A stretch of DNA of 64,000 bases from assembly GCA_964017185.1 (NCBI GenBank), contig OZ024879.1:38776383-38840382 (forward strand). Direction: 5' to 3'. Under the pieces are notes generated by a model. The model ran no database searches. It had not been told where the DNA came from and saw only the letters and a list, made by a program, of their open reading frames with translations. Shown here piece by piece: positions 1 to 64,000 of this stretch. How positions within the stretch are numbered: position 1 is the first letter of the stretch; each line of letters begins with the position of its first letter. The position numbers and the translations under genes are program-made. This DNA is from Rugalucina vietnamica. Taxonomy: Eukaryota > Mollusca > Bivalvia > Lucinida > Lucinidae.

Positions 1-1089
1 TTGTATGCTGAGCGGCGAAAGACGATATCCAACACGTGCGAGGCTTACAACAATCTGACGGAGCCAAAGTACGCCTACTATACCGAAATACCTACCATCA
101 TCCTCGGAAATGAACATCAGTTCGTGTACTGTGCTGTTACTAAATCCGGCTCATCGTTTTGGAAAGTGGCTTTGGCGATTCTAGAGTATGGCAGGGATGA
201 AAAACTGCCACGGCTAAATGAATACCTTACGAATCATTCACATCGAGAAATGGAGCAATATTTTGAAACTGCAATTCAATTTCAGTTTGTACGCGAGCCG
301 TATGGTAGGTTGTTTTCTGCGTATAATGATAAATTGTTTCGACCAAATGCTGCTTTTTGGCGGAAAAGCGCTGGACCAATGATAAAATACGTACGCCCAA
401 ACGCATCACGAGACAGTTTAGAATTCGGACATGACATAACATTTACCGAGTTTATTCAGTTTCTGATTAAGAAAATGAAGACCCATAAAACCAGACTCAA
501 TGAGCATTTTGCTCCAATGTATTCTGTATGCAACCCTTGTGTCCGAAAACAGCTGTACCTTGGAAAATTGGAGACATTTGTTGAGGATGCCAAATTCATA
601 ATTTCAAAAATAATGAATAGCAGTGATTATGATGGCGTATTGGAGCAAGATGTTATTAAATCTATAACTCAAGAAGTAAAAGATCGAACAAAATACTTGT
701 ACCAGCTTCTAGAAAAGACTAAAGAACTGAAGTACCCAAAACGCAATCTTTTTCTCCGTCATTGGCGTGATTTCCAGATACGCGGACTACTGTCAAAAGC
801 TGAAGACATGCCTCTGAACGAAAATGATGTAGAAAGTGTTTCACAGAAAACGTTTGAAAATATTCTGAAAGCTGCTGTAACAAAACCAGCGAATCAAACA
901 CTGGTGAAGATGCAAAGAAGGGAGGCGATGTTGCAGGCCTACAGTGCCGTGCCACGTGATTTACTGGACGATTTGGCAAAGTACGTGGAAATAGATTGTG
1001 CTCTGTTTGGATATGATAATAGACCAAGCTGTCTGTTTGAGGCATCTGGTGCAGTACAGAACACGTTCAATTATTTTGATGCCCTGTAA
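1..1089 (+). CDS. Carbohydrate sulfotransferase (Sulfotransfer_2 / HNK-1ST-like), C-terminal part
   Basis: Seen: an open frame from the left edge to a TAA at 1087-1089, 362 codons, without its true start (the first in-window codon is TTG, so the gene or exon begins outside). Residues 44-55 (CAVTKSGSSFWK) match the 5'-phosphosulfate-binding loop of the CHST8-14 group, with the lysine expected to contact PAPS. Residues 96-111 (FVREPYGRLFSAYNDK) match the 3'-phosphate-binding R-x-P-x-x-R-x-x-S-x-Y-x-D-K motif. A later segment with HFAPMY, CNPC and LGKLETF matches the conserved H-x-x-P-x-x-x-x-C-x-P-C and GxxET region. Known for the family: type II Golgi enzymes moving sulfate from PAPS to glycan hydroxyls; the membrane anchor would be N-terminal and is not in view. 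The acceptor sugar cannot be told. No intron is needed in the visible part, and the gene has no evident link to its neighbours. Confidence 0.85.
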   Translation: MYAERRKTISNTCEAYNNLTEPKYAYYTEIPTIILGNEHQFVYCAVTKSGSSFWKVALAILEYGRDEKLPRLNEYLTNHSHREMEQYFETAIQFQFVREPYGRLFSAYNDKLFRPNAAFWRKSAGPMIKYVRPNASRDSLEFGHDITFTEFIQFLIKKMKTHKTRLNEHFAPMYSVCNPCVRKQLYLGKLETFVEDAKFIISKIMNSSDYDGVLEQDVIKSITQEVKDRTKYLYQLLEKTKELKYPKRNLFLRHWRDFQIRGLLSKAEDMPLNENDVESVSQKTFENILKAAVTKPANQTLVKMQRREAMLQAYSAVPRDLLDDLAKYVEIDCALFGYDNRPSCLFEASGAVQNTFNYFDAL

Positions 1090-1195
1090 ATATTTCACTC
1101 GAAACCGGAAAAAAAAACTTGAAATTTCGAATTTAAGAAGAGAATGTACTATCCATGTAATGAAAAGACGTGTGAAGCTAGTGACGATCTAAAAT

Positions 1196-1429
1196 GAGCC
1201 TCGACGCGAGAAAACCGGTCTTCGGGGTTTCCGACCAGGTCCGACACAAACCGGCCTGTACAAGCTCAGAAAAGAGCTAGAAGCTTGAAATTTCGGATTT
1301 AAGTAGAAGAGGAATTGTACTATCCGAGTAGCGAAAACAAAGGCGCTGATCAGCTTCGCGGTTACCGCGAAGCTGATCTGCGCCTTTGTTTTCGCCTAGG
1401 CAAAATCCGGTTTTCTCATGATGCGGCTC
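1196..1429 (+). mobile_element. GAGCCG palindromic MITE, copy 1 (family A reference)
   Basis: ~235-bp element: left end GAGCCTCGACGCGAGAAAAC, GACCAGGTCCGACACAAACC, GAAGCTTGAAATTTCGGATT, then a central hairpin around GATCAGCTTCGCGGTTACCG flanked by AAAACAAAGGCG and CGCCTTTGTTTT, and right end TTTTCTCATGATGCGGCTC. It is flanked by AT/A bases as if TA-targeted. Non-coding. Confidence 0.85.
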
Positions 1430-1641
1430 AAATGATCCCTGCTTCATTGAGGTCATGTAAAATATGAACTGTCTCCAGAAATTTTCTTAGTCAATCTTTG
1501 GACAACTATAGATGGCTACAGCTGGGTGTATATTGTAGTTTAACGTCCCAGTTAACAATATTCAGTCATGTCGAGACCATGCTATGGAAAAGTACAGTTG
1601 AGTAACAACACAGCTCATGTACACCTTTTCTTTTCCCAAAT

Positions 1642-1844
1642 GAGCCGCCTCATGAGAAAACTAACAATGTGGTTTCTGACTGAGCAGTACAAGCACAGAT
1701 GGCTAGAGGTTGGAAATTTGGATTGAGAAAGTAGAGAAATTGTAAAATGTAGCAAAAGCAAAGGCACTGATCAGCTTCACGGCTACTGTGTCTTTGTTTT
1801 TGCATACATGTACGCAGATTGTTGGATTTCTCATGATACGGCTC
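1642..1844 (+). mobile_element. Family A MITE copy
   Basis: GAGCCGCCTCATGAGAAAAC to TTTCTCATGATACGGCTC. Confidence 0.8.
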
Positions 1845-2184
1845 AATTAAAGGCACTCCACAAAAAGAATGAATACCAGTCTGTTTTAACTGTTCTGATT
1901 TGAAGTTGTTGTACACACAGTGAAGCTGCATGGCTATTTTCGACCTGTGCAGACCTGATCAAGTGCTATTTCCCAATCATATTCTGATACTGATGAAAGA
2001 GGAAAAGCACTGTATACTGTGTAATTGCTATCGATGGTAAAATCAGTCAAAGTTATGATGAGGAGTGTCTTGCCATGGCCTGGCTGTTGTTCTTTAAAAT
2101 GGATGAGAATGATTAAAGTTTTCATTAAAATATCAATATTTATTATGCATATGATAAAAAACAAAGCATGCACCAATTATATAT

Positions 2185-2300
2185 GAGCCTGTGCATGAGA
2201 AAACCAACAATTTGGGTTTCTGACCGGGTCCGACACAAACCAGAAAAAGGCTAGAAGCTTGAAATTTCAGATTAAAGTAGAAGAGGGATTCTAAACAGCT
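2185..2300 (+). mobile_element. Family A MITE, left half
   Basis: GAGCCTGTGCATGAGAAAAC through TTGAAATTTCAGATTAAAG, then lost. Confidence 0.7.
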
Positions 2301-2394
2301 AAGCTAATAAGATCTTAATAATATCTTAAAATAGTTTTCAAATCTGATAAAAATTTTACCATAATACCTAAAATATCACAGTATAGTAGATTCA

Positions 2395-2590
2395 AGAGAA
2401 AACTGGATTTTTGCATATACACTAAGACACAATTCAGCTTTACCAGATATACACAGCTGATCTGCTTTCACTTCAGATAGTACGATATTTCTTATTAAAT
2501 CCCAAATTTCAATCTTCTAGTCTTCTTCTGTGGCTGTACACATAACAGACTGGTTTGTGTTGGACCTGGTCAGAATTCTTGAAGACTCAT
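2395..2590 (-). mobile_element. Family A MITE, decayed
   Basis: AGAGAAAACTGGATTTTTGC, ACACAGCTGATCTGC and TTTGTGTTGGACCTGGTCAG remain. The rest of 2591-2883 shows no recognisable feature. Confidence 0.6.
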
Positions 2591-2883
2591 CTTCTTGCTT
2601 TACAACTTGTATATATTTATCAAAGATATTCATTCATGTTTAAACTGACCCGCAGTTGCAAAAATAAACTTTCATATGTATTACAAGTCTTCTATGGTAA
2701 AAACAAGAAAAATAGGTTTCATGAATTACACTTTATTAAAACCCATCTATGCTTTATATACAGAACAGCTACTATGCAACAAAATGTACATGTTAACTAA
2801 AAGAGACCATAACTAAAACCTTGCCTAGGCATTTGCTACAATATTTACCTTATATACAATTACAACACTAAAAGTGATTTTTC

Positions 2884-3669
2884 CATGTAAACTAGAAATA
2901 AGTGTTTGTAAAACACTATGCCCCCAACTGTGTGCTTGCCTCTAACCTGGCACAGTTTATATGATTCATTTATTTAATTATTTTTCAATGAAACTCATGT
3001 AGACCTGGGCACAAATAGCAAACTTGAGGACTAACAGTGATTACAGATGCACACTTAAAAATGGATTTAAAATTTCACAATTCGGTAATTCTGTCAAAAT
3101 TTGACGGAAAGTCCTAAAAAGTTAATCAGGTGGTCTTCTTCTCCACCCCAATCGGTATACCAATTGTGAAGGCTCTAGCTAAAACACTTTTTGAGATATC
3201 TTGCACACAAGATTTTCAAATTTTGTTTTCAAAGGGACATAACTCAAAAAGGGGACATGACTAAGACATGAAAAAAATTACGGGTCAACTATTTTCACAT
3301 GAGGAATCTGTAAATGAAATTTCAATACCCAAGCATTCACTGATTAAAAGTTGCAAATTTCACTGAAAAGTGGAAAAATCAATCAAAATTTCAAAATTCC
3401 GTAATTTTGTCAAAATTTGGGGTAAAGTTTTCAAAAGTTAATCAGGTGATCTACTCTGCAGCCCCAACCAGTATACCAAATATCAAGGCTCTAGCTCAAA
3501 TACTTTTTGAGATATCTTGCACACAAGATTTTCAAATTTTGTTTTCAAAGGGACATAACTCAGAAAAGGGGAATAACTCGGACATGAAAAAAAAAATATG
3601 GGTCAACTATTTTTTCATGAGGAATGTGCATAAGTAATTTCAAAACCCTAGCATTCACCGTTCAAAAGT

Positions 3670-3738
<69 letters not shown>

Positions 3739-3792
3739 GACAAGCCGGAAGCAATATGCCCTTCCAACTTTTTCAAAGTTGGGGGCATAACT
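2884..3792 (+). mobile_element. Tandem-array element, family iii
   Basis: Head CTAGAAATAAGTGTTTGTAA (hairpin GTGTTT/AAACAC) then CTATGCCCCCAAC; two ~315-bp units (GGTAATTCTGTCAAAATT and GTAATTTTGTCAAAATTT); a (CA)n run 3671-3734; end AAAGTTGGGGGCATAA, complementary to the head word. Confidence 0.7.
3669..3735. repeat. (CA)n microsatellite
   Basis: About 32 perfect CA dinucleotides, then CAGACAGACA. It belongs to the family iii element. Confidence 0.95.
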
Positions 3793-3899
3793 ATGGCACA
3801 AATATTAATAACAATACTAGAATTAAGAAATAGCATATGGCTTTAACTGTGTATAGTAATGTATATTAGCACCTGCATCTTAATTTATTAGAGCAGTAT

Positions 3900-4262
3900 C
3901 ACTATAGGGATCAAACATGATTTTCCATTAATTAACATTCCCGAGGTTCAAAGAGAGGGTTGAAAACCGAGGGCATAGCCCGAGTGTTAATGAATGACAA
4001 AATCATCAATTCTGCACAAACAAAAGAAATAATGGTGCACTATATTTTACAGCCTCATTTTCATCAATTTAAAAGCTTTCATTTTTTATGCTAGTTCCGG
4101 GCAGACTTCAGATTCACATTATTAGCATGTGCTTTGAATTGCGCCCGGTAACGAGAATAAGTGAAAGCCATGTTTTAACAGCATGTGCGCACGTGAATTG
4201 TAATATTAATACATAGCTTTCTCTTCATTAATAAATGGCTGTTAATATCATATGGCATGGGT
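3900..4262 (+). repeat. ~370-bp interspersed repeat, copy 1
   Basis: Shares ATGAATGACAAAATCATC, ATGCTAGTTCCGGGC and CTTTCTCTTCATTAATAAA with 13872-14284. No coding frame; class unknown. Confidence 0.75.
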
Positions 4263-4740
4263 ATGCAACAATTTACACTTAAGCATCATATAAACTATAC
4301 ACTACTTTAATCAGACACATTTTTAGTATTAAAGCCATGAACATTTTATAACCATGGGTTCTCTAAAACACTACCATTTATGCCAGCCTATTAAAACTTA
4401 ACAATACAATTAGAAGCAGTAAAAGATTGTAACATACATGTATCATGAACACACCATTGTTTATATAAAAATGTAACATATAAACATACAATTTCTTGCA
4501 AACTCTCTTTGAGTGGACATATCAACTTGTCTATTTGACTATTTCTTAGCAAGCCTATAAACTGGTCTTTCACAAAGAGTTCATATTAGAACTAAATATC
4601 AGAACCGGTAATTAAGAGTACATAATAGGTAAACAAAATTTAGTAAACATAAAAACTAGTCTTTAAGACACAGTCTGATTAAATGAACCTGTTCATCTAC
4701 AATGTATTTCTAAAAAAAGGCAACTCTATCAACTAAATAT

Positions 4741-4975
4741 GAGCCGCGTCATGAGAAAACCCGGATTTTTGCCTATGCGAAAACAAAGGCGCAGATCAGC
4801 TTCGCAGTAACTGCGAAGCTGATCAGCGCCTTTGTTTTCGCTACTCGGATAGTACAATTTCTGTTCTTCATTAATCTAAAATTTCAAGCTTCTAACCTGC
4901 TTCTGTAGTGGCACATGCCGGTTTGTGTCGGCCTGGTCGGAAACCCCGAAGCCCGGTTTTCTCGTGTCGCGGCTC
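4741..4975 (-). mobile_element. Family A MITE copy
   Basis: Complete; ends GAGCCGCGTCATGAGAAAAC and TTTTCTCGTGTCGCGGCTC. Confidence 0.85.
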
Positions 4976-5181
4976 ATATACAAACTGGTCATTATCCTTA
5001 AGACACAGTCCATTCTAAATCATATGAAGTTGTCTATATAGTCGGGTTCATTTCTTAGGAATTCCAATGAGCTAACATGAATTTGCCTATTATGAGTAAA
5101 TACATGAACCTGTCTACATGAATTTTCTAGCATGTGTTTAATATGAACTCTTCTATAGTGGACATGTAAACTTGAGTATTG

Positions 5182-5426
5182 TGACTTAAGGCCTTGTCAC
5201 ACACAAGTGAAAATCCCTCAACGCAGACTTGCGTAAAGAAATTCTTGTTTGTACAATTTTGTGATTTACGTCAGGTTCAACAGCTAATATCCCAACATGA
5301 TTATTGCTGTTAACTGGGACGCAAAGCAAATTTTCAAACAAACAAATCCTTTTTTTTTTACACAAACGCAAAACTACCTCGACTTGTCGCCGAGAGATTT
5401 CACTTACGTGTAACAAGGCCTTTAAC
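5182..5426. mobile_element. TTAA-type MITE, ~235 bp
   Basis: Ends TTAAGGCCTTGTCACAC with AAGTGAAA, and TTTCACTTACGTGTAACAAG with GCCTTTAA; the right flank has one extra T. Non-coding. Confidence 0.65.
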
Positions 5427-5469
5427 AAGGGAAATTGACAACCGTTACTAAACCTATGAACTAGTGGTA

Positions 5470-5545
5470 TATCATGAGTGAAAATGTGAACTGGTTTATT
5501 TGATAGTCCATTTCTTAGCAGCTCCTTGAATAATCATCATTTAGT
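5470..5545 (-). pseudogene. Diverged copy of the GTSF1 3' UTR start
   Basis: ATGAGTGAAAATGTGAACTG and CCATTTCTTAGCAGCTCC recur here as at 10976-11050, just downstream of the GTSF1 stop. The copy ends at a tandem-array element starting at 5559. Confidence 0.55.
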
Positions 5546-5558
5546 ATTAAAAAGCATT

Positions 5559-7242
5559 ACCAGAGGACCAATGGTCCTGAGAACGCTCACCTGAAGCCTG
5601 ATCCTGGAGTATTAAGTCATCATGAAATGACCTTGACCTTGAATACTCACACACCTTTATTGAATTCATAAGTTGTCTGCATCTGCAAAGATTCAGGTCT
5701 CAGGCTGCACTAGTTTCCAAACCCAGTGATTTCTGAGAAAACTATAATTTTAATTTTGATATTCAAATGACCTTGGGTCAAGGTCAAGAAATGACCTTGG
5801 CCTTCATTAATTACTTAACTTCATTGACTCCATCGGTTGTCTGCATCTAGCAACTTTCAGGTCTCAGACTGCAACAGTTTCCAAAATATCCATTGTTTTC
5901 GCCTTTTCCCATGTAAAAGCCTATGTTTCCAAAATTGACCTTGCCGTAAAATAGGTCAAGGTCATCCAATGGTCATCATTTGATCAAACTATGATGGGCT
6001 GGAGTCCCAAATGCTACATACCAAGTTTCGCGAAAATTGGCCTGCCGGTTCTGGAGAAGAAGATTTTTGAGTGGTTTTTACCATATATGGGCGTGGCAGC
6101 CATCTTGGTCATGTGACCTGGATTTCACGATCAAACTTTCGTCTCCCCTACCCATGGATGCTCCACATAAAATTTCACTTTGATTGGCCTAGCAGTTTCA
6201 GAGAAGAAGATCTGTGAAAAGTGTGTATGGACGACAGACTGGCCAAGGTCAAGAGATGACCTTGACCTAAATTAATCAAATACCTTCATCTACTCCATTA
6301 GTTGTTTGCATCCACCACTTTTCAGGCATCAGGCTGCAATAGTTTTCAAAAAATCCATAGTTTTCACTTTTTCCCATGTAAAAGCCTATGTTTCCAAAAT
6401 TGACCTTGCCGTAAAATAGGTCAAGGTCATCCTTGGGTCATCATTTTATCAAACTATGATGGGCTGGAGTCCCAAATGCTACATACCAAGTTTCATGAAA
6501 ATCTGCCTGCCGGTTCTGGAGAAGAAGATTTTTGAGTGGTTTTTACCATATATGGGCGTGGCGGCCATCTTGGTCATGTGACCTGGATTTCGCAATCAAA
6601 CTTTCGTCTCCCCTACCCATGGATGCTCCACATAAAATTTCACTTTGATTGGCCCAGCAGTTTCAGAGAAGAAGATCTTTGAAAAGTGTGTATGGACGAC
6701 AGACTGGCCAAATTCAACAAATGACCTTGACCTAAATTAATCACATACCTTCATCTACTCCATTAGTTGTTTGCATCTACCACTTTTCAGGCCTCAGGCT
6801 GCAATAGTTTTCAAAAAATCCATAGTTTTCACTTTTTCCCATGTAAAAGCCTATGTTTCCAAATTTGACCTTGCCGTAAAATAGGTCAAGGTCATCCAAG
6901 GGTCATCATTTTATCAAACTATGATGGGCTGAAGTCCATGATGCTACATACCAAGTTTCGTGGAAATCGGCCCACCGGTTCTGGAGAAGAAGATTTTTGA
7001 GCGGTTTTTAACATATATGGGCGTGGCGGCCATCTTGGTCATGTGACCTGGATTTCGCGATCAAACTTGAAATGCCACTACCCAAGGAGGCTCCACATAA
7101 AATTTCAACTAGATCGGCCAAGCGGTTTCAGAGAAGAAGATCTTTGAAATTGTGGACGACCGACGGACGGACGGACGGACGGACGCCGGATCATGGCCAT
7201 CCTATAAGCTCACCTTGTGAGCCTTCGGCTCAGGTGAGCTAA
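5559..7242 (+). mobile_element. Tandem-array element, family i (pearl/Helentron-like)
   Basis: Head ACCAGAGGACCAATGGTCC (self-complementary) then CGCTCACCTGA; three units of exactly 465 bp (CTATGTTTCC at 5921, 6386, 6851); an ACGG microsatellite at 7150-7180; terminal hairpin GCTCACCTTGTGAGCC / GGCTCAGGTGAGC then TAA. Units carry ACCATATATGGGCGTGGC and many AAGGTCA words. Pearl and DINE-1-like rolling-circle elements show this plan; assignment is by structure. Confidence 0.75.
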
Positions 7243-10200
7243 AAATCCATAGTTTTCACTTTTTCCCATGTAAATGCCTATGTTTCCAAATTTGACCTTG
7301 CCGTAAATTAGGTCAAGGTCATCCAAGGGTCATCATTTTATCAAACTATGATGGGCTGAAGTCCCCGATGCTACATACCAAGTTTCGTGGAAATCGGCCA
7401 ACCGGTTCTGGAGAAGATTTTTGAGTGGTTTTTACCATATATGGGCGTGGCAGCCATCTTGGTCATGTGACCTGGATTTTGCGATTAAACTTTTGTCTTC
7501 CCTACCCATGGATGCTCCAAGTAAAATTTCACTTTGATTGGCCCAGCAGTTTCAGAGAAGAAGATCTTTAAAAAGTGTGTAAGGACGACAGACTGGCCAA
7601 GGTCAAGAGATGACCTTGACCTACATTAATCACATACCTTCATCTACTCCATTAGTTGTTTGCATCTACCACTTTTCAGGCATCAGGCTGCAATAGTTTT
7701 CACTTTTTCCCATGTTAAAGCCTATGTTTCCAAAATTGACCTTGCCGTAAACTAGAAATTGGCTGCAAGCAAGGCTTTCAGTATACCCCCCGCAAAATTA
7801 TCTAAGGCCAATAACTTAAAGGCCTTTAAGTCAAACATGCAGAAAATTTGTCAAAAATATCTTTTCAGCATTATAATCCTTCATGAAAATCCTCCGTATG
7901 TCTGACTCATGTCTGTAAGGTATTAAATAATATACTGAAAGCTCAGGGAGTAAAATTATTGTTGATTTCACTGTACACTGTTGATCATTATTTATCATGA
8001 GAAATGGTCAAAAATTGGCTATGATAAAAAAAAGCTGTAAATTTGTCAAAAATAAATTATTCAGCATAAGAATTATTCATGCACATCTGAAATGTGCAAA
8101 GAATTCAAATGAAACAATAAAATCACTAGGACTTGATTCCATAAAGTATGCACTACCAGCCGTATTGTATATTAGCGATGGTTGAAAAATGTCTAAGTTG
8201 AAAAATGCTGTAAATTTGTCAAAAATTATTTTTTCACCAATAAAATTCTTTATGCACATCTTCAATATATCTGTAACATGTCTGCAAAGTATTGAAAAGA
8301 ATTACTGAAAGCCCCAGGAGGAGTTGGATTTCACAATGTATGTACTATCAACCATAATTGAATATAAGCAGAAATGGTCAAAATTGGCTAAGTTTAAAAA
8401 GCTGTAAATTTGTCAAAACTAAAATTTTCAGCATAAAAATTCTTCATACACATCTTCAATATATCTGGAACAAATCTGCAAAGAATTAAAAAGAAACAAT
8501 GAAAGCCGTAGGAGGAGTTGATTTCACAAAGTATGCACTACCAACCATTATTGTATGTAAGCAATAGTCGAAAAATGGCTAAGTTAAAAAATGCTGTAAA
8601 TTTGTCAAAAATTATTTTTTCAGCATTATAATTCTTCATGCACATCTTCAATATGTCTGTAACATGTCTGCAAAGTACTGAAAAGAAATACTGAAAGCCC
8701 TAGGAGGAGTTGATTTCACAAAGTATGTATGTAAGCAATAGTCAAAAAATGGCAAAGTTAAAAAATGCTGTAAATTTGTCAAAAATTATTTTTTCAGCAT
8801 TATAATTCTTCATGCACATCTTCAATATGTCTGTAACATGTCTGCAAAGTACTGAAAAGAAATACTGAAAGCCCTAGGAGGAGTTGATTTCACAAAGTAT
8901 GTATGTAAGAAATAGTCGAAAAATGGCAAAGTTAAAAAATGCTGTAAATTTGTCAAAAATTATTTTTTTCAGCATTATAATTCTTCATGCACATCTTCAA
9001 TATGTCTGTAACATGTCTGCAAAGTACTGAAAAGAAACACTGAAAGCCCTAGGAGGAGTTGATTTCACAAAGTATGCACTACCAACCATTATTGAATATA
9101 AGCAATTATAGAAAATTTGCTAAGTTAAAAATGCTGTAAATTTGTCAAAAATGATTTTTTCAGCATGACAATTGTTCATGCACATCTGCAATATATCTGA
9201 AACATATCAGCAAAATATTAAAAGGAAACACTGAAAGCTGTAAGAGGAGTTGATTTCACAAAGTATGTACTTTCAGTACTATGGCAAACATGTTATTGGA
9301 AGACTTAAAAAGTCCCATAACTCTTGCAATACTAAGCCTTTGGCCCCTAAATTCATACCACACATGTATTGTCTGATGGTGCAAGTGTGGTGAAAATTTG
9401 AAACAAATCAGGCAAAAGCTACTCAAGTTATTCAGCAAAGATGTCCAAATGTTGACGGAATGACGACGGAATGACGGAATGACGGAATCACGGAATCACG
9501 GAATCACGGAATGACGGACAGGCTGAAAACAGTATACCCCCCTAAAACTTCGTTTTGCGGGGGGTATAATTAGGTCAAGGTCATCCTAGGGTCATCATTT
9601 TATCAAACTATGATGGGCTGGAGTCCCAAATGCTACATACAAAGTTTCATGAAAATCGGCCTGCCGGTTCTGGAGAAGAAGATTTTTGAGTGGTTTTTAC
9701 CATATATGGGCGTGGCAGCCATCTTGCTCATGTGACCTGGATTTCGCAATCAAACTTTCGTCTTCCCTACCCATGGATGCTCCACATAAAATTTCACTTC
9801 GATTGGCCCAGCAGTTTCAGAGAAGAAGATCTTTGAAAAGTGTGAATGGACGACAGACTGGCCAAGGTCAAGAGATGACCTTGACCTTAATTAATCACAT
9901 ACCTTCATCTACTCCATTAGTTGTTTGCATCTACCACTTTTCAGGCCTCAGGCTGCAATAGTTTTCAAAAAATCCATAGTTTTCACTTTTTCCCATGTAA
10001 AAGCCTATGTTTCCAAATTTGACCTTGCCGTAAAATAGGTCAAGGTCATCCAAGGGTCATCATTTTATCAAACTATGATGGGCTGAAGTCCCTGATGCTA
10101 CATACTAAGTTTCGTGGAAATCGGCCCACCGGTTCTGGAGAAGAAGATTTTTTAAGGGTTTTTACCATATATGGGCTTGGCGGCCATCTTGGTCATGTGA

Positions 10201-10397
10201 CCTGGATTTCGCGATCAAACTTGAAATGCCACTACCCAAGGAGGCTCCACATAAAATTTCAACTAGATCGGCCAAGCGGTTTCAGAGAAAAAGATCTTTG
10301 AAATTGTGAACGACGACGACAACGACGACGGACGGACGCCGGATCATGGCCATCCTATAAGCTCACCTTGTGAGCCTTCGGCTCAGGTGAGCTAAAA
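7243..10397 (+). mobile_element. Family i element, second copy split by family ii
   Basis: 5'-truncated continuation of family i units (7243-7755), interrupted by 7756-9569 and resumed to the terminal hairpin at 10365-10394. Confidence 0.75.
7756..9569 (+). mobile_element. Tandem-array element, family ii, nested in family i
   Basis: Head CTAGAAATTGGCTGCAAGC with GTATACCCCCCGCAAAA; seven units of 174 or 193 bp (GCTGTAAATTTGTCAAAA at 8034, 8207, 8401, 8593, 8767, 8941, 9133); GACGGAATGACGG microsatellite; hairpin GTATACCCCCCTAAAAC / GTTTTGCGGGGGGTATA. No coding capacity. Confidence 0.75.
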
Positions 10398-10529
10398 ATC
10401 AATACATGTACAATGCTTCTCTGTATATACTTCTACAATAAAGCCATCCCATCTAGCTGTGAAGTTACTGCACAAAATTAACACAATGAAATACTCTATT
10501 TTTTAAAATATAAAGCAACTCCATATATA

Positions 10530-10684
10530 AGCCTGTGCGTGAGAAAACCAACAATTTGGCTTTCCAACCAGGTCCGACACAAATTGGCCTGTACAATCTC
10601 AGGAGCAAGCTAGAACGTTGAAATTTCAGAGTTTTGGCTTTGTTTTCGCATATGCAGATTGTTGGTTTTCTTATGCACTGGCTC
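10530..10684 (+). mobile_element. Family A MITE, internally deleted
   Basis: AGCCTGTGCGTGAGAAAACC to TTCTTATGCACTGGCTC, central hairpin lost. Confidence 0.75.
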
Positions 10685-10714
10685 ATATAATGAATGGGTA
10701 AATGCATGACGCTG

Positions 10715-10990
10715 TCTATATAAACATTTCCATCAAATGTGAACTTGTCTATATAAACATTTCCATCATGGGTGAAAATGTGAACTTGTGTATATATAAA
10801 CATTTCCATCATGGGTGAAAATGTGAACTTGTGTATATATAAACATTTACATCATGGGTGAAAATGTGAACTTGTCTATATAAACATTTCCATCATGGGT
10901 GAAAATGTGAATTTGTCTACATAAACATTTCTATTATGAGTGAAAATGTAAATCTGTCTATATGAACAATTTTATTATGAGTGAAAATGT
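10715..10990 (-). repeat. Tandem ~40-60 bp repeats in the GTSF1 3' region
   Basis: Five to six imperfect units with the core ATTTCCATCATGGGTGAAAA followed by TGTGAACTTGTCTATAT (plus strand). The outer units are more diverged (ATTATGAGTGAAAATG). If the first poly(A) signal is skipped the array would be transcribed in the 3' UTR. Confidence 0.75.
10971..10976 (-). terminator. Candidate poly(A) signal AATAAA of the GTSF1-like gene
   Basis: AATAAA on the minus strand about 75 nt after the stop codon. It is the first canonical hexamer downstream. It lies at the edge of a 3' tandem-repeat block, so longer 3' ends are possible. Confidence 0.4.
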
Positions 10991-11049
10991 GGACTCGTTG
11001 ATTAAACAGAGTCCATTTCTTAGCAGCTCCATTGAGTATCGTCATTAGC

Positions 11050-11162
11050 TTAATCTTCACTCCATGGATCACTGAAGGAGTTGACGGCGTTGTGTCCATT
11101 GCTGGAGGAAGGCATAGGGGTGTTCCCGACCTTTGGTACCACGAACTGGGGGAATGATGGAT
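11050..11162 (-). CDS. GTSF1: GTSF1-like exon 6: C-terminus with Trp341 and stop
   Basis: It starts after acceptor ATGTGTTTCAG, completes a split Asp codon, and ends FSDPWSED then TAA (11052-11050). The acidic/Trp ending resembles the PIWI-contacting Trp motifs of GTSF1 proteins. Confidence 0.87.
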
Positions 11163-13325
11163 CTGAAACACATGATATACTGTAAATCCGGTAATGTTCG
11201 CGAGAACTTAATTTTCGCTAATATTTGCGAATTCGTTGCCTCGCGAAAATAAAGTTCTCGCTAATAAAGAACTACTGTAAGCTTTATAGACTGCACGAGT
11301 ACTCGTTCGCGAATTCAAAGTCTCGCTAATAATTGGGAAATAGAAAATTCGCGAAATAAAAGTCACGCGAAAATTTCCGAACTTACAGTACATAATCTGA
11401 ATCTATCAGGTCCTTCATACACTTCTAAAAGAGTATAACATGGTGAAATGTTATAAGAATGACAAATATGAAGACATTTAAGCCGTCTCATGAGAAAACC
11501 AACAATGTGGTTTCTAAACAGGTCCGACACAAACCAGTCTGTGCTGTCACAGGAGATGGCTAGAAGCTTGAAATTCTGGATTTAGAAAGAAGAGGAATTG
11601 TACTATCAGTGTAGCAAAAACAAAGGCGCTGATCAGCTTCGCAGTTACTGTGAAGCTGATCTGCATCTTTCTTTTCACATATGCAGATTGTTGGTTTTCC
11701 CATGTGATAGCTCATTTATAGAAACTGAAAAAAAAAAAAACAAACTGAAATTATTATAGCCAGAAATGAAGATACCGTAAAACATTAAATTTCTTTGCTT
11801 TAGGCTATACTATGAACCTGATGTTTTTAATGCTGGTACACACTTTATACATTGTTCACTGTACTCATAGTGTACTCATAGCACAAATTTTCATCTGAGC
11901 TCTGAAATGTTAAGCATCTGGCGTATCTGGCCATAATGCAAAATTGCCGTATCATCCTACCAAAATACATAGAGGCCAAAAAACAGATAAAATTTGCAGA
12001 CAGTTTTGTTTTAAAAGCATGTCAACAGGCTTTGTCTCATTTTGAGTACAAAATTAAAGAGAAATTTTTGAATGCCAAGATTTGAAGTATACATACCCAC
12101 AGGTCCCCAACCACTTGCTCGACCCAGACCACCAAACCCTGGGGGTGGGGCTACAAAGTTGGCTCCCATTCCACGCCCGACACCCGCTCCTGGCACTGCA
12201 CCACGTCCCCTCCCCCTACCAACTGGTTTCTGTGAGGCAGGTTTGGGTTCGGACTGGGAGGCTGGGCTCGAGTCTCGGCTGGAATCTCTGTTTCTTTGAT
12301 ATATTACTTCTGATTCTTCTCGCTGGCCATTCTGCTCTCCGTTAACTGAAAACAAATGAATTGTTTTCATTTATTGTAGATCTATGTTGCTTTATCTCCC
12401 TTTAAACATCTATGGGTATGGTAGATAATGCCCCCACTTAACTGGGACTAACTGCTTTACTGGGTATCGGAACAATTTAGACAAAAGCTGAAGAGAAAGA
12501 AAGGTCAAATGCCAATTTTAGAACCAACTCTTCATGTAGAAATTAGCAGACAAAGTTACTAGGCCGTATTTTGAATGATTTTTAAATCCTGTGATTATTT
12601 TTAAGAATGCTTGTAATATGAGCTTGTCTTTGGGGTTTCTGACCAGGTCTGACACAAACCGACCTGTACAGTCACAGAAGCATGCTAGAAGCTTGAAGTT
12701 TCGGATTTAAGAAGAAGAGAAATTGTACTATCCATTTAGCGAAAACAAAAACGCTGGACAGGTTCGCAATTTCTGTGAAGCTGAATTCCGCATTTGTTTT
12801 CACATAGGCGAAAATCCAGTTTTCTCATGATGCCGCTCATATAAAACTTTCAAACCTTAATTCTTACCATATCCATTTTGGTTTGATGTGTTACCATTCA
12901 CAGTTGACCCATTCAGTGTTGGTGCCGAGTTGGCATTCCTCTTCATGCCCCTACCCCGCCCCGTACTGTAGGCAAACACTGCCGACACGGGCTGCTCCCT
13001 GGGCTTGACCTGGGGCTGATTGGCCATGGCTGCGTAGGACGAAGACTTAGGGAGTCTTAGGGATCCCTCCCCTTCAGATTGTTGTTGTTGTTGTTTACTG
13101 ATTTGCATTTCTGACATCATGTTTTTGCTGAAGAAAACATACTATAGTTGCAATGGTAAGTCATGTTGACCTATTTTTAACGTTTAATGTCTTGGCAACA
13201 GCTATGGTCATATTGAGACAGAACCTTCGCTTATAGTCTCATCCAACAGACTGGAGAAGCCCAAGATCAAACCTGCGACCCCTGGTTAGAAAGGCGAGAG
13301 ATATAAACATTGCACCAGGGAAGCT

Positions 13326-13363
<38 letters not shown>

Positions 13364-16300
13364 TATGGATCTGCCGGTCATTATCATTTGGATGAGTCCA
13401 GTTAAACTGTTTCATTTCAGGGGCATCAGGAGTTATTCTATCTTTTTATTTCATTTTCAATAAAATTCCTTTCAGCAAACAGGATAGCCCAGGATGGGAC
13501 CCCTGCGTCAGATCTGGTGCTATATTGTTTGATCATGTCCCTTGATAAAAAGGATGCCACGCTTAAACAAAAAGGGGTAAATAGGGTAAAAGGTGTCTTA
13601 CATTTTCTCTTCATTGGGGAGGTTGGCATCCTGTCTCATTCTTCTCTTCTCACCAGTAGACATACTGAAATAGGGAGATAATTATATGAGCCGCGACGCG
13701 AGAAAACCGGTCTTTGGGGTTTCCGACCAGGTCCGACACAAACCAGCCTGTACACCCACAGAAAAAAGCTAGAAACTTGAAATTTCTGATTTAGAAGAAA
13801 AGAGATTGACATTTCAGATTTAACAATGAAAGGTATTGTACTATACACCTGGACCTGTTTAGAACATTAAAGGGATCAAACATGAATTGATCAAACATGA
13901 TTTTCCATTCATTAACATTCGCTAGGTCCCTCGGGGAGTGTTGAAAACTGAGGGCAACGCTCCCCGAGGGACCTAGCGAAAGTTAATGAATGACAAAATC
14001 ATTTTTGATCGCTATTATTGCATAAATTCCGCAGAAACGAAAGAAATATGTTGCACTATATTTTACAGCCTCATCACATTTTCATACGCATAAAAGCTTT
14101 CGTATTTATGCTAGTTCCGGGCGGACTTCAGTTTCTCATTACCAGCACATGCTTTGCGTGGCGCCCGGTAACTCGCATAAGTAAAAGCCATGTATTAACA
14201 GCACGTGCATGCATGAATTGCAATATTAATGCATGGCTTTCTCTTCATTAATAAACGGCTGTTAATATCGTGTGACACGGGTATTTATGCAATAAGGTTT
14301 GTTAGAACATGGCTTTGGATATAACACTCATCACTGTTGGACCCCAAATCCTTAGTTAAGATTATTTTTGCTGTATGTCTATACATTTTACTCTCGTTAT
14401 AACACAGTTTGGATAGCTTACACGGATATTGGCCTGGACCCCAACAATAGTGTTATAAAGAGGTTGTGGTGTATGTGAGGCACAATACAAAGACGCAGAT
14501 CAGCTGTGCAGTTACTGCAAAGCTAATCTGCAGCTTTGTTTTCCCATAGGCAAAATTCTGTTGTTCTCATGTCACAGCTCATATATCACGATGACAATTC
14601 ATTTGTTTAAGGTTTATCATCACAATCGATAATTTTAGTCATTTCAAGATTTTGCACTGTTGCCATGGTGCATAATTAGTATTATTAAAGGATATGTCAC
14701 TAAATAAGCTCAAGATTAACCATAAAAACAAGCTCTTAACCATGTAGCTAGTATAAGAAGCCGACTCGGAAGTCATGGCATAAAAGAGTTGTGACATGAG
14801 ATTATCAAATTTTCAGCTGTGCAGTGCTGATCAGCACCTTTATTTGTACAATTTGTCTTCTTGAAGCCAAAATTTCAACCGTCTAGCATTCTTTGGCTGT
14901 ACAGGCTGGCTTGTGTTGGACCTGGTCGGAAACACTGCAGACCCGTTTTCATGTGTGCAGCACAAAAACTTATGTGAAGAATCAGATCAACCAAGACATT
15001 TGCACGAGAAAATCAACAAATTGGGTTTCTGACCAGGTCTGATACAAACCAGCCTCTACAGTCTCAGAAGCAGGCTAGAAGCTTGAAAATTTTGATTTAA
15101 GAAGAAGAGTGATTGTACTATCTGTATGACGAAAACAAAGGCGCAGACCAGCTTCACGGTTACCGCGAAGCTGGTCTGCGCCTTTGTTTTCACATATGCA
15201 AATTGTTGGGCGTTTTTTTTTTTTTTTATGTGGCCGTTAAAATCAATTTCTTTTGTGTTTTGTGTGCCTAAAGAAGGTTTTGGGTGTTTTGCCCACTATC
15301 AAAAGACCAGGGGCCAGTTGTTCAAAACTTCGTTAGCTTAACCACATCGTTAAGACATCAACTTGTTAAGTAAATCCTGACTACATAGGTAAATACAGTT
15401 ATTTTTGGTTGAAAAAATGTGAGAATGATTCTCACATTTTTTCAAAAAAAAAAAAAAACAAAAAAACAGTGTATTTATAATATTCATGTTTGAAATTTTA
15501 ATGAATTGTTAGCTAACAACATCGTTAATTTTGAACAACAGGCTCCAGACTGGAAAATACCACAGCTATGGATTGGCTCAAACACACTTCTAATATCCCT
15601 TACTACAAATAAAACTTCCTGTGCAAATTTTTCCGTACAAAGCAAAGCTATTTTAGAGCAAAATCAGGAGAAAACCTGTTGTTGTTTTTTTTTCAAAAGC
15701 AAGAACAAAGAAACAGATCAGCAGTGTAGTAACTGCACAGCTTATAAGCACCTTTGTTTTTGAGCCATAGAAAGAATGAAGACTATTCTTTCTTCATCTG
15801 AAATTTCAAACTTCTAACTATTTTTTGTGGCTGTACAGCCTGGTTTGTGTAAGACATGGTGGGAAATCCAGTTTGTGAAAGCAAAGTAACAAATCAGCTG
15901 TGCAGTAAAAATGTGATGGATGAACATCTTCCTTTTCTTTTAGTATTTTGAACAATCCCTCTTTTTCCTTTCATGCTTCTAGCCTTCTTCTAAGACTGCA
16001 AAGGCTGACTTTTGACAGCCTTGGTCAGAAACAATGAAGACAGGATTTCTAGAGATGCAATCCAATCACATCACGAAAACATGTTCGTGAAATGTATACC
16101 AGTCCCTCTCCCTTAAACCCCACTTTTATAGAGAAAAACTGGGGTTTGCTGGGGTATATCTAATTTTCTTTTTTTTTCGTCCAAAACATACATTGTGGGT
16201 ACTCATTAGAACCGCCTCGGTGAGGCGGTGTGCTGAGGCGGTTCTAACGTGTACCCACAATGCATGTCTTGAGCGAATATATTAAAACAATCAAATTTTT

Positions 16301-19300
16301 TCCAATGAAATTTTCAATTTTTTCTTCTGAAAAAAAATCTCTGTGTATTGCATGGGCATGTTTTCGTAATCTTTAGTGACTAAGATATCCTGGTTTCAAG
16401 TAACTGTGAGTTTCTGGTTTCAAGTTCCGCCTGTCATTATGAAAACTTGCCCATGCAATAAACAGAGATTTTTTTAGCTTAAAAAAATGAAAATTTTCAG
16501 TGGAAAAATGTTGATATTTTTCTTATTTTTGCTCAAAACATAGATTGTCGGTACACGTTAGAACCGCCTCGCCGAGGCAGTTCTAACGAGTACCCACAAT
16601 CTATGTTTTGGAGCAAAAATAAGAAAAATAGGTATACCCCTGCATACCCCAGTTTTACTATATAAAAGTGGGGTTTACGGGGGTATTCATTGCACGGACA
16701 TGTTTTCCTGATGGTGGTTATTTATAATTCTCATTAATTTAACAACACTTCCCTATAACTATGTTTTTTAGTTGAGGTACTTTGGTCGACTTTCACTCAA
16801 TTTGAAAGATGAAAATGTTTTGACTGTATATGATTTTGTGTCTATTTTGTATACCCGGGTAATGATTTAATGTGAACTGCAACTGCTATGCTGGGAAGGC
16901 AAGGTCCTGAGGTTATAAAATATTTTCATGCTCAACTCAGCTGAGCATGAAATTTAAACCGCTCAAAAATGATGAAATAGCCTAAATAAATTGAAATTTC
17001 AGGTTTAGATCATCAAGCATGCAATTTATCTTGCTGATGTTAAAATGCCAACAAATTGATTTTAGCATTTTACGAGCAAGATAAATTTTAGTCTAAGCTG
17101 AGCTGAGCATGAAAAAGTTCTATAATCTCGGTCAAGCAAGCTTTTCTAACCACACTATTCTTGAGAAGGCCTCTCAGAGGAAGATTATCAATATTAAGTG
17201 CACTAACTGATAAATGCTCTTCTTGTTTCAGTGGAAGATGAAGAATGATTAGACGAATAAAATTTTCATAACCAAGTTTTCAAGAAAGATAACTGTTGGA
17301 AGTGACAATTTCTTTCAGGTACTTATGAATCAGACACCTGTCCTGTTCTATTGAACTACACCCCACTGAAACATTTCCTCAATGAGAGTCGTGAGTGACT
17401 TACCCTCCAATATTGAGAAACCTGACCCTGGAGAAGTGGGAGGGGTCAACCCCGACCCTTACTGGTCCCTCAGCCTCTTCGTCCCAATCTTCAGTCTGTG
17501 GTACCTCCATGTTACTGTGGGTTGGGATATCTGTGTATCCCTTCAGTGTGGAATCATCCCCTTGCTCTATCCTTACTTCTACAAATATACAGACAATATA
17601 TATGTTCTTTTCTCGAGAAAACCAACATAGGGTTTCCGAACAGGTCCGACACAAATCGGCCTGTACAGTGACAGAAGCAGGCTAGATGTTTGAAATTTCG
17701 GATTTAAGGATGTTCGCTGCCAATGAAAAAGTATTCAAACTTTTTTTCTAACCACTCTTTCTTGATTCCAAAATACAACACAAGACATTTGAAAGCAAAA
17801 TAAATATAGGGTAGTGTGCATTTTTTCAAGGTATGGGCCTCTGAATGAGACCTCTGAGCACCATGTTTTAAATTTCGTAAAATTAATTAAATTTTTAATT
17901 CTTTGAAACATACCTGTCTTGAACAAAAACACACCCAGAATGCTTTCAAAAGTCATAGTATTTACGTAACGCAGACTATTTTTGACCAAAAGCATAGAAA
18001 AATTTGCAACTTGGAGTGGATGACAAAATTTTACGATTCATTTTCCAACCCTACCCCCATACTTGAAAAGTCGGAAAAAATCAATATTTTGAAATGTGCC
18101 AAACCCATATTTGTTGATTCAAATTTTTTCTTGTATTTTAACACAAGATAGAACGTGGTAATATTGTTCGAATAAAAGAAAGAAATATAAAGGGTAGTGT
18201 GCATATAAGAGAGAACCAACAACTTAAAATGGACATTTTCAGCCTTTCTTCGGCTCTTTTGTTTCTAAAAGCCCATTTCATAAAACCACCTAAAATTTTA
18301 AAACCAGCACACCAAAGACACAAAGAATGACTTAGAAGATCATGTACACATATACTGCTGCTAAAATAAACAACGAACTAGTGTAATTAATTTGAAGATT
18401 TGCAATATTCAAGTTTATTCTACCCTACCCCCTAAATTTCAATGATAACTAAAATTCTCTGAAAAATTGCATAAAATGGGGTGAAAAAATGAAGTTTCAT
18501 AGATTGACAATTTTCATGGCTCATTCAATGCATATCATCAATATGTATCCAAATACCAGAGGACCAATGGTCCTGTAAACACTCACCTGAGATCAGCTGC
18601 ATATACCAATAAACATGTTTGAATATTATGGTATTTAACTCCAGTGCAGGGGCAGATAAGCCCTTGGGCCATTTTCTTTTTTCAGAATCTTCAATATTCT
18701 GTCCATTTGCCAATTTCCTGTTGGCTTTTTCCTTCAAATGACATTTTAACAGTTTTCCCAATTCAGATGCACAGGCAACCCATGTTGACCTTGCCATAAA
18801 CTTGGTCAAGGTCATCACAGGGTCATGATTTATATATACATTGGAGTACTTTAGCCATCGATGCCTCACGCCAAGTTTCCTTGAAATCAGTCTATTGGTT
18901 TCAGAGAAGATGATTTTTGATGAGTTTTTACCATATATGGGCATGGCGGCCATCTTGGTCATGTGACCTAGATTATTTATATATACATTGATTCCCCCAT
19001 TCCATAGATGCTTCGCTTAAAATTTGGCTTTGTTTGGCCAAGCGGTTTCAGAGGAGAAGACGTTTGAATATTATGGAAATATACATGTATATTGCCCCGG
19101 GGTGGGGGCACATGAGCCCCTGGGGTCCAATTTTTTTCAGAATCATTAATATCCAGTCCTACTGCCCATTTCCTGCAAGACTTTCACTTTAAATGACATT
19201 TTAAAAGTTTTCCCCATTCAAAAGCATTGGTGACCTATGTTGACCTTCCCGTAAAATAGGTCAAGGTCATCACAGGGTCATGATTTATATATACATTGTA

Positions 19301-21630
19301 GTGCTTGAGCCATCGATGCTTCGTGCCAAGTTTCGTTGAAATCGGTCAACCTGTTCTGGAGAAGAAGATTTTTGAAGGGTTTTTACCATATATGGGCATG
19401 GCGGCCATCTTGGTCATGTGACCTGGATTTTGTATATACATATTTGTTACCCCTTCCTATTGATGCTTCACATAAAATTTCGCTTTGATTGGCCAAGCGG
19501 TTTCAGAGGAGAAGATGTTTGAATATTATGGAGATATACATGTATATTGCCCCGGGGTGGGGGCGGATGAGCCCCTGGTGCCCAATTTTTTTCAGAATCA
19601 TTAATATTCAGTCCTACTGCTCATTTTCTGCAAGATTTTTCCTTTAAATAACAATTTAACGATTTTTCCCATTCAAATGCATTCGCGACCTATGTTGACC
19701 TTGCCGTAAAATAGGTCAAGGTCCGCATAGGGTCATGATTTATATACACATTGTAGTGCTTGAGCCATTAATGCTTCATGCCAAGTTTGGTTGAAATCGG
19801 TCCAGTGGTTACGGAGAAGAAGATTTTTGAAGGGTTTTTACCATATATGGGCATGGTAACCATCTTGGTCATGTGACCTAGATTATTTATATATACATTG
19901 GTTCTCCCTTCCCATAGATGCTTCATGTAAAATTTGGCTTTGATTGGCCAAGCGGTTTCAGAGGAGAAGATCTTTGAAAATGGTGGACGACGGACGGACG
20001 ACGGACGGAGCATGGGTATACTATAAGCTCACCTTGTGAGCCTGACGGCTCAGGTGAGCTAATAAAATATTAGGAAAATATCTGCAACCCTTTACGAGAT
20101 ATTTAAGAAAAGAAAAACCGGAAGTTCCGAAATGTCAAATGTTAGCAGCGAACATCCTTAAGAAGAAGAGAAATTGTACTATGGGTATAGGGAAAACTAA
20201 GGTGCTGATCAGCTTCACAGTTACTGTGAAGCTGTTCTGCGCCTTTGTTTTCGCATAGACAAAAATCCAGTTTTCTCATGATGCGGCTCATACATACTTT
20301 TCACTTAGTGACCATTTGCTTGCTTGATTTGATGCTTTACATCTCAGTCAACAGCTATGGTCATGTCGGGAACATTGCCTAAATTGCCACCATGCCAGGA
20401 AACTGGTCTTCAGGGTGTTTGACCAGGTCAGACAAAAACTGGTCAAAACAGTTACACAAAAAGAATACATATAGTAGCTTGAAATTACTGACTTAAGAAG
20501 AGGAATTGTACTATAGATGTGAAGCGAAAAGCGCTGATCAGCTGTGCAGTTACTATACAGATGTTTGAATATTATGGAGATATACATGTATATTGCCCCG
20601 GGGTGGGGGCGGATGAGCCCCTGGTGCCCAATTTTTTTCAGAATCATTAATATTTAGTCCTACTGCTCATTTTCTGCAAGATTTTTCCTTTAAATAACAA
20701 TTTAACGATTTTTCCCATTCAAATGCATTCGCGACCTATGTTGACCTTGCCGTAAAATAGGTCAAGGTCATCATAGGGTCATGATTTATATACACATTGT
20801 AGTGCTTGAGCCATTAATGCTTCATGCCAAGTTTGGTTGAAATCGGTCCAGTGGTTACGGAGAAGAAGATTTTTGAAGGGTTTTTACCATATATGGGCAT
20901 GGTAGCCATCTTGGTCATGTGACCTAGATTATTTATATACACATTGGTTCTCCCTTCCCATAGATGCTTCATGTAAAATTTGGCTTTGATTGGCCAAGCG
21001 GTTTCAGAGGAGAAGATCTTTGAAAATGGTGGACGACGGACTGACGGACGACGGACAGACGACGGACGGAGCATGGGTATACTATAAGCTCACCTTGTGA
21101 GCCCGACGGCTCAGGTGAGCTAATAAAATATTAGGAAAATATCTGCAACCCTTTACGAGATATTTAAGAAAAGAAAAACCGGAAGTTCCGAAATGTCAAA
21201 TGTTAGCAGCGAACATCCTTAAGAAGAAGAGAAATTGTACTATGGGTATAGGGAAAACTAAGGTGCTGATCAGCTTCACAGTTACTGTGAAGCTGTTCTG
21301 CGCCTTTGTTTTCGCATAGACAAAAATCCAGTTTTCTCATGATGCGGCTCATACATACTTTTCACTTAGTGACCATTTGCTTGCTTGATTTGATGCTTTA
21401 CATCTCAGTCAACAGCTATGGTCATGTCGGGAACATTGCCTAAATTGCCACCATGCCAGAAAACTGGTCTTCAGGGTGTTTGACCAGGTCAGACAAAAAC
21501 TGGTCAAAACAGTTACACAAAAAGAATACATATAGTAGCTTGAAATTACTGACTTAAGAAGAGGAATTGTACTCTAGATGTGAAGCGAAAAGCGCTGATC
21601 AGCTGTGCAGTTACTATACAGCTGATCTGC

Positions 21631-21662
<32 letters not shown>

Positions 21663-24600
21663 CATGTAAAGGTTCATATTTATTATTTTGTTAGTGATGA
21701 AAGAAATGCGCACTAAGTACTGGTAACATGCCTATGAGAGATAACTCCATGCAGCCATCACGAAAACATGTCCGTGTAATATAAACCCCCTTATACCCCA
21801 CTTTTATATAGCAAAACTGGGGTATGCAGGGGTATACCTATTTTTCTTATATTTTTGCTCCAAAACATAGATTGTGGGTACTCATTAGAACCGCCTCGGT
21901 AAGGCGGTTCTAACGTGTACCCACAATCTATGTTCGGCAGGGGCGGTTCTAACGTGTACCCACAATCTATGTTCTGAGCAAAAATAAGAAAAATATTAAA
22001 ATTTTTCAGCTGAAAATTTTCAATTTTTAAAGCTCAAAAAATCTCTGTTTTAATATTGCATGGGCAAGTTTTCGTAATGGCTATGTATGTTTTATCTGGC
22101 TCTAACAATTACATCTGGCTCTCTTTATAACATACTTCATTATTACATGGATTTGGATATAACACTGATCACAATTGTTTGCTATATGTCAATACATTTT
22201 ACTCTCGTCATGACTCAGATTGGATAGCGAACACGAAAACAAGCTTGAACTCCAACAAAAGTGTTGTAAAGAGGTTTGGTGTACTTAAAGTTCTGCAAAT
22301 TATTCAGTAAACAAAACATGTACTCGTCGTACTAAACAGATGTTCAGCGTATGGAGAATGCATTAGTGACACATGATTTTTGACAATATTGCTCGATTCT
22401 ACATTACCATTTTACTTAATAAACTCATTGAGGACATTGATGAGAACAGTTCAAAATTTGCTTTTGCTGTTATACACACATATTGGGCTTTTACATTTGA
22501 GCCGTGCCATGAGAAAACCAGATTTTTGCCTATGCGAAAACAAAGATCAGAGCCTTTGTTTTTGCTACATGGATAGTACAATGACTACAATCCCTTTTCT
22601 TCTTAACCCATATCTGTCGAATGGATTTTCCCATCATTATCATTTGGGTCAGTCCACTTTTATTTTTAGGGGCGTCAGGAGTGATTTTTAAATTTATCCA
22701 ATTTTTCGATGAAAATTCTCTAAGCAAACAGAATAGCCCCAGATGGGACGCCGCGTTCTGCGGCGTCACATCTGGGGCTATTCTGTTTGCCTATGTCCCA
22801 TAAAAGGGATGCCAGGCTTACCGGTAAATGAGTTAAATTGGAAATTTCAAGTTTCTAGCCTTCTTCTGTGGTGGTAAAGGCTGGTTTGTGTCAGGACTGA
22901 TCAGAAACACAGAAGACCAGTTTTCTCACGTCAAGGCTCACTTAGTCTGACAGTCCACACATCTTTGACAAAATCAGCAGCCTCATGAGAAAACCAACCA
23001 TGTGGTTTTTGAACCAACCATGTGGTTTTTGAACAGGTCCGATACAAACTGGTCTGTACCATCACAGAAGACGGCTAGAAGCTTGAAATTTTGGATTTAG
23101 AAAGTAGAGGAATAGTATTATCCTTGTAGCGAAAACCAAGGTGCTGATCAGCTTCGCGGTAACCGCGAAGCTGATCTGCATCTTTGTTTTCCCATATGCA
23201 GATTGTTGGCTTTCTCATGATGCGGCTCAAATGTTCAAAAAAAGCCCTGTCGTCTCACCACTGTGTCTGGTGTGGGTTCGAGCCCTGCTCTGGCCACATG
23301 TGAGACAAGCCAAGTTCTGCTTGAGGGTGTGCCAGGTGGTTTTTATCGCACCTGCTTATAGCAGGGTGCGATATAGGAGTCCAAATTTCCGTCCGTCCGT
23401 CCGTTCGTTCGTTCGTTCGTTCGTCCGTCCGTCCGTCAACATTTACGTCGAAGTTTGGTTTTCTCTACATAAGTGATAGCTAGGATTGTGAAACCTTGCA
23501 TCAGTGATAGCTAGGATTGTGAAACCTTGCATAGTAGTTGTCCTTGACATACCCTTCAAGCACGCACCTTCCGAGGCGGTTCTAACGTGCAACCACAATC
23601 TATGTTTTGAGCAAAAATAAGAACAAGAACTCCGCGGAGGTCGATATCGCACCTGCATCGGGCAAAGTCAATAGGCCGTGAAATATAGTTCAAGGGCTTG
23701 AAGGGCATGTCAAGGACAATTACTATGCAAGGTTTCAGACTCGCAGCTATCTCTGACGTCAAGAAAACCAAACTTTGATGTAAAAATTTTCAAAGTCGGT
23801 GGACCATGAAATATAGGTCAAGGGCACCGGGTTAAGGTGCGTGCTTGAAGGGTATGTCAAGGACAATTACTATGCAAGGTTTCAGACTTGCAGCTATCTC
23901 TGATGTCGAGAAAACCAAACTTCGACGTAAAAATTATCAAAGTCAATGGACCGTGAAATATAGGTCAAGGGCACTGGGTTAAGGTGCGTGCTTGAAGGGT
24001 ATGTCAAGGACAATTACTATGCAAGGTTTCAGACTCGCAGCTATCTCTGATGTCGAGAAAACCAAACTTCGACGTAAAAATTTTCAAAGTCAGTGGACCA
24101 TGAAATATAGGTCAAGGGCACTGGGTTAAGGTGCGTGCTTGAAGGGTATGTCAAGGACAATTACTATGCAAGGTTTCAGATTCGCAGCTATCTCTGATGT
24201 CGAGAAAACCAAACTTCGACGTAAATGTTGACAAAACTTTGACGTAAAAATTTTCAAAGTCAGTGGACCGTGAAATATAGGTCAAGGGCACCGGGTTAAG
24301 GTGCGTGCTTGAAGGGTATGTCAGGGACAATTACTATGCAAGGTTTCAGACTCACAGCTATCTCTGATGTCGAGAAAACTAAACTTTGACGTAAATGTTG
24401 ACGGACGAACGAACGGACGTACGGAAATTTGAACTCCTATATCGCACCCTGCTATAAGCAGGTGCGATAAAAATAACAAAAATTTTCAATTGTTTTTTTT
24501 TTATTAATTCAGTTTTACGTCCCTTTCAAGATATTTCAGCTCATATGAGACGGGCCAATCAGTAGGTGGGCGAAAACGGGAGAACCCCCGAGAAAACAAG

Positions 24601-27600
24601 AACTCCGCGGAGGTCGATATCGCACCTGCATCGGGCAAAATACACATTACTATGCAAGGTTTCACAGCTATCACTGATGCAGAGAAAACCAAACTTCGAC
24701 TTAAAAATTAACAAAGTCAATGGACCGTGAAATATAGGTCAAGGTCAGTGGGTCAAGGTGCGTACTTGAAGGGTATGTCAAGGACAATTACTATGCAAGG
24801 TTTCACACTCACAGCTATCACTGATACAGAGAAAACGGAACTTCGACGTAAAAATTGACAAAGTCAATGGACCTTGAAATATAGGTCATGGTCAGCGGGT
24901 CAAGGTGCGTGCTTGAAGGGTATGTCAAGGACAATTACTATGCAAGGTTTCACAATCCTAGCTATCACTGATGCAGAGAAAACGGAACTTCGACGTAAAA
25001 ATTAACAAAGTCAATGGACCATGAAATATAGGTCAAGGGCACCGGGTCAAGGTGCGTGCTTGAAGGGTATGTCAAGGACAACTACTATGCAAGGTTTCAC
25101 AATCCTAGCTATCACTGATGCAGAGAAAACCAAACTTCGACGTAAAAATTAACAAAGTCAATGGACCATAAAATATAGGTCAAGGTCAGCGGGTCAAGGT
25201 GCGTGCTTGAAGGGTATGTCAAGGACAATTACTATATATGCAAGGTTTCACACTCACAGCTATCACTGATACAGAGAAAACGGAACTTTGACGTAAAAAT
25301 TAACAAAGTCAATGGACCTTGAAATATAGGTCAAGGTCAGCGGGTCAAGGTGCGTGCTTGAAGGGTATGTCAAGGACAATTACTATGCAAGGTTTCACAA
25401 TCCTAGCTATCACTGATGCAGAGAAAACGGAACTTCGACGTAAAAATTAACAAAGTCAATGGACCATGAAATATAGGTCAAGGGCACCGGGTCAAGGTGC
25501 GTGCTTGAAGGGTATGTCAAGGACAACTACTATGCAAGGTTTCACAATCCTAGCTATCACTGATGCAGAGAAAACCAAACTTCGACGTAAAAATTAACAA
25601 AGTCAATGGACCATAAAATATAGGTCAAGGTCAGCGGGTCAAGGTGCGTGCTTGAAGGGTATGTCAAGGACAATTACTATGCAAGGTTTCACAATCCTAG
25701 CTATCACTTATGTAGAGAAAACCAAACTTCGACGTAAATGTTGACGGACGGACGGACGAACGAACGAACGAACGGACGGACGGAAATTTGGACTCCTATA
25801 TCGCACCCTGCTATAAGCAGGTGCGATAAAAACCACCTGGCACACCCTCAAGCAGAACTTGGCTTGTCTCACATGTGGCCAGAGCAGGGCTCGAACCCAC
25901 ACCAGACACAGTGGTGAGACGACAGGGCTTTTTCTGACCTTTTTGGGAAATTTTTGGTACCAAAGAAATTGGGAAAAAAAATCATTTTTGGGGGAAAAAA
26001 TAGCACGCTTTTGGAAAAAAAATAGTGCAATTTTTAGATAAAATTGGGAAAGTTTACCTTTTAAATTTGGATTTTCCAGCTAATTGGGAATGTTTCAGGT
26101 TAATTGGGAGTTTTTTCAACCAATTGGGAAAAAATTTGGTACCGGAAACCGGACCCAGTTTTGTATAGAAAAAAAGCCCTGGACGATCGATAAATTTTTT
26201 ACAACTCAAAAAATCTCTGTATATTGCATGGGCATGTTTTCGTAATGTATGCCACTTATCAGACAAAGGCCTTTATATATGATGTAAAAATGCAAGATAT
26301 TGGAGCTGCCTCATGAGAAAACCAACAAGTAGCCCAGGGGCAACGATCGCTCACCTGAGAGCCAACAAGTAAAGTCACTGGACAAAGTAGTTGGGTTTTT
26401 TACCATATATGGGTATGATAGCCATCTTGGTCATGTGACCTTGAAACCCTACTTACATCAGCAGGAGAGCTCTTGTCTGGATTGTGTATCCTCTTTCTGC
26501 CATTTTGGTTCACCTGAAAAAATCATCTAACAAGGTCAGGGTCCTATAATGACCCCGAAGGTTGGGCCATATTTGACCCCAGGGGCAAGATTGGCAGGAT
26601 TTATGTAGAGCAACACATGACAATGTTGTATATCAAATATACAAGCTTTGTGTCATGCTGTTGCAGAGAAGATTTTTTCACATATTTCCATTATAAGTCT
26701 ATGGTAGATAATGACATGCCTGGGGCGTGGCCTGTATGGACCTCAGGGGCACCGTTGGCAGGATTTATAAAGAGGAACACTATACATTGCTACAAACAAA
26801 ATATGAAAGCTCTGGGTCTTGTGGTTTCGGAGAAGAAGATTTTTTATGTTTTTCCCATGACGCCCCCGGGGCGGGGCCCGTGTGGACCACAGGGGCACGG
26901 TTGGCAGGATTTATAAAGAGGACCACTATACATTGCTACTGACAAAATATGAAAGCTCTGGGCTTTGTGGTTTTGGAGAAGAAGATTTTTTGTTTTTCCC
27001 ATTGTAAGTCTATGGGAGCTAATGACCCCCGGGGCGGGGCCATTTTTAACCCCAGGGGCATGATTGGCAGGATTTATATAGAGGACCACTAAACATTGCT
27101 TCATACAAAATATGAAAGCTTTGGGCTTTGTGGTTTTGGAGAAGAAGATTTTTTTATGTTTTTCCCATGACACCCCCGGGGCGGGGCCCGTATGGACCCC
27201 AGGGGCACGGTAGGCAGGATTTATAAAGAGGACCATTATACATTGCTACACACAAAATATGAAAGCTCTGGGCCTTGTGGTTTAGGAGAAGAAGATTTTT
27301 TTATGTTTTTCCCATTGTAAGTCTATGGGAGCTAAAACCCCCGGGGCGGGGCCTTTTTTGACCCCAGGGGCATGATTGGCAGGATTTATATAGAGGACCA
27401 CTAAACATTGCTACACACAAAATATGAAAGCTCTGGGCCTTGTGGTTTCAGAGAAGAAGATTTTTTTATATTTCCATCATGACCCCCCCCCCGGGGCGGG
27501 GCCCGTGTGGAACACAGGGGCACGGTTGGCAGGATTTATAAAGAGGAACACAATATATTGCTACAAACAAAATATGAAAGCTCTGGGCCTTGTAGTTTCG

Positions 27601-30600
27601 GAGAAGAAGATTTTTTTATGTTTTACCCATGAACCCCCCGGGGCGGGGCCCGTATGGACCCCAGGGGCATGGTTGGCAGGATTTATAAAGAGGACCACTA
27701 TACATTGCTACTGACAAAATATGAAAGCTCTGGGCCTTGTGGTTTCGGAGAAGAAGATTTTTTTATGTTTTTCCCATTGTAAGTCTTTGGGAGCTAATGA
27801 CCCCCGGGGCGGGGCCATTTCTGACCCCCGGGGCATGATTGGCAGGATTTATATAGAGGACCACTAAACATTGCTACACACAAAATATGAAAGCTCTGGG
27901 CCTTGTGGTTTCAGAGAAGAAGATTTTTTTATATTTTCATCATGACGCCCCCGGGGCGGGGCCCATATGGACCCCAGGGGCACGTATGGCAGGATTTATG
28001 AAGAGGACCAATAGACGTTGCTACACACAAAATATGAACGCTCTTGGCCTTGTGGTTTCAGAGAAGAAGATTTTTATATGTTTTTCCCATTGTAATTCTA
28101 TGGGAGCTATCCGTTGCCATGGAAACCAGAGTTCTGATCCGACCTGGCCCAAAACCTAACACAACCTTTCCCCCTCCTCAATGATGCTTTAGATAAAATT
28201 TGATTACGATCGGCCATGTTGTCTTAGAGATATTTGAGTTTGAAAATGTGAACGGATGGACGGACGCACGCACGGACGCACAGACGGACGCCGGCTCGAC
28301 TACTGTACTATAAGCTCACCTTGTGAGCCTTCGGCTCAGGTGAGCTAACAATGTGATTTCCGAAACAGGTCCGACACAAACTAGTCTGTTTATTCACAGA
28401 AGATGGCTAGAAGCTTGAAATTTTGGATTTAGAAAGGAGATAAATTGTACTATCTGTGTAGCGAAAATAAAGGCGCTGATCAGCTTCGCAGTTACTGCAC
28501 ATTTGTTTTTGCCTTTGCTTAATGTTGGTTTTCTCACGACGGGGCTCATTTAAGAATTCAAATGACAGTTTTGAGGTTGCATGGTCTGGTGAAAATAAAT
28601 AAGCTCACTGCAGGGTTCCCATTTAGCCTCTATTGAGGTTTTTTTACTCCTAAAAATTTTCATGTATCCCCAAAATTTGCAAACCTTCTTAACAGGCCTA
28701 CACATATGGGGTATATAACTAGGAAAATCAAGCCAGTGCATTACAAAAGCACACCCATGTAATATGCAGATTTTTCTTTAGTACATGTAGTATAAAGAAT
28801 TGAAAACTTTCAGTAGAATTTTTATTATATTTTTCTAACATAGATTGTGCGTACAAATCTACATGGTACTACAACATGTACAATGCATACCCTCATTCTA
28901 TGTTTTGGAGCAAAAATAAGAAAAGTAGGGATACCCCAGTTTTACTACATAACATAAAAGTGGGGTATAAGTGGGTATAGACTGCGCGGACATGTTATCG
29001 TGATGGTACCCTCAATTTCAAAACACAGTGGGAACCCTGAGCAGTTCATGAGCTGAGTGTAATGCTTTCAAGAGAAGCTAAATTACTGTGAGCAGTTTGT
29101 TTTTTTATCACAAGAGACAACCTCAAAATTATTATTTCAGTTTTTAAACAACTCATAAGCATACAAGATTCTTAACTGCAAATAGGTTAAATAAAGAAGC
29201 CCCTTATGATGCCTTCTCCCAATGGTGACGATACACTGAAGGCTTGTGACGCTACATGAGAAAAATAACAATGTGGTTTTCGAGCACAGGTCCAACACAA
29301 ACCGAGCTGTACAAGCACAGGAGATGGCTAGAGGCTGGAAATTTTGGATTTAAAGAGAAGGGGATTGTACTATCCGTGTAGCAAAAACAAAGGCACTGAT
29401 CAGCTTCGAGGTTACCGCGAAGCTGATCTGCGCCTTTGTTTTTGCCTATATGCAAATTATTGGTTTACTCATGAGGCGGCTCAAATGCTAGATAAAGAGT
29501 TTCATGCACTGAAATTTTCACCTATAAGACAATGACCCTACATATGAACTTGATAAACAGAATTTTAAAATGTCTGAAAGGTCCACTTACGATGCCGTCT
29601 CTCCGGATCAATAATTGCCTGATCCGGACAGTTCATCAAGTGATGACGATACTCCGGTCTTGGCATTTCATGCTTGGCGTTGAATGGGCAGGTCATAAAC
29701 TCTTTGCCCGTGTAGTTCTGGAAAATATATGTGTTTCTTGTAAAGCGAACGTTGTCTTAAATATGTAGTATTGTCGAATGAGTAAAAGTCAACAAAAGGT
29801 TTTTCATCATGAAAACATGACCATGAAATGAATACCCCCTTATACCCCACTTTTTATAATAAAATTGGGGTATACAGGGGTAGACCTATTTTTCTTATTT
29901 ATGCTTCAAAGCATAGATTGTAGGTACTCATTAGAACAGCCTCGGCGAGGCGGTTCTAGTGTGTATCCACAATCTATGTTTTGAGCAACAATAAGAAAAA
30001 TATCAAACATTTTCTACTAAAACTTTTTCAATTTTTTTACAACTTAAAAATCTCTGTATATTACATGCCATGGGCGTGTATACGTGATATGAGAATACCT
30101 CAGTGTGAAAGTAAGAATACATACAAATGATACGAGCCGCATCGTGAGAAAACCGGATTTTTGCCTAGGCGAAAACAAAGGCGCAGATCAGCTTCGCGGT
30201 AACCGCGAAGCTGATCAGCGCCTTTGTTTTCGCTACACGGATAGTACAATTCCTCTTCTTCTTAAATCCGAAATTTCAAGTTTCTAGCTCTTTTCTGAGC
30301 TTGTACAGGCCGGTTTGTGTCAGACCTGGTCGGAAACCCCGAAGACCGGTTTTCTCACGATGCGGCTCATACAATGTTTACAGCTCAAGCTAATGATCTT
30401 AATCAGTTTGTGTAGGTTGTCAGGCAGAAATTCTCATGACACAGCTTATGATATGAGCCGCGACGCGAGAAAACCGGTCTTCGGGGTTTCCGACCAGGTC
30501 TGACACAAACCGGCCTGTACAGTTTCAGAAAAAGTCTAGAAGATTGAAATTTCTGTTTTAAGAAGAAGAGAAATTGTACTATCCGTGTAGCGAAAACAAA

Positions 30601-32318
30601 GGCGCTGATCAGCTTCGCAGTTACTGCGAAGCTGATCTGCGCCTTTGTTTTCGCCTAGGCAAAAATCCGGTTTTCTCACGATGCGGCTCATATGATGACT
30701 AATAAAACAGTAACATCTGTGTATAACAGGACAAAATTTCTTTTCTTTTGAATAAGGATACACATTTCCTGTTCAAGCTTTTAAGTACTTGAATTGTTAT
30801 TATTTATAAATTTCCTTCTCAAACACCCCCTGTTCAACATTTTTCCCCTAGCCATGTACATAAAACCAAAACCTATTCAGTCGTATTTCAGTACAATATG
30901 AAATGAGCCAGTGCATGAGAAAACCAACAATGTGCATAGGCGAAAACAAAGGCACAGATCAGCTGTGCAGTAACTGCACAGCTCATCAGCACCTTTGTTT
31001 TCGCTACATGGATAGTGCAATCTCTCTTCTTCTTAAATTCAAAAGTTCAAGCTTCTAGCCTACTTCTGTGATTGTACAGCCTGGTTTGTGTTTGTGAAAA
31101 AAAAAATCAAAATGTTGGTTCACAAGAGAATATCACACAATATGAGCCACATCATGAGAAACCCAATGATGTGGTTTTCAAACAGGATCGACAAACCGAG
31201 CTGTACAAGCACAGAAGATGGCTAGAAGCTTGAAATTTTGGATTTAGAAAGTAAAGGATGTAGCGCAAACAATGGCGCTGATTAGTTTCGCGGTTACTGC
31301 TAAGCTGATATGCGTCTTTGTTTTCGCATATGCAAAGTATTGGTTTTCTCATGATGTGGCCACTTTAACATGTATCTGATCATAATTTAGACTGGGTAAA
31401 AAAGTTGAAAATAATTAAGTTGTGGAAGGCCAAATAAAGGCTGTAATTTATAAATTTGTAATATTGCAGCCAACACTTAACAACACACATTGAAAGTAAA
31501 TTATTTATATTAACAGTGTAGGACCTTGGGAGAGGCTTTCTGGTTTATGTCTGCTAGTCACGGTTTCCCCCTGATTCTTAATTTAGAAATGTCAGTGGAT
31601 TTTTTGTAGCTATATTTAGAAACATAATATTTAGACTTGCTAAGTATAGATAAAAAATCCCATTTCGTTTCTAAATTAAGAAACAACTGCTCGCACAGGT
31701 GTGCACCATTTTTTTCTACACGTTTTTGCTTTTAAGTGGGAGGTGTTTTGTGTGTGCAGATCAGTTTCTGTACATGAATTACGTACTGCAGTACATGTGG
31801 GCATAGAAGCAGACCATGTTAAATGTTATAATAAATGAGCTGCGACGCGAGAAAACCCGTCTCAGGTCTCTGAAGAAGGCTAAAGGCTGAATAATTTTGG
31901 ATTTAGAAAGAAGAGGAATTGTACCATCCGTGAAGTGAAAACAATGGCGCTGATCAGTTTCGCAGTTACTGCAAAGCTGATCTGTGCCTTTGTTGTCGCC
32001 TAGGCAAAAATCCGGTTTTCTCATGACACGGCTCAAATATATTAGGTGACTTACTATAGACATATTTAAAGCATAGGTGTCAAATTGGTAGTCATGATGT
32101 GGCTGTGTTTTATTGAAAACCAGTTAAACAACATATTGAGGCGCGTTATAATGTGGTTAAAAGAATTCACAAAAATTTACACTGTAAATAAACATCAAGT
32201 CACTTACATTTCGACACTTCATAAGATGATACTGGAAGCGTTTCGCCCTGACCATATGGACCTTGTCGTACGGGCATTCCATGAGGTCGTCGCTGTCAGG
32301 TATATGATACTGGGCCAT
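11050..32318 (-). CDS. GTSF1: GTSF1-like piRNA-pathway protein (two CHHC zinc fingers, RG-rich tail), 6 coding exons
   Basis: Coding exons in transcript order (complement): 32208-32318, 29591-29717, 17404-17578, 12868-13127, 12097-12345, 11050-11162. They sum to 1035 nt = 344 residues plus TAA, and every GT-AG junction keeps frame. Finger 1 is C15-x5-H21-x9-H31-x3-C35; finger 2 is C47-x5-H53-x9-H63-x3-C67. Both fit the CHHC consensus exactly. Residues 108-113 (TEDWDE) match the acidic Trp motif after the fingers of vertebrate GTSF1. Family knowledge: GTSF1 binds RNA through a CHHC finger and PIWI through C-terminal tryptophans, and acts in piRNA-guided silencing. Unusual: about twice the vertebrate length (~167 aa), with RG boxes at 194-198 and 267-285, a Q5 run at 150-154 and tryptophans at 111, 304 and 341. 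The start is the first ATG after an intron acceptor (TTTTCAG at 32321-32327), so a non-coding first exon lies upstream. It is divergent from the Piwi gene at 52188. Confidence 0.93.
11176..11397. mobile_element. TACTGTAA-ended MITE with TTCGCGA words
   Basis: TACTGTAAATCCGGTAATGT and CCGAACTTACAGTA; the interior repeats TTCGCGA/TCGCTAATA. It adjoins the acceptor side of GTSF1 exon 6. Confidence 0.75.
11480..11713 (+). mobile_element. Family A MITE copy in GTSF1 intron 5
   Basis: AGCCGTCTCATGAGAAAACC to TTTTCCCATGTGATAGCTC. Confidence 0.8.
12097..12345 (-). CDS. GTSF1: GTSF1-like exon 5: long RG box and Trp304
   Basis: 249 nt from acceptor TTGTTTTCAG to donor GTATGTAT. Residues 226-307 hold an S/R-rich stretch, the RG box VGRGRGRG followed by VGRGMG, and SGWGPV. 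Such RG repeats are typical sites of arginine dimethylation read by Tudor proteins; that use here is inferred. Open frames on the opposite strand over this exon reflect only its GC-rich composition. Confidence 0.88.
12620..12838 (+). mobile_element. Family A MITE copy beside the GTSF1 exon 4 donor
   Basis: Right end TTTTCTCATGATGCCGCTC lies 29 bp from the exon-intron border at 12867. Confidence 0.8.
12868..13127 (-). CDS. GTSF1: GTSF1-like exon 4: Q-run and first RG box
   Basis: 260 nt from acceptor TTTTCTTCAG to donor GTAAGAAT, in frame with exon 3 through a split Gly codon. Residues 138-224 are low-complexity, with [14 protein letters not shown] and a Gly/Asn-rich end. Vertebrate GTSF1 has nothing comparable. 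A MITE begins 29 bp past the donor. Confidence 0.87.
13327..13360. repeat. Poly-T run
   Basis: About 34 T; the length is assembly-sensitive. Confidence 0.85.
13365..13595. mobile_element. AGCCCCAGATGGGACG MITE (family D), decayed
   Basis: TCATTATCATTTGGATGAGT, AGGGGCATCAGGAGTTATTC and ATAGCCCAGGATGGGACC. Confidence 0.6.
13687..13850 (+). mobile_element. Family A MITE, left part
   Basis: GAGCCGCGACGCGAGAAAAC and GACCAGGTCCGACACAAACC, then truncated. Confidence 0.75.
13872..14284 (+). repeat. ~370-bp interspersed repeat, copy 2 with hairpin
   Basis: Same sequence, with the palindrome CTAGGTCCCTCGGGGAG / CTCCCCGAGGGACCTAG near the left end. Confidence 0.78.
14478..14581 (+). mobile_element. 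Family A MITE, right part
   Basis: GACGCAGATCAGCTGTGCAG to TTCTCATGTCACAGCTC. Confidence 0.65.
14789..14965 (-). mobile_element. Family A MITE, decayed
   Basis: TTGTGTTGGACCTGGTCGGA and the AATTTCAACCGTCTAG part remain. Confidence 0.6.
15002..15212 (+). mobile_element. Family A MITE copy, right end lost to a T run
   Basis: GCACGAGAAAATCAACAAAT onward, with an intact central hairpin GCTTCACGGTTACCGCGAAG. Confidence 0.75.
15310..15547. mobile_element. GGGGCCAGTTGTTCAAAA MITE (family C reference)
   Basis: Ends GGGGCCAGTTGTTCAAAA and TTTTGAACAACAGGCTCC; centre AATGTGAGAATGATTCTCAC. Confidence 0.78.
15660..15900 (-). mobile_element. Family A MITE, decayed
   Basis: GATCAGCAGTGTAGTAACTG, CATCTGAAATTTCAAACTTC and CAGCCTGGTTTGTGTAAGAC match family A at low identity. 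Confidence 0.5.
16071..16370 (+). mobile_element. AGAACCGCC palindromic MITE (family B reference)
   Basis: ~270-300 bp: ends TCACGAAAACATGTTCGTGA and GCATGGGCATGTTTTCGTAA; inner TTAAACCCCACTTTTATA and AACTGGGGTTTGC hairpin; centre GTGGGTACTCATTAGAACCG pairing with GGTTCTAACGTGTACCCAC. Confidence 0.83.
16437..16712 (-). mobile_element. Family B MITE copy
   Basis: ATGAAAACTTGCCCATGCAA to GCACGGACATGTTTTCCTGA. It lies 67 bp from the reference copy. Confidence 0.83.
16915..17125. repeat. Inverted repeat, possible MITE
   Basis: CATGCTCAACTCAGCTGAGCATG self-pairs; AATTTATCTTGCTGATG and CGAGCAAGATAAATT pair across the centre. Confidence 0.5.
17404..17578 (-). CDS. GTSF1: GTSF1-like exon 3: acidic PIWI-binding region with Trp111
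   Basis: 175 nt between acceptor ATATTTGTAG and donor GTAAGTCA. It restores frame from exon 2 through a split Gln codon and carries [10 protein letters not shown], the counterpart of the vertebrate EDWDKD motif. A palindromic MITE begins about 25 bp beyond the acceptor, so it almost touches the polypyrimidine tract. Confidence 0.9.
17704..20161. mobile_element. TTAA-flanked TIR element (piggyBac-like non-autonomous)
   Basis: TTAA at 17704-17707 and 20158-20161. TIRs GGATGTTCGCTGC (17708) and GCAGCGAACATCC (to 20157). It interrupts a palindromic MITE whose halves are 17613-17703 and 20162-20289, and is itself interrupted by family i (18555-20062). No transposase frame. Confidence 0.8.
18555..20062 (+). 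mobile_element. Family i element nested in a TTAA-flanked element
   Basis: Head ACCAGAGGACCAATGGTCCT to tail GGCTCAGGTGAGCTAA. Units of ~470 bp with AGCCATCGATGCCTCACGCC-type variation; GGACGACGGACGG run before the hairpin. Confidence 0.75.
19514..21622. repeat. Tandem segmental duplication, ~1.05-kb unit
   Basis: Copies 19514-20560 and 20561-21622 agree to about 99 percent, with a 15-bp longer ACGG run in the second. The unit holds the end of family i, the right TIR of the TTAA element, a MITE half and part of a third repeat. Confidence 0.85.
20561..21124 (+). mobile_element. Family i element, duplicated last unit
   Basis: Copy of 19514-20062 made by the 1.05-kb tandem duplication, ending in the same hairpin. 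Confidence 0.8.
21632..21659. repeat. Poly-T run
   Basis: 28 T interrupting the end of a family A-like MITE. Confidence 0.85.
21757..22079 (+). mobile_element. Family B MITE copy with a partly doubled centre
   Basis: GGTTCTAACGTGTACCCACA occurs twice at the hairpin tip. Confidence 0.82.
22499..22939 (-). mobile_element. Family A MITE carrying a nested family D MITE
   Basis: GAGCCGTGCCATGAGAAAAC to TTTTCTCACGTCAAGGCTC, interrupted at 22609-22834. Confidence 0.75.
22609..22834. mobile_element. Family D MITE, nested
   Basis: Hairpin AATAGCCCCAGATGGGACGC pairing with GTCACATCTGGGGCTATTCT; ends AACCCATATCTGTCGAATGG and CCGGTAAATGAGTT. Confidence 0.75.
22977..23228 (+). mobile_element. Family A MITE copy with a 20-bp internal duplication
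   Basis: AACCAACCATGTGGTTTTTG occurs twice in a row; right end TTTCTCATGATGCGGCTC. Confidence 0.8.
23243..23338 (+). mobile_element. SINE 5' part (outer arm of inverted duplication)
   Basis: GTCTCACCACTGTGTCTGGT through GTGTGCCAGGTGG, ending where the reversed end of a tandem-array element starts. Confidence 0.7.
23339..23575 (-). mobile_element. Family iv element, reversed 3' end only
   Basis: Tail hairpin, CCGT/TTCG microsatellite and about one unit in reverse. It is the inverted counterpart of 25660-25828. Confidence 0.75.
23573..23627 (+). mobile_element. Family B MITE fragment
   Basis: GAGGCGGTTCTAACGTGCAA and CTATGTTTTGAGCAAAAATA, between two family iv elements. Confidence 0.65.
23628..24472 (+). 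mobile_element. Family iv tandem-array element, second copy
   Basis: Same head and tail hairpin as 24599-25828 with about five units. Confidence 0.75.
24489..24598 (-). mobile_element. SINE 3' part, split by an insertion
   Basis: Reverse complement of the SINE body (TTTACGTCCCTTTCAAGA, AGTAGGTGGGCGAAAACGGG). Its 5' part continues at 25829-25929, so element 24599-25828 inserted into this SINE. Confidence 0.75.
24599..25828 (+). mobile_element. Tandem-array element, family iv (pearl/Helentron-like)
   Basis: Head AAGAACTCCGCGGAGGTCG (small hairpin) then ATATCGCACCTGCATCGGG; about seven ~145-bp units with GAAGGGTATGTCAAGGACAA; a GACG/GAAC microsatellite; and terminal hairpin TATCGCACCCTGC / GCAGGTGCGATA. 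The head word TCGCACCTGC is the complement of the tail word GCAGGTGCGA. Confidence 0.75.
25829..25929 (-). mobile_element. SINE 5' part, partner of 24489-24598
   Basis: Reverse complement of the SINE head and body, matching 23243-23338 almost base for base. Confidence 0.75.
25930..26182. mobile_element. CAGGGCTTTTT-ended MITE with TTGGGAA repeats
   Basis: Starts AGGGCTTTTTCTGACC and ends AAAAAAAGCCCTGG; the interior repeats AATTGGGAA about six times. Its left end is also present at 23231-23242 through the inverted duplication. Confidence 0.55.
26195..26249 (+). mobile_element. Family B MITE right end
   Basis: AAAAAATCTCTGTATATTGC and ATGGGCATGTTTTCGTAATG. Confidence 0.6.
26302..28547 (+). 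mobile_element. Family A MITE split by the 26330-28347 element
   Basis: Left end GAGCTGCCTCATGAGAAAAC is cut after ACCAACAAG and resumes ACAATGTGATTTCCGAAACA up to TTTTCTCACGACGGGGCTC. Confidence 0.75.
26330..28347 (+). mobile_element. Family i-related element with dimeric ~150/164-bp units
   Basis: Head CGATCGCTCACCTGAGAG, about ten monomers marked TTGGCAGGATTTAT (26591, 26755, 26901, 27064, 27211, 27375, 27526, 27673, 27839, 27987) alternating ~147 and ~164 bp, then a GGACGCACGCACGG run and the GCTCACCTTGTGAGCC hairpin. It is inserted in a palindromic MITE whose halves are 26302-26329 and 28348-28547. Confidence 0.75.
28611..29039. mobile_element. hAT-like MITE with a nested palindromic MITE
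   Basis: TIRs CAGGGTTCCCA and TGGGAACCCTG, a common hAT terminus. The 28745-29006 AGAACCGCC-type MITE lies inside. Confidence 0.6.
28745..29006 (-). mobile_element. Family B MITE, diverged
   Basis: Keeps TTTTGGAGCAAAAATAAGAA and GTGGGGTATAAGTGGGTA; nested in the 28611 element. Confidence 0.68.
29249..29482 (+). mobile_element. Family A MITE copy near GTSF1 exon 2
   Basis: Right end TTACTCATGAGGCGGCTC. Confidence 0.8.
29591..29717 (-). CDS. GTSF1: GTSF1-like exon 2: CHHC finger 2
   Basis: 127 nt between acceptor TTTTCCAG and donor GTAAGTGG (phase 1 end). It encodes residues 38-79 with [11 protein letters not shown] and RHHLMNC, closely matching the second finger of vertebrate GTSF1. Confidence 0.92.
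29805..30088 (+). mobile_element. Family B MITE copy
   Basis: CATCATGAAAACATGACCAT start; centre AGAACAGCCTCGGCGAGGCG. Confidence 0.78.
30134..30368 (-). mobile_element. Family A MITE, perfect TIR pair
   Basis: GAGCCGCATCGTGAGAAAAC with GTTTTCTCACGATGCGGCTC fully complementary. Confidence 0.88.
30455..30689 (+). mobile_element. Family A MITE copy
   Basis: GAGCCGCGACGCGAGAAAAC to TTTTCTCACGATGCGGCTC. Confidence 0.87.
30905..31127 (-). mobile_element. Family A MITE copy, ragged right end
   Basis: GAGCCAGTGCATGAGAAAAC with central hairpin AGCTGTGCAGTAACTGCACA. Confidence 0.78.
31143..31361 (+). mobile_element. Family A MITE copy
   Basis: GAGCCACATCATGAGAAACC to TTTTCTCATGATGTGGCC. Confidence 0.78.
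31836..32035 (+). mobile_element. Family A MITE copy in the intron after GTSF1 exon 1
   Basis: GAGCTGCGACGCGAGAAAAC to TTTCTCATGACACGGCTC. The preceding 31365-31835 shows no recognisable feature. Confidence 0.78.
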
Positions 32319-32320
32319 GT
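32208..32320 (-). CDS. GTSF1: GTSF1-like exon 1 (coding part 32208-32318): CHHC finger 1
   Basis: The exon follows acceptor CTATTTTCAG and begins AC-ATG. It encodes 37 residues including CPYDKVH and YHLMKC, and ends at donor GTAAGTG (phase 0). A damaged copy of this exon lies 0.3 kb upstream in transcript terms, at 32612-32710, beyond a MITE. Confidence 0.92.
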
Positions 32321-32339
32321 CTGAAAATAGAAAAATATC

Positions 32340-32609
32340 CATTACAAAAAATTGCGCAGGCAATATCCAGTGATTTTTAAAGTTGTAAAAAATGAAACTT
32401 TTCTGTAGAAAATTTTTGATATTTTTCTTATTTTTGCCCAAAACATAGATTGTGGGTACATGTTAGAACTGCCTTGATGTGTACCCACAATCTATGTTTT
32501 AAGCAAAAAAAAAGAAAAATATCAAATTTTTTCAGCTGAAAATTTTCAATTTTCAAAGCTCAAAAATCCCTGTTTTACAGCTGGAAAAAATCTCTATATT
32601 TTGCGTGGG
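32340..32609 (-). mobile_element. Family B MITE between GTSF1 exon 1 and its copy
   Basis: Two AAATCTCTATATTTTGCGTG/AAATCCCTGTTTTACAGCTG-type ends remain at the right; centre TGTGGGTACATGTTAGAACT. Confidence 0.75.
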
Positions 32610-32611
32610 CA

Positions 32612-32710
32612 TGAGATGATACTGGAAGCATTTTGCCCTGACCATATGGGCCCATGAGGTCATAACTGTCAGGTATATAATACTGGGCCATGTCTGAAAA
32701 TAGAAAAATT
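32612..32710 (-). pseudogene. Partial copy of GTSF1-like exon 1
   Basis: On the minus strand it repeats the acceptor CTATTTTCAGAC, the ATG and both ends of exon 1, but with an internal loss of about 20 bp that removes the first Cys region. It is separated from the real exon by a MITE (32340-32609). Confidence 0.85.
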
Positions 32711-32712
32711 AT

Positions 32713-32961
32713 TAGGGGCCAGTTGTTCAAAAATTAACGGCATCATTAGTAAACAATTCATCAAAATTTCAAACATAAATATTACAAATACACTGTTAGT
32801 TTTTGTTGATAAAATGTGAGAATCCGTTGCAATGCAAATGATTCTCACATTTTATCAACAAAAATAACAGTGTATTTGCTTATGAAGTCGGCATGTACTT
32901 AACAAGTTGTCTTAACGATAATGTTAAGCTAACAAAGTTTTGAACAAGTTCAACTGGCCAT
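32713..32961. mobile_element. Family C MITE copy
   Basis: AGGGGCCAGTTGTTCAAAAA; right end decayed to TTGAACAAGTTCAACTGGCC. Confidence 0.75.
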
Positions 32962-33109
32962 AGAAAAGCATATCCATGAACAGAATACCCCCTTAAACCC
33001 CATGACTACATGTATTTAGTGAAACTAGGATATAATACAGGGGTTTCCCTCAGCTTTGTATTCCAGGAGTCATTGGGATTCTACATATATTTGATATTTC
33101 TACACGTCA

Positions 33110-33660
33110 CACTACCTTCCCACCTACCTATACTACCTCACCACCTACCTACCTACCTACTATACCCACCTACCTACCTTGCTCCCTACCTACCTACATA
33201 TCTACCTCCCTCCCTACACTACCTCCCCACACTTATTTAGACTACCACCCTACCTCCCCCTCCTTTCACTACCTACCAATCTACTTACCTACCTACCTCA
33301 CTCCCTACATTACATTACACTACCTACATCCCTCCATCCTTCCCTAAGTATCCATACACTTCCTACCTACCACCTTCTCTACACTACCTACCTCCCTCCC
33401 TTTCCTACCTGGCTCCCTTACTCCCTACACTACACTACCTCCCTATCTCCCTAATTACTTACATTACCTATCTACCTACCTCCCTCCCTACACTACCTCA
33501 ATTCCTACACTACCTTCCTCCCTCCCTACACTACCTCCCCCTATACTACATAACTACCTCCCTCCCTACAATTCCTACCTACCTCCTTCCTTCCATACAC
33601 TACCTATCCCCTCCCTGCTTACACTACCTCCATAGCTTCCTCCCTACTTTTCTCACCCCA
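33110..33660. repeat. Pyrimidine-rich CCTA/CCTC tract, ~550 bp
   Basis: Almost no G on the plus strand. Imperfect CCTACCTACC and CCTCCCTACACTA units. Apparent proteins (SLPTYLPPSLHY type) are only translations of the repeat. Confidence 0.9.
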
Positions 33661-33873
33661 TCTCTAACTACTGTACTTCCCGAAAGCTGGATACACTTGA
33701 CGGTAATGATTATGTTAAGTTTCTAGCGTAAAGCTGTGTGTTTGCAGATAAGGCAGCGTGCCTTTATTTCATATTATCTGTCCTTTGACATGCGTAATTA
33801 TGTCGTTTTATGAGTTTCTTAGACCTGTTTATGACTTGTTGACAAAAAAGAAATAACCCCAAATCCTCAACCC

Positions 33874-34965
33874 AAATCAGCCACAGATACTTGGGGTTAC
33901 TGTTTAGACTTTTTCAAAAGCTCATACTTGTACTCTTTTTTTCAAAACTTACAATTATATTTTTTGTTATCTTATTGAGCTTTTCTGCAATAGTCGTGAC
34001 CTTGCAAAATTAGAAAAAAATGTCTAGAATCTATAGAAAGCAATCGAAATACTGATATGCCATCCTGAATGTAGAGAAAAAACACAAGATAACTAACTTC
34101 GCATCTCCAAATTCTCGACCGTCAGTTTGAAAAGATAAACTGATTCACTAATCCGTAACTTACAAGACTCTTATATATATCAGCATGTCTGGGAATCATT
34201 ACGCTTCAAACGGACACAGAAAGTATTTAATTATTCCCTTGCATACCCACAAAATCATCTGTTAAACAGCAGTTCTCATCGCTACCGCACTGAGGTGGCC
34301 ACAGTGGCTTACAGTATGGAAATCCCGTTTGTCATGTGACTGGGCCGCTTGTTTTCATTGGTCAATCAGGTATGACGCAACGAAATTCAAATTGCCATGT
34401 GACTGAACCGCTTGTTTTCATTGGTCAATCAAGTCTGACGCAATCAGAGGTTACTTTCGGTTTGATCGCTGGTTACCTGTTTTCGCCGTTTTACAACGTG
34501 CGCCCGGAATCCAGTCACATCCATTGTTTACTTCCGGCCATCTCAACGCGGTAGCGATGAGAATCGTTGTTTAATAGCCGATTTTGTGGGTATGCAAGGG
34601 AATATTTAAATGCTTTCTGTATCCGTTTGAAGCGTAATGATTCCCGGACATGCTGATATATATAAGATTCTTGTAAGTTACGGATTAGTGAATCAGTTTG
34701 TCTTTTCAAAGTGACGGTCGAAAGTTTGGAGAAGCGAAGTTGTTTATCTTGTGCTTTTTCTTTACATTAGTGATTGCTTATCAGTATTTCTAATGCTTTT
34801 TATGTATTTTAGACACATTTTTCTAATTGTATAAGGTCAGAAATAATGCAGAAAAGCTAAATGAAGAAGAAAAAAAATACAAGAATAATTTAAAAAAAAA
34901 AAAAAAAAGTACAAGTATTAGCTTTTTGCAAAATCTAAACAGTAACCCCGAGTATCTGTGAAATC
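33874..34965. repeat. Long inverted repeat with ~430-bp arms and promoter-like centre
   Basis: Arms 33874-34300 and 34536-34965 pair at roughly 85 percent over their full length. Both hold TATATATAAG, TCTTGTAAGTTACGGATTAG (a good donor-like GTAAGT) and GGGTATGCAAGGGAAT, each pointing outward. The 235-bp centre is not palindromic. It could be a two-sided promoter or a fold-back element; no target duplication was found. Confidence 0.8.
34301..34535. promoter_or_regulatory. Candidate bidirectional promoter core
   Basis: Two ~60-bp direct repeats each hold CATGTGACTG (USF/TFE-type E-box), ATTGGTCAATCA (inverted CCAAT) and TGACGCAA (ATF/CRE-like half-site). Further right are CGCCCGGAATCC and ACTTCCGGCCATCT (ETS plus YY1-like). 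It lies 2 kb upstream of the GTSF1 coding start, where a non-coding first exon must exist. Its use by GTSF1 or Piwi is inference. Confidence 0.45.
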
Positions 34966-35235
34966 AGCTGCAAATTTTAATTTCGATTTCATGAAAATTT
35001 CACAAACAAATCGACTCAAGTACAATGTGCGGTATCTATATCCAGTAATTTAGCTAGGAAAAAAAACTTACTGCTGTATATATGGAGGCAGATGCTGTAT
35101 TTTGTTTTTCTGACTCTACTCTATTGTGTTGTTCCTTCTAGAGTGACAATTTCCGCGCTTCTGACGCAAATTGAGCGGCGTCGATGTAAATTTTCATCCA
35201 AGCACGTTGAAACCGAACCGAACCAAAATCTGAAA

Positions 35236-36455
35236 AATAACCCAATAGGTACCTAAACTTAACTAAAAATTAGTCTTGATCATCTAGACGCTCTTTATGA
35301 TATGAATCGGCCAGAGACTTGTTGATCAAGTCTAACTAAAAATATGATAACATACATAAGGCGCCAACAGCACAAAAAATCTAAACACCACGACATTAAA
35401 CAATAAGAACCACCACGTACAGAAGTATCGCCTTGGAACGATCAGTAATATAAAATTACTGGCGGGCTTAAACCGGTTTTACAGGATCCTAACCTCACCT
35501 TCAGCTTCTGCAGTGGTTCATAACATTTAGTTGGTTGTTCGGTCCTCGTATATAGTGAATCTCTAACTAGTCAATGAATCATCATGGACAAACAAATCAA
35601 TCATGATAAATTCCATGATGAATCAAAAACGGGGACTCACAGAATGAGTAAGCTGCCCGACGATGGAGATCCCTGGGCGCCAAATAACTTACTAACTCCG
35701 GAGCAAAAGAAAAACACCAGTTGAACCCCGGTGGGCCAAGCAACAGACAAGAAGCTCCGGCCCCAACCAACTAAAATGAATAGCTTTATGTCGGGGCCAT
35801 CATAGAGTCTGACGCCCGACCCACCGGCGTGCAATTAAAGAAGGCGGCATAGTTATCAACCGTGACTGGGTTAAAAACTAAGCATGCAGACTGTCGTATA
35901 ACATTTAAGTTATATCCTATACGTCTGTAACGCGTAATGATTTTTCTGAATTGAAAATAAAAATCTATCCTTCCAATAAGTTTCTTAAATTTGTAAACCA
36001 AGTCACCATAAAATTCTGGTTCCGAAAGGCCCTCACGTAAAAGGGTTTTTAGCCCAACATTAAATTTGGAAATGAGTTCATAGTGTCTGCGATTAATTTA
36101 GAAAAGGTTGTTCGAAGTTTATGATACCGATAACCCTGCTGAAGAAGTTTGGCTGTTAAACATTTATTTCATGCATTGAAGTCTGCAACATGATTGCAGA
36201 CTCTAGCAAACCTAATAAGTTGTGAAATGTATACGCCATAAGAAGCACGGCGAGGAACGTCACCATCCAAAAACGGAAAGCCCGTCAGTAACTTTGTGTT
36301 ACTGATCGTTCCAAGTCGATACTTCTGTGGTGGTTCTTTTTGTTTTATGTCTTGGTGTTTAAATTTTTTTGTGCTGTTGGCGCCTTATGTATGTTTTCAT
36401 ATTTTTAGTTAAGTTAAGGTAACTGAGTGGCCACCTATTGGGAAAATAGCTGCTC
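35236..36455 (-). mobile_element. Fossil repeat with ~150-200 bp terminal inverted repeats (possibly DIRS-like retroelement)
   Basis: Inverted ends share AACATACATAAGGCGCCAAC and GAACCACCACAGAAGTATCG-type sequence (35345-35450 and 36285-36400, complementary). The minus strand between keeps a protein-like tail with SEPEFYGDLVYKFKK and GYNLNVIRQSACLVFNP, which resembles a repetitive-element tail seen in bivalves. Family assignment is from memory and tentative. It is old and broken, with several breaks. Confidence 0.4.
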
Positions 36456-36649
36456 ATTCGGCTTACGATATGTTTCATGGTATAAGTACCTGATTGTTAG
36501 TTTGGTTTTTTCCCACCTCGGTGTTTGGAGTGGGAATCTTTTTCTGATTGCGCCTTTTCCTGATCTTTGCCTACTTGTACCTTACTATATCAAAATCAAA
36601 AATCTTTTTTCGTGCGCCAAAATGTGAGAGATGCGTCTGATAAATGAAT

Positions 36650-37280
36650 TGTAGAAAGTACAAAAGCGTGCAACTAAGTTTTTAATAGGAATTATACATA
36701 TGATAAAGGTAGTATGACCTTTAAAAATCAAAAATCTAAAATGGGAATTTCTGCAGAAAAGAAAGAAGGATAATGGAATTATATTGCCTTTTAATTACAA
36801 GGGTCTAAAAGGGAGGGAGAGCCAAACTACCCACCGATGGCATTTCAGATACCTTCAGCAACTACAAAATTATGCCTATATAATGATATAGTGTTTCCCA
36901 CAGACTATAAGGGATTTATAGGATAATGGAATTATATTGCCTTTTAATTACAAGGGTCTAAAAGGGAGGGAGAGCCAAACTACCCACCGATGGCATTTCA
37001 GATACCTTCAGCAACTACAAAATTATGCCTATATAATGACATAGTGTTTCCCACAGACTATAAGGGATTTGAATGCCACCCCTAATTCTCGGATCTGCTC
37101 TTTTGAAATATAAGTTGATTGTGTGTCCAAATTTACTTCTCTTGTGAAAGCTCGGAACTAATCCCCTATGGTCAAGCCCCATCCCCCAGGTGAGTCATTG
37201 CTAATTTGACGTTTCTCCAGTCAGTGATCTATAATAAATCTACTGTCACTGCTCCAGTGAACCATTCTCAATCTGATTCT
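36650..37280 (+). mobile_element. Decayed 3' fragment of the same LINE family, with internal duplication
   Basis: GAAAGTACAAAAGCGTGCAA matches the late RT region of the intact LINE, and CATTTCAGATACCTTCAGCA matches its QIPSAS codons. A 153-bp segment is tandemly doubled (36771 and 36924 onward), nearly identical between copies. Frameshifted and non-coding. Confidence 0.8.
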
Positions 37281-37440
37281 GAGGGCTAGGATGCTAGGAT
37301 AACTTATCTAGAATTACTTTCAATGTCTAGAATTTCAGAACCAAAATATTACATCTACACACACTGCATGCCAAATATCGATATTTGACCAACGCCGGAG
37401 TGAAATAGCTAACTCCGAGGCAATAGCCAACGCCTGAGGA

Positions 37441-39063
37441 ACAGCGTGTAAAGGGTTGTCAGCAAAACTATGAAATATTTTATAGAGCATGTGGATAATG
37501 TATTTGTTATGATAAGTTAGTGTGGTAAGATGGTCTTGCTTCCATAGAAAATTTACAAAATGTAACAATACATTGTCTGGAACATATAAAATACAAGAAA
37601 ACATGCACGATTTTGCGGTTTTGACTGTCAAGATTGATTTAGAAGTCAACAATTCTTTAAAGTCAAAACCTTTCATTCTCTATTCACGCTATAATTTATA
37701 ACTCATATTCGCTGTACAAACTATTTTAATTAAAACTCACTTCTGACGAAGCGTTTAGATATTATTCGCCACCAAAGACCCCTTGTGGAAAAAGGAATGG
37801 GATCGCCAACGCCGGAGGAGGATTACATATGGACATGGCGAACGCCTGAGGATGATAACGTTTGCAGAGAATGCTGATTCAAAACAAAAATAGTTTTTAC
37901 TCTACTTTGTCGTTGAAGTCCTTGTCACGATCATTGATATTTATTTCTGAAATTAATTTTGTAACTGTCAAGCATATTTTCATAACTCTTCACAATATTT
38001 AATGTTATTTCAGAGCACTAAAACAGCTATAATTCCTAATTAGCGTCGTAGACTTGCGGCACATATTTACTGTTATAAATATGAATAATACGCTTGTACC
38101 GATTGGTCAAATATATTCATTTCATTTATAGCGGCAAATCTGTGACGCATAGAACTTATAACCATTATCAAGTCTTTGGTAAGTATGGAGATAGTAAAAA
38201 ATTCCAAGGGCAGATACATATACATATCATTATAGGGTCCTGCCAAATTTCGAACTGATTCCTGTTTTCTGCAGAAATCAAGTTCTGATCTAAATAAAGA
38301 AAATAGGGTGGTAGCAACAGTAGTTGGCAGATACGGTATATACGGTACATCTCTATAATGATACATACGTGCACGCACGTGTATGGTTATGGAAATACCG
38401 TGATGCCGATTTAAGCACATACGAATACCCATTACCGTGTGTTAATAAAATTATTACTATTCGTATTTATATAGTATCGCATGAGCATATAAGTTCTACA
38501 TAGTAACTCGTTTGTGTCTTCGTGTACAAAAAATATTTTTATGATACACTACGAATTTGAGAAACGTGTAACTGAAACGTGCGCGCGCGACCCCACGCCA
38601 CAACGGTTCGGTTCGGTTCGGCGACACGGACACAGAATTTTGAAAGAGAAGTTTTTTTCTATTATTTTTCGAATTTCCCATTGTTTTTGTTCGTAAAACT
38701 TCCCGACTTTAGGTCAAGAAGTTTGGGACCTGCAATTTCTCATTGTTGGTCGCTGTTTTTCCCCCAAATTAAGAGTCTAAGCATCGATTTTCTTAGTTGT
38801 GCGATTCGCGCCAAAACGATTCGTATTTTACTTGAAAATTTCTTTTCTTGAAACTTTTTGGCCTGAGAGCTGACAAGCTTTTGGACCAGAATTTGTTCAA
38901 GCTTCATTGACAGTGACATTGAACGGCTCTAGCAGGGCTGCAACGATCTGTCATAAAAGTTAAAGAATCTGAATAGTTTTTCTGGTTTGACCTTCCCCCA
39001 CCCACTTATTTTTTTCATATAGTGATTGAAGGTCTTTTTGTTTAATCATTTGAATTGGAACTC
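37441..39063. other. No host gene recognised
   Basis: Interior of the 37366-43849 element plus a possible LINE leader. It has short palindromes (ATACGGTATATACGGTAC near 38332) and a GGTTCGGTTCGG run at 38603. No conserved protein seen in either strand. Confidence 0.5.
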
Positions 39064-42000
39064 ATGGCTTCAGGTTTTGTCGGTCCAACTGTGGGGCGGT
39101 TGACTTGTCGGGTTGGAAAAGAGCTGGTATGTTGTTTCCATACACCGAAGTCTTGTCCGCTGCTCCTCAGGTTGGCTTTGTTGTTGGTTTTCGGGCTCTG
39201 TGTTTGGAAGTGGACAACATCAGGAGATATTTTGGATGCAAACCAGGACTGTAGTATAGGATTTGGAAATTCAGTTGGTAGGATTGCTCAGAGTTTGGCC
39301 TTTACAAGGAAAATTGGTAACCGAAGAGGCTCCGAAGGATTACGCAGTTTCAATCCTTCACAGGGAACAAACTTGTTGATTCTTATTATTTTGGCTGGTG
39401 ATATCGAAATGAACCCAGGCCCCAGGTTCCAGTGCCGCACGTGCAAGAAGTATTGCAAGGCGGCAGAGAAAGCAGTTAAATGTGAAGATTGCGAGAAACG
39501 CTTCCATGCATCTTGCGTAAATCTTGGTCCCGTTGAGTTACAAAAAATTGAGTCGGATAATGATTCTTGGTATTGTTCAAACTGCAAAGCTGAGTGCAGC
39601 CTATGCAGTGGTGCTGTTTTGAATTCCCATAAGGCTGTCCAGTGTGACAAATGTGAAATGTGGGTGCACAATAACTGTTCTTTTATGTCAGACTCAGAGT
39701 ATGAAACAATGCAAAACTCAAACTGTACATGGATTTGCCCAAAATGTGACTTTTTCAATTTCTCAGACTCTTTTTTCAATGAACAGTTTAACTTGGAAAG
39801 TGAAAATAGGTTTGACCTACTTGCAAAAGGTCAAGAAACCAAGTCCACTGAAACCTTGACTAGCAAAAACAGTTTTATTAGTGGTCTGAAATTTTCCAGT
39901 ATCAACATAAACAGTATAAGAGGCAAAAAACTTGAGTTGTTGGCCTTCATTGATTTTCATCAGTCTCAGATTTTGGCCATTCAGGAGACAAAAATTGACA
40001 ATTCCATATTAACGTCTGAATTATTTCCGGAATCTTTTCCATACAGCGTGTACAGAAAGGATAGAACCTTAAATGGTGGTGGTGTTATGCTTCTTGTGCA
40101 CAAGGACATCCCACACATGCCCCTCACAGAATTGGACAATGACTCAGAGTCAGTTTGGGTCAAACTTTTTGTAAATAAGAAAACTCACTTTGTGGCTAGC
40201 TGGTATCGACCACCTGTCGATGGTCATTTACCAGTATCGGACAATGGAAATGACTTATTGAATTCCCTGGAAAAGTTTGACAATTTATTTAGAGAACAGC
40301 TTGACAAAATCAAAAATATTAATAAAGGCAACAAACCCCCCTTAATTCACGTTTTAGGTGATTTCAACTTTAGAGATATTGTATGGCCGGACAGACTCAG
40401 CAAATCTGGGTCATCATTGAGTCAGACGGAGGGTCAGATTTTGATAGATATCATGAATGACCACGGTTTGGAACAATTAGTCTATTTCCCCACCAGAGAA
40501 AGAAATACTTTGGACTTAATTTTGACCTCTCTTCCAGGTCAGTTTGCAGACATTCATTCCCCGGATAAGCTCAGTGATCATGACATTGTTTCTGGCACTT
40601 TGAAAATTGCTATCCCCCCAATAAAGAAACCTAGGAGAAAAGTGTATCGTTATCAGAAAGGTGATTATGAATCTATGAGAGCAGAAACACTTAAATTTGC
40701 AAAGGAAAGATACTTCAATGGTTACTCAGATACTCGGTCAGTCCAGGAAAATTTCAGTCTCATTACATCGTTTATTCAGGAATCGGCAGATAAACATATC
40801 CCCTCAAAAACTAGTCGCTCAGTTTCCTCTGTCCCTTGGATAACACCTGAAATAAGGAGGAAGATTCGCAGAAAAAATGCAACTCATGCAAAAGCTAAAA
40901 AGACTGGTAGTGCAAAATTTAGATCTAAATTTGAATCTTTACGGAAAGAGATCAAAGCTGATATCAGGAAGCAGCATGATCTTTACGTGAACAACTTGGT
41001 AGGAGATGTTAAGGCTAATCCTAGAGATTTTTACAGGTACATAAACAGTCAGAAAAAAGATACCCAAGGTATTCCCCCGTTGAAAAAGAGAAATGGAAGT
41101 GGAATTGCACAATCCGAATTTGAGAAGGCGGAAGAATTTAATGGTCAGTTCTCGGATGTTTTCACTAAAAGTGAATACAAACAGGTCCCTCTTATGGATA
41201 GATCTGCCCCATTCATGCATGATATTGTGGTCACAAAGGAAGGGGTGACCAAACTTCTCAAAGGTCTAAACCCGTCTAAAGCCTTAGGGCCTGATGAACT
41301 TCATCCCAGGGTCCTAAAGGAACTGGCTGTGGAATTAGGGCCGGTATTCGCCCATCTCTTCCAGCAGTCAATTGATACAGGTGAAATTCCTAAAGAATGG
41401 TCTCTTGCTAATATTTGCCCCCTGTTTAAGAAGGGCGACAGGTCACTTGCCCGAAATTACCGCCCTGTTTCTTTGACATGCATTCCTTGTAAGCTTCTTG
41501 AACATATTGTATGCTCAAATATTATGGCCCATCTTGATGAACATGAACTCTTGTCGGACAGGCAACACGCATTTAGGAAATGGCATAGCTGTGAAACTCA
41601 GTTGACTACAGTGATAAATGACTGGGCCAAAATCTTAGACAAAAAAGGCCAGGTCGACACTTTTATACTCGATTTTGAAAAGGCTTTTGATACTCCTCCC
41701 CATGAACTCCTTAAAAGCAAATTGTTTAGCTATGGAATAGGTGGAACAACTCTGAATTGGATAAATGCTTTCCTTTGTTTCCGACAACAAAGGGTAGTGG
41801 TTAATGGTATTAAATCGGATTGGGCTCCAGTTGTGTCGGGTGTCCCTCAGGGCACCGTTCTCGGCCCCTTGCTGTTTTCCTTGTATATAAATGACATCTC
41901 AGCAGACATTGAGTCTGAAATAAGACTCTTTGCTGATGATTGTGTTTGCTATCGTGAAATCAAGAATGAAGAGGATACATTGAAACTTCAGAGAGACATC

Positions 42001-42750
42001 GATCGTTTAGGCAGTTGGGCTAGGAAATGGGGAATGAGATTTCAACCCGTCAAATGCAACATGATGCAGCTGACAAATAAACGGTCTAGTAAGATACAGG
42101 CTAACTACACCCTTGAGGGCACTGTACTGGAAAACGTTGAAAGCATAAAATACCTGGGTGTAACTATCACAAATGATTTGAAATGGAATACTCATATTTC
42201 CAATGTCTGTACAAAGGCTAACAGAACTCTCGGATTCTTAAGGAGAAATTTGTATTCTTGTCCCCCAGATGTGAAAGAAGCAGCTTATAAAGGACTGGTG
42301 CGGCCGGTCTTGGAATATGGAAGCTCAGTTTGGGACCCTCACTCTCATGGCCTCCAGGAAGAACTGGAAAAGGTACAAAATCGTGCGGCAAGGTTTGTGA
42401 CGGGAAATTATGTTTTTGAAACTGGGAGCATGACTGGCATTTTAGGTCAACTGAAATGGGAATCTCTTAAGAAAAGGAGGAAGGATAGTAGACTTATATT
42501 GCTATACAAAGGTCTAAAGGGTAAAGCCAGAATACCCACAGATGACCTTATCCCAAAGAATAGGCGTTGTAGAAATCAACACTCTTTGGCTTTTCAGATA
42601 CCTTCAGCTAGCAAAGAAGCGTACAAAAGTAGTTTCTTTCCACAGACTATCAGGGACTGGAATGACCTCCCTGATTCACTTATCTCCTCTGCTGAAATGT
42701 CTGATGACTGTGTGTCCAAGTTCGCCACACTCGTGCGTTCAAGGGACTAA
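39064..42750 (+). CDS. LINE ORF (CR1/jockey-like): 2A-like peptide, PHD fingers, APE endonuclease, reverse transcriptase
   Basis: 1228 codons with no interruption; ATG at 39064, TAG-free to TAA at 42748-42750. Order: a hydrophobic leader (CPLLLRLALLLVFGLCVW); at 39400-39423 a 2A-like motif DIEMNPGP preceded by LLILIILAG; two Cys/His PHD-like fingers (CRTCKKYCK to WYCSNC, then CSLCSG to WICPKC); APE endonuclease with SININSIRG, QETK, GDFNF and SDHD; reverse transcriptase with NYRPVSLT, DFEKAFD, GVPQGTVLGP and FADD. All catalytic residues expected are present, so the protein could be active. Known: 2A-like ribosome-skipping peptides occur at the N-terminus of some marine-invertebrate non-LTR elements. 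The 3' tail ends in short TTCAGA repeats near 42825. It lies inside an older TIR element. Confidence 0.93.
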   Translation: MASGFVGPTVGRLTCRVGKELVCCFHTPKSCPLLLRLALLLVFGLCVWKWTTSGDILDANQDCSIGFGNSVGRIAQSLAFTRKIGNRRGSEGLRSFNPSQGTNLLILIILAGDIEMNPGPRFQCRTCKKYCKAAEKAVKCEDCEKRFHASCVNLGPVELQKIESDNDSWYCSNCKAECSLCSGAVLNSHKAVQCDKCEMWVHNNCSFMSDSEYETMQNSNCTWICPKCDFFNFSDSFFNEQFNLESENRFDLLAKGQETKSTETLTSKNSFISGLKFSSININSIRGKKLELLAFIDFHQSQILAIQETKIDNSILTSELFPESFPYSVYRKDRTLNGGGVMLLVHKDIPHMPLTELDNDSESVWVKLFVNKKTHFVASWYRPPVDGHLPVSDNGNDLLNSLEKFDNLFREQLDKIKNINKGNKPPLIHVLGDFNFRDIVWPDRLSKSGSSLSQTEGQILIDIMNDHGLEQLVYFPTRERNTLDLILTSLPGQFADIHSPDKLSDHDIVSGTLKIAIPPIKKPRRKVYRYQKGDYESMRAETLKFAKERYFNGYSDTRSVQENFSLITSFIQESADKHIPSKTSRSVSSVPWITPEIRRKIRRKNATHAKAKKTGSAKFRSKFESLRKEIKADIRKQHDLYVNNLVGDVKANPRDFYRYINSQKKDTQGIPPLKKRNGSGIAQSEFEKAEEFNGQFSDVFTKSEYKQVPLMDRSAPFMHDIVVTKEGVTKLLKGLNPSKALGPDELHPRVLKELAVELGPVFAHLFQQSIDTGEIPKEWSLANICPLFKKGDRSLARNYRPVSLTCIPCKLLEHIVCSNIMAHLDEHELLSDRQHAFRKWHSCETQLTTVINDWAKILDKKGQVDTFILDFEKAFDTPPHELLKSKLFSYGIGGTTLNWINAFLCFRQQRVVVNGIKSDWAPVVSGVPQGTVLGPLLFSLYINDISADIESEIRLFADDCVCYREIKNEEDTLKLQRDIDRLGSWARKWGMRFQPVKCNMMQLTNKRSSKIQANYTLEGTVLENVESIKYLGVTITNDLKWNTHISNVCTKANRTLGFLRRNLYSCPPDVKEAAYKGLVRPVLEYGSSVWDPHSHGLQEELEKVQNRAARFVTGNYVFETGSMTGILGQLKWESLKKRRKDSRLILLYKGLKGKARIPTDDLIPKNRRCRNQHSLAFQIPSASKEAYKSSFFPQTIRDWNDLPDSLISSAEMSDDCVSKFATLVRSRD

Positions 42751-42835
42751 TTTCTCCCCCATCCGAACCCCCTGGTGAAATAATGTCATTTGGCGTGTCA
42801 CCAGTAAACTATTCAGATTCAGATTCACAAGGTAA
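39064..42835 (+). mobile_element. CR1/jockey-type LINE, protein intact
   Basis: The ORF plus a 3' tail with ACTATTCAGATTCAGATTCA at about 42812-42831. The 5' boundary is not determinable; the leader may begin anywhere after 38500. No target duplication was identified by eye. Confidence 0.85.
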
Positions 42836-43773
42836 GCGTATTGTAGTAGATTATAGTCATTACAGATCAGCATAAGGTAAAAGTAAATATTATTTCTTGA
42901 TAAAAAGACCATCAAATCTTGAGAATAAAATCGGTCGCCGTGTTGGTCTTATCTCTTCTGCTGCAGTCGAATCTTACTCCGGCGTTAACGTTACCCTCAT
43001 TTCCTCACGAAAGAAGGTCTGTTAATTAAATGCTTGAAAATGTTCAAAATATACAAAAATACAAGCGTGCTTCGGTTCTGTTAATATCAGATAAACATTG
43101 TTTCTTCCAAATACACAATTTCATAAGTCAATCATTTATTAGCTTGTCTACATATACCGGTACCTCGTGAAGTGCAAATCAACAGAAAACAGGCCAGCAG
43201 TTGACCGTACGTACGATATGCACATTTTGATATTCTTTTCTTTGTTTTTCTATATTATAAAGATTATGAATTACATGCCGTATTAGCGGTAAAATTAAAC
43301 TTTAATTTCTTCGTACACTGGACGCTAAAGCTTTTAAACACAAATATGCCTCATCGTTGGTCGTACCCATTCAATCCGTTCCTCCGGCGGCGATCGTATC
43401 ATACTCCGGCGTAGACGTTACCCTCATTTTCTCACTTAAAACAGTGTTCCGTTTAAATGATGCAAAATGACCAGAGAATACTATATAGGAGTGTGTTATT
43501 GTTTTAGTTTGGACTGTCAGTGGTTGTTGCTTTTATCTGTACACGGTCGATCATACATCTGCTCACAGAAACACGCAAATTGACTGATTTATGTTGATAG
43601 TTGTGTAAAGCACATTTTGCTTACTTTAATCAAGTATACGGATATGGTTTCACATGAAACTAATGTGGATAACTTGTTAAACATGAAATAAAGCTATAAA
43701 AATAAGCGAAACTCGAGTAAAGGCGCATTTCTACTTAAATTTTGCAACTTTTCAAGAAACACACTCACCACAT
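42836..43773. other. No gene recognised
   Basis: Right interior of the TIR element. Two CTCCGGCG blocks (CTTACTCCGGCGTTAACG at 42975, CATACTCCGGCGTAGACG at 43400) recur, otherwise AT-rich. Confidence 0.5.
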
Positions 43774-44588
43774 TCCTCAGCCGTTGGCTATTGCCTCGGA
43801 GTTAGCTATTTCACTGCGGCGTTGGTCAAATATCGATATTTGGCATGCAGAGTGTGATCTATCTATGAATACTGCGTCACCATCATTTCTGAAGATTATG
43901 CACAGGAATGCGTGCGAGAGAATAAAAGTAAAAATTTAAAGTGATACTTAAAAGAGTGACGTTGAGAAATGAAAAAAAGATGTACTTGCAAGATTGTTAG
44001 TAAAGATGTGAGATTAAAACCAGGCACCCGGGGGAGGGGCTGCCAGGTCAGCGGTGTACCTATGCGTGAACAAAAACCGATGAGAAAGGGCGGTCGGAGA
44101 GAGGGTACTTTTTTAAGCATGACAGTGCGCAGAGCTGTCGTCATTTAAGGTAGGACAATACAATTGAATTCGGTTCGGACCGGCTACATGCTAAAACTAT
44201 ACTTTAACACCGGTAAGCCGGGAACTAACTGAGTTAATTTCACAATCTTGGAAAAACCCACGTAAACTACTAGGTGAGTTTCAAAACATATTTCCTCTCA
44301 GCATACGTCTCCAAGTGTCTAAATTTGTTGTTCATATGGTTGTTTTATTTTCTACAAACGAATAGAACTGTTTCTTACCCTCCGGAATGCCAAGAAAACG
44401 ACGTTTTATCGTTTACAAACCGGAGTCTGGAACTGCCATATGTTAATGAGTTGCTATTTTTAGCTTGGACTTTTTCTAAATGTTTGTTCAGATTTTAATT
44501 GAATTTTTTAATCAAACAGGGCCGTTGTCAGCTTTTGAAAAGTGGTCCGGCCATGAAACATCAAAGTCGTTTTACGAGTGCCTTACGT

Positions 44589-44626
<38 letters not shown>
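44589..44626. repeat. Homopolymer of 38 G
   Basis: Unbroken G run; length is likely unreliable in any assembly. An inverse CCCCCTCTCGTAAGG block lies 1 kb away at 45625. Confidence 0.9.
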
Positions 44627-44627
<1 letters not shown>

Positions 44628-45432
44628 GCACGAGAGGGGGTATATTCCAAAAACATTTAAGACCAACAGAGAACCTTTAATTAATTTAGCGAGCAAGTTG
44701 TGTAAGAACTTTTTAGGGTTGAGTAATACAAACAAATATATATGGCTTCTAAACTGTGAAGACCAAAATTTAGTCAATTGTCTCGCATGCTATGTTCATG
44801 AAAATTTAGACAAGTAACCGAGAATATAGTTTAAGTTTGAGCTGTATGATTATTGTGAATTTGCTGAACTATATCACGTCTCACATTCTATTTAAATATG
44901 TGACTTACTTTTCGTCATATTTTACTTTTGGTGTAGAATACATGTAATATATGACATAGCCCAGTGGTTTGACGGCACTGGTGGGTGCACGAGTGGGGTG
45001 TGCACTTTGATAGCGCTTGAGTTGTTGCACTTGAGGGGTACCTGTATATGCATAGCGGTATGCCCATGATTGCCTACTTGGGTGTGTCTCAGTGGGCACC
45101 TAAGGAATTGTGGCATGCACCGGTCCGTCTTTCGATTGTGCTCTGTCACGTACATTTTTATATAATATTGTTCATGTTGTAGATCTAAGAGTAAGAGATG
45201 CAAACTGTATTCTAAATTTGTGCGGATAGTCTCTCGGTCAATGCCTTTGTTATTCTCTTATACAAAATAGTGCCTGAATATAGTTATTACCATACATGTG
45301 GTCATATATGCATAAATTCACATTGGATCATGTTTCACATGTATTGTGTGGCTCAGCCCTAAGATGCTCACATACATGCACAATTGTAGTTTATTAGTAT
45401 TTCACATGGACCATATTTCATATGGATCATAC

Positions 45433-45437
<5 letters not shown>

Positions 45438-45478
<41 letters not shown>
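45438..45478. repeat. (CA)n microsatellite
   Basis: About 20 CA dinucleotides. Confidence 0.95.
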
Positions 45479-45479
<1 letters not shown>

Positions 45480-45625
45480 TTCCTTAGTTTCTGTACTATC
45501 TGTCATTTGAAATTCTTTCCTTGCTTATATTATGTTTTATATGTTATACCATGGCTTTGTTGCTCCTATGTGGGCCGAAAATTCGTAATAAAGATCTTGT
45601 ATTCTTGTATTCTTGTATTGTATTC
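45480..45625 (+). mobile_element. 3' tail of another LINE
   Basis: AATTCGTAATAAAGATCTTG is followed by three TTGTATTC-type units (45596-45622), the usual look of a CR1/RTE-like 3' terminus. It lies inside the hAT-like element 44517-46351. Confidence 0.45.
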
Positions 45626-46429
45626 CCCCTCTCGTAAGGGGGGTTAGGGGGATCTCCCCCTGAGAAATTTTTTTTATTTCCGGACGGCCGTAGAGATGAT
45701 TTTAATGCACTTTGGGACATTTTTTGCCATTGAAGCATTGCTTATTATATAAGTTTCATTATGATGAAGCCATGTCCTGAGACCTGAAAGCCCCTATTCA
45801 CAGGATTTGTCTTGCCGAAGGAACAATCAAGGGAATTTGAAAGACGTCGGTTGATTAGGAATCGACGGTATATCCATGATAGAAGAATAACATGCATGTT
45901 TTAACAAATTTTGAAATATGAAGAAAATAATGTTTACGAAAATTTTATACGTAAACAATTTTTCGGCATGTTGTTTGATTTAATGCAATACTTATAAACA
46001 GTGATTGGGTTATTGTGAAACTAGTACTTTCAACTGAAAGGAGAATTGGTTTTATTCACTAAGAATTAAAGAACAATTTGATGCACCATAATCCGTTGGA
46101 CAAACAATACAATAATGGCAATACCTGTTAATACAGGTGTCATTTTCATGATTGTTTTATAACGACCGTCTTTCACACCCAAGGGCAGTTGATTACTTAA
46201 CATTGGGCTATCCGTGACACTTCAAAAAAGTCGATAAAGCTAACATATTTTCGGCCGAATAATCGAAAATTGTGGTCCGGCAGAAACCATTTTCGGCCAA
46301 AAAAGTGGTCTGGCCATAGCCGGACCGGCCGGACCGCCGCTGACGGCCTTGTAAAACAAGTATAAGCATTTCCAAAACGCTTTCAATCTCTCAGCACTAA
46401 TTTCACTGTATGACCACGTTTAAACCCAC

Positions 46430-46660
46430 GGCGATAACCACAGACCGAAAAGACTCTGACAGCTCGGTTTAACGTGAACTTTCATACCCGAGCCGGTATG
46501 CAGTATTTAGGGTGACCCAATCGAAGCTGCCTCGTCCAGTCAAGTACGACCGGAAGTGTGGTCGATTAACAACAAGATTCCAGCCCTGTTCAATTATATA
46601 CGCGCTCCCATGGCGAGATCACAACAATCCCCACCACAGTTTTGACTGTTCAGAGACAAG
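46430..46660 (+). promoter_or_regulatory. CpG-rich promoter-like stretch
   Basis: On the plus strand the order is GACCCAATCG (CCAAT), GACCGGAAGTGTGG (ETS) and CAATTATATACGCGC (TATA-like) within about 90 bp, in a locally CpG-richer block. It points toward the Piwi gene, whose first exon is missing, 5.4 kb further on. No transcript evidence is available. Confidence 0.3.
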
Positions 46661-47812
46661 TTAAACTTCATAGCCTCCTGATACCATTTCTCGAATGGAA
46701 CCAACTCTCGAACTATAATTTGATTTACACTAAATAAAACATGAAATCTGGTCCACATGAACAAGTTTTCTTTCGTCAGTCAGTGGGCGATAAAACTGGC
46801 ACAGTGTCAAGTGTCAGCCTTGTTTTGGATTTCCCTAGCAGACGATGGAAGCCGACCAAAATCAAAGCAAAATACATTACTCAGTTTGTTTGACAAACAT
46901 TTCTCTGCTGAAAGACATTTCTGAATTCCATTTTTTTATGCTGCCTCATGTCAGAAGCTCTCTTCTATGAATTCAAATCAAATTTTGATGAAGGAAACAT
47001 GCCTAGCGTCTTTTAGCTTTACAAATGTTTGTTCTGTGAAAATACAGTGCCCGTGAAAATCGCATGAGCGACAAGATCAGTTTTTTTTCTGTTACTGGTA
47101 CTACCTCCCATTCCTAGTAACTCTCTTGTGTGATCACTTGTTTAATAAAAAAAAAATCAAATAGAAATTGGCTAAATCTGATCAATTGTGATGCTGGCAA
47201 AAATACAGGGAAACAAAATTTAGTAAGAGACTAGTGTTTGGGTTGGACCTACTCATATTGACCTACGTGGTGACATGCTTGCATTTTACCATATTTTCTT
47301 CAATTTAAATACCTCCTGGGTTGTTATACACTGTTTTCCCCCCGATTCTATCGCATTATTATAACTGAAAACGATCTCAAATAGTATGGTCGAGAATTGG
47401 TTCCATTAACTGAAGGAAACATGATTTTTAGTGGTGATGTAATGGACCATGCAGTACTCGCACCATATGACGTCACACACAATTGACTAGGTCAGTGATA
47501 TTGGCAATGTTGTGTCTACAAAATCTGAGGAGTGAAATAATTTTATTGCATGTTCTCAGATTTTTGTAAGTAACAATGTTGTAAAAGTGGTTCGATATGT
47601 GGTACCAGGAATCTAACTTGATTTTAAAATAACTTACACCTTCTAACTGTCTAAGATAATAAAAATTTACGGCGCAGCATGTGACTGGAAAGACAGCCAA
47701 CCACACGATTTCATTAACACAGCCAGTGGCTTCAACTGAACAGTTTCCTTGCTGTGCCATGAGTACAGGTCCTTTTCTTCAACCTGACAGCATGTCCAAA
47801 CCTACATGTTAC
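46661..47812. other. Mostly unassigned; one weak membrane-segment frame
   Basis: A minus-strand frame 47760-47473 begins MAQQGNCSVEATGC and has a hydrophobic stretch EIVWLAVFPVTCCAVNF ahead of a GTGTAAGT donor-like site. No family match is known to me. A 23-bp inverted pair (GGAACCAACTCTCGAAC at 46699; complement at 47388) may mark a MITE. Confidence 0.25.
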
Positions 47813-48010
47813 GAGCCGCGTCGTGAGAAAACCGGCCTGTACAGTCTCAGAAAACGGGTAGAAGCTTGAAATTTCAGATTAAGGTGGAAGAAGGATTGTA
47901 CTATCGGAGTGGTGAAAACAAAGGCGCAGATCAGCTTCGCAGTTACTGCGAAGCTGATCTGCGCCTTTGTTTTCGCATAGGCACAGATCCGGTTTTCTCA
48001 TGACACGGTT
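47813..48010 (+). mobile_element. Family A MITE copy
   Basis: GAGCCGCGTCGTGAGAAAAC to TTTCTCATGACACGGTTC, with hairpin CTTCGCAGTTACTGCGAAG. Confidence 0.83.
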
Positions 48011-48259
48011 CTTACAGTGTAAGACCGAGCAGGTGGCAGGCCTTCCCCTATGGCAGAGTCCCCTAGACAAAGCATCACCACCTTTTATAACCTAGCTTAA
48101 GAAAACCTTACAGAAATTCAATGTAAATAAAGTCCACCCACCTGATGTAGAATTTTGCTAGACAAAGAGCACTTGAGAGAGTGAATAGCTCAACTTAAGG
48201 ACTTTGCAGTGGCAGTCTGCTAGAGTTAACTTAAGACAACAGCTTATTAGCTCACCTGA

Positions 48260-49909
48260 GATTAGCTCACCTGAGCTGAAGGCTCACAAGGTGAGCTTAT
48301 AGGATGGCCATGCTCCGTCGTCCGTCCGTCCGTCATCCGTCCACAATTTCAAAGATCTTCTCCTCTGAAACCGCTTGGCCGATCAAAGCCAAACTTCATG
48401 TGGAGCATCCATAGGAAGTTTAAATAAAAGGTCCAGGTCACATGACCAAGATGGCCGCCATGGCTATAAATAGCAAAAACCTTTAAAAATCTTCTTCTCC
48501 AGATTCAGTGGGCCGATTTCCACGAAACTTGGTATGTAGCATCGAGGACGCGGGCCCATCATAGTTTATATAAATCATGACCCTAGGATGACCTTGACCT
48601 ATTTTACAGCAATGTCAACTTAGGTCGCCAATGCATTTGAATGGGAAAAAATGGTAAAATGCTATTTAATGGGTAAAACTTACTGGGAATAGGCAAATGG
48701 ACAGAAGATTAATGTTAATGGAAAATTTTAGCACCTGGGGGGTTGTCTGCCCCTGCCCCGGGGCTATATACATGTATATGACCATAATATTCGAACTTCT
48801 TCTCGGAAACCGCTAGGCCAATCAAAGCCAAACTTCATGTGGAGCATCCTTGGGAAGGGGGAATGAAAGTTTATATAAATGGTCAAGGTCACATGACCAA
48901 GATGGCCGCCATGGCTATAAATAGCAAAAACATTTAAATAGCAAAAACATTTAAAAATCTTCTTTTTCAGAACCAGAAGGTCTGTGATTTTGAAACTTGG
49001 TGTGAAGCATCTGGGAATGGAGCTCTACAAAGTTTATATAAATCATGACCCTGGGATGACCTTGACCTATTTTACGACAAGGTCAACTTAGGTCTCCCAT
49101 GCATTGGAATGGGAAAAAGGAAAATGCAATTAAATGGCAGAAACTTGCTAGAAATGAGCAAATGGACAGAAGATTTATGTTTGAGAAAATATTTTGGGCC
49201 CACGGGGTTGTCTGCCCCTGCCACGGGGCTATATACATGTATATGACCATAATATTCAAACAACCTTTTCTGAAACCGCTTGGCCAATCAAAGCCAAACT
49301 TTATGTGGAGCATCCTTTAATAGGAAGAGGGAATGAAAGTTTGTATAAATGGTCAAGGTCACATGACCTTGACCTATTTTACGGCAAGGTCAACTTAGGT
49401 CACTAATGCATTCGAATGGGAAAAAATAGTAAAATGGAATTAAATGGGGGAAACTTGCTGGGAGTATGCAAATGGACAGAAAATTTACATATATGTTTAT
49501 GGAAAAAAATTGACCCCAGGAGGTTGTCTGCCCCTGCCCTAGGCTATATACATGTATATGACCATAATATTCAAACATCTACTTCTCTGAAACCGCTATA
49601 CCAATAAAAGCCAAACTTTAAGTGGAGCATTGTTAGGAAGAGGGAATGAAAATTTATATAAAAGGTCAAGGTCACATGACCAAGATGGCTGCCATGGCTG
49701 TAAATAGCAAAAACCTGTAAAAATATTTTTCTCCAGAACCAGAAGGCCTATGATTTTGAAACTTGGCATGAAGCATCAGGCAATAGAGCTTTATAAAGTT
49801 TATATAAATCATGACCCTAGGATGACCTTGACCCATTTTATGGCAAGGTCAACTTAAGTCACATATCCAGATCTCAGGTGAGCGTTTATAGGACCATTGG
49901 TCCTCTGGT
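48260..49909 (-). mobile_element. Family i element, reverse orientation
   Basis: Tail hairpin first (GAGCTGAAGGCTCACAAGG), CCGTCCGTCC run, about three ~465-bp units with CATGACCAAGATGGCCGCC, and the reversed head GGACCATTGGTCCTCTGGT at the right end. Confidence 0.8.
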
Positions 49910-50746
49910 TTATGATATGCTAGACTACATGTGCAACCGAACCAATCAAAATGCAGAATAGAACAGAAGCTGATCTGCGTCTTTCTTTTCCCCTATGCAG
50001 ATTGTTGGTTTTCCCAAAAGATGTTTGCTCAAGGACACAACTTTTAAATGTAAAAATGACAGTTTATCTGATAAAAAAGGAGGAAGTAAAAACAAACAGC
50101 TGACGTATTGAGAGATTGACAGCTATTAAAAACACTAGAAATTTATTGTTAATGAACTTAAATTTATACAACACTCATCAGGAACACAGAATCAATATAT
50201 GGAGAAAAAAGTAAGAAAATGTCTTTGTTTTTCACTTGAAATTTATAGGAACAAGTGGAATTTGATTTATTCAACATTCAACATATACCCACAATCAATT
50301 ATGGCGAAAAAGGTAAGAAAATATCTTTTTTTTTTTCAGCTGAAAATTCTTATTTTTCAAATTTGTTAAAATGACTGTATATTGCATACACCCTTAAGCA
50401 CAGCCACAAAAACCAGGCTCATTTCTGAGCCCCCTTCAGGTTAATTGAAAAATTGACCAGGCAGTATATTACAATAGCAGGGACAGACCACCAGTCGTTC
50501 TTACTCAGTTACTCTAGTTATCTAATGGTTCAAAGGTATTGGACAAAGATAAGGAAAAGTTCTTATGCATATAGACTTGTTTTTGTAATGTTTATTGTGC
50601 ATCCTTCTATTCCTGTGGTTTTCATATGAACTTGTGATTAAATTAAAGTGTGAAAACTAGAAATGGTTTAGTTTAATAATAGATATTGTTATGATAAACT
50701 GGGGTTGTGTTTTCATATTGAGTCAGTCTTGAAAATACTATTAAAT
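49910..50746. other. No gene recognised
   Basis: Holds a fragment GAAGCTGATCTGCGTCTTTC of family A at 49969 and a weak family B-like TTTTCAGCTGAAAATTC at 50335; otherwise AT-rich intergenic or Piwi 5' intron sequence. Confidence 0.5.
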
Positions 50747-50965
50747 GAGCCGCTGCATGGGAAAACAAACAATCTGCATAGGCGAAAACAAAGGTGCAGA
50801 TCAGCACCGCGAAGCTGATCAGTGCCTTTGTTTTCGCTACACGCAATTCATCTACTTTCTAAATCCAAAATTTGCAGCCTCTATCCATCTTCTTTGACTG
50901 TACAGCCCAGTATGTGTCGTACCTTGTCAGAACCCAAATTGTTGGTTTTCTCACGCACAGGCTCA
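50747..50965 (-). mobile_element. Family A MITE copy
   Basis: GAGCCGCTGCATGGGAAAAC to GTTTTCTCACGCACAGGCTC. Confidence 0.78.
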
Positions 50966-50997
50966 AATATCTATTAAACTGTCACTGGGTGGTAAAT

Positions 50998-51239
50998 GAG
51001 CCATGTCACGTGAAAACCTCTGAAAGTCTTTTGGACCAGGCTTGACGCAAACTACTTGAACCTACTAGTCTGCTGGAGATGGATAATAATATGCATTTAA
51101 AGTTTTTCTGGTTTAGCTAAAAATGTTCATCATTTAAATAAAAAAAAGCAAGATCTGATTCTAGAATTCTACAGCCCTTTACCCTCTCATTTGACGTTTT
51201 CACATTGCTAGTAAAATATTTCTTTCGTGATGTGGCTCA
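50998..51239 (+). mobile_element. Family A MITE, strongly decayed
   Basis: GAGCCATGTCACGTGAAAAC and TTTCGTGATGTGGCTC ends only; the interior is unrelated or lost. Confidence 0.4.
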
Positions 51240-51498
51240 AAATGTTAAAATGACTAGCTGATGTGGCTCAGAGTATGTTAAAATGACTAGCTGTTTAGTT
51301 TAAAGTGGTATTAAATCATATGACACCAGCTGATGCTTTTCTCAAGCTGTTGTTACATAAATTTTGGAGGATATTTTTTTGTGCAGGTGAGCATTTATGA
51401 AAGTTTTTCTGGGGGAGAAAAGGGTGACTACATGTAATCTGCAACTGGATGAAATTCTTTTTTTCTGTAGTTTTAGTTTATAGCTTTCTTCAAGCTTA

Positions 51499-51727
51499 AC
51501 TCATATTAGCCTGGTGTCCTTTTTATGGGACATAGGCAAACATCATGGCCCCAGATGGTGACGCTGCAAAACGCAGCGTCCCATCTGGGGCTATTCTGTT
51601 TGCACAGAGGAATTTCATTGACAAATGAGATAAAAATTAAAAATCACTCCTAACACCCCTAAAAATGAAAGTGGACTCATCCAATTGATAATGATGGGAG
51701 AATCCATTTGTCAAATATGGGTTAAAA
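51499..51727. mobile_element. Family D MITE copy
   Basis: TGGCCCCAGATGGTGACGCT pairs with GCGTCCCATCTGGGGCTATT; right end CATTTGTCAAATATGGGTT. Flanking 51240-51498 and 51728-52087 show only a GATGAT run near 52025. Confidence 0.75.
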
Positions 51728-52087
51728 ATTACTTAATGATTTTAATGCTTTGGTTTACTGTAAAGCCAATTAGACTTAGTATGCAGGGTAAGTATATCCT
51801 GTATATTATAATGGTCTTATAATATATGGAGAATGTTGATTGATTGATTTGGGGTTTTAAAAGGTCCCACAAACAGCTACGGTCATATGGAAACGGGACC
51901 TCAGTTTATTTAAGGCCTAGAGAAGCCCAGGCTCGAACCAGCGACCCCTGATGTACAAGGCAAGTGACATAACCACTGCGGCATGGAGGCTTCTCTAGCA
52001 GAGAGGGTGTCTAAGAAGAAAGATGATAATGATGATGATAATCTTTCATGATTTTTTCTTCAAGTGTCTTATATTTTTTCATTCCAG

Positions 52088-52319
52088 GTCCATGGTTATT
52101 GTGAGTGGTTGAGAAAAACAGCTAGTGGCTGGTCTTGCACCAGTAATTGAGTTTGTGTGAAGTACCTCATCAGTAGATATTATTAAAATGCCGGCTGGGC
52201 GTGCCAGAGGGAGAGCTAGGGGAAGGGCGAGGGAGAATGGTGAAGCTATGAGGAACCCCGGGGAGCCTGTGACCCCTAGAGTACCACAAGTACAGGGGCA
52301 GGGGCCTCAACAAGGACAG
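52088..52319 (+). CDS. PIWIL1: Piwi exon 1 of the coding set (5' UTR 52088-52187, coding 52188-52319)
   Basis: Acceptor TTTTTCATTCCAG precedes 100 nt of leader, then ATG. 44 codons encode the arginine-rich tail (GRARGRARGRAR), then Q/G/P-rich sequence. Donor is CAG|GTATTATT, phase 0. Confidence 0.88.
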
Positions 52320-55300
52320 GTATTATTGAAGTCAATAAAATTAATGCTTCTGTATATATTATTCTTTCCAGATGTTTTACTGGAGTGGACAATGAATGTT
52401 TCAATATTTTTTTTTTTTTTTTTTTTTTTCATTTTTGTCAAGGCCTAAACTGAATATGCCTGTCCATTAAGTCTTTTTTACCATTCTACATTTTAAAGAA
52501 GATACTTCATTGATAACTAAGTTAGCCTTTTTAAAGAAGAAAAAAAGAAGGAAGCCGCGACATTTTGTCAGAAATTACATTTGTCGAAAATTACATTTGT
52601 CGAAAATGTCCCCATGCCCAGACCTTTATCCTAACCCTAGTCGTTGGTGGCTCAAAATGTGGACCTATAGGCTAGTCTTCTATAAATCTCAAAATTTTGC
52701 GGTGAATATTTTTGAAGATATAAAATTTTCGACAAAACACTTTTTCGACGAAATCACACTGGTAAACGTAAACGCAGTGGCTAAGGCACGAACGTATTGG
52801 CTAAGGCAATTTCAACGCTATGGCTAAGAAAGAAAATGGCGGACAATGATACACATGTGCAGGTTTGTTGTTGTTTTACACTTTCATTTTCCGGTTATCA
52901 ATGATGACAGCTACTGGCTTGGCGGCGCGGGACCCACAAATGAGTCACAAACCTACGTTCGATGGTTAGATGTCGCCAGCTGCAGCCAGTAAAAGTGTAA
53001 CCTCGACAAAGTGGAGACAATGAACCACGAAATCTCATGATTTTTCACGAAATACTGTTTTTCTATGATATCGTACGCTGTCTTGTAGTTTATACACATG
53101 CAAATGATAAATCGGACGCATTTGAGCACGATTCGTGAAAAAAATGAAATTGAAGGAGCCTCAGCGTGTCACAATACTTGAAGTTTCATTACAACGCTAC
53201 CGGCTAAAGAACTGGAAACAACGTAGTGGCTAAGACCTCAGAGTTTCTCGGTGGGGAAAATGTTATAGTATGGTAGTAAGACTCGTAAGTGTCCTTCTCA
53301 AAGTAGGTTTTGAGGTCTAAATTATTGTTCAAACATGGTCTAGAGCTGCGTTAAACCATTTGAAGTTCGTTTGAGGTTCTTCCCCCCCCCCCCCGAAAAA
53401 TATCAAAAATTGCCAAAACGCATTAAGAATAGTCCCTTTTTCGACATTAAACACCCAAAACATATACGATGTTTTATGAGACCCCCAAAACATCTCCAAA
53501 AATCTCCCTGACCAAAAAAGAAAAACCGATTTTTACAGAAAACTCCCCCAAAATATTGACATTCAAATTTTGATCCCAACCCACAAAAAAAGAAAATGAA
53601 AAAAAAAATAGACCGAGCCTATATACACAGAAAATGTCATGGTATCCCCCCCCCCCCCCCCCCCGGGACCTCAACTATAATTAAAATGATTTTAAGTAAA
53701 CTATATAAGATGTTTACGAATGTTTTATAGATACTCTTCTTACACCATCCTTTGGAACTCACCTTTTTCAATACCCCATTGTTCTGAAACACCAGAAGAA
53801 AAGTATTTGGTCGTCATCCTTTTACAATACAAGAGTCCCCAAAACGGCCAAAACTGCAAATCGGTTCACAAATAAAAAAATATCCCCGTGGCCGAGTGGT
53901 TCAGTGCTCTTGATCATTCGATCATCTCACCGATGTGGGTTCGCGCCTCGCACGGGGCACGAATTCATATGTGAGACAAGCCATGTTCTGCTTGCGGGTG
54001 TGTCAGCTGGTTTTTCCCCGGGTACTCCGGTTTTCGCCCCACCTACCGATTGATTCGTCTCGATATGAGTGAAAAAGCTTGAAAGGGACGTAAAACTGAA
54101 TAAAAAATAATAATAATAATTTTGAATAGGGTTTTTTTGCACGTACAAGGTAGATAGTACATTTTTTTTAAATTGGATATATCTAGCAGATTTAGAGTTT
54201 TTGTTGAAGTGTTGTGCCCTCTATCAGGCATAGTTTACCGTTTGGCATTGATTTGCAGCATTTAAATGAAAAATTATTACTTTTATCCTTTTTTTAGGAA
54301 TGTTCTTGCACCCATTTTACAATGGAAAAATACCCTATTCAAAGCTACTTTTGGTCATAAAACTTTTATTTGTGGACCGATTTTCAAAATTTTTGCGACA
54401 AAATTTAGGTAACCTCAAACGAACTTCAAATGGTTTAACGCAGCTCTAGACCATGTTTGAACAATAATTTAGACCTCAAAACCTACTTTGAGAAAGACAC
54501 TTACGAGTCTTACTACCATACTATAACATTTTCCCCACCGAGAAACTCTGGGGTCTTAGCCACTACGTTGTTTCCAGTTCCTTAGCCAGTAGCGTTGTAA
54601 TGAAACTTCAAGTATTGTGACACGCTGAGGCTTCTTCAATTTCATTTTTTTCACGAATCGTGCTCAAATGCGTCCGATTTATCATTTGCATGTGTATAAA
54701 CTACAAGACAGCGTACGATATCATAGAAAAACAGTATTTCGTGAAAAATCATGAGATTTCGTGGTTCATTGTCTCCACTTTGTCGAGGTTACACTTTTAC
54801 TGGCTGCAGCTGGCGACATCTGACCATCGAACGTAGGTTTGTGACTCATTTGTGGGTCCCGCGCCGCCATGCCAGTAGCTGTCATCATTGATAACCGGAA
54901 AATGAAAGTGTAAAACAACAACAAACCTGCACACGTGTATCATTGTCCGCCATTTTCTTTCTTAGCCATAGCGTTGAAATTGCCTTAGCCAATACGTTCG
55001 TGCCTTAGCCACTGCGTTTACGTTTACCAGTGTGGAAATGTCGCGCATCAAAAAAAAGACCTAATTTGTTCTGTGTCAGAGTGTACATGCAAATACACAA
55101 ACAATTTTGATCAAAATGTCAGGTCTCCAGGGATTTTTTTCGGGTGCCTCAGGGGCCGAAATAAGGCCCCATTCCCAATGCAATTTAGGTTACTTTATTC
55201 CCAATTTGAAGAAAAAAAAATTCCCAATCAGACCTAAAAAGGATTTTCAACAGTTCCATACATTGCGAAATTCAAACTTTGCTGTTTGAAATGGAGTTTA

Positions 55301-58300
55301 GGTTTGAATATAAGTTATTATTTAATGCTTCTAAATGAAATTCCCTTATAAGCTAGGTCACATTTGAAAATATTATCAACCATGAATGTTTTGAAAATTT
55401 CCCAAATTCAGGGTTTACGTCGCTAAATTTCTCAATCAGAAAGACCCTAGGGCCCCTTCCCAAAATTGCCAAAACAATCCCTGGGTCTCCCATTCATATT
55501 TGAAACCCTTTCCCTCTTGTAAAACAGTTTGCTTGAATAATTTGAATTACAGGGTGATTTACAGTAACTGCAGTAATAAGGTGAGCTGCCTGGTGGGAAA
55601 ACCAACAATGTGGTTTCCGAACAAGTCTGACACAAACTGGCCTGCACAGTCACAGAAGATGGCTAGCGGCTTGAAATTTCAGATTTAAGAAGAAGAGGAA
55701 GTGTACTATCCGTGTATCGAAAACAAAGGTGCTGATCAGCTTCGCGGTTACCGCGAAGCTGATCTGCGTCTTTGTTTTCGCATATGCAGATTGTTGGTTT
55801 TCTCATGAGGAGGATCAAGGTGTCTAACACAGATTACATGATATTTTTCACAGGTACCACCCAATATGCCTCAGGGTGCGGTAGGTGGTAGGGACCCCAA
55901 CCCTAACCAGCCATCTAGTGGAAGAGCTGCTTATAGGGGCCAAGGGAGAGAACATGGCCGAACTGAGGCCCCTGAGCCCCCTGTAGAGCAGATGGGGGCT
56001 ATGAGGCTTGAGGAAAATGGAGCTGCAGCTAATCAGAATGAAGAACGACAGGTCGTTTATAGACGTGTGCCAGAGAGTCCTTATACAGAGCCGAGGGCTA
56101 TGAGGCTTGAGGAAAATGGGGCTGCAGCAAATCAGAATGAAGAACGACAGATCGTTTATAGAAGAGTGCCTGAACGGCCCTTTAGGGAGCCAGGAGACAA
56201 TAAAATTGGTAATTTCTCTGTAATTTTTTTTGGTTTAGTTGGTGCTTTATGTGTTGGTCCATGGTCAACAGCTAAGGTCGTGTTAGAAAATAGAATCCTG
56301 CATGGCATAGTGGTTATGTCAGTAGCCTTGTAAACTGGAAGCCACAGGTTTGATCCCGGGCTTCTCTAGTCTGCCTGGTGAGACTAAGTATAAACCGAGG
56401 TCCTTCTGCATATGACGTTAGCTGTTGATGGGATGTTAAACCCCAACTCAGTCAGTCATGTTGGGGTGGCTATTTAGCCTGGTCAAACTGTTCATGGGCG
56501 AACTGTTACAAGATATAAGTGCGTGTTGCACTTCATTTTTATAAACCATTAACTGAAAAAATCCCATTCTTGAATCAGCTGGAGAGGAAGAATGGCTTTA
56601 GAAATATTTTCATGACCTAAACTTCATGAAAGAAATGTGCTGGACTTAAGGATTGATCACCAATGGGCTTGGTTACAAATCAGACAAACTACTACTCAAA
56701 CTATTGCGCATGGTTATAGTTTTGGACATCCTTAAGTTTGTGGTAATCAGTCCAGTGTTTACACATTAAACTTTTTTTTTCCAAACATTGCCCCATTTAT
56801 GAAATGATCTTGAATGGCATATAAAAAAAATGATAATTTTCATCAGTTAAGCAATACATTGCGAAAACTTGCCCATTCAATACACAGATTTTTTTACAGG
56901 CTCAGCTGTAAAAATTGAAAATTTTCAGCTGATTTTTTTTATTTTTCTTATTTTTAATCAAAACATAGACTGTGGGTACACATTAAAACTGCCTTGCCGA
57001 GTCAGATCTAGCATGTTAGGCGCTTCTATCGAGTACCCACAATCTCTGTTTTGGAGCAAAAATAAGAAAATTAGGTATACGCCTGCAAACCCCAGATTTG
57101 CTGTAAAAAAGTGGGGCTGAGGGGTATACATTTCATGGATATGTTTTCCTGATGTATTTCAGGTCAGATGGGTACCCCTACGCAGCTACTCACAAACTGT
57201 TTCAGCCTACACCAGAAACCTGATTGGCAGGGGTACCAGTACCGTGTATGTTTCAGTACACAATCAATAAATCCTTTAAAGATATAAATGAGCCGCCTCG
57301 TGGGAAAACCAACAATGTGGTTTCCAGACAGGTCTGACAAAAACTGGCCTATACAGTCACAGAAGATGACTAGAAGCTTGAAATTTTGGATTTAAGTAGA
57401 AGAGCAATTGTACTATCCGAGTAGCGAAAACAAAGGCGCTGATCAGCTTCGCGGTTACCGCGAAGCTGATCTGCGTCTTTGTTTACGCCTATGCAGATTG
57501 TTGGTTTTCCCATGAGGCGGCTCAAATAGAACAAGGAATAAATGCCTTATTTTTTCGCTATTACAGGCCAGATGGGTACCCCGATGCAATTACTCACCAA
57601 CTACTTTAGCCTTCACCAACGGCCCGACTGGCATGTGTACCAGTATCACGTGGACTTCAGCCCACCGGTAGAGAGCAAAAGGCTAAGAATAGCCCTCCTC
57701 TTTTCTCATGGGGATCTTCTTGGACCGACTCGAGCTTTCGATGGTATGGTGCTGTATCTGCGGCGAAGATTGGATGACGAGGTATTGATATTCAAGCGAG
57801 AAATTGTGCAAAGATTAGATGACTTAAAAATAGTAGTAGTAATTTTGTTAAGTTACAACTGCGCAAATACCAGCCTAGCAATTCACAAGTTTCAGACATC
57901 TCAAAATCAGTTGTCAAAGGCAAGAAATTGACAGTCCACAACAGTCATTAAGGTGCAATTTAAATATAGAAAAAGTTGTTCATTTCTTTAAAATAGCCAA
58001 AAGCTGTCAAACAATAACCTCAGTCTGTTTCATTACATGTACTTTCAAACAACCAATGAAATTTTTTAAAAAGAGAAATCAACAGCTGTCAATTTCATCT
58101 TACTGTGGCCAATAGGTGACAATTTGTATTTCAAGGGTGATACAAATATTGGACAGGAAATGTCAATTTCATCTTTTTGACCAACTGGTTAAGAGATGCT
58201 TGAAACACCTGGATTGCTAAGCTGCTATTTGCGTGGTTGTAAATTTGAAGACATGCATCTGTGACTGTAGAAATAAAAAAAAAAATTGAGTTAGACAGAC

Positions 58301-61300
58301 TGAGGCAATTTTAACTATGGAATGTAATGCTGAAATTCACCCAGCAGGCACATGACGTCAGAATGACGTCAGATCTACTTCAATGCGACGTCCCATTGAC
58401 GTTGATATGACGTCATTATGACGTCATGTGCCCGCTGGGCAGCATGATATAAGCCGTGATGTGAGAAACCTTGACTGCGGTGTTTCCCATCAGGTCAGTC
58501 ATAAACGGCCTGTAGAGTCATAGAAGAATTCTAATTTAAGAATTGCACTATTTGTAGAGCGAAAACAAAGGTGCTGATCAGCTGTGCTGTTTGTGCACAG
58601 GTGATCTGCATCTTTTGTTTTTGCATAGGCAGACAGGTGTGGCACCTCAGAGCTTCTGAGTCATCCGCTTTTGAATTTAAAAACAAATGTAAGCCTGTCT
58701 AAAAATAGTGATACTTTTCTAATTTTAGGTGGTAGTCCATAGCCAGCGCCATACTGACGACGCCAACATCAGAATCACAATCAGATTGACAGCCGAGCTC
58801 CCACCCACCTCCCCAATGAGTCTTCAAATCTACGGGGTCATCCTTAGGAAGTGAGTTACCCTTTTGCTCAAATATCCATACTGTATGCTTAATTTTCCCA
58901 ATTGATGACAAAATATAGAAAAAATACATTCAGATTAACACCAGAGCTTCCAACTCTGCAATGTGTCTGCAAATCTACAAAGTCATTCTTAGGAATTTTG
59001 ATTCTTGAGTCACATGGGAAAACCAACAATGTGTTTTTTGAATAGGTCCTACACAAACCGAGCTGCACGAGCACAGAGGATGGCTAGAGGCAGGAAATGT
59101 CGGTCTTAGAAAGTAGAGGCATTGTACTAGATCTGTGTAGCTAAAACAATGGCACTGATCAGCTTCGCAGTAACTGATCAGCTTCGCAGTTACTGCGAAG
59201 CTGATCTGCGCCTTTGTTTTGGCCTATGCAGATTGTTGGTTTCCCGATGCGGCGGCTCAAATTATGATGCCTGAAAATTTTGACCTCACATTCTGTTAAC
59301 AAGATGTGGTATATTGTAGAAATATAGAAATTGTGAATCATCATAATGTCTCAGCAAAAACTGTAAATTCAAAATTTTTTGCGTGACTTTTTTTTCTATT
59401 TCCGAATTATTAGCGAGGTCTTGGATTAGCGAGTGAGTGTCCATGTAGTCTATAAAGTTTATAGTGATTCTAAACCTCAAACAAACAAACAAAAAATGTT
59501 TGAAATGTTTGGGTTGCCGAATTTCTAGTTTTCATTAAAAAAAAAATTTTTTTTAATACTGTAGATTCGGAAATATTCACGAGAATTTAATTTTCGTTAA
59601 TATGGGCGAATTGGTTGCTTGCAAATTCAAAGTTCTTGCTATTAAAGTGTCACTATAAGCTTTATAGTATATATAGACACTTGCTCTGAAATCAAGAACT
59701 CGCTAATACGGTCTATGAAAAATAAATATTTTTATTAATACAAATACATCTATCCAAAGCATTGATGAAGCTTGACAATGTCATTAAAATGTAATCAAGT
59801 TCTAAATTACACAGACATGTAATGATGTTGTTTTCGTTTCTTCAGGATTCTTTCAAGACTCAACATGATGCAAATAGGGAGGAACTTTTACAACCAAAAC
59901 CAGGCCAGGAGAATAGAAAAACATAAGTGAGTACTCTTGCCTCCTCCCCCACCCCCTTTTAAAGATTTCTTTGGAAACATTTTGATAATTTTAATGTGTT
60001 CGCTCAAAACATTGATTGTTGGTACACGATAGTACCACCTCACCGAGGTGGTTCTAGAGTACCCACAATCTATGTTTTGGAGCAAAAATAAGAAAATAGT
60101 ATATCCCTGCATACCCCAATTTTGTGGGGTATAAGGAGTCTATATTACAAGGACATGTTTTCCATTTGATTGGGTCATTAAGCAACAAAACATGCAAACA
60201 AGTAGCATATGAGCTTTTAATATTGACCAAACCTGTCTGTTGTAGCCCCTAAAGTTTGGCTGCCAGTGCAAATTATTAGGGGTAGATGCTGGAATGTCTA
60301 CTCCCAAAATGTCTATTCCCATATGAGCCGCATCGCAAGAAAACCGGATTTTTGTCTATGCGAAAACAAAGGCGCAGATCAGCTTCGCGGTAACCGCGAA
60401 GCTGATCAGCGCCTTTGTTTTCGCTACTTGGATAGTACAATTCCTCTTCTACTTAAACCCGAAATTTCAAGCTTCTAGCTCTTTTCTGTGCTTGTACAGG
60501 CCGGTTTGTGTCAGACCTGTTCGGAAACCCCGAAGACCGCTTTTCTCGCGTCATGGCTCATATTGTCATGTTTTCCTGATGTCTTTGTCTTCTGCCTTAG
60601 TTTAAATTCAATTAATGCTAGGTTTCCAAGTTGGACAATGGCTTAAAACGTAATATGAGCCGCGTTACAAGGTTTCCAACCAGGTCCGACACAAATCACA
60701 GAAGATGGCTAGAAACATGAAATTTGCGATTTAAGATGAAATGGAATGGTAGTATCTGAGAAGTGAAAACAAAGGTGCTGATCAGCTATGCAGTTACATG
60801 TACTGCAAATATCTGGTTTTCTCTTGACAAGGCTCATTTAACATTCTTTAGTGGTTAATATTAGTTATAGATAAATTTAGCCGTGTTATGAGAAAACCAG
60901 ATTTTTGCCAATGCAAAAACAAATGCGCAGATCAGCTGTGCAGTAACTGCACAGCTGATCAATGCCTTTGTTTTCACCACTCTGATAGTACAATTCCTCT
61001 TCTTCCTAAATCCGAAATTTCAAGCTTCTAATAGCCATCTTCTGAGACTGTAAAGGCGGGTTTGTGTCGGACGAGGTAGTAAACCCCCAAGACTTGCTTT
61101 CTCATGTCGTGGCTCAATTAACAATACTATTTGAGCCTGTGCATGAGAAAACCAACAATTTGCATAGGCGAAAACAAAGACGCAGATCAGCTTCGCGGTG
61201 ACCGCGAAGCTAATCAGCGCCTTTGTTTTCGCTACACGGATTGTACACTTCCTCTTCTTCTTAAATCCGAAATTTCAAGATTCTAGCCTGCTTCTGTGAC

Positions 61301-63558
61301 TGTGCAGCCTGGTTTGTGTCAGACCTGGTCGGAACCCCAAATTGTCGGTTTTCTCATGCACAGGCTCATTTTATAGATTACAAGTCCTCCCTGGCTTTGT
61401 TGAATCAATTCAGCTCTTAGAAAGCGGCCCACTTCTCAATCTTGACGTTTCCAACAAGATCTTGAACACCGAGACAGTTTACGATATGAGCCGCATCGTG
61501 AGAAAACGGGATTTTTGCCTAGGCGAAAACAAAGGCGCAGATCAGCTTCGCGGTAACCGCGAAGCTGATCAGCGCCTTTGTTTTCGCTACACGGATAGTA
61601 CAATTTCTCTTCTTCTTAAATCCGAAATTTCAAGCTTCTAGCTCTTTTCTGAGCTTGTACAGGCCGGTTTGTGTCGGACCTGGTCGGAAACCCCGAAGAC
61701 TTGCTTTCTCATGTCGTGGCTCAATTAACAATACTCTTTTACAGATTACAAGTCCTCCCCGGCTTTGTTGAATCAATTCAGCTCTTAGAAAGCGGCCCAC
61801 TTCTCAATCTTGACGTTTCCAACAAGATCTTGAACACTGAGACAGTTTACGATATGATGAACAACATGTATCAACGTCGGCCCAACACTTTTATGGACGA
61901 TTTCTCGCGAATGATAATTGGGCAGATTGTTATGACAAGGTAGGTCGTTTTGGCAATTTGCCTCTTATTCATCTGGACCCAGTTGTTCAAAGCATCGTTA
62001 GCTTAACGATATCGTTAAGACATAAATTTGTTAAGCAAATATCAGCTAAAGTAACAAATACACTGTTATTTTTTGTTGAAAAATGTGAGAATCCTTTGCA
62101 GTGCAAAGGATTCTCACATTTTTTCAACAAAAAATGACAGTGTATTTGTAATATTAATGTTTGAAATTTTAACGAAACGTTAACTAACGACATCGTTAGT
62201 TTTGAACAACTGGCCCCAGATTTGCTAGAATACTTTGACAGTGTTGCTTATTCTCTGACATAGATTTGCATTTGTTGATCTGACTGCTTAAATAACAATG
62301 TTCTCAATAATGCGACTCTATGGCGGTAAACAAAATATGACAACATGCTTCGCATGGCACTGGAAAAAGGTGTAAAACAAGTAGGTGCCCCTTTTACCCT
62401 GTTTACAAAACTTTATCACATGAGTTCAAGTGGCATGGTCAAAGTATTTTACCTATAGTAGAACTAAACTTACGGATGATAATTGGGCAGATTGTTATGA
62501 CAAGGTAGGTCATTTTGCCTATTTGCCTATTATTCATCTATTTTGCAAGTATCCACAAGAGATAATGTTTGGCTACTCAATCCCAGAGATTAATAAGCAT
62601 GACGCTCAAAATGTAATGATCCCTGTCACTTGCAGGAAATAAAAACACACATAGTCACGCTCAATTACCAGTTATCGTAAATCTTTTCAAACACCACTGT
62701 TTCAACAGGAAAACATGTCCATGAAATGTATACCCCACTTTTATATAGGAAAACTGGGGTTTGCAGGGGTATGCCTTATTTTCTTATTATTTGTCCAAAA
62801 CATACATTGTGGGTACTCGTTAGAACCGCCTCGGCGAGGCAGTTCTAACATGTACCCACAATTTATGTTTTGAGCAATAATAGTAGAAATATCAGAAATT
62901 TTCTGATGAAACTTTTCACAACTTAAGAAAAATCTATGTATTACATGGGCATGTTTTCGTAATTTGTAGCATAAATGAGTTGTCATGGTGCCATAGAGTA
63001 GGAAATTTTGTTTATAAAATTTCACCAGAATACGTTTGAGTACTGTTGTTTTTTGAAAAGGTTCGTTTAGTATCAAGTAAGACTGGTGCTGCTGTAAAGC
63101 CTATGACTTTGGGCCGAGGAGTCTCTGGTTTGACCCTCAACTGGATTTCTGTGTCATCAGGAAAACATGTCCGTGCAATATATACCCCCTTAAACCCCAC
63201 TTTTATATAGTAAAACTGGGGTTTGCAGGGGTATACCTATTTTTCTTATTTTTGCTCCAAAACATAGATTGTGGGTACTTGTTAGAGGCGGTTCTAACGT
63301 GTACCCACAATCTATGTTTGGAGCAAAAATAAGAAAAATACCAAAAAATATCTACTGAAAATTTTCATTTTTTACAACTTAAAAAATCTCTGTTTATCGC
63401 ATGGGCATGTTTTCGTAATGAAAAACATTTTCTGTATATTTCACAGGTATAATAACAAAACCTATCGCGTGATGGACGTGGACTACGAAAAAAGCCCTTT
63501 GTCCACCTTCAGACGAAGTGATGGCACTGAAGTATCCTTCAAGGAATATTTCCAAAAT
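52188..63558 (+). CDS. PIWIL1: PIWI-like protein (PIWIL1/Piwi1 type), first seven coding exons, 3' end outside the window
   Basis: Exons 52188-52319, 55854-56208, 57567-57781, 58729-58850, 59846-59926, 61745-61939 and 63447-63558 sum to 1212 nt = 404 codons with all phases closed. N-terminus MPAGRARGRARGRAR carries repeated RG/RA motifs, like PIWIL1. Residues 94-159 are two 33-residue repeats. From 163 the N domain reads LLTNYFSL, VYQYHVDFSP, RLRIALL and AFDGMVLYL; then ELPPTSP, QIGRNFYN, LPGF and LDVSNKIL; then MTRYNNKTYRVMDVDYEKSP with TFRRSDGTEVSFKEY, which is PIWIL1-like PAZ sequence. Family knowledge: germline Argonaute loaded with piRNA; the MID and slicer domains should follow to the right. 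The start ATG lies 100 nt inside an exon after acceptor TTTCATTCCAG, so a non-coding first exon lies upstream. The GTSF1 cofactor gene is the divergent neighbour. Confidence 0.94.
52755..55034. mobile_element. DNA element with 624-bp terminal inverted repeats in Piwi intron 1
   Basis: Arms 52755-53378 and 54411-55034 are the same length and differ at only about nine sites by eye. Ends begin CACACTGGTAAACG, and both flanks show GAAAT (52750-52754 and 55035-55039), a likely 5-bp target duplication. Each arm holds repeated AACGnnnTGGCTAAG words (52771, 52791, 52814; looser at 53193; 53220). The centre has C-runs and a SINE but no transposase frame. CAC ends with a 5-bp duplication recall Transib-like elements; the family is unproven. 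Confidence 0.85.
53884..54120 (+). mobile_element. tRNA-derived SINE
   Basis: 53884-53957 folds as a tRNA-like head: acceptor CCCCGTG pairs with CACGGGG, A box GTGGCCGAGTGG, B box GGTTCGCGCC. A body shared with other copies follows (TGAGACAAGCCATGTTCTGC, TTTTCGCCCCACCTACCGAT, AAAGGGACGTAAAACTGAAT), then an AATAAT tail. It is nested in the 52755 element. Confidence 0.85.
55128..55483. mobile_element. CAGGGATTTTT-ended MITE in Piwi intron 1
   Basis: Ends CCAGGGATTTTTTTCGG and ACAATCCCTGG with GGTCTCC on both sides (7 of a possible 8-bp hAT duplication). The interior has ATTCCCAAT words similar to the 25930 element. Confidence 0.6.
55583..55818 (+). mobile_element. Family A MITE just before Piwi exon 2
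   Basis: GAGCTGCCTGGTGGGAAAAC to TTTTCTCATGAGGAGGATC, 36 bp from the exon start. Confidence 0.8.
55854..56208 (+). CDS. PIWIL1: Piwi exon 2: internal 33-residue tandem repeat
   Basis: 355 nt after acceptor TTTTTCACAG, ending phase 1 at ATTG|GTAATT. It encodes residues 45-162, with a G/R-rich part (GRAAYRGQGREHGR) then two near-identical repeats. Confidence 0.87.
56001..56198 (+). repeat. Two 99-bp tandem repeats inside Piwi exon 2
   Basis: Units 56001-56099 and 56100-56198 each encode MRLEENGAAANQNEERQ, then V/I-VYRRVPE, then a variable end. Differences are few, so the duplication is young or kept homogeneous. The frame is preserved. Confidence 0.92.
56858..57153 (-). mobile_element. Family B MITE before the exon 3 copy
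   Basis: TTGCGAAAACTTGCCCATTC to CATGGATATGTTTTCCTGAT, ending 10 bp from the exon copy. Between Piwi exon 2 and this MITE (56209-56857) no other element is recognised. Confidence 0.78.
57163..57245 (+). pseudogene. Truncated copy of Piwi exon 3
   Basis: 83 nt after a good acceptor (GATGTATTTCAG) encode QMGTPTQLLTNCFSLHQ and KPDWQGYQYR, clearly a copy of exon 3 ending at YQY, followed by a possible donor CGT|GTATGT. Used together with real exon 3 it would break the phase (phase 0 exit into a phase 1 exon), so it is probably a relic. A MITE ends 10 bp before it and another starts 45 bp after it. Confidence 0.8.
57290..57523 (+). mobile_element. Family A MITE between exon 3 copy and real exon 3
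   Basis: GAGCCGCCTCGTGGGAAAAC pairs with GTTTTCCCATGAGGCGGCTC apart from one G-T type change. Confidence 0.87.
57567..57781 (+). CDS. PIWIL1: Piwi exon 3: start of N domain
   Basis: 215 nt between acceptor GCTATTACAG and donor GAG|GTATTG. It encodes GQMGTPMQLLTNYF, YQYHVDFSP, RLRIALLFSHGDLLGP and AFDGMVLYLRRRL, the conserved PIWI N-domain block. A truncated copy lies 0.4 kb upstream at 57163. Confidence 0.93.
58340..58440. mobile_element. Short palindromic MITE with four CRE sites
   Basis: CCCAGCAGGCACATGACGTC at one end and TGACGTCATGTGCCCGCTGG at the other. Four full TGACGTCA palindromes plus TGACGTTG-type variants in 101 bp, in Piwi intron 3. Confidence 0.75.
58451..58640 (+). mobile_element. 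Family A MITE, decayed, in Piwi intron 3
   Basis: AGCCGTGATGTGAGAAACC start and GCGAAAACAAAGGTGCTGAT centre. The preceding part of the intron, 57782-58339, shows nothing else recognisable. Confidence 0.6.
58729..58850 (+). CDS. PIWIL1: Piwi exon 4
   Basis: 122 nt from acceptor CTAATTTTAG to donor GTGAGT (phase 2 end). It encodes IRITIRLTAELPPTSPMSLQ, matching PIWIL1 ITITLTNELPPTSP. A decayed second copy follows at 58927. Confidence 0.92.
58927..58996 (+). pseudogene. Decayed partial copy of Piwi exon 4
   Basis: It keeps ATTCAGATTAACACCAGAGC and CAAATCTACAAAGTCATTCT, matching the 3' half of exon 4 at about 80 percent. It stops where a MITE begins at 59008. Confidence 0.7.
59008..59257 (+). 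mobile_element. Family A MITE next to the exon 4 copy
   Basis: CACATGGGAAAACCAACAAT to GTTTCCCGATGCGGCGGCTC. The centre contains an extra duplicated CAGCTTCGCAGTAACTGAT piece. Confidence 0.8.
59556..59712. mobile_element. TACTGTAA MITE, partial
   Basis: ATACTGTAGATTCGGAAATA and AAGAACTCGCTAATACGG match the 11176 copy. Confidence 0.6.
59846..59926 (+). CDS. PIWIL1: Piwi exon 5
   Basis: 81 nt between TTTCTTCAG and GTGAGTAC, encoding ILSRLNMMQIGRNFYN and a basic end. The QIGRNFYN motif is conserved across PIWI proteins just before PAZ. Confidence 0.92.
   Translation, partial: DSFKTQHDANREELLQPKPGQENRKT
59998..60162 (-). mobile_element. Family B MITE, left part missing
   Basis: AGTACCACCTCACCGAGGTG centre and AAGGACATGTTTTCC end. 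Confidence 0.72.
60325..60559 (-). mobile_element. Family A MITE copy in Piwi intron 5
   Basis: GAGCCGCATCGCAAGAAAAC to TTTTCTCGCGTCATGGCTC. Confidence 0.85.
60656..60836 (+). mobile_element. Family A MITE, shortened
   Basis: GAGCCGCGTTACAAGGTTTC to TTTTCTCTTGACAAGGCTC. Confidence 0.65.
60880..61114 (-). mobile_element. Family A MITE upstream of the exon 6 duplication
   Basis: Right end and flank GTCGTGGCTCAATTAACAAT recur at 61715-61734, which marks the duplication unit. Confidence 0.83.
61133..61368 (-). mobile_element. Family A MITE, TGTGC subfamily with perfect TIR pair
   Basis: GAGCCTGTGCATGAGAAAAC with GTTTTCTCATGCACAGGCTC. Confidence 0.87.
61371..61487 (+). pseudogene. 5' part copy of Piwi exon 6
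   Basis: Nearly identical to exon 6 from its acceptor through GTTTACGATATG, then interrupted by MITE 61488-61722. The acceptor has changed from TACAG to TATAG. The high identity makes this the youngest exon copy here. Confidence 0.88.
61488..61722 (-). mobile_element. Family A MITE between the two Piwi exon 6 copies (chimeric)
   Basis: Left end GAGCCGCATCGTGAGAAAAC (ATC type) but right end TTTCTCATGTCGTGGCTC (as in 60880-61114), so the two ends come from different MITE copies. Confidence 0.85.
61745..61939 (+). CDS. PIWIL1: Piwi exon 6: start of PAZ
   Basis: 195 nt from acceptor CTTTTACAG to donor GTAGGTCG. It encodes LQVLPGFVESIQLLESG, LDVSNKILNTETVYDMM and MIIGQIVMTR. Partial copies lie on both sides (61371-61487 and 62474-62540). 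Confidence 0.93.
61974..62219. mobile_element. Family C MITE in Piwi intron 6
   Basis: CCCAGTTGTTCAAAGCATCG to TTTTGAACAACTGGCCCCA; centre TGCAGTGCAAAGGATTCTCA. Confidence 0.78.
62474..62540 (+). pseudogene. 3' part copy of Piwi exon 6 with its donor
   Basis: Matches the end of exon 6 (ATGATAATTGGGCAGATTGT onward), its GTAGGT donor and about 30 bp of the following intron. No acceptor precedes it. Confidence 0.8.
62706..62963 (+). mobile_element. Family B MITE copy
   Basis: AGGAAAACATGTCCATGAAA to ACATGGGCATGTTTTCGTAA. Confidence 0.83.
63155..63420 (+). mobile_element. Family B MITE copy before Piwi exon 7
   Basis: CATCAGGAAAACATGTCCGT to GCATGGGCATGTTTTCGTAA, 26 bp from the exon start. Confidence 0.83.
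63447..63558 (+). CDS. PIWIL1: Piwi exon 7: PAZ
   Basis: 112 nt from acceptor TATTTCACAG to donor GTAAGAAA, phase 0 end. It encodes YNNKTYRVMDVDYEKSP and SDGTEVSFKEYFQN, nearly the human PIWIL1 sequence. The remaining exons are outside the window. Confidence 0.93.
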
Positions 63559-63624
63559 GTAAGAAATATTTCATACTACATGTATACTCCATATTAAGTG
63601 ATAAAAGCTTGGTAGGCCAGACAA

Positions 63625-63862
63625 AGTGATGAGATGATCGAGTGATTAAAAAACAGCAGTTAAGATCACTTGGTCATCTCACCACTGTGTCGGGTGTGGG
63701 TTCGAGCCCTGCGCTAGCCACATCTGAGACAAGCCAATTTCTGCGGATTTGCCAGGTGGGTTTTCTTGGTTTCTCCCATTTTCGCCCCACCTACTGATGG
63801 GCTCGTCTCATATGAGCTTATATAATCTCGAAAGGGACATAAAACTGAATTAAAAAAAACAA
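63625..63862 (+). mobile_element. SINE copy, partly decayed head
   Basis: Shares GGTCATCTCACCACTGTG, GTGGGTTCGAGCCCTG, CGCCCCACCTACTGATGG and AAAGGGACATAAAACTGAAT with the 53884 copy. It follows Piwi exon 7 in the intron. Confidence 0.8.
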
Positions 63863-64000
63863 CAAACAAACAAAAAACAATCAGTAGTGCCAAATTTGTA
63901 CAAGATCAAACCCCATGTCTGACACATTTTTCTTGGAGATTTGATCATGAAACATTTTATGGCCATTCTTCGGTTGATTGAACAAGAGCAGTAGTCAGTT

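Follow-up and report, generated by a model that had tools for sequence, protein, structure and literature searches.

A GTSF1-like gene and a PIWIL1-type gene stand head to head in the bivalve Rugalucina vietnamica, probably by coincidence

In the genome of the lucinid bivalve Rugalucina vietnamica (1.09 Gb in 47 contigs), a GTSF1-like gene on the minus strand and a PIWI gene on the plus strand stand head to head, with an ATG-to-ATG distance of 19,870 bp and 19,869 bp separating the two start codons. The locus was analysed in a stretch of 64,000 nucleotides (C11:38776383-38840382), hereafter the window, in which one of the two GTSF1-like loci of the genome and one of its four PIWI loci are neighbours. 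The adjacency, the divergent orientation and the intactness of both genes are observed, and the measured distance agrees with the original prediction of divergent genes whose start codons are about 20 kb apart. The arrangement is explicable without shared control, and nothing found supports the co-regulation of the two genes. The neighbourhood is probably coincidental, and coincidence is ranked as the most likely explanation, followed by an old or selected linkage and, in third place, by a dedicated cassette.

The GTSF1-like gene (GTSF1-A) consists of seven coding exons that run along the minus strand from 32318 to 11050 and encode 365 aa followed by a stop codon, with GT-AG borders at all six introns. 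Coding exon 1 (32208..32318) carries the ATG and CHHC finger 1, exon 2 (29591..29717) carries CHHC finger 2, and exon 3 (17404..17578) encodes the central region with a single tryptophan motif, EDWDEE. Exon 4 (13602..13664) is followed by exons 5 (12868..13127) and 6 (12097..12345), with a GRGR and a GRGRGR run, respectively, and by exon 7 with the stop codon (11050..11162). The two tandem fingers score 39.5 and 29.4 bits against PF05253, for which the Pfam cut-off is 21.1 bits, and together with the seven-exon model these scores confirm the predicted complete GTSF1-like gene with two CHHC fingers reading left. Among solved structures the protein matches GTSF1 6x46 best (E 5.1e-22), with 9nhb, through its GTSF1 chain, in second place (E 4.6e-10). 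The ATG is preceded by TTTTCAG-AC, a splice acceptor 2 bp upstream, which points to a probable untranslated first exon nearer the PIWI gene.

According to PMC9385479, mouse GTSF1 binds RNA through the basic residues R26, R29, K36 and K39 and PIWI proteins through the tryptophans W98, W107 and W112. Counterparts of R26, R29 and K36 are present in finger 1 of the GTSF1-A protein, while K39 is replaced by N in both GTSF1 paralogues of the genome, and of the three tryptophans only W107 has a counterpart, within EDWDEE. The protein shares with the GTSF1/Asterix family the two CHHC fingers and agrees with it in part at the RNA- and PIWI-binding residues, with three of the four basic positions and one central tryptophan in E[DN]WD; where 9nhb could be aligned, its GTSF1 chain also has just one of the three central tryptophans. 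It differs from the family in its length of 365 aa and its long RG-rich tail, human GTSF1 being 167 aa long.

The PIWI gene comprises 18 coding exons that encode 929 aa on the plus strand, from an ATG at 52188 to a stop codon that ends at 87182 on the scale of the window; it extends 23 kb beyond the window, with seven coding exons inside and 11 outside. Every intron has GT-AG borders, and the N, PAZ, MID and PIWI regions lie in one intact reading frame that is free of internal stops. Exons 1 (52188..52319, with the ATG and an RARGRARGRA N-terminus) and 2 (55854..56208) lie outside the spliced alignment and were positioned manually, with open frames and splice signals as guides; the start codon is accordingly less secure than the remainder of the model. 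They are followed by exons 3 (57567..57781), 4 (58729..58850) and 5 (59846..59926), by exons 6 (61745..61939) and 7 (63447..63558), which encode the PAZ region, and by exons 8-18 beyond the window. Exon 2 holds an in-frame tandem duplication of about 97 bp (window 55996-56191, 87% identical), by which the N-terminal part is lengthened.

From exon 3 onwards, beginning with GQMGTP, the remaining 767 residues match Piwi-like protein 1 along their full length at 775 bits, and Piwi-like protein 2 less closely, at 664 bits. The D-E-D-H slicer tetrad is found in GIDVYHD at 687, GEELVDKL at 725, YRDGVGDGQL at 757 and TPTHYNV at 848, motifs whose D, E, D and H residues we take to be the catalytic ones. 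The full-length match, the tetrad and the RA/RG-rich N-terminus are shared with PIWIL1-type PIWI proteins, whereas the faster evolution of the protein relative to its paralogue on contig C13 and an insertion of about ten residues that follows the catalytic histidine set it apart. The original prediction of a PIWIL1-type gene reading right therefore holds for type and strand, but the gene is a divergent paralogue, and the gene on C13 is nearer to PIWIL1.

The sequence between the start codons is largely repetitive. Multi-copy or low-complexity DNA accounts for 14,257 of the 19,869 bp and, with a further stretch of about 945 bp (46.67-47.61 kb), for about 75-76% of the interval. This count is based on comparison with other loci and on genome searches, as well as on a CTAC array delimited by eye at 33.0-33.76 kb, in which a tandem-repeat program marks 33110-33629 and about 240 bp at the edges were counted by hand. 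A young non-LTR retrotransposon (LINE) occupies 38604..42825 on the plus strand, its ends being inferred. Its frame of 1234 codons (window 39046-42750) encodes a PHD finger, an endonuclease and a reverse transcriptase, and upstream of the PHD finger it contains a 2A-like DIEMNPGP motif. The LINE is 98-100% identical to 39 other copies (the best 40 of 2,822 candidates were scored), and the family looks recently active because many copies are nearly identical. The element apparently inserted into an older multi-copy repeat (37358..43858, unstranded), splitting it into 37358-38603 and 42826-43858; the corresponding halves abut at C1:11497086-11499348. Another multi-copy element (33882..34963, unstranded) is about 1.08 kb long and dispersed across many contigs; its ends form inverted repeats of about 420 bp with 84% similarity.

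No host gene was recognised with Pfam in the interval, the LINE alone exceeding the cut-off among the frames scanned. The scan took in eight of the 14 frames reaching 90 aa, the other six being four within the CTAC array and two on the strand opposite the LINE. Of the 39 frames reaching 58 aa outside known repeats, a set that overlaps with the first, it took in 22, and small novel genes may exist among the remaining 17. Matches to DUF4619, APOBEC_N, DUF5910, DUF2691, RRM_MARF1 and POP1_N all fell below the cut-off (E 0.015-0.09) and look like noise. The expectation that only repeats would be found between the two genes holds in substance.

Genome searches, in which the best candidates were scored and which for the family searches also covered 14 control genomes, placed four PIWI loci at C11 (the window), C13:17.81-17.88 Mb, C3:67.7 Mb and C3:37.5 Mb; a more distant gene at C11:2.86 Mb is probably of the Argonaute type. 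A six-row tree over 517 columns, with a human sequence standing for PIWIL1, joins the PIWI proteins of the window and of C13 as sisters (99/98) and groups both with PIWIL1, while the C3 genes group with PIWIL2 (100/99); for the window PIWI the bit scores to solved chains point the same way. The branch leading to the window PIWI is 0.81 long and that leading to the C13 PIWI 0.23. Over the same 517 columns the C13 PIWI is 54.9% and the window PIWI 47.6% identical to human PIWIL1, and the linked PIWI is therefore not the closest PIWIL1 relative in the genome.

Two further features of the PIWI family were observed in passing. The exon for the first two catalytic residues of the C13 gene occurs in two versions, at 17809437-17809664 and 17820971-17821159, which are 70% identical in DNA over 155 of 175 bp; they may be used alternatively, or one of them may be left over from a second gene. 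The PIWIL2 type is represented by two genes (C3:37504365-37526156 and C3:67726047-67739957), which are 72% identical over 517 columns and whose modelled parts are free of stop codons. In PMC6128900 no further duplication was seen in the molluscan Piwil2 clade, and measured against that account the second copy is unusual for a mollusc.

Among the candidates scored, a search with the GTSF1 protein yielded 12 matches with E values no higher than 1, and all of them fall at two loci of C11: GTSF1-A in the window and a second GTSF1-like locus (GTSF1-B) at C11:52.66-52.68 Mb, 13.9 Mb away on the same contig. A third GTSF1 candidate, on C14, was rejected, as it showed only a weak PF05253 match (E 0.68) and spliced alignment produced no sensible GTSF1.

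Both pairs of paralogues are old. For the PIWI pair (window and C13), pN is 0.29 and pS 0.77 over 551 codons, and for the GTSF1 pair the values are 0.20 and 0.79 over 137 codons; since pN is well below pS and synonymous sites are saturated, both duplications are old and both copies have been kept. By these codon comparisons, both retained members of each pair are under purifying selection. The window PIWI has undergone 76 lineage-specific changes and the C13 PIWI 34 at 548 sites, whereas GTSF1-A and GTSF1-B show six and five at 99 sites with mouse as the outgroup, and seven and three at 100 sites with the 9nhb chain. The window PIWI is accelerated and GTSF1-A is not clearly so, the GTSF1 counts being small.

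Extra PIWI copies have precedents in molluscs. Jehn et al. (2018, PMC6128900) describe extra Piwil1 copies in a bivalve and two snails, and PMC12479628 describes extra diverged copies of one PIWI class, which we infer to be the PIWIL1 type, in some bivalves, abalones and snails. The locus studied here resembles these duplicated molluscan genes in having an extra diverged PIWIL1-type copy, but those accounts are without GTSF1 linkage: the string 'gtsf1' occurs 0 times in the main text of PMC6128900 and 'gtsf' 0 times in that of PMC12479628. Among the titles listed by searches of open-licence papers, none was on a GTSF1-PIWI linkage.

Coincidence, the preferred explanation, would require separate duplication and rearrangement to have placed the GTSF1-like and PIWI genes side by side, with transposons then filling the gap between them. 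By analogy with the biochemistry of the two families, the PIWI slicer would cut piRNA-matched transposon RNA, and GTSF1 would bind both RNA and PIWI and so speed the cut. Under random placement, proximity within 19.87 kb has a probability of 3.6e-5 per pair and of about 2.9e-4 for the eight pairs formed by the GTSF1-like and PIWI loci of the genome, so that coincidence would be unlikely had this been the only pair asked about. The figure carries limited weight, since this pair was singled out once it had been noticed, among very many possible functional pairs.

The same improbability, for a pre-specified pair, favours the second reading, an ancient or selected linkage in which GTSF1 has stood beside a PIWIL1-type gene for a long time in this lineage and the two are co-regulated in the germline. 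The demonstrated adjacency and divergent orientation are in keeping with it, as is the age of both genes, which are intact and saturated at synonymous sites. On the other hand, 19.9 kb separate the genes, and CpG and G+C content gave no sign of a common promoter. Among the matches listed from the best candidates scored, the linkage is not repeated elsewhere in the genome: the PIWI loci on C13 and C3 (one and two, respectively) have no GTSF1 match in their vicinity, nor does GTSF1-B have a PIWI match in its own. The flanks likewise argue against it. A sulfotransferase gene occupies window positions 1-1086 and another lies to the left of the window, while two other frames, one of 115 aa at 5189-5533 and one of 180 aa beyond the right end of the PIWI gene, matched nothing in Pfam. 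The flanking translations listed (frames of at least 75 aa, four of them scanned with Pfam) revealed no further piRNA gene; they cover 30 kb on the left (partly N), window positions 1-11000 and 13.2 kb on the right and amount to a weak test. A long-standing selected linkage is therefore considered unlikely, and the suggestion of a small piRNA gene cluster finds no support either in these flanks or at the C13 PIWI, near which no GTSF1 match lies.

Less likely still is a lineage-specific cassette in which GTSF1-A would be the specific cofactor of the fast-evolving PIWIL1 paralogue and their linkage would be under selection. The general idea that the two proteins work together is correct in the light of Arif et al. 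(2022, PMC9385479), according to whom GTSF1 speeds target cleavage by PIWI proteins and GTSF paralogues discriminate between PIWI paralogues; this discrimination is one argument for a dedicated pair. Another is that both genes are paralogues under purifying selection. The PIWI gene is, however, accelerated (changes at 76 versus 34 of 548 sites), and GTSF1-A, without a clear excess, does not share this, so that tight co-evolution is not supported, within the limits of the small GTSF1 counts. The central motif is, moreover, similar in both GTSF1 paralogues, which also speaks against a dedicated partner.

A misjoin of the two genes across repeats, for which the repeat-rich gap with its LINE of many almost identical copies might be held responsible, is very improbable, as both the window and the 40 kb that follow it on the right are free of N bases and stretches without copies elsewhere are scattered through the gap.

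Partial copies of coding exons were also found at the locus. A decayed copy of GTSF1-like exon 1 lies at 32610..32691 on the minus strand (75% identity), and a truncated copy of PIWI exon 6 lies at 61377..61489 on the plus strand (98% identity over 113 bp). Other truncated same-strand exon copies are located at 57165-57241, 58926-58995 and 62473-62504, as well as outside the window, all near their parent exons and 74-98% identical overall. Partial same-strand copies were detected for nine of the 18 exons of the window PIWI and one of the seven of GTSF1-A, and among modelled exons for two of six in GTSF1-B and three of 11 in the C13 PIWI, where two of the three copied exons owe this to minisatellite-like arrays holding an exon end. 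The two PIWIL2-type genes have none among 20 modelled exons. In control genes (three chaperonin, one Argonaute-type and one sulfotransferase) one exon of 23 was copied, the control exons being profile-match or open-frame spans in loci of 8-10 kb, with the database size for E-values set differently.

The notion that such copies are special to PIWIL1-type and GTSF1 genes was rejected, since local same-strand copies were present in all 15 stretches compared in 150-bp tiles. Tiles with local copies made up 15% to 68% of a stretch, with 35% at the PIWI locus; when only tiles lacking a distant copy were counted, the share was 7% to 39%. The exon copies are in line with local tandem duplication as a habit of the whole genome; what remains as a residual pattern is that the exons of control genes are mostly spared from copying. 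Mutually exclusive exons in the window PIWI are not supported, as 12 of 12 copies cover just part of an exon. A chaperonin-family gene on C8, which also counts against anything special to the piRNA genes, shows three (C8:61636712-61637131) and seven (C8:61644497-61645927) tandem profile matches to the same exon stretch.

The locus contributes a well-defined paralogue of PIWIL1, and the genome two of GTSF1, alongside a young multi-copy LINE family. If the neighbourhood proved to be conserved, it would physically link a piRNA slicer to its required cofactor and would suggest joint inheritance and regulation of PIWI and GTSF1 paralogues that belong together.
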